A stretch of DNA of 28,061 nt from NCBI GenBank assembly GCA_020283715.1, contig JAIQCW010000187.1, positions 1 through 28,061 of the forward strand. The letters are read 5' to 3'. The position numbers were made by a program, and so were the translations under genes. The notes beneath the pieces are model-generated. The model was not told the DNA's origin and did no database searches. It saw only the letters and a program-made list of their open reading frames with translations. Positions 1 through 28,061 of the stretch are shown here, one piece after another; within the stretch, counting starts at the first letter, position 1; the number at the start of each line of letters is the position of its first letter. This DNA is from Cytauxzoon felis. Lineage: Eukaryota > Apicomplexa > Aconoidasida > Piroplasmida > Theileriidae.

Positions 1-225
1 AGCTCTTCCAATCACCTATCTCTAAAGAGTATAGCCACTCCCAGAGATCGTGGCAATGATAAAGGTAGTAAGGATGTAACCTCAAGTGGAAGTGGAAAAC
101 CTGTAAGCGATCTATGGGAGCTGAAAGGGGAACTAAATAGAGAAGGCTGTCTGCAAGACGAAAGAAAGGTTGTAACCTCAGGTGGAACGCCTAGTGGAAA
201 AGTAGTTGGATTGGACCTCGGTGGA
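1..225 (+). repeat. Mosaic fold-back element E1 (truncated by window edge, in coding frame)
   Basis: Contains the CTCTAAAGAG hairpin (20-29), a GCCACTCCCAGAGATCGTGGC block, a GATCTATGGGAGC block, and ends with three ACCTC(A)GGTGGA-type outer motifs. Read in frame 1 it gives NHLSLKSIATPRDRG and SDLWELKGELNR, the same frame used by E13 and E27. Confidence 0.85.
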
Positions 226-1228
226 AGACAAAATGTATTGGAAAGTACATTAACAGTTACTGATACGGTATATGGTCCTGAATTTAAGAAGTTTATTAAT
301 GAGGGTGATTCATTAATAACTGGTGCTAGATTAAGATCATTGACTGATGATATAATGAATTCTAATGATAAATTGAATTTTGAGTTGTATACTATTCCAC
401 ATGTATCTTCATATAAAGAATTATTTAAGAAGAAATCACTTCGTCAACGTATATATGATGGTGAGGTTAGTTGATGACTTTAAAAATATATATTACAATC
501 AGGTTATGTATTATGAAGATTATATAGAATCGAAAATGGTTGATGATTATATTTATTTATTTAAAAGACCATTTAAAATACCTAGACATGATTGGGGTGG
601 TGATTATTATTTTTATGGTCAAAAGATTAAATATAATGATGATGGAAGAATGATATCTACTAGTGATGATGATGGAGATGGTAATGAAGATGAAGATAGA
701 GATATAGATGATGATGATAAGAATGTATCATTAAATAAAATTACTTCACCAACATTTAAAAAATTAAATCAACATATATTAATGGATAGATATATTGATA
801 ATATACAAAGAGATGAAATGTTAAATGGTAGAATACCCACATTATTTAAAAAATTACCTACAGATTATATTAAAAAAAAATCTAGAAAAGATCGTTGGAT
901 TAGTTTTAATAATTTAAAAACATTTGGACATATGGTAAATTCTGTTACAAAATGTCCATTATTACATTTACAAATACAAAATGCACTTCAATATGGTTGG
1001 AATTATAAATTACAAGGTGATATTTTAAATAAAATATCATATAATAATAATAAATCTAATGATTTATATCATGTTAATAATGATATCATACAAAAAGCTA
1101 ATAATATTCTTAAAGAAAGATTTAATAATAATGATAATTATATACCCAATCTTAATACACTCTTCAAAAATAAACTCAATATCAATGATAACTTTACAGC
1201 TATAGGTGGAGGTAGATATCAAATTTAA
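1..1228 (+). CDS. Unknown acidic protein, 5'-partial, two exons visible
   Basis: Proposed exons are <1-465 and 503-1228 with a 37-nt intron (466-502, GTTAGT...CAATCAG) in phase 0. The frame is open from the first base of the window, so the start lies upstream. The first ~70 codons are a repeat element translated in frame. After that comes a lysine-rich protein with a run of Asp/Glu around nt 658-720 and Asn-rich C-terminal stretches, ending GGGRYQI before TAA. I recognise no family, signal peptide or membrane span. The repeat-derived part could instead be the tail of an intron, but I see no AT-rich TATAG acceptor after it, unlike all the repeat-bearing introns in this window. Confidence is good that it is coding and low on function. 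Confidence 0.75.
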
Positions 1229-1297
1229 CAACCCCATATCTACACTAGTATTTTACATTTTAAAAAATTTAATAATTATATTCAACCTCTCTTCGCC

Positions 1298-1597
1298 TTC
1301 CACTTGAGGTCCAATCACTACCTTCATTCCACTCGCCGTGGTGGCCTTCTCTATTTACTTCCCCTGAAGGGTAGAGCCACTCCCAGAGATCGTGGCAGTG
1401 AGAAGGGTAGAGATGGATCATCCATCATGGGAATGATGGAAGATGGTGCTAAGTTTGTGTTGGATGTAACCTCAAGTGGAATACCTGGAAGCGATCTACG
1501 GGAGCTGGAAGGGGAAATAAATAGAGAAGGCCACCACGGCGAGTGGAATGAAGGTAGTGATTGGACCTCAGGTGGATTGGATTGGACCTCGATTGGA
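1298..1597. repeat. Mosaic fold-back element E2, near-perfect 66-bp arms
   Basis: Left arm 1300-1365 and right arm 1510-1575 are reverse complements with two mismatches over 66 bp, including the private spacer CAATCACTACCTTCA. The centre holds a CCCTGAAGGG hairpin (1362-1371), a GCCACTCCCAGAGATCGTGGC block and a GATCTACGGGAGCTGG block. It lies just 3' of the first gene. An open frame over 1304-1660 is simply this element and is not called as a gene. Confidence 0.9.
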
Positions 1598-1660
1598 AAT
1601 GAAGTTGATAATAATTCTAATGATGTTATTTGTATTATATTTGGATTCGGGAATATTTAA

Positions 1661-2793
1661 TTGTGTATATGATACTACGTTAGATTTTCTGATGGTACTT
1701 TGATAATCTAATGATAATATTTGTTGTAAATTATTATTTTAAGGTATAAAATTTAATTTTGCTATAAATTTTCATTTATATATTAGTGTCTTCTATTGTT
1801 AGTTTATTATTAATTAGTGTTATTTAATGTTGTGCTTGAAAACGTTCTTGTCTAATTAGTTATTATTATTGGTGAAATGTGTTAAAATGTGGATGAAAAT
1901 ATCATAATTTAAACAGTTTCCATAGATATTATAACTGTTTCTGGAACTTATAATGATCATTAATATGATTTTATTATTCTTAATAATAAATTTATATTTC
2001 TATTATATAATTCCCATATTGATTAATATAAATTATAAATTATACATAAATCTACAAGTATCCAATCTGTAAATACATCCATCACATCTATACATCATGT
2101 ATCACTTATTTATTATAATATTAGACATTTAACTATTATTACATAAAAAATATTTAGTGAGGCGTTGTTATGGGGTCATTTTACATATGATCATAAGTTA
2201 TCATAGTTTTACATTACACTACACTATAATAAGACTATAAATTAATATAAAATGATTTAATATTATAAATAATTATCAAGAATCTAAAATTTTACAAAAT
2301 TTTTATATCATAACATATTAATTATATACTCTATTCATCATAGTCATTAACATATAAATACATGTAACCTATAAAGAAATTAAATTATAATATTTATTAT
2401 ATATGAAATTAATTGTATTATATATTATAATGTAATTTTTATTATTCAAATTTATTTTATTTAAGAATCTAGTACATATAAATGGGTTAATGATGATATT
2501 GTGATTACCCTCGCACAATATAAATAGGGTGTAGATTAATTACTAGCATGAACGATTATTCTGCCAACACTAGGGTATTATGAATATTTAAATATATATT
2601 CTATAAAATTACATACTCTAAAGAATGTGTATGGAATTGAATATATTAAATATAATCGCAAATATCATATGGTAATCTATCGAATATTCACCGCAATAAT
2701 CTACACATGATCAACAGAACACACCAAATAATACACTATAACATAATCTATTTATTAATCAAGAATGAATGGAGTTGATTAGATATTGTCTAC
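1661..2793. other. AT-rich intergenic region, no gene seen
   Basis: Over 1.1 kb of roughly 80% AT sequence with dense stops in all frames. I found no exon chain, tRNA or convincing RNA gene. It could hold UTRs and the promoter of a gene outside this reading. Confidence 0.6.
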
Positions 2794-3046
2794 TTCACCT
2801 GAAGTCAATCCGACAACCGTTAGGTCTAGGTCCAATCCATTCCTTCTCCACCTCTTTTCATCCTGCCGTCAGCTCTTTCAATTACCTATCTCTAAAGAGT
2901 AGAGCCACTCCCGGAGATCGTGGCGGTAGAGAAGGTAGTGATTGGACCTCAAGTGGAAACCTCAGGTGGGACCCGCAGCTGATCTCAGGGAAGCGAAGGG
3001 GGGAGTAAATAGAAGAGCTGACGGCAGGATTAGACCTTAAGTGTAA
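2794..3046 (+). repeat. Mosaic fold-back element E3 (intergenic)
   Basis: Starts near TCACCTGAAGTC and ends GACCTTAAGTGTA. It carries the CTCTAAAGAG hairpin, a GCCACTCCCGGAGATCGTGGC block, an internal GGACCTCAAGTGGA, and a CCCGCAGCTGATCTCAGGGA block followed by GAGCTGACGGCAGG. Confidence 0.85.
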
Positions 3047-4316
3047 CTACTTCTAGCGATTTGGAGATCGATATTATGTATTTATATCATGGAAAAAGTG
3101 ATTTGATATGATGGTATATTGGTTACCTGATTTAAAACGTCAATTATTAGACACTGTCATGTATACTTGAACGGTGGTCATTGTTCCGAATATACATGGA
3201 ATAAAATGTCTGGTAATATTCTTATGTGATTGAGATATAGTAATTTGATATGTGTAGAGTGGTTGTCTGTTGTACATGGGACATCGACTGCATAATGGTG
3301 TACTAGGGACGGCTGAAAATGCGAAAACACTTGACTGCATGGACTAATGGCAGATTAACGAAGCATTATCATTGAATTTATAGTATAATGGACTATGTAG
3401 ATGCGTCGTTTACAGGTCGTCTAGGGAAAATGTGTAGAAACACAGGGTGGAAAAGATCAAGTAGTAGATGAAACGATTTATGAAATTTAATAAATTTATG
3501 ATAAAAAATAAATAAAACATTATTAAAGTACATATTTTTTCCCTATTTTGGGTATAAAATTGATTTTTTTTTTCAGGAAACAAATTTCGTATGTACATAT
3601 TGAAGCGTTATGATGCTTATTATAGTACAAGATAAAAATTTAAAAATATTATTTTTTTGAGTAATACTCATTCATTATTTATAATTTTATCTAATTGAAA
3701 ATTTATTATCTGTTATCCTTTAATTTTATCGTTTTATTTTTTTTTGTACAAATTTCAAATATCCACCCCTGATGTACAAGCACTAATCTACTCGTTACCC
3801 CTAGTATAAATATACAGCTCACTTGATAATTTCAAGTGACATAAAGCACATGAAGACACAAGAATTGCCTATAAGTGTAGATATAAGAATTGATGATAGA
3901 CGGAAAGTAACGAATTGCCTGAAATTGTAGAGACAATAAATAAATGAGCTACAGAGAGTAACTAATTGAGTGATAAAGGGCTATAACTGACATAAAGATA
4001 CATAAAATAACAACTTTATATTTAACTTCTCGGAAGTTCGTACTTCACTTTATTGTCATCGTACCTAGGTTAAGATGGAGATTATGTAATAGGGAATTTG
4101 GTGTGAATGAAAATTTTAGGGGTAAAGTAGACATTATTCGTATTGTAATTATGTTTTATTAATGTAAATTAAGAATATTATAGGTGGATTTATAATTTTA
4201 TATTGTATTTATAGTATAGTGGATTAATTGTAAAAGTGTGAGTTATAATATTAATTAATAAATTGATAAAAAATATAAAGTGATTGATTTATATCCCCAC
4301 AATATTTTTATATATA
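3047..4316. other. Gene-poor region upstream of casein kinase 1, possible structured RNA
   Basis: No convincing exon chain. Part of it (about 3150-3345) is clearly richer in G+C than the surrounding intergenic DNA. A 41-nt hairpin sits at 3158-3198: CATGTATA pairs with TATACATG, and inner GAAC pairs with GTTC. Another perfect 8-bp inverted repeat, TCACTTGA/TCAAGTGA with a 5-nt loop, lies near 3812-3840. Two weak copies of a GAATTGCCT...TGTAGA stretch follow near 3860-3935. I could not match these to any snRNA, SRP or RNase P signature. Two short minus-strand open frames here (3140-3340, 3410-3598) lack supporting features and are not called. Confidence 0.35.
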
Positions 4317-5327
4317 ATGTTGGGTCGTTCATTAGAGATAAGAGTCGGTGGTAAATATAGATTGGGTAGAAAGATAGGTAGTGGATCATTTGGTGATATA
4401 TTTATAGGTACAGATATAACAACAGGTGAAGATATAGCAATAAAATTAGAATCTCATAGAAGTAGACATCCACAATTATTATATGAATCTAAATTATATA
4501 AATTATTAGCAGGCGGTGTTGGTATACCAACTATACATTGGTATGGTATAGAGGGTGAATATAATATACTTATTATGGATCTATTAGGACCATCATTAGA
4601 AGATTTATTCACAATATGTAATCGTAAATTAAGTCTTAAAACTGTATTAATGCTAGCAGATCAAATGTTAAATCGTATAGAATATTGTCATTCCAAAAAT
4701 TTTATACATCGTGATATAAAACCCGATAATTTTCTTATTGGGCGTGGAAAAAAAATGTCAATCGTCTATATTATTGATTTTGGATTAGCTAAAAAATATA
4801 GAGATTCTAAAACAGCACAACATATCTGCTATCGTGAAGGAAAAAATCTTACCGGTACTGCAAGATATGCAAGTATTAATACACATCTTGGTATAGAACA
4901 ATCTAGACGTGATGATATCGAAGCATTAGGATATGTATTATTATACTTTATGAGAGGTAGTCTACCATGGCAAGGACTTAAAGCTACCAGTAAAAAAGAT
5001 AAATATGATAAAATTAGTGAAAAAAAAATCGCTATACCTGTCGATCTATTATGTAAACAATTACCATTCGAATTTGTAACATTTATCAATTATGCACGAT
5101 CATTACGATTCGAAGATCGACCTGATTACTCATATCTCAGAAGAATACTTAAAGATCTCTTCTTTAGACAAGGATACCAATACGATTTCATCTTCGATTG
5201 GACATTTCTACATACTACACAACTCATGCACTCCATGATGACCGAAGATCTCGAACGATTCGAACGCATCACCAAAGATCGAGATCAAGAAGAAAATAAC
5301 AACAGACCCACACTCAAAAATAAATAA
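4317..5327 (+). CDS. CK1: Casein kinase 1 (CK1 family Ser/Thr protein kinase)
   Basis: Single-exon 336-aa kinase. The ATG at 4317 is chosen because it gives the usual short CK1 N-terminus ([14 protein letters not shown]); in-frame codons upstream lack an ATG. Visible motifs are the glycine loop GSGSFG (residues 21-26), VAIK-type Lys43 in [17 protein letters not shown] (131-140) with the catalytic Asp133, DFG (154-156), the CK1 signature [15 protein letters not shown] (178-192) and [13 protein letters not shown]. All catalytic residues are present. In apicomplexans CK1 phosphorylates many substrates and is partly exported or surface-associated; that is family knowledge, not seen here. Length fits the compact parasite CK1 form (about 320-340 aa). 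It lacks introns, unlike most neighbours. A repeat element follows the stop by about 70 nt. Confidence 0.97.
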
Positions 5328-5399
5328 TGTCATTATATATCGTATATTATTATCTATATTCCATCAGAGGAGGCCATTCATCATCGACGTTACACATGA

Positions 5400-5567
5400 T
5401 GTCGTCTTGCAGACAGCTTCTCCTATTACTTCCCCCTTCGCTTCCCTGAGATCAGCTACGGGTTCCACCTGAGGTCATGTACTCACTAACTCACCTTCCT
5501 TTCCACTCGTCGTGGAGGCCTCTTCTATTTACTTCTCCCTCCGCTTCCCTGAGATCAGCTACAGGTG
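5400..5567 (-). repeat. Mosaic element E4, tandem of two GATCTCAGGGA-type modules
   Basis: Contains two copies of the module ending GAGATCAGCTACGGGT / GAGATCAGCTACAGGT, the first preceded by GTCTTGCAGACAGCTTCTCC and the second by CCACTCGTCGTGGAGG. A TTCCACCTGAGGTC end lies between them, so this may be two abutting partial elements. Confidence 0.8.
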
Positions 5568-5914
5568 ATGTCTAAGATTTGGACTTTCTAGACATACGCT
5601 TCCGACTTTATTTTATAAAAAAATTGAATTATACAATCAAATTCATGTTAAATATACAATTTACAACACTATAACTATTAATTGATATAACTTTAATATA
5701 TTTTTAGAATTGTACTTGATATCATCATATTTAGTTACTGGTTGTAGATTAGAGTATGTATCTATGTAAATGAAAATTTAAAGTGTTTTTATGATAAATA
5801 AATTATGAACATCATTATATTCTAGTTATAATTGAATTAAATATATAAATTATTAAATTTAAAATTCATTTTAATCTATAACTGATTCATGTATGGATAT
5901 TTATCTATGCACTC
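5568..5914. other. AT-rich stretch, nothing recognised
   Basis: Convergent 3' region between casein kinase 1 (+) and the next minus-strand gene. Sequence is very AT-rich with no exon, RNA or repeat that I can support. Confidence 0.6.
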
Positions 5915-6063
5915 ATTCCTCCGGGTTAACATCGCCGCGATCTCTGGGAGTGGCTATACTCTTTAGAGATAGGTAAATAGAAGAGGCCTTCACGCCTAGT
6001 GGAACAGTTGAAGGTAGTGATTGGACATCGAGTGGAATAGTTGACTGTTCTTCCGGGTAGACA
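5915..6063 (-). repeat. Mosaic element E5 (convergent 3' region)
   Basis: Starts with CCTCCGGGTTAAC and ends with GTTCTTCCGGGTAGACAC, two copies of the CCGGGT unit in the same direction. In between are GCGATCTCTGGGAGTGGC, the CTCTTTAGAG hairpin and a TTCACGCCTAGTGGAA variant of the CCACGGCGAGTGG block. Confidence 0.8.
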
Positions 6064-6160
6064 CACACACTCATTGATGATAAATGTATATAAAAATCTT
6101 GTATTAAGATGTACTTGATCAATACATAATTATATATAAATTGGTTTTAATTAAAATTAA

Positions 6161-6860
6161 TTAATTTTTATCTTCTAAATTATTTTTCCTGCGATTTAAT
6201 CTTCTAATTTCATTCCTCTTTTGTTTTATTGCGATTTTTAGTAAATGTCTTTCGTCATGTAATCTGTACATTGTATGACTACGTGATAATATTTGTAATT
6301 GCTCTGGTAAAGGTCTTAAATGATGTAATGAATCAGCATGGATTTTGGCCTGTTCTATAAGTGGCTGTTTATCCTTTCTCCAATACTCTGTAATAGTCTC
6401 ATTCAACATCTTATCCAATACTATCGAAGCATTAGACAATATCCGTTCCATACTATCTAAACCGGTCAATAATAAGGTGATAACATCATCTATATATTAA
6501 AACAATAAAATAGGTATATAATCAGTAGAGTTCCCACGCCTCGCAAATTAATTTCCACCATCAGAAGTTAATCCTATTCTCTTTCCACTCGCCGTTCCAC
6601 CTGAGGTCCTGCCGTCAGCTTCTCTATTTACTTCCCCTCGACTCCCATGGATCGCTCTCGGGTAGTCCACTCGAGGTTACATTACCACCATCACCTCTGC
6701 CACGATCTCTGGGAGTGGCTCTACTCTTTAGAGATAGGTAATTAGAAGAGGCTCCACGGCGAGTGGAAAGAGAATAGGATTGTATCTCAAGTGGACATAA
6801 CCGAACAATAATCGATATATATGTAACGTCAAGACCCATTAAAAATAGATATGGGAACAT
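6161..6860 (-). CDS. Unknown small basic protein, two exons (130 aa)
   Basis: Model: exon 1 is 6797-6860 (ATG at 6860), exon 2 is 6161-6489. The 307-nt intron carries repeat element E6. The junction joins TTA T|AT GAT in frame and gives 130 aa. An alternative start is the Met eight codons in (MGLDVTYIS). The protein has a hydrophobic segment near VTYISIIVRLYDVITLLL, then an amphipathic helical stretch (DSMERILSNASIVLDKML) and a very basic tail, IKQKRNEIRRLNRRKNN. I do not recognise the family; the basic tail and size would suit a ribosomal or membrane-anchored accessory protein, but this is only inference. Exon 2 is secure. Exon 1 rests on phase and on the donor GTCCAC touching the repeat edge. 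Confidence 0.6.
6569..6795 (-). repeat. Mosaic fold-back element E6 (intronic)
   Basis: Outer arms 6570-6595 and 6756-6781 are perfect 26-bp reverse complements, running through a private spacer (CCTATTCTC) into CCACTCGCCGT. Inside lie GATCGCTCTCGGGT, a CCACTCGAGGTTAC motif, and the CTCTTTAGAG hairpin. Confidence 0.9.
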
Positions 6861-6906
6861 AAAATGGAATAGAGGAATATAAAATCAATTATTTTCCACT
6901 ATTCAT

Positions 6907-7535
6907 TTATGCTACTACGTCTGCCTTAGCAGCAGCTGCACCGTGTTTCCATGCACCTTCTTTAGAGAAGAATCCCCTAGATGCTAAATCAGAGAACAAA
7001 TGTTTGCATGGGTGATCAAAACCTGCCCTAAGACCGGCAAGAGCAGTGTCGAAGAAGTGAGCAGGTACTTCATCATATAAGAATCCTAGTCTCAAGTGAA
7101 CTGCTGATTCATCACTGAATAAAACTTTGACCAAGTAGAATCCTTCGAATCCACCAAAGAATACTTCAGTAACGTGAAGACCTACTGGAGCATCCCATAG
7201 GGCAACACCACTAACACTCAAATGCTTAAGGGCATGACCTTGGAGTACTACAACATGATGGCAAAGATCCTTATGAAGTGCTTTCAAATCTACTAAAGCA
7301 CCTGCAACATGTGGATGTGCCAAGTCAAGAGATGGAGAAGATCAAGAAGAAATTCACAAACAGTTTCTCCACTTGAGGTCTTTCCACTGGGCGTGGCGCC
7401 TCTTCTATTTACCTCCCCGTAAACGGTAAAGCCACTCCCAGAGATCGTGGCGATGTTCAACCCCTAAGAACAAGAATTCTACCCGGAAGAACAGATCTCA
7501 AGTGAATACAATAGGAAATTGGAGGTGGAATACAT
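6907..7535 (-). CDS. Unknown protein with atypical, G+C-richer codon use; 5' end uncertain
   Basis: The secure part is the 3' exon 6907-7301, open and ending in TAA, encoding a His- and Gly-rich stretch that includes GGFEGFYLVKVLFSDES and ends AAAAKADVVA. It uses GGT, GCT, GTT, CAC and TTC freely, unlike the AT-extreme codons of its neighbours, which suggests high expression. There is no ATG in the open frame, and an in-frame TGA lies just upstream. The only AG between that stop and the coding part is TTGCAG at 7302-7303, a plausible acceptor. A tentative first exon, 7493-7535 (ATG TAT TCC...), fits the phase and would give 145 aa with a 191-nt intron holding element E7, but its donor GTTCTT is weak. 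I do not recognise the family. Confidence 0.5.
7368..7505 (+). repeat. Mosaic element E7 with CCGTAAACGG hairpin variant
   Basis: Begins TCCACTTGAGGTC and ends ATCTCAAGTGA. It has a CCACTGGGCGTGG variant block, the hairpin variant CCGTAAACGG (7417-7426), GCCACTCCCAGAGATCGTGGC, then GTTCAACCCCTAAGAAC and TCTACCCGGAAGAAC. Confidence 0.85.
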
Positions 7536-7563
7536 GAGATATGAGTGACGGGTGGAAAATAGT

Positions 7564-8877
7564 TTATAGTTTAGGTATAAACATACTATTTATGTTGAAG
7601 AGTTGATTGAAGGGTGTATGTGTGATATAATTATACCATGTACCGAATCTCATATGTATGGATAATCCAGCTTTATGTAATTTATTGGTATAGAAATTAT
7701 GTTCATATAATTCATTTGCGATATTTTTAATATTAATTTGTCCAATTTTATACAATTTTTTATATAAATCTCTAGTAATTGATAATATTTCTCTATTATA
7801 ATGTTGTTGTTTATATAAATAATTTGGATCATTTCTATAATCTGTATCTAAATGCCTAATATTTATAATTTTATTATGAAGTGTAAATGGTAATATTAAA
7901 TTGGATGTTGATGCCTTTATTGATGCAATTTTACTACGAAATGTAATATAACCTCTACCATTACATTGATAAGGATCCAATTCATGACTCTCACATTTAC
8001 AAAATGATACTACACCATATTTACTAAAAAAACGCCTCAAACGTTCCTGTAAATACTCCGGTGTCCTACCCATTGGTAAACCATTCAATTCTATCGTATT
8101 CGGACCATATATCAATAATACATCACTCCTATACAATTCATATATAATACACATGAAGGAATGTAGTTATTACACCGGAAGTCCAAACCTTATCTTCTAC
8201 TCGCCGTGGAGGCCTCTTCTATTTACTTCCCCCTCAAGTTCCCAGAGATTGTTCTCGGGTATAAATTCTAATCTCGTCGAGATAAAGATAAAGTGATGAA
8301 ATGTATGTTTGTTGGGATATCTAAATGAATACAAATTGGAATGAAGTGAGGATGATGAAACTAGATACAATCATCAAAATCCTTTTCAATGATGTATTGT
8401 AATCAAAAATTCATCCAATATTCATTTAGTTATCTTCAGTAGTTTCCCCAGAAATTCAAGATTTCCTTCAAATTTTGGGGGTGAAAATGAAGTAGTGGAA
8501 CTAGTGAATATGACCTCAGGTGGAGAACCCGTAGCTGATCTCAGGGAAGCGAAGGGACAACTAAATAGAAGAAGCCGCCACGGCGAGTGGAAAAACAAGG
8601 TGGAGTAGATGATGGTGGATTGTAACTTCAAGTAGAGAAGGTAAAGATTGGATAATATTTAAGTAGCTATATTCATTTAGGTAGTAATATAGACATACCT
8701 GTTATAAGGTTGATCATACATCCAATTAATTTTTTTATTGGTGACATTTGAGATATGTGGATAATGTAGTATACTATTATCCATTCTAACATATGGTTTT
8801 GTAAAGAACCATTTCATCTTGGAGGCACCTGGATAAGGGTATCCGGCCATTTTTAATGTGTTGGATAATTTAATCAT
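7564..8877 (-). CDS. RRM-domain RNA-binding protein, two exons (247 aa)
   Basis: Exon 1 is 8699-8877 and exon 2 is 7564-8128; the 570-nt intron (donor GTATGTCT, acceptor TTGTATAG) holds two repeat elements. The junction AAC AG|G AGT restores ...YNRSDVLLIYG in frame. An RRM fold spans about residues 65-135: RNP2-like TIELNGLP (71-78) and RNP1-like CNGRGYITF (115-123), with a helix TPEYLQERLRRFFSKYG between. The N-terminus (MIKLSNTLKMAGYPYPG) and the basic 110-residue C-terminus have no other domain I recognise. The RRM points to RNA binding; the target and compartment are not evident. A mitochondrial RNA-processing or ribosome role is possible but only a guess. It starts 142 bp from the divergent Tim44-like gene. 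Confidence 0.85.
8173..8260 (-). repeat. Partial mosaic element E8 (intronic)
   Basis: Short copy: CACCGGAAGTCC end, CTACTCGCCGTGGAGG block, and an AGAGATTGTTCTCGGGT variant of the GATCT module. It shares its intron with E9; together they could be the two ends of one element split by 250 nt of unrelated AT-rich sequence. Confidence 0.75.
8511..8636 (+). repeat. Partial mosaic element E9 (intronic)
   Basis: Starts TGACCTCAGGTGGA, then CCCGTAGCTGATCTCAGGGA, CGCCACGGCGAGTGGA, and ends GTAACTTCAAGTAGA. It is in the opposite orientation to E8 in the same intron. Confidence 0.8.
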
Positions 8878-9019
8878 AAATTTATTTGCTTTAATAAATT
8901 AAAATGAAATTAAATCATTAATATACTATTATATACGTATATAAAAGAAAGACAATGGTTATATCATCATGACATGTGTACCCATCTTTCTAATGACATT
9001 CAGTAAGAATTAAAAAAAA
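8878..9019. promoter_or_regulatory. Short divergent intergenic region (shared promoter)
   Basis: Only 142 bp separate the start codons of the RRM gene (-) and the Tim44-like gene (+), so both promoters must lie here or overlap the genes. I see no specific binding motif. Confidence 0.5.
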
Positions 9020-10529
9020 ATGAATATCGCAAGATTTAATTTTGGTAAAAATTTTCTTAAAAATATATTAAATATAAATCGCAATTATAATTTTGATAGG
9101 AAAAAGTGTTTTACTACAGTATTGGATGGTATAAAGGATGATACCGTTACAAGTATTGATAAAGGTGATTATTTGAAGATATTAAATGTTATGAGTGAGA
9201 AATCAAATAAATTTATGAATTGTTTAGAAAAATGTAAAAATGAATTACAAAAATTATCTATAGAATCATATCCATTTAAAAAACATGAACTTTCTACATT
9301 GATTGATCTATTATCGAACATATTAACTCTACAAAATAAAGATGATTCAAAATTATTAAATCTTTTACTTCATGAATTTCATAATAATAATAATTTTACA
9401 GCAAGTATAGAATTATGTAAATTATTTTCTGGCCGTAACAATTGTTACTCTAAACAACCATCATCATTCTTAACAAGATTTGTATACAATCAAATTGGTA
9501 TCATAGGTGCTAAATTTTTAGCACCTAAATCAATGGATGTACTAAATAATGTAAGTTGGATTTATATATTCCTTCAAGTACAAAGCCACATTTTCTAGAA
9601 AAAAAAACTTCTTCCTAATATTATTATATAGGAATATCGGGAAGGTGTGAAATATGCACTAATTTCACTATCAGATTCAATAACAAATCAAGATTTCGAT
9701 ACACTTCAATCATATTGCGATCCAAAACTCTATAAATTTCTCAAAGATGGTATCGAATACCTCAATAACCTCAAACTCAAAGTATGTCCACACCAAATAT
9801 ACCGCAACCGTTCTACTCTCCACTCCACCCGAGGTCCAATCCAACTCTTCTTCCACTCGCCGTGGTGGCTCTCCTAATTATTCATCTCTAAAGAGTAAAG
9901 CCACTCCCAGAGATCGTGGCAGAGGTTGAAGTCAGTGATTGGACCTCAAGTGGAAGTGGAGTACCTGGAAGCGATCTACGGGAGCTGGAAGGGGAAGTAA
10001 TTAGAAGAGGCCTCCACGGCGTGTGGGAAAGGAGTTGGATTGGATCTCAGGTGGACTGTTCATTTTAATTATTTGTTTTATATAAATATTATAGATAAAG
10101 TATAATATGTTGGTGGTGGAGAGTGTTGTATTGGATAGGTTTTTGATAACAATTGGTGGTAGGCGTAATGATAATATAAAGGGTTTATATATATTTAAAG
10201 AGGCAATTGCTCATCAGATAATAATATCTCAACCTAAGAAGTTGATTGATGAAGATGATTTAGCAAAGAATCGTGAACTTGTATTTAGTACATTTGAAAA
10301 GGGTGTGATTTTACGTATGGAAGTATTGGTTAAAGTACAACAAGCATTATCATTAAGTGATGATGTTGAAGTTGTATGGATGGATGATAGCCCTAATTGC
10401 ATCCATCGATTATGTTTTGAATCTGAACTTAAACTTGAAGAAACAGATCAACGTATAATTTTCAATCCAACTGAATGGTCATTAGTCGATATCAATGGTA
10501 TACTCAATAATAATAATCCATTAATCTAA
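9020..10529 (+). CDS. Tim44/MAIP1-like mitochondrial protein, three exons (371 aa)
   Basis: Exons 9020-9550, 9632-9781 and 10095-10529; introns are 81 nt and 313 nt, the latter holding element E10. All junctions are phase 0 and give 371 aa. The N-terminus (MNIARFNFGKNFLKNILNINRN) is basic, amphipathic and lacks acidic residues, as in a mitochondrial presequence. The C-terminal ~220 residues resemble the Tim44-like fold shared by Tim44, the bL45m/Mba1 group and MAIP1: EYREGVKYALISLSDSI...DFDTLQSYCDPKLYKFLKDG, then LVVESVVLDRFLITIGG and a final W (FNPTEWSLVDING). That fold binds the mitochondrial inner membrane. Which member it is cannot be settled by eye; a Mba1/L45-type membrane-ribosome linker is also possible. 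Confidence 0.75.
9824..10055 (+). repeat. Mosaic fold-back element E10 (intronic)
   Basis: Left end TCCACCCGAGGTCCAATCC matches the right end GGATTGGATCTCAGGTGGA in inverted orientation, including the private spacer CCAATCCAACTC. Inner parts are CCACTCGCCGTGG, the CTCTAAAGAG hairpin, an internal GGACCTCAAGTGGA, and AAGCGATCTACGGGAGCT. Confidence 0.9.
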
Positions 10530-10647
10530 ACTCCTAATACCTTCACCTACATATGCACATATATGCTCCAAACGACGCCCAACCACCCTCTGCTCACTCA
10601 TATGACATAACCACCCTATATACATTTATCCATATATTACTCAACCT

Positions 10648-10833
10648 TCCACATGAGGTCCAATCCTACTCCTCATTGTGGTATTCCTTCTCTTCGTCTT
10701 GCAGACCGCTTCCTTATTTACTTCCCCTTCCAGCTCCCGTAGATCGTTCTCGGGCATTACAATTGAGGTCTGTTCTTAGGGGTTGATCATCTTCGTTATT
10801 CCGGGTTAACATTTTTTGTTCCTCCGGGTAGAC
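10648..10833 (-). repeat. Mosaic element E11 with CCGGGT units
   Basis: In the convergent region downstream of the Tim44-like gene. TCCACATGAGGTCC end, GTCTTGCAGACCGCTTCC, CCCGTAGATCGTTCTCGGG, then three GTTC-type units (TTAGGGGTTGATC, TTCCGGGTTAAC, CTCCGGGTAGAC). Confidence 0.8.
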
Positions 10834-10953
10834 ATCGAAGAAATTTCATAGGTCCCCCTACTCTCAATTATCCACTTGTAAATCCCATCATAACAACATC
10901 TCATATAACAATTGTATTAATTAATGAAGTTCACCAAAAGAATCACAATGATT

Positions 10954-11082
10954 GTAACCTCAAGTGGAATACCCGTAGCTGATCTCAGGGAAGCGAAGGG
11001 GGAACTAAACAGAGGAGCTGACGGCAGGACAACCTCGGGTGGAGACTGCAGGACCAAGAGAGATGTATTGGACTTCAAATGG
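10954..11082 (+). repeat. Partial mosaic element E12
   Basis: GTAACCTCAAGTGGA, CCCGTAGCTGATCTCAGGGA, GAGCTGACGGCAGG, ACCTCGGGTGGA, ending GGACTTCAAATGGA. It lies 120 bp from E11 in the convergent gap before citrate synthase; E11 and E12 may be two ends of one element. Confidence 0.8.
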
Positions 11083-11100
11083 AGAGTTCACTATGTTAGT

Positions 11101-12352
11101 TCATGTAGACGAACCTGCGATACGAGAGATAATGAGTAATTGATTCATTTTAGTGTATAATTCGTTAATATTATGATTAGTTAGTCTATAAAATTGATAT
11201 ATTCTTAGATTCAACATACTTGCTGAGAATATGTAAAAGGTATATTTCAAATCTGAATTTGATTTTATTATGAAATAAATTTTCAATTTTGTATAAATCT
11301 TCTAATAGATTATCTTTAAAATAACTGTTGTAAATTTCCTGAAGTATTGTTAATGAATTTGAGGGTCTTCATTATACCTTGAGGATTGTTGTCCTGTGGT
11401 CAATGGCATTTACTATTAAATCTTGATATTCTGATGGTAGTTTTTTATATTTTTTATAATCTTGTAGGATAATATCTAATTTATCATCGGATGAGTAAAT
11501 AAATTCCTTATATGATAATATATTTAACATTGTGGCATATTTATGAATTAGTCCTGCAGTTATCAACCCTGTATAATAACCACCAGATTCTGATATATTT
11601 ATACGTGATACATATGATGCCCCTGTATAATAAATAAAATTACTATACCTCATTCAAATTACCTGTAAGGCCATGATCAATATACAGGACGAGTATAGAA
11701 TTGATGAATTTCCTCAAGATTTCATCAATCTAAGAAAGTATGAAATAAATGATTTGATTACACCTCACCTCATTACATCTCTTGTTAAATAAGACAGCGG
11801 CTAAATAATCCAAGACCAATTCATCATCATTAATTTCCAAGTCTTCAAGATACCAGTACTTCATTACCCTTAAACAATGCCCAAAGATCCTTCTACAATC
11901 ATTCTCGTCATCATTACTATTGAGCATAAGTGACGATGTCAATACATCCTGAATGATAGTTGAGGATTTTTATAGACTTGATAGACATACAATGGGATGC
12001 GTATTCAATGAAAATAGACCTTGAAGACGCTTTAGATTTGAAATATTTGCATTGAAACCATACTTTATCTCTCCTTTAAAATTCCGATAGTCATCATCAG
12101 ATGGCAATTGCCCATTCAATAATAGATGAAACACCTGAGTAAAATCACACTTTTCTACTAAACTCCTTAATGGATAACCACTATAATGTATATCTTAAGA
12201 ATTAACCTTAGATTCTATTAATATAGACAGCACTTACCATTGTTAATATACGGAGTATACATTGAGGTCTCTACAGATACAATTTTCTCATGGCGATGTT
12301 TGCCGACTTGATTAATTATTTTATTAAGAAATACTCTACTGCATTTTAACAT
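11101..12352 (-). CDS. CS: Divergent citrate synthase, seven exons (337 aa)
   Basis: Exons 12238-12352, 11991-12193, 11769-11948, 11663-11729, 11378-11622, 11220-11338 and 11101-11185; six introns of 34-44 nt, all closing in phase to give 337 aa. Family matches are clear in order: IHYSGYPLRSLVEKCDF (40-56; usual YRGYPIEDL), HLLLNGQLP (61-69), NTHPIDVL (102-109; usual HPMDVL), DELVLDYLAAVLFN, VLYIDHGLTGASYVSR (179-194; usual DHGLNASTF), and GLITAGLIHKY where GPLHGGAN is expected. It condenses oxaloacetate with acetyl-CoA in the mitochondrial TCA cycle. The N-terminus (MLKCSRVFLNKIINQVGK) fits a presequence. The normal GHRVYK...DPR region is poorly kept (NAIDHRTTILKE), so activity is uncertain. 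The first intron uses a CTTAAG acceptor; the obvious TTATAG downstream breaks the frame. Confidence 0.85.
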
Positions 12353-12444
12353 TTTTTACTTCATATTTATAAAATACAATACACCTCGACTAATTCATCA
12401 AACATATGGAATCCATCCACACACTTTATATAAAATGATAGGTA
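12353..12444. promoter_or_regulatory. 92-bp divergent promoter region
   Basis: Start codons of citrate synthase (-) and the aldo/keto reductase-like gene (+) are only 92 bp apart, so the two likely share control sequence. No specific motif recognised. Confidence 0.5.
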
Positions 12445-15400
12445 ATGAGACTAATATTCAGATTTCTCTACATTTTCACAATTAAAAATGTAATTTCATT
12501 CAATATTAATCAGTTATCGCAGTATAATAAACGTATTATCCATAATGAGCTCGGCGCTGGGCGTACTAAGCCGAATTGGGGACCTACTGAAGACAGAGTT
12601 GTATCAGAGGAGGAAGGTAAAGAATTTTTCGATTATATCTTCTCCAATCCAATCTATGAAGCTAGAGAATCTGAGAAACTTACTGCTAAAGATGTAAAAC
12701 AGGAAAAAGCCATCAATAGAAACACACTTCAAAATCTGGGTAAATATGCCTTCGATTCCATGTTAGACAAAATCAAACAAACAATAAATGAGCGACTAGA
12801 GGAAGAACAAACATCACCCGTAGCTGATCTCAAGGAAGCGGAGGGAGAAGTAAATAAAGATGCCTCCACGGCTAGTGGGAATGATATATATAATGATGAT
12901 AGTCCTACAGACAGTTTTCCACCTGAGGCCCAATCCACTTCTCCTTCTCTTGCAGAGAGCTCTTCCAATTACCTCCCCGTAAACGGTAATGCCACTCCCG
13001 GAGATCGTGGCAATGTTCAACCCCTAAGAACAGAAATTCTACCCGGAGGAACAGAAGATGTCAGCCCGGAAGAACAAAATTCAACTATAGTAGATGTAAC
13101 CTCGAGTGGACTACCCGGAGCTGATCTCAGGGAAGCGGAGGGGGAAGTAAATAGAAGAGCTGACGGCAGGAAAGACCTCATGTGGAACGGCGTGTGGACG
13201 ACATCAAATCCAAAAGCTGGCGCTAGTAATGTAACCTCAGGTGGTGTTGGAAGTATAGATTCATTGGGGACTGTTTATACTGATGGATTATTTGGTACAT
13301 ATGAAGGTAACTATTATTTATTATTTTATATATTATATAGGAGGTAGATGTTATTTGGAATCTTTGGAGAATACATCAGATGATGATACAAAGGTGATAA
13401 ATCAGATGAAGAGGGACATTTTAAAATATAAATTGAAGAATTTATCTAAAAATAATCATAAGACTATAAAATTATTTCAATCGAATGATTATATAAATGG
13501 TATATTAAAATATAAAATTTATGTATTGAGATTTATATTAGGATTGAATTATAGGAAATTAGGTGGTACAGATTTGATTGTTAGTGAATTAGGTATTGGT
13601 ACATCTATGTTTGATAATCCTGAACTTATTGATTATGAACATTCTATTGAGATTATGGAGACTGCATATAAACGTTATGGTATAAATTTTTTTGTATGTT
13701 TAATTATATTTAATATTATATATTATAGGATACATGTGAATATGATCCATATCCATATGATCCACGTAGTTATATAAATGGACAACATAAAACATTAAAT
13801 AAATTTTTAAAATTAGTTAATCGTCAAGATATTATTTTATCTGGTAGATTATCTTCAAATAATATAGGAAAATATAAAACATCTGGTAGATTTTTATCAT
13901 GGGTTAGAGATGATATACATTCATTACCTAATTTGTTAGTAATTATAATTATTATTTAAATTATTATATAGGAAAATTATAGAAAATGCATTGGATAAAT
14001 TATTATTAAAATTAGATACAGATTATTTAGATATTTTATCATTTGTATATCCATACCGTTATATACCCTTGTCACATTTAGGTGAAGATACATATTGTTG
14101 GTCTAAAGAAATTAATAATGAACAAGATATTTTCAATGAACTAATAGAAATATTAAATATACTCGTTAATAAAGGTAAAATCAAATCAATAGGATTATCT
14201 AATGAAACTATTTGGGGTGTATATAAAATATTAAACCATAATAATCGCAAATTCAATGTCGCATGCACACAACAACTATATAATCTACTACATAGAAATG
14301 AACTCGAATCTAGCGGTTTGTTCATAAAATTCCATACAGATCTCCACCTGAGGTCCATACTGCCGTCAGCTCTTCTATTTACTTCCCCCTCCGCTTCCCA
14401 TAGATCAGCTACGGGTAGTCCACTTCACTTGAGGTTACATCCATACCTTCTCGTTCCTCTGGGTTGACAACCTTTGTTCCTCCGGGTAGAATTCCTGTTC
14501 TTAGGAGTTGATTATCTTCGTTCTTCGGGGTTATTACCTTCCTGTTCTTAGGGGTTGAACATCTTCATTCTTCGGGGTTAACATTATACCGAGGATGATC
14601 TATGGGAATCCGAGGGGAAGTAAATAGAGAAGGCCACCACGGCGAGTGGAACACTGGTTATAACATCAGGTGGATTGTCGAGATGTGTAGGATTGGGCCT
14701 CTAGTGGAAGGAGTGTTGTTTGATATATATATGAATATATAGGTTTAGTTGAGGGTTCATTATCAGGTCATATGAATTGTCCGATTGTATCATATGGAGT
14801 ATTGGCAGGTGGTATATTGACTGGAAAGTATTTGGATCCGGAAAAGTAATTTTATATATTTAGTCATTAACTTTATATTAATTTTTAGAATTAATCCAGC
14901 TGGTGCTGATAAAATATCTGAACCAATTTCATTTTCACATGATCAACATGGAGGTTAGTACATCATTCATACAACCATCCACTACCCGTAGCCGACATAC
15001 GGTAGGCGGAGGGGGAAGTAAATAAAGAGGGCCACCACGGCGAGCGGCAACGATATACATCCTATGATCCCACTCGCCGTGGAGGCCTTCTTTATTTAGT
15101 TATCCCTAAAGGGTGGAGCAACTCCCAGAGATCGTGGAGGATTGAATTTATATGATAATTATTATAGTTGAATTATGTGAAGATTATGGCCATTTAACGT
15201 ACGGTCCATCGAATGCACGTTGTAACATATTCCCAGATACATATCATACACATCGATCTGTATGGTGTCAACATGCAACCAGTGAATACATTAAAATCGC
15301 AAGAACACACGGACTCACATTATCACAATTAAGCATTAAATGGGCACTATCCAGACCATTTGTAAGTTACTTTAATTACAATCCAACTCTCCTTCCCACT

Positions 15401-17256
15401 CGCCGTTCCACCTGAGGTTACCTCCACTGTAGGTCTTGCAGACAGCTCTTCTAATTACCAATCTCTAAAGAGTAGAGCCACTCCCGGAGATCGTAGCATT
15501 GGAGAAGATAGTGATTGGACCTCAAGTGGAAGGGCTACTGGGAATAAATGTGATAATAATTTATGCGTCTATGATTAATGCTGAAATATTTCACTTATAG
15601 ATGTTATCTACTATAATTGGTTTGCGTAGTATTGGTCAACTACATGAGACTATTGGTGCATTGAATTATCCTTTATCTGATGATGTTGTGAATGATATTC
15701 ATGAGGTTTATTTAAGATATAGAGCTCCTACTATGGGTGGACCACTTTTACTTACTGGACTTGATGAAGAATATGATACTATTATATCACAAAATGATCG
15801 TTTAAGATATGCACCAATGCCTATATGGAGTGGTGGATCACATTGGAATATGGATGACATTCCATCATTAGATGAATTAAGACTTATCAAATCACATGAA
15901 GATGAATATCATCAAATCAGAAGAATCTTCGGATTATTAGATAAACCCAATGATTCCAGATGGCAAAATTATCGATGCTGGGTCGAAAGAATTTACGAAG
16001 GACTACCCGGTTTGTCTACATAAACGAATATAGTGAAATCTCCACCTGAGGTTACAACCTCGCGTTCTCCTGCCGTCAGCTCTTCCAATTACCTATCTCT
16101 AAAGAGTAGAGTCACTCCCGGAGATCGTGGCGATGAAGAAGGTGTAGATGGAATGAAGAGTAGTACTGGACCTCGAGTGGAACCCGCAGCCGATCTACGG
16201 GAAGCGAAGGGGGAAGTAAATAAAAGAGCTGACGGCAGGACGAATAGAGGTGGAGAGCTGTCTGCAAGACGAACATGAGGTTGTAACCCCAGGTGCATAC
16301 ATGTTTATGAGAGTAATCATTTGTTCTCTTATTAGCCTTCATTTTATAATATAGGTGAATATTTTGCAGTAAAGGAGAGTAAATTATTTTCATGGGATAC
16401 AATGAGACTTAGAGAATACACATTAATCAATAAAACACCCGAAGAAATAAAAGAAGATGATACATCTCACTTCCACTTTTATTGGAAAAATGGAAAGGTA
16501 CGTCCACTACAAGCACATCCACATCCTGATTTGTATAAACCCTCCACCTAAGGTCCTTCCACTCGCCGTGGTGGCCTTCCTTATTTACTTCCCCTCGGAT
16601 TCCCGTAGATCATCCTCGGTATAATGTCTACCCGGAAGAACGTGATGAAGTATTAACTAGACCTCAAGTGGACTACCCGTAGCTGATCTCAGGGAAGCGA
16701 AGGGATAACTAAATAGAAGAGCTGACGGCAGGACGACCTCGGGTGGAGATCCATGCAATGTGAAAGAAAGTACCTCGACTGAATGATGAATATGTTTACT
16801 AATCTTCGGTGGATATTGATATATATAGGTATATGTTGGTGATACTACGGATGCGATACGTAGATTTTATGATGACCATGAAGCAGTTAATAATGTTGTC
16901 AAAGAGTGAGTATTTATATATTTATAATAAAATAAATTTCATTTATAGACGTGAAAGGAGTTTTTTATTAGCACGTGGATTTAATCGTATTGTTAGTTTT
17001 ATATAAAAAAATTAAATTTTATTATACACATTTTTCTTTATTATAGCCTAAAGATTGGAAAATTTGGTCACCTGTTGATGCAGATTTAGTTTATAAAAGA
17101 TTACTTGAGAAATATGGCATTGATATTTTGAACACCGATGAATTAGAACGCTTAATATATAAAACTGGCCTTGATGATTTAAAATTATCTTCTCTAAAAG
17201 AGAAATGCAGAAAATTCGCCTACTTTACTAAACACGAAAATAACGAACAAACTTAA
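12445..17256 (+). CDS. Aldo/keto reductase-fold protein (Tas-like) with N- and C-terminal extensions, 12 exons (~1002 aa)
   Basis: Exons: 12445-13306, 13341-13693, 13729-13934, 13972-14315, 14743-14845, 14889-14953, 15168-15361, 15601-16009, 16355-16497, 16829-16905, 16949-16991, 17047-17256; every junction closes in frame (3009 nt). The N-terminus [19 protein letters not shown] is a likely signal sequence. Residues ~124-267 are translated repeat element E13. The aldo/keto reductase barrel runs from about [21 protein letters not shown] (358-378) through [44 protein letters not shown] and [18 protein letters not shown] to [17 protein letters not shown]. Of the catalytic Asp-Tyr-Lys-His set only Asp406 appears kept; alignment with the Tas family puts Asp411, Arg445 and Val499 at the others, so it may be a pseudoenzyme. 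About 250 residues after the barrel ([17 protein letters not shown]..., [18 protein letters not shown]..., [19 protein letters not shown]...) match nothing I know. Five introns of 214-427 nt each hold a repeat element. Confidence 0.88.
12815..13244 (+). repeat. Mosaic element E13 inside a coding exon
   Basis: About 430 bp, open in the host frame throughout. Contains two CCCGTAGCTGATCTC / CCCGGAGCTGATCTC modules, the CCGTAAACGG hairpin variant (12977-12986), GCCACTCCCGGAGATCGTGGC and CCGGGT-type units. The flanks lack the AT-rich GT...TATAG signals of repeat-bearing introns, and the possible donor and acceptor pairs I tried do not match in phase. Confidence 0.85.
14342..14708 (-). repeat. Mosaic element E14 with six ~23-bp-spaced CCGGGT units (intronic)
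   Basis: Begins TCCACCTGAGGTCC, ends GGGCCTCTAGTGGA. The middle holds six related units starting at 14453, 14476, 14497, 14520, 14544 and 14567, then ACCGAGGATGATCTATGGGA and CCACCACGGCGAGTGGA. Confidence 0.88.
14983..15139 (+). repeat. Mosaic fold-back element E15 (intronic)
   Basis: A compact copy: CCCGTAGCCGACATACGGT variant, GGCCACCACGGCGAG and an inverted CTCGCCGTGGAGGCC about 40 nt away, hairpin variant CCCTAAAGGG (15104-15113), and GCAACTCCCAGAGATCGTGG. Confidence 0.82.
15380..15530 (+). repeat. Mosaic element E16 (intronic)
   Basis: CCCACTCGCCGTTCCACCTG start, GTCTTGCAGACAGCTCTTC, CTCTAAAGAG hairpin, GCCACTCCCGGAGATCGTAGC, end GGACCTCAAGTGGA. Confidence 0.85.
16040..16296 (+). repeat. 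Mosaic fold-back element E17 (intronic)
   Basis: The left end CCACCTGAGGTTACAACCTC pairs with the right end GAGGTTGTAACCCCAGGTG, and CCTGCCGTCAGCTCTT pairs with AAGAGCTGACGGCAGG. The centre has the CTCTAAAGAG hairpin and CCCGCAGCCGATCTACGGGA. Confidence 0.88.
16543..16748. repeat. Mosaic element E18 (intronic)
   Basis: TCCACCTAAGGTCC, CCACTCGCCGTGG, an inverted GGATTCCCGTAGATCATCCTCGG module, TCTACCCGGAAGAAC, internal GACCTCAAGTGGA, CCCGTAGCTGATCTCAGGGA, end ACCTCGGGTGGA. The stretch around 16608-16680 is nearly identical to part of E20 (18235-18315). Confidence 0.85.
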
Positions 17257-17277
17257 TCTATTAAAATATATACACTG

Positions 17278-17398
17278 TCCACCCGAGGTCCAGTCCTCTC
17301 ACATTAATACACCTTATCTTCTACTCTACCTTCCTTTCCCATTGCATGGAGCTCTTCCTTTTAGTTCCCCTTCCAGCTCCCGTAGATCGCTTCCAGGT
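17278..17398 (-). repeat. Partial mosaic element E19 (convergent 3' region)
   Basis: TCCACCCGAGGTCC end and TTCCAGCTCCCGTAGATCGC module between the converging 3' ends of the aldo/keto reductase-like gene and the lipoyl-like gene. The middle is degenerate. Confidence 0.75.
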
Positions 17399-17424
17399 AG
17401 ATATTTTACACTCCTCTCGCTGTA

Positions 17425-17955
17425 TTACATTTCTTCTCCGTCTGTAATACTCTTAGGATCTGTCTGCATTACTAGGGCGAGATCACCACCAACCGATACA
17501 TTACATCCTATTTATAATCGAATTTGCATTATAAAATGAATAAATTACCTTCTTGACATACAGTTTCTATAATTTTACCAGAGACTCTTGAGTATACTTT
17601 ACCTAATGTCTATATATATAAAGGAAGGAAAAATGGTAAAACTTACATGTTCAGTCTCTACAGTACATAGAATATCATCTACATTTACATAATCTCCTGG
17701 TTTTTTAAGCCATTTTTGTATTTTACACTTGTCTAATTTAGGACCCATTTGTGGTACTTTGATTACACATATGGTATTATTGGCATCCGATAGCATATCA
17801 ACATTATTATTTGATGATATGATAGCATCTTTATCTACATTGGATCTTATTGTATAATTACGGTGATAATTGACACCAACATGATGACCGATGGTTCTCA
17901 GAACATACAAATCATTTACATAACTACTAATACATTTAGAATATAAATTTAACAT
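17425..17955 (-). CDS. Stand-alone lipoyl/biotinyl-like domain protein lacking the modified lysine, three exons (150 aa)
   Basis: Exons 17647-17955, 17549-17609 and 17425-17507; introns 37 and 41 nt; 150 aa in frame. The N-terminal ~60 residues (MLNLYSKCISSYVNDLYVLRT...) look like a mitochondrial presequence and linker. Residues ~63-140 align without gaps to lipoyl domains of E2 acyltransferases: VIKVPQMGPKLDKCKI, WLKKPGDYVNVDDILCTVETEH, then VSGKIIETVCQEG and VSVGGDLALVM. In real lipoyl domains the ETDKA turn carries the lipoylated Lys; here it reads ETEHT, with His103 (CAT, last codon of exon 1) at that position. There is no E1-binding or catalytic domain after it, whereas full E2 proteins run to about 400 aa. 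It may be a non-lipoylated adaptor or a decayed E2. The start codon lies 22 nt after the stop of HscB on the same strand. Confidence 0.82.
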
Positions 17956-17977
17956 TTTTTTAAATTAAAATTCATCC

Positions 17978-19580
17978 TCATAATTTTGTATTGACAATCC
18001 TCTCGTAAATTTGACGATAAAATGATAATCGCCTATACAGTCCCAATATACACTCAATATCCTGTGTTTATAAATTATGATTTACATTAAAGATAATATT
18101 ATCAAGATCCATTACTTATTCTAACTCCACTATTATATCCTGTAGATAGCTCTCCCCCTGAGGTTACAACCTTACCTTCCACTCGCCGTTCCACCTGAGG
18201 TCGTCTTGCAGACAGCTTCCTCTATTTACTTCCCCTCGGATTCCCGTAGATCATCCTCGGTATAATGTCTACCCGGAAGAACGTGATGAAGTATTGACTA
18301 GACCTCAAGTGGAAAACCCGCAGCTGATCTCAGGGAAGCGGAGGGGGAAGTAAATAGAGGAAGCTGTCTGCAAGACGACCTCAGGTGGAACGGCGAGTGG
18401 AAGAAGAGTTGGATTGACCCAGTGGAACAGCGAATGGAACATAGATGGATATATTCTTTCTGTAACTAACGTTTTTGATGAAGGCATCTTCTAGTGTATC
18501 TGTGATGTTTTTAATTTTGTCTTCAAATTCTGTTTTGATTTCTTCTAATTTCTGATGATCATTGATACATTCAATTCTCTCGTATACCTATTTGGATCAA
18601 TGTGTAATTATAATTTCATTAGACATACATCCATTATATCTTCTACTTGTATATCATCTGTTTTATTAATACCTTCATCAAACATCTGAAATTTATTGTC
18701 ATTTAAAAATTTATAACTCATTAACATACCTCTTTACCAAATTTGGTAATAAATAAATACTTTGCGCGTTGTTTATCATCCAGGAGTATATTATAATAAT
18801 TATTTATTATACTCGAATTATTATTTATAATCTCCAACTCATTAACCGATTTATTTATATTGTGATCCGGATGTAATACAAATTGATACTCTCTATAACG
18901 CCTATTCAATACACACTTATCTATCTTATACTCCTTTGTACTATTATATAAAAATATCATCATATATCTTACAACCTCTTCCACCTGAGGTCCAATACAA
19001 CTCCTTTCCACTCGCCGTGGAGGCTCTCCACCTGAGATCATCCTGCCGTCAGCTCTTTTAATTACCTATCCCTAAAGGGTGATGCCACTCCCAGAGATCG
19101 TGGCGATGATAGTGATTGGACCTCAAGTGGAATACCTGGAAGCGATCTACGGGAGCTGGAAGGGGAGATAAACAGGAGAGGCTCCACGCCTAGTGGAAAG
19201 AGAGTAGGATTGAACCTCAGGTTGAGAGATGTCTGCAAGACCAAGAGAGTAGGATTGGACCTCGGTGAGGTAACATTAGATGTGGTATTGAGTGTAAGAT
19301 ATGATATAGAGGGTAACATTTTAGGTGGAATATGAGAGTTGTGGATATGTTATCAACATACAAATTGAATAGATCATAGATATTGATTTTTTTCAACACA
19401 TTAGAATCTATGGGCCATTTACAGTTCTATATTATAAAAAATTATGGTTTAATATGTACATACTATACAAAAGAATTTATTTACATTGAGATTATCATTT
19501 AAGTGATTACATTTTATACAATTAAATGTACAAAAATTATATTTTATATTTGATATATATTTTAATTTATTTAAAATCAT
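17978..19580 (-). CDS. HSCB: HscB/Jac1 iron-sulfur cluster co-chaperone (J-domain), six exons (209 aa)
   Basis: Exons 19485-19580, 19362-19426, 18730-18940, 18629-18685, 18471-18587 and 17978-18061; introns 58, 421, 44, 41 and 409 nt, the two long ones holding elements E21 and E20. All junctions close in frame to 209 aa, normal for HscB. Cys17, Cys21, Cys24 and Cys34 recall the N-terminal metal-binding cysteines of eukaryotic HSCB. Then INIYDLFNFTKEYKID, the helix LNRRYREYQFVL, HPD (77-79), INNYYNILLDDKQRAKYLF, and a three-helix C-terminal domain (MFDEGINKTDDIQVEDIMDV..., IECILGLYRRLSFYRQIYERI). It stimulates the mitochondrial Hsp70 ATPase and delivers the scaffold IscU for Fe-S transfer. Its ATG overlaps the stop codon of the upstream gene as ATGA. 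Confidence 0.92.
18152..18426. repeat. Mosaic fold-back element E20 (HscB intron 5)
   Basis: GTCGTCTTGCAGACAGCTTCC on the left is matched by GGAAGCTGTCTGCAAGACGAC on the right, and CCACTCGCCGTTCCACCTGA by TCAGGTGGAACGGCGAGTGG. Inner parts are GATTCCCGTAGATCATCCTCGG, TCTACCCGGAAGAAC, GACCTCAAGTGGA and CCCGCAGCTGATCTCAGGGA. Confidence 0.88.
18979..19268 (+). repeat. Mosaic element E21 (HscB intron 2), CCCTAAAGGG variant
   Basis: TCCACCTGAGGTCC start; hairpin variant CCCTAAAGGG (19070-19079); GCCACTCCCAGAGATCGTGGC; internal GGACCTCAAGTGGA; AAGCGATCTACGGGAGCT; CTCCACGCCTAGTGG; two ACCTC ends at the right (19214, 19259), as if two ends were nested. Confidence 0.85.
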
Positions 19581-20875
19581 TTTTTTTCCTTTAATTTTAT
19601 AGGTATCTTTATCTTCTTTAAATTTTCATTACGTCTATTATCCACATATTCTCTCAAATCTAAACGTAATACCGGACTCTTTTTCTTCTATATTAATAAT
19701 AAATTATCATATAATAATCTATACATACATTATTCTCTATCATAAATAAACGATCATGATCCGATAATAACTCATCTATTAACCAATCCGGTATCATCTT
19801 CTCTACCTCATCACGCAATTGCTCACACGCATCAGATAACCATATCGGAAGTTTATAACCCAAATTCCTATACATATATATGAATAATGAACTTTCCACC
19901 CGAGGTTACAAACACTGATCCACTAGGCGTGGTGGCCTTCTCTATTTACTTCCCCTTCCAGCTCCCGTAGATCGCTTCCAGGTTCTCCACTCGAGGTTAC
20001 ATATACTACACTTCGCCACGATCTCCGGGAGTGGCTTTACTCTTTAGAGATAGGTAAATAGATGAAGCCGCCACGGCGAGTGGAAGATAGGGTTGTAACC
20101 TCGAGTGGAGTAGATATTGTATGATACATTCCATTATATTGTTATAAGATACCTTTCTTTGAGAGGTTTATTTTCGAGTGCGTATGTGATAGAGAAGATA
20201 TGATCTTTGAATGTTTTCCAATCGGATCTGGGCATGGTAGCGAGTATGAATTCTAGCATATATGATCTAACATTAGCATATTTTTGAGCTACTATAAGTG
20301 ATATAGTATATACATCCTATATAATGATATAATTTATATAATATATGAATACTTCTGCCATATCAGCTTCTATTAGACATATTATAGCACGTTCTATAAT
20401 AGATAATATACAAAACCATGGCATTATTCTTGGATCTGGTTTCATTAATGTAAATAATTTTTCATCTCTATATGTAGAAATATAAAATAATATTTATAGA
20501 AATTCATACTTTAATTTTTCAATTTCTTTAGACATGGCGAATTTAATATAAGAAATAAAATTCAAATCATATAAATGTTTATTTTTTTCAACCTATTTTA
20601 TTTTTTATTTATAAAAATCCAATAAGTAAACATACAAAATCATTAATTTTTTCGAAATCATTTAATGCCCATTCACATATCTGCTTTATCTTCCTCAATT
20701 GTATTTGCTCATCATTACACATATATATCTCCGCATCCTTATATAAACTTAATACAAACTCATTCAACATCTTCAATTTATCCTCCTCATTATCATCCTT
20801 CACAGGATTATTCATCAAATAACTCTTCATCAATGAAGGATAATCCTCAGATATCAATAAATCACTATATTTCAT
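19577..20875 (-). CDS. Unknown helical protein, six exons (283 aa)
   Basis: Exons 20636-20875, 20510-20592, 20353-20467, 20153-20316, 19729-19867 and 19577-19687; introns 43, 42, 36, 285 and 41 nt, the 285-nt one holding element E22; 283 aa with all phases matching. The sequence is helix-rich (MKYSDLLISEDYPSLMKSYL, PWFCILSIIERAIICLIEADMAEDVYTIS..., PIWLSDACEQLRDEVEKMIPDWLIDELLSDHDRLF) and ends in a basic tail, KIPIKLKEKK. No signal peptide or clear membrane span. I do not recognise it; the repeated helices could be an alpha-solenoid, but that is inference. The TGA stop shares TG with the ATG of HscB downstream, so the two coding regions overlap by 4 nt. Confidence 0.8.
19895..20109 (-). repeat. 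Mosaic element E22 (intronic)
   Basis: TCCACCCGAGGTTA and GTAACCTCGAGTGGA ends; CCACTAGGCGTGG on the left against CCACGGCGAGTGG on the right (imperfect match); CTCCCGTAGATCGCTTCCAGG; GCCACGATCTCCGGGAGTGGC; CTCTTTAGAG hairpin. Confidence 0.87.
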
Positions 20876-20891
20876 TATTTAAACAAATAAT

Positions 20892-21203
20892 GTCAACTTG
20901 AAGTTACAATGCAACTCTTCTTTCCCATTGCATGGAGCTCTTCTATTTACTTCCCCCTCCGCTTCCCTGAGATCAGCTGCGGGTCTTCCACTTGAGGTCC
21001 ATTAACTATATCACGTTCTTCCGGGTTGACATTCTTTGTTCCTCCGGGTAGAATTCCTGTTCTTAGGGGTTGACATATTTACGTTCTTCCGGGTAGACAT
21101 TATACCGAGGATGATCTACGGGAATCCGAGGGGAAGTAAATAGAAGAGCTGTCTGCAAGACGAAGAGAGGTTGGAAAAGATAGTGATTGTAACCTCAGGT
21201 GGA
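20892..21203. repeat. Mosaic element E23 with four ~23-bp-spaced CCGGGT units
   Basis: Lies between the 283-aa gene and the CS-domain gene (both -). TCAACTTGAAGTTA start and GTAACCTCAGGTGGA end. Units start at 21015, 21038, 21059 and 21083 and are followed by ACCGAGGATGATCTACGGGA and AGCTGTCTGCAAGACG. Confidence 0.87.
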
Positions 21204-21207
21204 GTAT

Positions 21208-23748
21208 TCAATATATTTGTATGTACAAACCGGTAATTATTGCAGATTGTGGGTATGATATTATCATTTGCTTGAAAGAGTTCATTGAGTAATAGTTTGA
21301 GTCGATTTTCCTAATTAATATTAATGAGATGTAAGTGATGTTAAAATTGATATACATTTGATTTCCATCTTTTTTTAATTTTTTTTTGAGTGTATCACCT
21401 ATTGAATGATATTTTTTAACGAGTAGACAATTTTCAATATTATATGGATCATTAAATATAATATCAAATGTATCTTCTACAATAATATCATCTAATTATA
21501 TAATAAGATATAAAAATGAATAATAATAATATACCTTTAATATTAACATTCATTTGTTCTTTAAACCAATCATTATCTGTATCAATTTTACTAATTTCTT
21601 CTTGTCTATATTTTGCAATACTATTTTCTTTATTTATTCTATCGAATACATTACTATAATAAATAAAAAATTTTTTTTATATAAAAAAATGTGTTAAAAA
21701 CTTATCATACTTTAATAATTCTTCATATTCATCATCAGTTAAATTTAAATCTCTAAAACTTTTCAATAATGATTTTATAGTATCAGTTGGTTGTTCTTTT
21801 TTTGTATGACGTAATGCCTCTGTTAATTCATTCAATAATTTCTTCTTATGTGATATATTTTCCTAAATAGAAAATAATATATTTTTCTATTCAATATTAA
21901 TTACTTCAAGTGTTATATTCGGTTTAGGTGATAAACCCCAATCAACAGTAATACCTAATTCCTCATCTACAAATGGTTTTGTATCATTAGATATCCTATA
22001 AAATCTATTACCACCAACTCTCTCTGCCAAACTTTCATGATATTTTATATAACCATCTATATCCTTAATACCAACAAATGCATTACTACCAGCATAATCA
22101 TAATCCGTTCTCGTCTCATCACCATTACTCCTATTATAAATATATATAATCAATATAATACAATAAAACCAATGCTCCACTCGAGGTCCAGTACTATTCC
22201 TCATTCCACTCGCCGTGGTGGCCTCTTCCAATTACCTATCTCTAAAGAGTAGAGCCACTCCCGGAGATCGTGGCGAAGTTCATGTCTGTTCTTCCGAGTT
22301 GAACTTTTTTCGTTCATCCGGGTAGAATTCCTGTTCTTAGGGGTAGACATATTTACGTTCTTCCGGGTAGACAAACCGAGGATGATCTACGGGAATCCGA
22401 GGGGAGGTAAATAAAGAAGCTGTCTGCAAGACGATGACAAGATATAGAAGAGAAGGATGGATCTCGAGTGCAATGTACAACATTTATGTATTTATAATCA
22501 TTCGGTTAAGTTTGGATATGATGAGTTTAACATACTTGATGGATAGTAATTTGATAGTATCGTGTTCGAATCGTTGTGCAAGTGTATTAATAGATTTGAT
22601 AAGTTTATGTTCGAGATCTTTACCAAGTTCTCCATTGAATATACGTGTAGTAGGTCCATTTAATAATATAAATTCAGATCCATTTTCAACATCTTTAATA
22701 ACAATATTTATATATTCATCTAAATCAATACCAACAAATAATAATTTACCACCAACATCATTCGATATAAATTCAAATTGAATATCTGTTCTAGGCCTAC
22801 CAAATGGTATCATATTCGTCCATTCACGACTTATCCAACGATTAAATAAATCCCTCAACTCAATACCACTCACACCCTCAAAACGCCTACTCCAAAATAT
22901 ACCCTCAGGATCCTTACTATAAATGTCAATATAATCACAATCAAAACAAAGCACAATCCAACTCTCCACCTGAGGTCCAATCACTATCATCATCTTTTCC
23001 ACTCGGCGTGGAGCCCCCTTCTATTTACCTATCTCTAAAGAGTAAAGCCACTCCCAGAGATCGTGGCGAGGTTAGTGACTATTGACTCGAGTGGAACCCG
23101 CAGCCGATCTACGGGAAGCGAAGGGGGAAGTAAATAGAGAAGGCTCCACGCCGAGTGGAAAGACCTACGGTGGAGCGGCAAGACGAAGTTAGATGGACTA
23201 GGAGAGAGTAGACAATGTTTTATTTATACTTAGCTTGTGTAGACATACCTTTGGCAGATGGACATATCTTCTAGCTTTAATTTTTCATTATAGTTTTTAT
23301 ATTGTATGACTTCATTGAATACAACTCCAAACCATTGTTGTTTACAGGTTTCTGCTTTTTTAATGGTAATGAGTAGTTCTTTACTACCATCTCTATCTTC
23401 TAATGTCCAAAATGTACCGTCTAAATCGATTTTACCTCTTGTATTACCAGTTATTAAAGGATTATTACTATCCTTATTAATAACATTTAGAGATTCCTTA
23501 TCAATTTCAACGGTTAAATCATTTGAAGTGACGTCATTCGACAATGGAGCGGTCACATAAATGAATTCTGTATCTTCTTTCCAAGAATAGCCATCAGTCA
23601 TACCCCAACCATCATTTAGACTTGGAATTCTATACCTTTTAATGTTGTGAACTTTGATATATAGACATTGCGATACTTTATTCAATGGTCTTCCATTATA
23701 TAAAACACATATGATATTTACACATGATAATAACGATATAAATATCAT
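21208..23748 (-). CDS. Secretory CS-domain (p23/NudC-like) protein, seven exons (~538 aa)
   Basis: Exons 23249-23748, 22536-22916, 21905-22130, 21711-21862, 21535-21653, 21356-21491 and (uncertain) 21208-21310. Introns are 332, 405, 42, 57, 43 and 45 nt; the first two hold elements E25 and E24. MIFISLLSCVNIICVLYNGRP is a strong signal peptide. Residues ~52-141 form a CS domain: DGYSWKEDTEFIYVTAPL, VEIDKESLNVI, GKIDLDGTFWTLEDRDGSKELLITIKK and QQWFGVV; Trp56, Trp114 and Trp139 sit where the family keeps aromatic residues. CS domains bind Hsp90 or client proteins; a secreted or ER version suggests an ER co-chaperone (inference). The rest, about 400 residues, is unrecognised and ends in Lys/Asp-rich helices. 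The last exon is ambiguous: joined as modelled it reads KIDSNYYSMNSF, but another frame (ENRLKLLLNELFQANDN) looks more protein-like. Confidence 0.8.
22176..22471 (+). repeat. Mosaic element E24 (intronic), four CCGGGT-type units
   Basis: TCCACTCGAGGTCC start, CCACTCGCCGTGG, CTCTAAAGAG hairpin, GCCACTCCCGGAGATCGTGGC, units at 22288, 22312, 22333 and 22357, then ACCGAGGATGATCTACGGGA, AGCTGTCTGCAAGACG, ending GGATCTCGAGTGCA. Confidence 0.87.
22965..23175 (+). repeat. Mosaic fold-back element E25 (intronic) with matched arm variant
   Basis: Arms 22996-23015 and 23142-23161 are perfect 20-bp reverse complements. They carry CTCGGCGTGG instead of the usual CTCGCCGTGG, changed in both arms. Centre: CTCTAAAGAG hairpin, GCCACTCCCAGAGATCGTGGC, CCCGCAGCCGATCTACGGGA. 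Confidence 0.88.
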
Positions 23749-23923
23749 TTATATTCTCGAGTAGTATACATTCTTCAGTATATTAATCTTGAGATTTCTA
23801 GCTTCATGGTGGGCCATGCCTACACATTAGTTTGTTATCACCATCAGAGTCAAAATCAAAATCATCGTCTATATACATACACATTTTGAATGACATCAGT
23901 GGAAATGTCTTTATATATTAATT
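23749..23923. promoter_or_regulatory. 175-bp divergent promoter region
   Basis: Separates the start codons of two predicted secretory-pathway proteins, the CS-domain protein (-) and the DDEL protein (+). Shared position and shared compartment make co-expression plausible. No motif recognised. Confidence 0.45.
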
Positions 23924-25326
23924 ATGATTCATTTATTAGTAATTTATATCTACATATCCGAAATTTATGCAGCGGTTGATGTACACGACATCAAGGTACC
24001 GGAAGCTCTGGATAAAGAGTCTTATAGTATGTCTAATTATCCAGTTTTATACACACATTCGCGTAGAAAAGGCAGTGAAAGTCACAGATAATCAAGCTTA
24101 TATCGAAAATGAACTTAAAGATCAATTAAAGAAGTTAGGGGAGTTACATTCATCACTTAACAATGTGTTACACAAGAGCGGTAATTTGGCGATTAAAAAT
24201 TGTCTTTACATTACATACTCAGATGACAATCCGAATAAAAAGCAAAACACTGATTCAATGAATTATAATGGTATGACTTTTAAATTACATTTTAACATTG
24301 ACACTCTTCTCAGTCTTTACGCTGGACAGTATGGAAGCACCCGTCATATTCCTAGAACCTCCCATGATCTTACCAAAGGATCAAATCAAGGTGATATTTG
24401 ATGGATAACCTATTTCAAACCTCATTGTAGGCTGATAAAGATGTGGAGAATCTACTGAAATCCACAGGATTAGAAAAAGATGTAGAAAATAAATCTTCAG
24501 ATCCATATTCAGTATGTCTATTTAGAGAATAAAATCAAAATCCATCAGATCACGTCAATAGATGAAGCAGAATTGGCTGAAAAATCAATTAAATCAGAAA
24601 TCACAAAATTGAAGCAAGACAGACACGATATCTTCAAAAGGTTTAACTTCAATTATAAAAACATATTCATCACACTTAGAATGAGAGCTAAGTCACTGCT
24701 CGTCGTTGATGACCCATCAATCCTTTCCGATTATAACGCGTTGAAGCATGGTACGTCTACACTACGTATCTTCAACCTCTATTCCACTCGAGGTCCAATC
24801 CGACTCTCTTCCACTAGCCGTTCCACCTGAGGTCCGTCCTGCCGTCAGCTCTCTATTTACCTATCTCTAAAGAGTAGAGCCACTCCCAGAGATCGTGGCG
24901 AGGTTAGTGACTATTGACTCGAGTTGAACCCGCAGCTGATCTCAGGGAAGCGGAGGGGGAAGTAAATAAAGAAGCTGACGGCAGGATTGGACCTCAGGTA
25001 GAAAGCTGTCTACAACGGTGTAAATAGTAATCTATGTGATAGAAACACATTGTCTATTATATTTACATGGGTGATATTAATTTATAGAGCTTGCTGAGAA
25101 GGACATGTTATTGAAGAGGGAGATAGAGAAGTTGACTCAATTGGAGCATGTAAAGGCTGCTTTGATAAATGTAAATTTAGTTTTCATATTGATTAAATGT
25201 AACTAGAAACATGGTGCTGGAAATGACGTTAGGGCGAAGGAGGAGGAATTAGAAGATAGAGAGGACGAATTAGCTGATGAAAATGACCATAAAACTAAAG
25301 ATGATGACGATGATGATGAATTATAG
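23924..25326 (+). CDS. ER-luminal protein with signal peptide and C-terminal DDEL, six exons (300 aa)
   Basis: Exons 23924-24026, 24067-24390, 24441-24511, 24549-24750, 25088-25170 and 25207-25326; introns 40, 50, 37, 337 and 36 nt, the long one holding element E26; 300 aa. The N-terminus MIHLLVIYIYISEIYAAVDV is a signal peptide. The body is charged and helical, with likely coiled coils (IENELKDQLKKLGELHSSLNNVL; KSIKSEITKLKQDRHDIFKRF; DMLLKREIEKLTQLEHVKAALI). The last residues are an acidic run ending DDDDDDEL, resembling HDEL/KDEL ER-retrieval signals; with the signal peptide this suggests an ER-resident protein. Function unrecognised. Two acceptors (AAAG at 24440 and CATCAG at 24548) were chosen because nearby TAG acceptors break the frame, so exons 3-4 have slight uncertainty. 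Confidence 0.82.
24783..25012 (+). repeat. Mosaic fold-back element E26 (intronic)
   Basis: TCCACTCGAGGTCC start; CCTGCCGTCAGCTCT on the left against AGCTGACGGCAGG on the right; CTCTAAAGAG hairpin; GCCACTCCCAGAGATCGTGGC; CCCGCAGCTGATCTCAGGGA; GGACCTCAGGTAGA end. The stretch 24892-24930 is nearly identical to part of E25. Confidence 0.85.
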
Positions 25327-25457
25327 GTGTAGACATTGATGTATTGTACGGCATACAAGATGTGTGGGATTCTTTGTTATAAAACCCAATTTTGAAATAA
25401 ATAATTAATTATAACGATGTATGATTATATGATGTATATTAATTGTAGTTAAATAAA

Positions 25458-28061
25458 ATGAATGATATAGAATTGATTACACATTTGAAAAAATTGGTTG
25501 GAGATGATGTGAGTAAGGTATTGATGGACGGTGGTATTAAATTGAATGTTAATGAGACGGTATATAGTATAGATGATGTTAATATATTATTTACAAAGGA
25601 TATAAATGATGATATTGATAGGATATTATTATTATTTGAGGTATTGATTAATAATTATTATAGATTATATGAGTTGTATCCTATAGTACGTAAGTTATTG
25701 GCTGTTATACAGGGTCATATAAGACATTTATATAAATGTACATCGATTGATATAGATGATAGATTATATACATATAACAATTTGATGTGTAATATGTTAG
25801 ATGAATTATATAATGGATTAGGATTTAGATTTGAATGTGTAGAATCATATGATTTTACATTGAGTAAATTATCTAATATATTATATAGTTTATATAATAT
25901 ATTGAATATATCATTATCAAAATGTGATTATTCATCATCATCATCATTAGAGTATTTGGTATGTACTGTATTATATGGTACATTACAATATGTAACATGT
26001 TCATTATTAATTTATTTAACTATTGATGATAATATACCAGAAGATGATATAAAAGGTGATTATAAACCTATAACAATAGCTAAAAATTCATTGGATAAAT
26101 TTAATGATGTAAATTTAGATGAATTAATATGTCCAACTGTATCTAATACAACCACTAATTGTAAAAATCTTACCGTACAAGGTAATATCAGAGATGGTAA
26201 TACTCAATCAGAAACTTCATTACTTTATCTCAATGAAGTATCCAATTCTATCGCTATGCAATCTAGCCGTACCAACAATCTACAATCCAATTCTACACAC
26301 GATGTCCAATCCAACTCTCTTCGTCCTGCAGACAACTCTCCACTCGAGGTTACAACCACTGTTCCACTCGGCTCCACCGTTGGTCTTGCAGACAGCTCTC
26401 CTAATTACCTATCTCTAAAGAGTAAAGCCACTCCCGGAGATCGTGGCAGTGTATACCCGGAGGAACAGAAAATGTCAACCCGGAAGAACAGACCTCAAGT
26501 GGAACCTGGAAGCGATCTACGGGAGCTGGAAGGGGAAGTAAATAGAATAGGCCACCACGGCGAGTGGAATGAAGATAAGGTTGTAACTTCAGGTGTAACA
26601 CCGAGTATAGAGTATGACAAGTCAATGATGTCTACACAATCATCTAGGGGTGATGTTACACCATCTACATTATCATCTAATCCTTCATTATTATCTACTT
26701 GTATATTGATTATGGATATTATGTATAAATGTGATTTAATTGATGATATATTATGGTGTAAACATATTATTATTCCTATGTTAGATGTTTTATATTATGG
26801 TTTATATATTAAAGGTAATTTACTTATTAAGAAAAGATATATTATGGATACTATTATTACTTGTAGTATTAATATATTTAATTCTAATAATATTAATAAT
26901 TGTTGTTCATTATTAATACGTTATATTAATGAAATATTATTAATTACTAGTAGTATACTTGTTAAAATAAATAATAATATTAAAACTGTACTTATTATAC
27001 AATATAATATAGTACAAAACACTACAAAATTAACCCCATTAAAATATAATAAACCCAACATTAAAGATATAAATAATACAAATAAAATAAATAATAGAGA
27101 TATAAATTCATATATACATTTAAATGAATTAAAATTATATTTAGATGAATTTTATAAAGATTATGAATATATATATAAATGTTCATTTAATTATTTATCA
27201 TCATTAATAGATGATCCAATAGAATATATAGAAATAAAAGATGATAATAAATTAATAAATATAATAGAAGATATAGATTTAATACAAATATTATGTCAAG
27301 TAATAATAAAAATTACAACATTTATACAATTATCAGATTCATTTATATATATAACAAAACGTAATCCTAATTTTGATATTGTTATACAATTAAAACAAAT
27401 TGTAGAACAATCATTTTTATTTTTAAAATTATATATAAAAAAATTACCATTTAGATTAATAAATGCTATTTTTTATTATTTAGGTAGTAAATTTAATAAT
27501 AATAATTTATCTGCACAAATATATTTATTTAATATTATAATATCACATTATAATTTAACAAATGATAAATATTATAAACAATTTATTAAAATGATTTATA
27601 ATATATTCAAATCATCTAATAATAATACATGTCATTTTATTTCATTTCAACAAGTTTGTTTTTTTTATTATATTAAATATAATCATATCTTATCATAATA
27701 TAGACAAATTCATTAATATCTAAACAATTATCATCAAAATATCTAATATTATCATTAGATTTATTAACTAAATTCTTCCTAATTGAATTAACACAATTAA
27801 ATGATTTTAAAAATGGGTATAATCATTATCAACACAATTTCTATACATCTTCTATAGATTACTCGAATTATTCGCTAAATGGATCACCAGTAATTACATC
27901 TATGAATACTATACAGCCAAACTATTATGCAAATTCATCGTCAGGTATAAATTTAATTACTTTATTCATCTCATCTAATCCAATCCATCTGAAGTCCAAT
28001 CCTACTCTTCTTCCACTCGCCGTGGAGGCTTCTTCCAATTACCTATCTCTAAAGAGTATAG
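25458..28061 (+). CDS. Large unknown protein, 3'-partial, two exons visible
   Basis: Exon 1 is 25458-27653 (ATG AAT GAT ATA GAA), intron 27654-27703 (GTTTGT...AATATAG, 50 nt), exon 2 is 27704-27944; then donor GTATAAAT opens an intron that holds element E28 and runs past the window end. That gives at least 812 residues. The protein is Leu/Ile/Asn/Tyr-rich and mostly helical, with a Ser/Asn-rich disordered middle into which repeat element E27 is translated (about residues 283-380). No motif, signal peptide or catalytic signature that I recognise; the long helical halves could form an alpha-solenoid (inference). Reading on without the 50-nt intron would stop at 27698. Confidence 0.8.
26304..26596 (+). 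repeat. Mosaic element E27 inside a coding exon
   Basis: Carries two ...GCAGACA(A/G)CTCTC units, CCACTCGAGGTTACAACC, the CTCTAAAGAG hairpin, GCCACTCCCGGAGATCGTGGC, CCCGGAGGAAC and CCCGGAAGAAC units, AAGCGATCTACGGGAGCT and CCACCACGGCGAGTGGA. It is fully open in the host frame, giving NYLSLKSKATPGDRG and SDLRELEGEVNR. The ends GGTTACAACC and GGTTGTAACTTC are inverted. Confidence 0.87.
27984..28061 (+). repeat. Mosaic element E28 (intronic, truncated by window end)
   Basis: TCCATCTGAAGTCC, CCACTCGCCGTGGAGG, AATTACCTATCTCTAAAGAG; the rest lies outside the window. Confidence 0.85.

Follow-up and report, generated by a model that had tools for sequence, protein, structure and literature searches.

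Cytauxzoon felis is a blood parasite of cats. A stretch of its DNA of 28,061 nt (contig JAIQCW010000187.1, here termed the window) contains many GC-rich blocks that fold back on themselves, raising the questions of what kind of repeat they represent and how the copies come to differ from one another. To the sequence-only reading of the window the repeat looked undescribed, and no description of it was found in the literature searched, which comprised listings and passages of papers, including papers on C. felis. A survey of 64 apicomplexan genomes (PMC9141347) reports genomes nearly free of transposable elements and lacking Class II elements, with none in C. felis; MITE candidates were set aside there as probable false positives.

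Palindromic elements occur throughout the window

In the window, clustering of k-mers with a minimum cluster size of 60 bp resolved 27 clusters, 68-429 bp long, compared with the approximately 28 copies of 90-430 bp first counted by reading. The core GCCACTCCCGGAGATCGTGGC was matched 17 times with up to three mismatches (0 expected) and the end module CCACYTGAGGT 54 times with up to one mismatch (0.28 expected). Exonic and intronic copies had both been proposed, and both were recovered: exonic copies lie in open reading frames (ORFs), intronic copies were assigned by inspection, and the remaining copies lie outside long ORFs. The elements are listed below with their strand (a dot where none is assigned); each corresponds to a k-mer cluster, and the strand and position of the core are given in brackets.

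1..230, +: element truncated by the contig start, exonic by reading; sense frame-0 peptide open (core + at 34)
1283..1592, +: near-perfect fold-back (fold of 1290-1600, -178.5 kcal/mol)
2796..3030, +: element (core + at 2904)
5401..5562,.: partial element
5916..6063, -: element (core - at 5934)
6580..6796, -: element (core - at 6699)
7366..7494, +: partial element (core + at 7431)
8195..8641,.: long form, from its right-half cluster and alignment, its centre repeated elsewhere; the halves, at about 8195-8260 (left, by eye) and 8512-8641 (right), flank the AT-rich centre core 1 (8278-8500)
9815..10055, +: element between coding segments, also supported by its fold; probably intronic (by eye)
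10648..10835,.: partial element
10952..11076,.: partial element
12816..13244, +: element within a 301-aa ORF, sense frame 0 (ORF and frame analysis)
14341..14712, -: element with central H/J hairpins, 3′ of an ORF matching Aldo_ket_red; probably intronic (by eye)
14981..15139, +: element, probably intronic in the Aldo_ket_red-matching gene (by eye; core + at 15118)
15379..15532, +: element, likewise probably intronic in that gene (by eye; core + at 15477)
16000..16288, +: element (core + at 16111)
16554..16760, +: element, I/G type
17278..17399,.: partial element
18157..18430, +: near-perfect fold-back, I/G type (fold of 18140-18450, -178.7 kcal/mol)
18977..19273, +: element (core + at 19084)
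19895..20114, -: element (core - at 20015)
20925..21206, -: element, G/I type
22175..22456, +: element, F/I type
22954..23188, +: element (core + at 23047)
24781..24999, +: element (core + at 24879)
26304..26595, +: element within a 749-aa ORF (25449-27698), sense frame 0 (ORF and frame analysis)
27989..28056, +: element truncated by the contig end

The ORF upstream of element 14341..14712 matches Aldo_ket_red with 55.4 bits within 13949-14467, and the ORF following element 15379..15532 matches the end of the same profile with 14.6 bits, below the cut-off. The fold-back character recognized by eye was confirmed by folding: 60 sampled elements of 150-350 bp had a median z of -4.2 relative to dinucleotide shuffles, compared with -0.01 for 58 neighbouring stretches in the same test. 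Searching the window against Rfam at gathering thresholds gave no match.

The repeat is dispersed through the nuclear genome

A genome-wide check of the kind suggested by the first reading showed that the repeat is not confined to this locus but is spread genome-wide, with 2,775 cores in 8.62 Mb of C. felis sequence and none in the control. Within a 228-kb sample, 170 clusters together made up 17.4% of the sequence, with a GC content of 0.50 versus 0.32 overall, and extrapolation gives approximately 6,400 clusters for the genome. The repeats adjoin nuclear-type genes, on contigs whose lengths include 122,558 and 145,424 bp, and are not mitochondrial. No exact core match was found in viral contigs, and a search of a genome contig collection with the exact core 20-mer returned a single match, to a Gemmatimonadetes MAG, at about the chance level.

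Hairpin modules occupy ordered slots

In the proposed arrangement, an element would read from the left as end module, X hairpin, TATTTAC, S hairpin, F or I hairpin and central slot, followed by end module, G or E hairpin, GTAAATA, X hairpin and end module. Each slot is filled from a small set of mini-hairpins, whose loop is conserved and whose stems are complementary and specific to the type. The main hairpin, with loop TCCCNNAGATC, had three complementary closing pairs in 255 of 277 cases, where 87.9 would be expected if the two sides were independent, and its stems fall into seven types. Further complementary stem types were found in the S slot (three), the X slot (three) and the B slot (two); the first B hairpin is of a single type, and the H/J hairpin showed no excess of complementarity (9/100 versus 8.5 expected). 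Stems with a purine beside the loop are rare, and three-pair complementarity occurred in none of these 16 places. Because the hairpin subtypes are few, the evidence for stem compensation amounts to approximately 15 types rather than hundreds of independent events.

The modules had been described as reshuffled from copy to copy, but they follow a slot grammar instead. The + main hairpin precedes the - main hairpin in all 100 elements that contain exactly one of each (of 170), and none of these 100 pairs is of the same subtype (33.9 expected). Nor are the copies all different in order, since only 83 of the 100 two-hairpin elements have distinct token strings and some orders therefore recur. The X occupants of the left and right sides are nearly independent (the same in 35/94 elements versus 29.5 expected, p=0.13). 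What varies between copies is the slot alternative used, the number of outer modules and the orientation. Outer ends are not common to all copies: the end module is the outermost recognized module at 76/139 left and 62/139 right ends and is outermost on both sides in 36/139 elements, and terminal inverted repeats are thus not uniform.

Positions persist while content and orientation change

Paralogous genes make this exchange of modules in place readable. Fifteen paralogous matches were found and 10 were read; in all 10 the same intron holds an element, with differing modules. Eight of these elements are in forward and two in reversed orientation, four lack the G/E side, and by inspection the GT and AG lie in the host flanks, outside the element. 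Comparing L015 with L021, the elements have opposite orientation at both shared sites. Positions are therefore stable, while content and orientation change.

No new insertion was directly seen. Among three tandem MFS-like paralogs, one carries an element in its central loop that is absent from the other two; this is not a direct view of a new insertion, as two losses would also fit. A search for empty sites through the DNA flanks of the 170 elements in the 228-kb sample gave no spanning match. A permissive paralog scan, in which most of the matches listed were AT-rich noise, served only to point to L022. None of 8,000 scored candidates was a homologue of the 749-aa protein, so that no outside empty allele was available for comparison.

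Exonic copies lie in frame

Elements also lie in frame within long ORFs, in 19 of 154 sampled cases. Pfam matches of element-bearing ORFs included kinesin, CAF1B/HIR1, MFS_1 and gamma-tubulin-complex, and also LCCL; two of the eight ORFs scanned had no match. The spacing from F to the second hairpin was a multiple of three in 14/14 exonic copies, compared with a 30/18/28 split among non-exonic copies. The expressed antigen gene cf76 carries an element that is also present in its cDNA: the cf76 fragment measures 720 nt both in the genome and in the published cDNA clone, and the published start primer has a single exact match. Together with FAINT domains and base composition, cf76 identifies the source as C. 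felis or a very close relative. Two published cf76 fragment primers fall inside the repeat, and the cf76 protein includes a peptide with relatives in many other ORFs.

Strong selection on the element peptide was not supported, as pooled synonymous to non-synonymous codon differences (exonic 36:86 versus non-exonic 169:461, p=0.58) gave no clear sign of amino-acid constraint. The G segment (8:21 versus 81:142, p=0.41) and the E segment (5:17 versus 29:57, p=0.44) behaved likewise. The SF segment (23:48 versus 59:262, p=0.015), with a synonymous share of 32% in exonic and 18% in non-exonic copies, leans towards constraint as one of three segments, so that the peptide may be under some constraint.

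Mobility machinery and alternative origins

Neither a reverse transcriptase nor a transposase had been visible in the window. Consistent with this, a six-frame search for RVT_1 found one locus, which is telomerase, and the three transposase families searched (DDE_3, MULE and Y1_Tnp) had no match in the genome. No target-site duplication was found at the 36 cleanly ended elements (k=2-10, offsets 0-4), the best of 225 settings being k=4 with 2 observed versus 0.16. Longer forms with an AT-rich centre gave 40 scored matches among 396 candidates. Centre core 1 was rejected as a gene, since seven copies showed no coding periodicity (codon phases 0.123/0.128/0.125). As a structured RNA it is weak (z -1.81), with double changes in 3/47 pairs and an unfavourable covariation term.

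These data bear on whether the repeat is an ordinary MITE or foldback family, whose parent or transposase was missed or lost and whose mosaicism reflects later gene conversion. The palindromic form, the many copies, the mostly complementary termini of the 36 cleanly ended elements (YTCCAC/GTGGAR) and the longer forms are all consistent with such an origin. We nevertheless consider it unlikely, given the absence of duplications at these 36 elements, the heterogeneous ends, the lack of DDE_3 and MULE matches, the non-coding centre and the survey's report of no Class II elements in Apicomplexa, although MITE candidates were discarded there.

An element with a host function in RNA or DNA structure (transcript end, splicing or chromatin boundary), selected near every gene, would account for the conserved loops with complementary stems and for spacing on contig C9 that is more even than random (CV 0.73 versus 0.94, p=0.001); retention in 10/10 paralogous introns would be expected under this explanation too. 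However, both orientations occur at one site, loss of one side is tolerated, some copies are exonic, and the extrapolated clusters outnumber the 4,323 genes published for C. felis, making this explanation improbable. A SINE-like structured RNA, retroposed in trans and made mosaic by template switching between RNAs, fits the strong folds and the near-independent slot occupants, but is very hard to reconcile with telomerase as the sole RVT_1 locus found and with the lack of duplications at 36 elements.

A model of in-place turnover

The reading we favour, with some reserve, is that these short palindromes are non-autonomous elements forming one family in the C. felis nuclear genome, with slots whose contents turn over in place. 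Copies would stay at old positions, and recombination, gene conversion or template switching between or within copies would replace slot occupants and invert the centre in place, because the copies are short and alike and have inverted arms. Recombination or template switching is presumably the agent of this exchange. New insertions, which may be self-propagating (selfish), would be less frequent than exchange in place. In exons, only copies in phase would survive, since one of the six module frames is largely stop-free, and their translation would yield a passenger peptide that is tolerated and probably disordered. Copying of one arm from the other within an element was not supported: the best self-match exceeded the best match to other elements in 0/170 cases, a test biased by length because other elements can match over the whole length, and the agreement of left and right X modules at no more than chance also argues against it.

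Rickettsia palindromic elements are short palindromes, nearly half of which lie in frame in unrelated genes, and encode a conserved peptide (PMC10969869). The Cytauxzoon repeat resembles them in its palindromic fold (median z -4.2) and in its in-frame copies within unrelated ORFs, but differs in being nuclear and eukaryotic, in its slot grammar of interchangeable hairpins and in having far more copies. The comparison is by description; the exact core 20-mer was not found in any Rickettsia of the collection searched. Yeast mitochondrial GC clusters, according to PMC4478555, are palindromes in an AT-rich genome; they merge and are shuffled, and a single site can show both merged and stand-alone forms. 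Like these and other double-hairpin elements, the Cytauxzoon repeat consists of GC-rich hairpins (0.50) in an AT-rich genome (0.32); unlike the GC clusters, it is nuclear, mostly 100-370 bp, multi-module, of fixed polarity and found in coding exons, and an AG/ACT-type duplication was not found. By analogy, the repeat would work as a combination of Rickettsia palindromic elements and yeast mitochondrial GC clusters, but in a eukaryotic nucleus. It shares with MITEs and foldback (FB) transposons a short, palindromic, interspersed form and the lack of its own transposase gene, but it lacks duplications, uniform termini and a match in the transposase families tested, and its orientation flips at one site. 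Introner elements have many copies, some of them in introns, as does the Cytauxzoon repeat, but in the 10 paralogous introns read here the element does not contain the splice sites, and other copies are exonic.

What the analysis adds to the first reading is that the modules are hairpins, that some genic copies are in frame, and that content turns over at stable positions. About one-sixth of the sampled sequence belongs to one repeat family, lying partly in ORFs and with at least one copy in cDNA, which contrasts with the survey picture of genomes nearly free of transposable elements and provides an example of protein-coding palindromes in a eukaryotic nucleus. As two cf76 primers lie inside the repeat and the cf76 peptide is related to many ORFs, the finding bears on serology and cloning. 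We suggest, tentatively and with somewhat more doubt than conviction, that this is a nuclear repeat lacking a classical transposase and inherited by hairpin slot, whose thousands of copies remain at ancient positions while recombination or template switching swaps their hairpins and flips their centres, and which is also a mobile protein-coding palindrome. If so, housekeeping and antigen genes of this apicomplexan would gain approximately 60-200 residues from the family.

Abundance and distribution of the repeat

The two patterns that the sequence-only reading had assigned to its repeat, the core and the end pattern (CCACYTGAGGT), both occurred in the window well above chance (17 matches versus 0 expected and 54 versus 0.28, respectively). 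The repeat is also genome-wide: allowing up to two mismatches, the core gave 1,370 forward and 1,405 reverse matches in 8,623,106 bp, and a reversed control pattern gave 0 matches in the same sequence. Anatomy was analyzed in a non-random sample of 228,061 bp comprising the window, the first 140,000 bases of contig C9 (contiguous) and six 10-kb pieces of contig C4. Clustering of k-mers in this sample identified 323 clusters. Of these, 170 had a length of 60 bp or more (median 233 bp); they occupied 17.4% of the sample, repeated k-mers alone accounting for 15.6%, and had a GC content of 0.50 versus 0.32 overall. Extrapolation to the genome gives approximately 6,400 clusters, or approximately 1.5 Mb. 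Spacing along C9 was more even than random (CV 0.73 versus 0.94, p=0.001).

The genome contained at least 145 FAINT-domain matches, which point to the Theileria/Cytauxzoon lineage. The 33-nt start primer of the antigen gene cf76 had a single, exact match in the genome, and we assign the genome to C. felis or a very close relative. The available text of PMC3748084 provides the cf76 primers and describes a C. felis genome of 9.1 Mb in 361 contigs with 31.8% GC.

Modules are hairpins with alternative stems

The dissimilar-looking modules F, E, G and I (the main hairpin subtypes) share one 11-nt loop, TCCCNNAGATC, and differ in the stems that close it. This loop occurred 279 times in the sample and 277 times inside elements, where three complementary closing pairs were present in 255 of 277 instances, versus 87.9 expected under independent assortment of the two sides. 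Seven stem types were observed, four common (110, 95, 27 and 16) and three rare (4, 2 and 1). Complementarity also exceeded expectation in the S slot (CTC/GAG, CCG/CGG, CCC/GGG; 91/132 versus 39.9), the B slot (GCC/GGC, GGC/GCC; 99/112 versus 58.5) and the X slot (GTCT/AGAC, CTCT/AGAG, CCAT/ATGG around TGC; 90/199 versus 27.4), where the search pattern also catches the P module, the source of most of the remaining non-complementary instances.

The H/J hairpins showed no excess of complementary stems (9/100 versus 8.5 expected), the first B hairpin had only one complementary type (92/469, loose pattern), and loops with a neighbouring purine were complementary over three pairs in 0 of 16 genome-wide instances, found with a pattern whose end letters miss some. 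Therefore, the evidence for stem complementarity consists of about fifteen types over four slots, not numerous independent events. Elements of 150-350 bp folded far below their shuffles (median z -4.2, n=60), versus -0.01 for neighbouring stretches (n=58).

Elements follow a slot grammar

Among 170 elements, a + main hairpin was followed by a - hairpin in 100; 27 had one + hairpin alone and 25 one - hairpin alone, 6 had no main hairpin, and 12 showed more complex orders. The 100 two-hairpin elements were F-G (63), F-E (25), I-G (9), I-E (2) and F-I (1), indicating that the element is polar, with an F/I side and a G/E side and one exception. Same-subtype pairs were absent (0/100 versus 33.9 expected). 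Left and right X modules were nearly independent (same in 35/94 versus 29.5 expected, p=0.13), and token strings were distinct in 83 of the 100. The centre is another slot, filled by H/J hairpins or by one of two cores:

window 8278-8500, also in loci L025, L028, L023, L010 and L007: AT-rich 223-bp core, centre of long-form elements
L009:5343-5663, L021:6901-7218 and L024:7036-7363: second AT-rich core of approximately 320 bp, three copies

Of 396 candidates for the 223-bp core across the genome, 40 were scored matches. An additional 164-bp piece of the second core was found in L023, and its L024 copy is flanked by two half-elements.

Element position is old and content young

In the paralogous genes at L015 and L021, one element occupies the corresponding intron and a second lies in the 3' flank; at both sites the two genes have opposite element orientation and differ in modules. 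They belong to the following family:

L015:1103-3007 and further matches: gene family with 15 DNA matches; FAINT and hydrolase domains (Pfam) from the L015 ORF, the member scanned

Ten of the 15 matches were read (L015, L021 and eight fetched; the other five were left out). All ten contained the intron element, with GT and AG within host sequence on inspection; eight copies were forward and two reversed, and the G/E side was missing in four. At L015 and L042 the left junction was identical letter for letter by eye and the centres were opposite. The main hairpin of the 3' flank was recognisable in seven of ten paralogs, one forward and six reversed, five of them read from a single hairpin; two others had end or X modules only, and one fetched sequence was too short. 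The position of the element is old and its content is young. The simplest reading of this turnover would be that inverted arms recombine or that other copies act as conversion donors. Separately, the centre of the L041 intron copy has an insert; none was apparent on visual inspection of the remaining nine paralogs.

Mobility and known parallels

No target-site duplication was found in 36 elements examined, and element ends were uneven. Consistent with the initial view that neither reverse transcriptase nor transposase is visible, the genome had no match to the three transposase families searched (DDE_3, MULE, Y1_Tnp) and the only RVT_1 locus found was telomerase:

contig C56:73693-74436 (L031): telomerase reverse transcriptase, sole RVT_1 locus found

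According to the available text of a survey of 64 apicomplexan genomes, no Class II signature was present, and MITE candidates were obtained but discarded as likely false positives (PMC9141347). No description of the repeat appeared in the available portions of the C. felis literature examined, including PMC3748084, PMC6310948, PMC10058880 and PMC9860807, a scope that excluded most papers behind subscription and a 2013 thesis by Tarigo, to which PMC9860807 refers and in which a mention is possible. The nearest parallels, from the portions available, are Rickettsia palindromic elements (PMC10969869) and yeast mitochondrial GC clusters (PMC4478555). The C. felis repeat works like both, a likeness that need not mean membership of either.

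In-frame copies in genes

Among the 154 elements that were 100 bp or longer, 19 were contained in one ORF that stayed open for at least 90 bp on both sides (18 ORFs, 275-887 aa). Adding cf76 and the first element of the window brought the exonic copies read to 21; the F hairpin was in sense frame 0 in 20 and antisense in one. This bias is largely passive, because sense frame 0 is the frame most often free of stops (47 of 122 single-F elements; 0-8 for the remaining five frames) and these copies had been selected for lying in an ORF. F and the second hairpin were spaced by a multiple of three in 14/14 exonic elements, versus 30, 18 and 28 elements in the three phases among non-exonic copies, a test partly dependent on the same criterion.

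In a genome-wide search with one element peptide, 150 of 3,665 candidates were scored in a way that favours open frames, and 52 of these 150 fell in ORFs 250 aa or longer, including the query's own ORF and three ORFs counted twice. Two of three peptide segments and the pooled data showed no clear amino-acid constraint; the third leaned towards it (p=0.015, uncorrected). Host ORFs included matches to kinesin, CAF1B/HIR1-like, MFS, gamma-tubulin complex and LCCL proteins. Of three tandem MFS-like paralogs, the third scoring slightly below the Pfam cut-off, one carries an element in its central loop and two lack it. In the gamma-tubulin-complex-like ORF, the right-side peptide of the exonic element (L021:1675-2189) is tandemly repeated.

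The expressed antigen gene cf76 also carries an element:

L038 ~2030-2313: element in the cf76 ORF, containing two published cf76 fragment primers

The genomic stretch that begins at the ATG and ends with the fragment-1 primer, itself within the element, measures 720 nt, the length stated for fragment 1 amplified from cDNA in the available text of PMC3748084, indicating that the element is present in the mRNA. With its stop codon, the ORF spans 2,169 nt in the genome; the printed length is 2,172 bp (PMC3748084). With two cf76 primers inside the repeat, cross-priming is possible, and as the cf76 protein is partly element-coded peptide, antibody epitopes may be shared.
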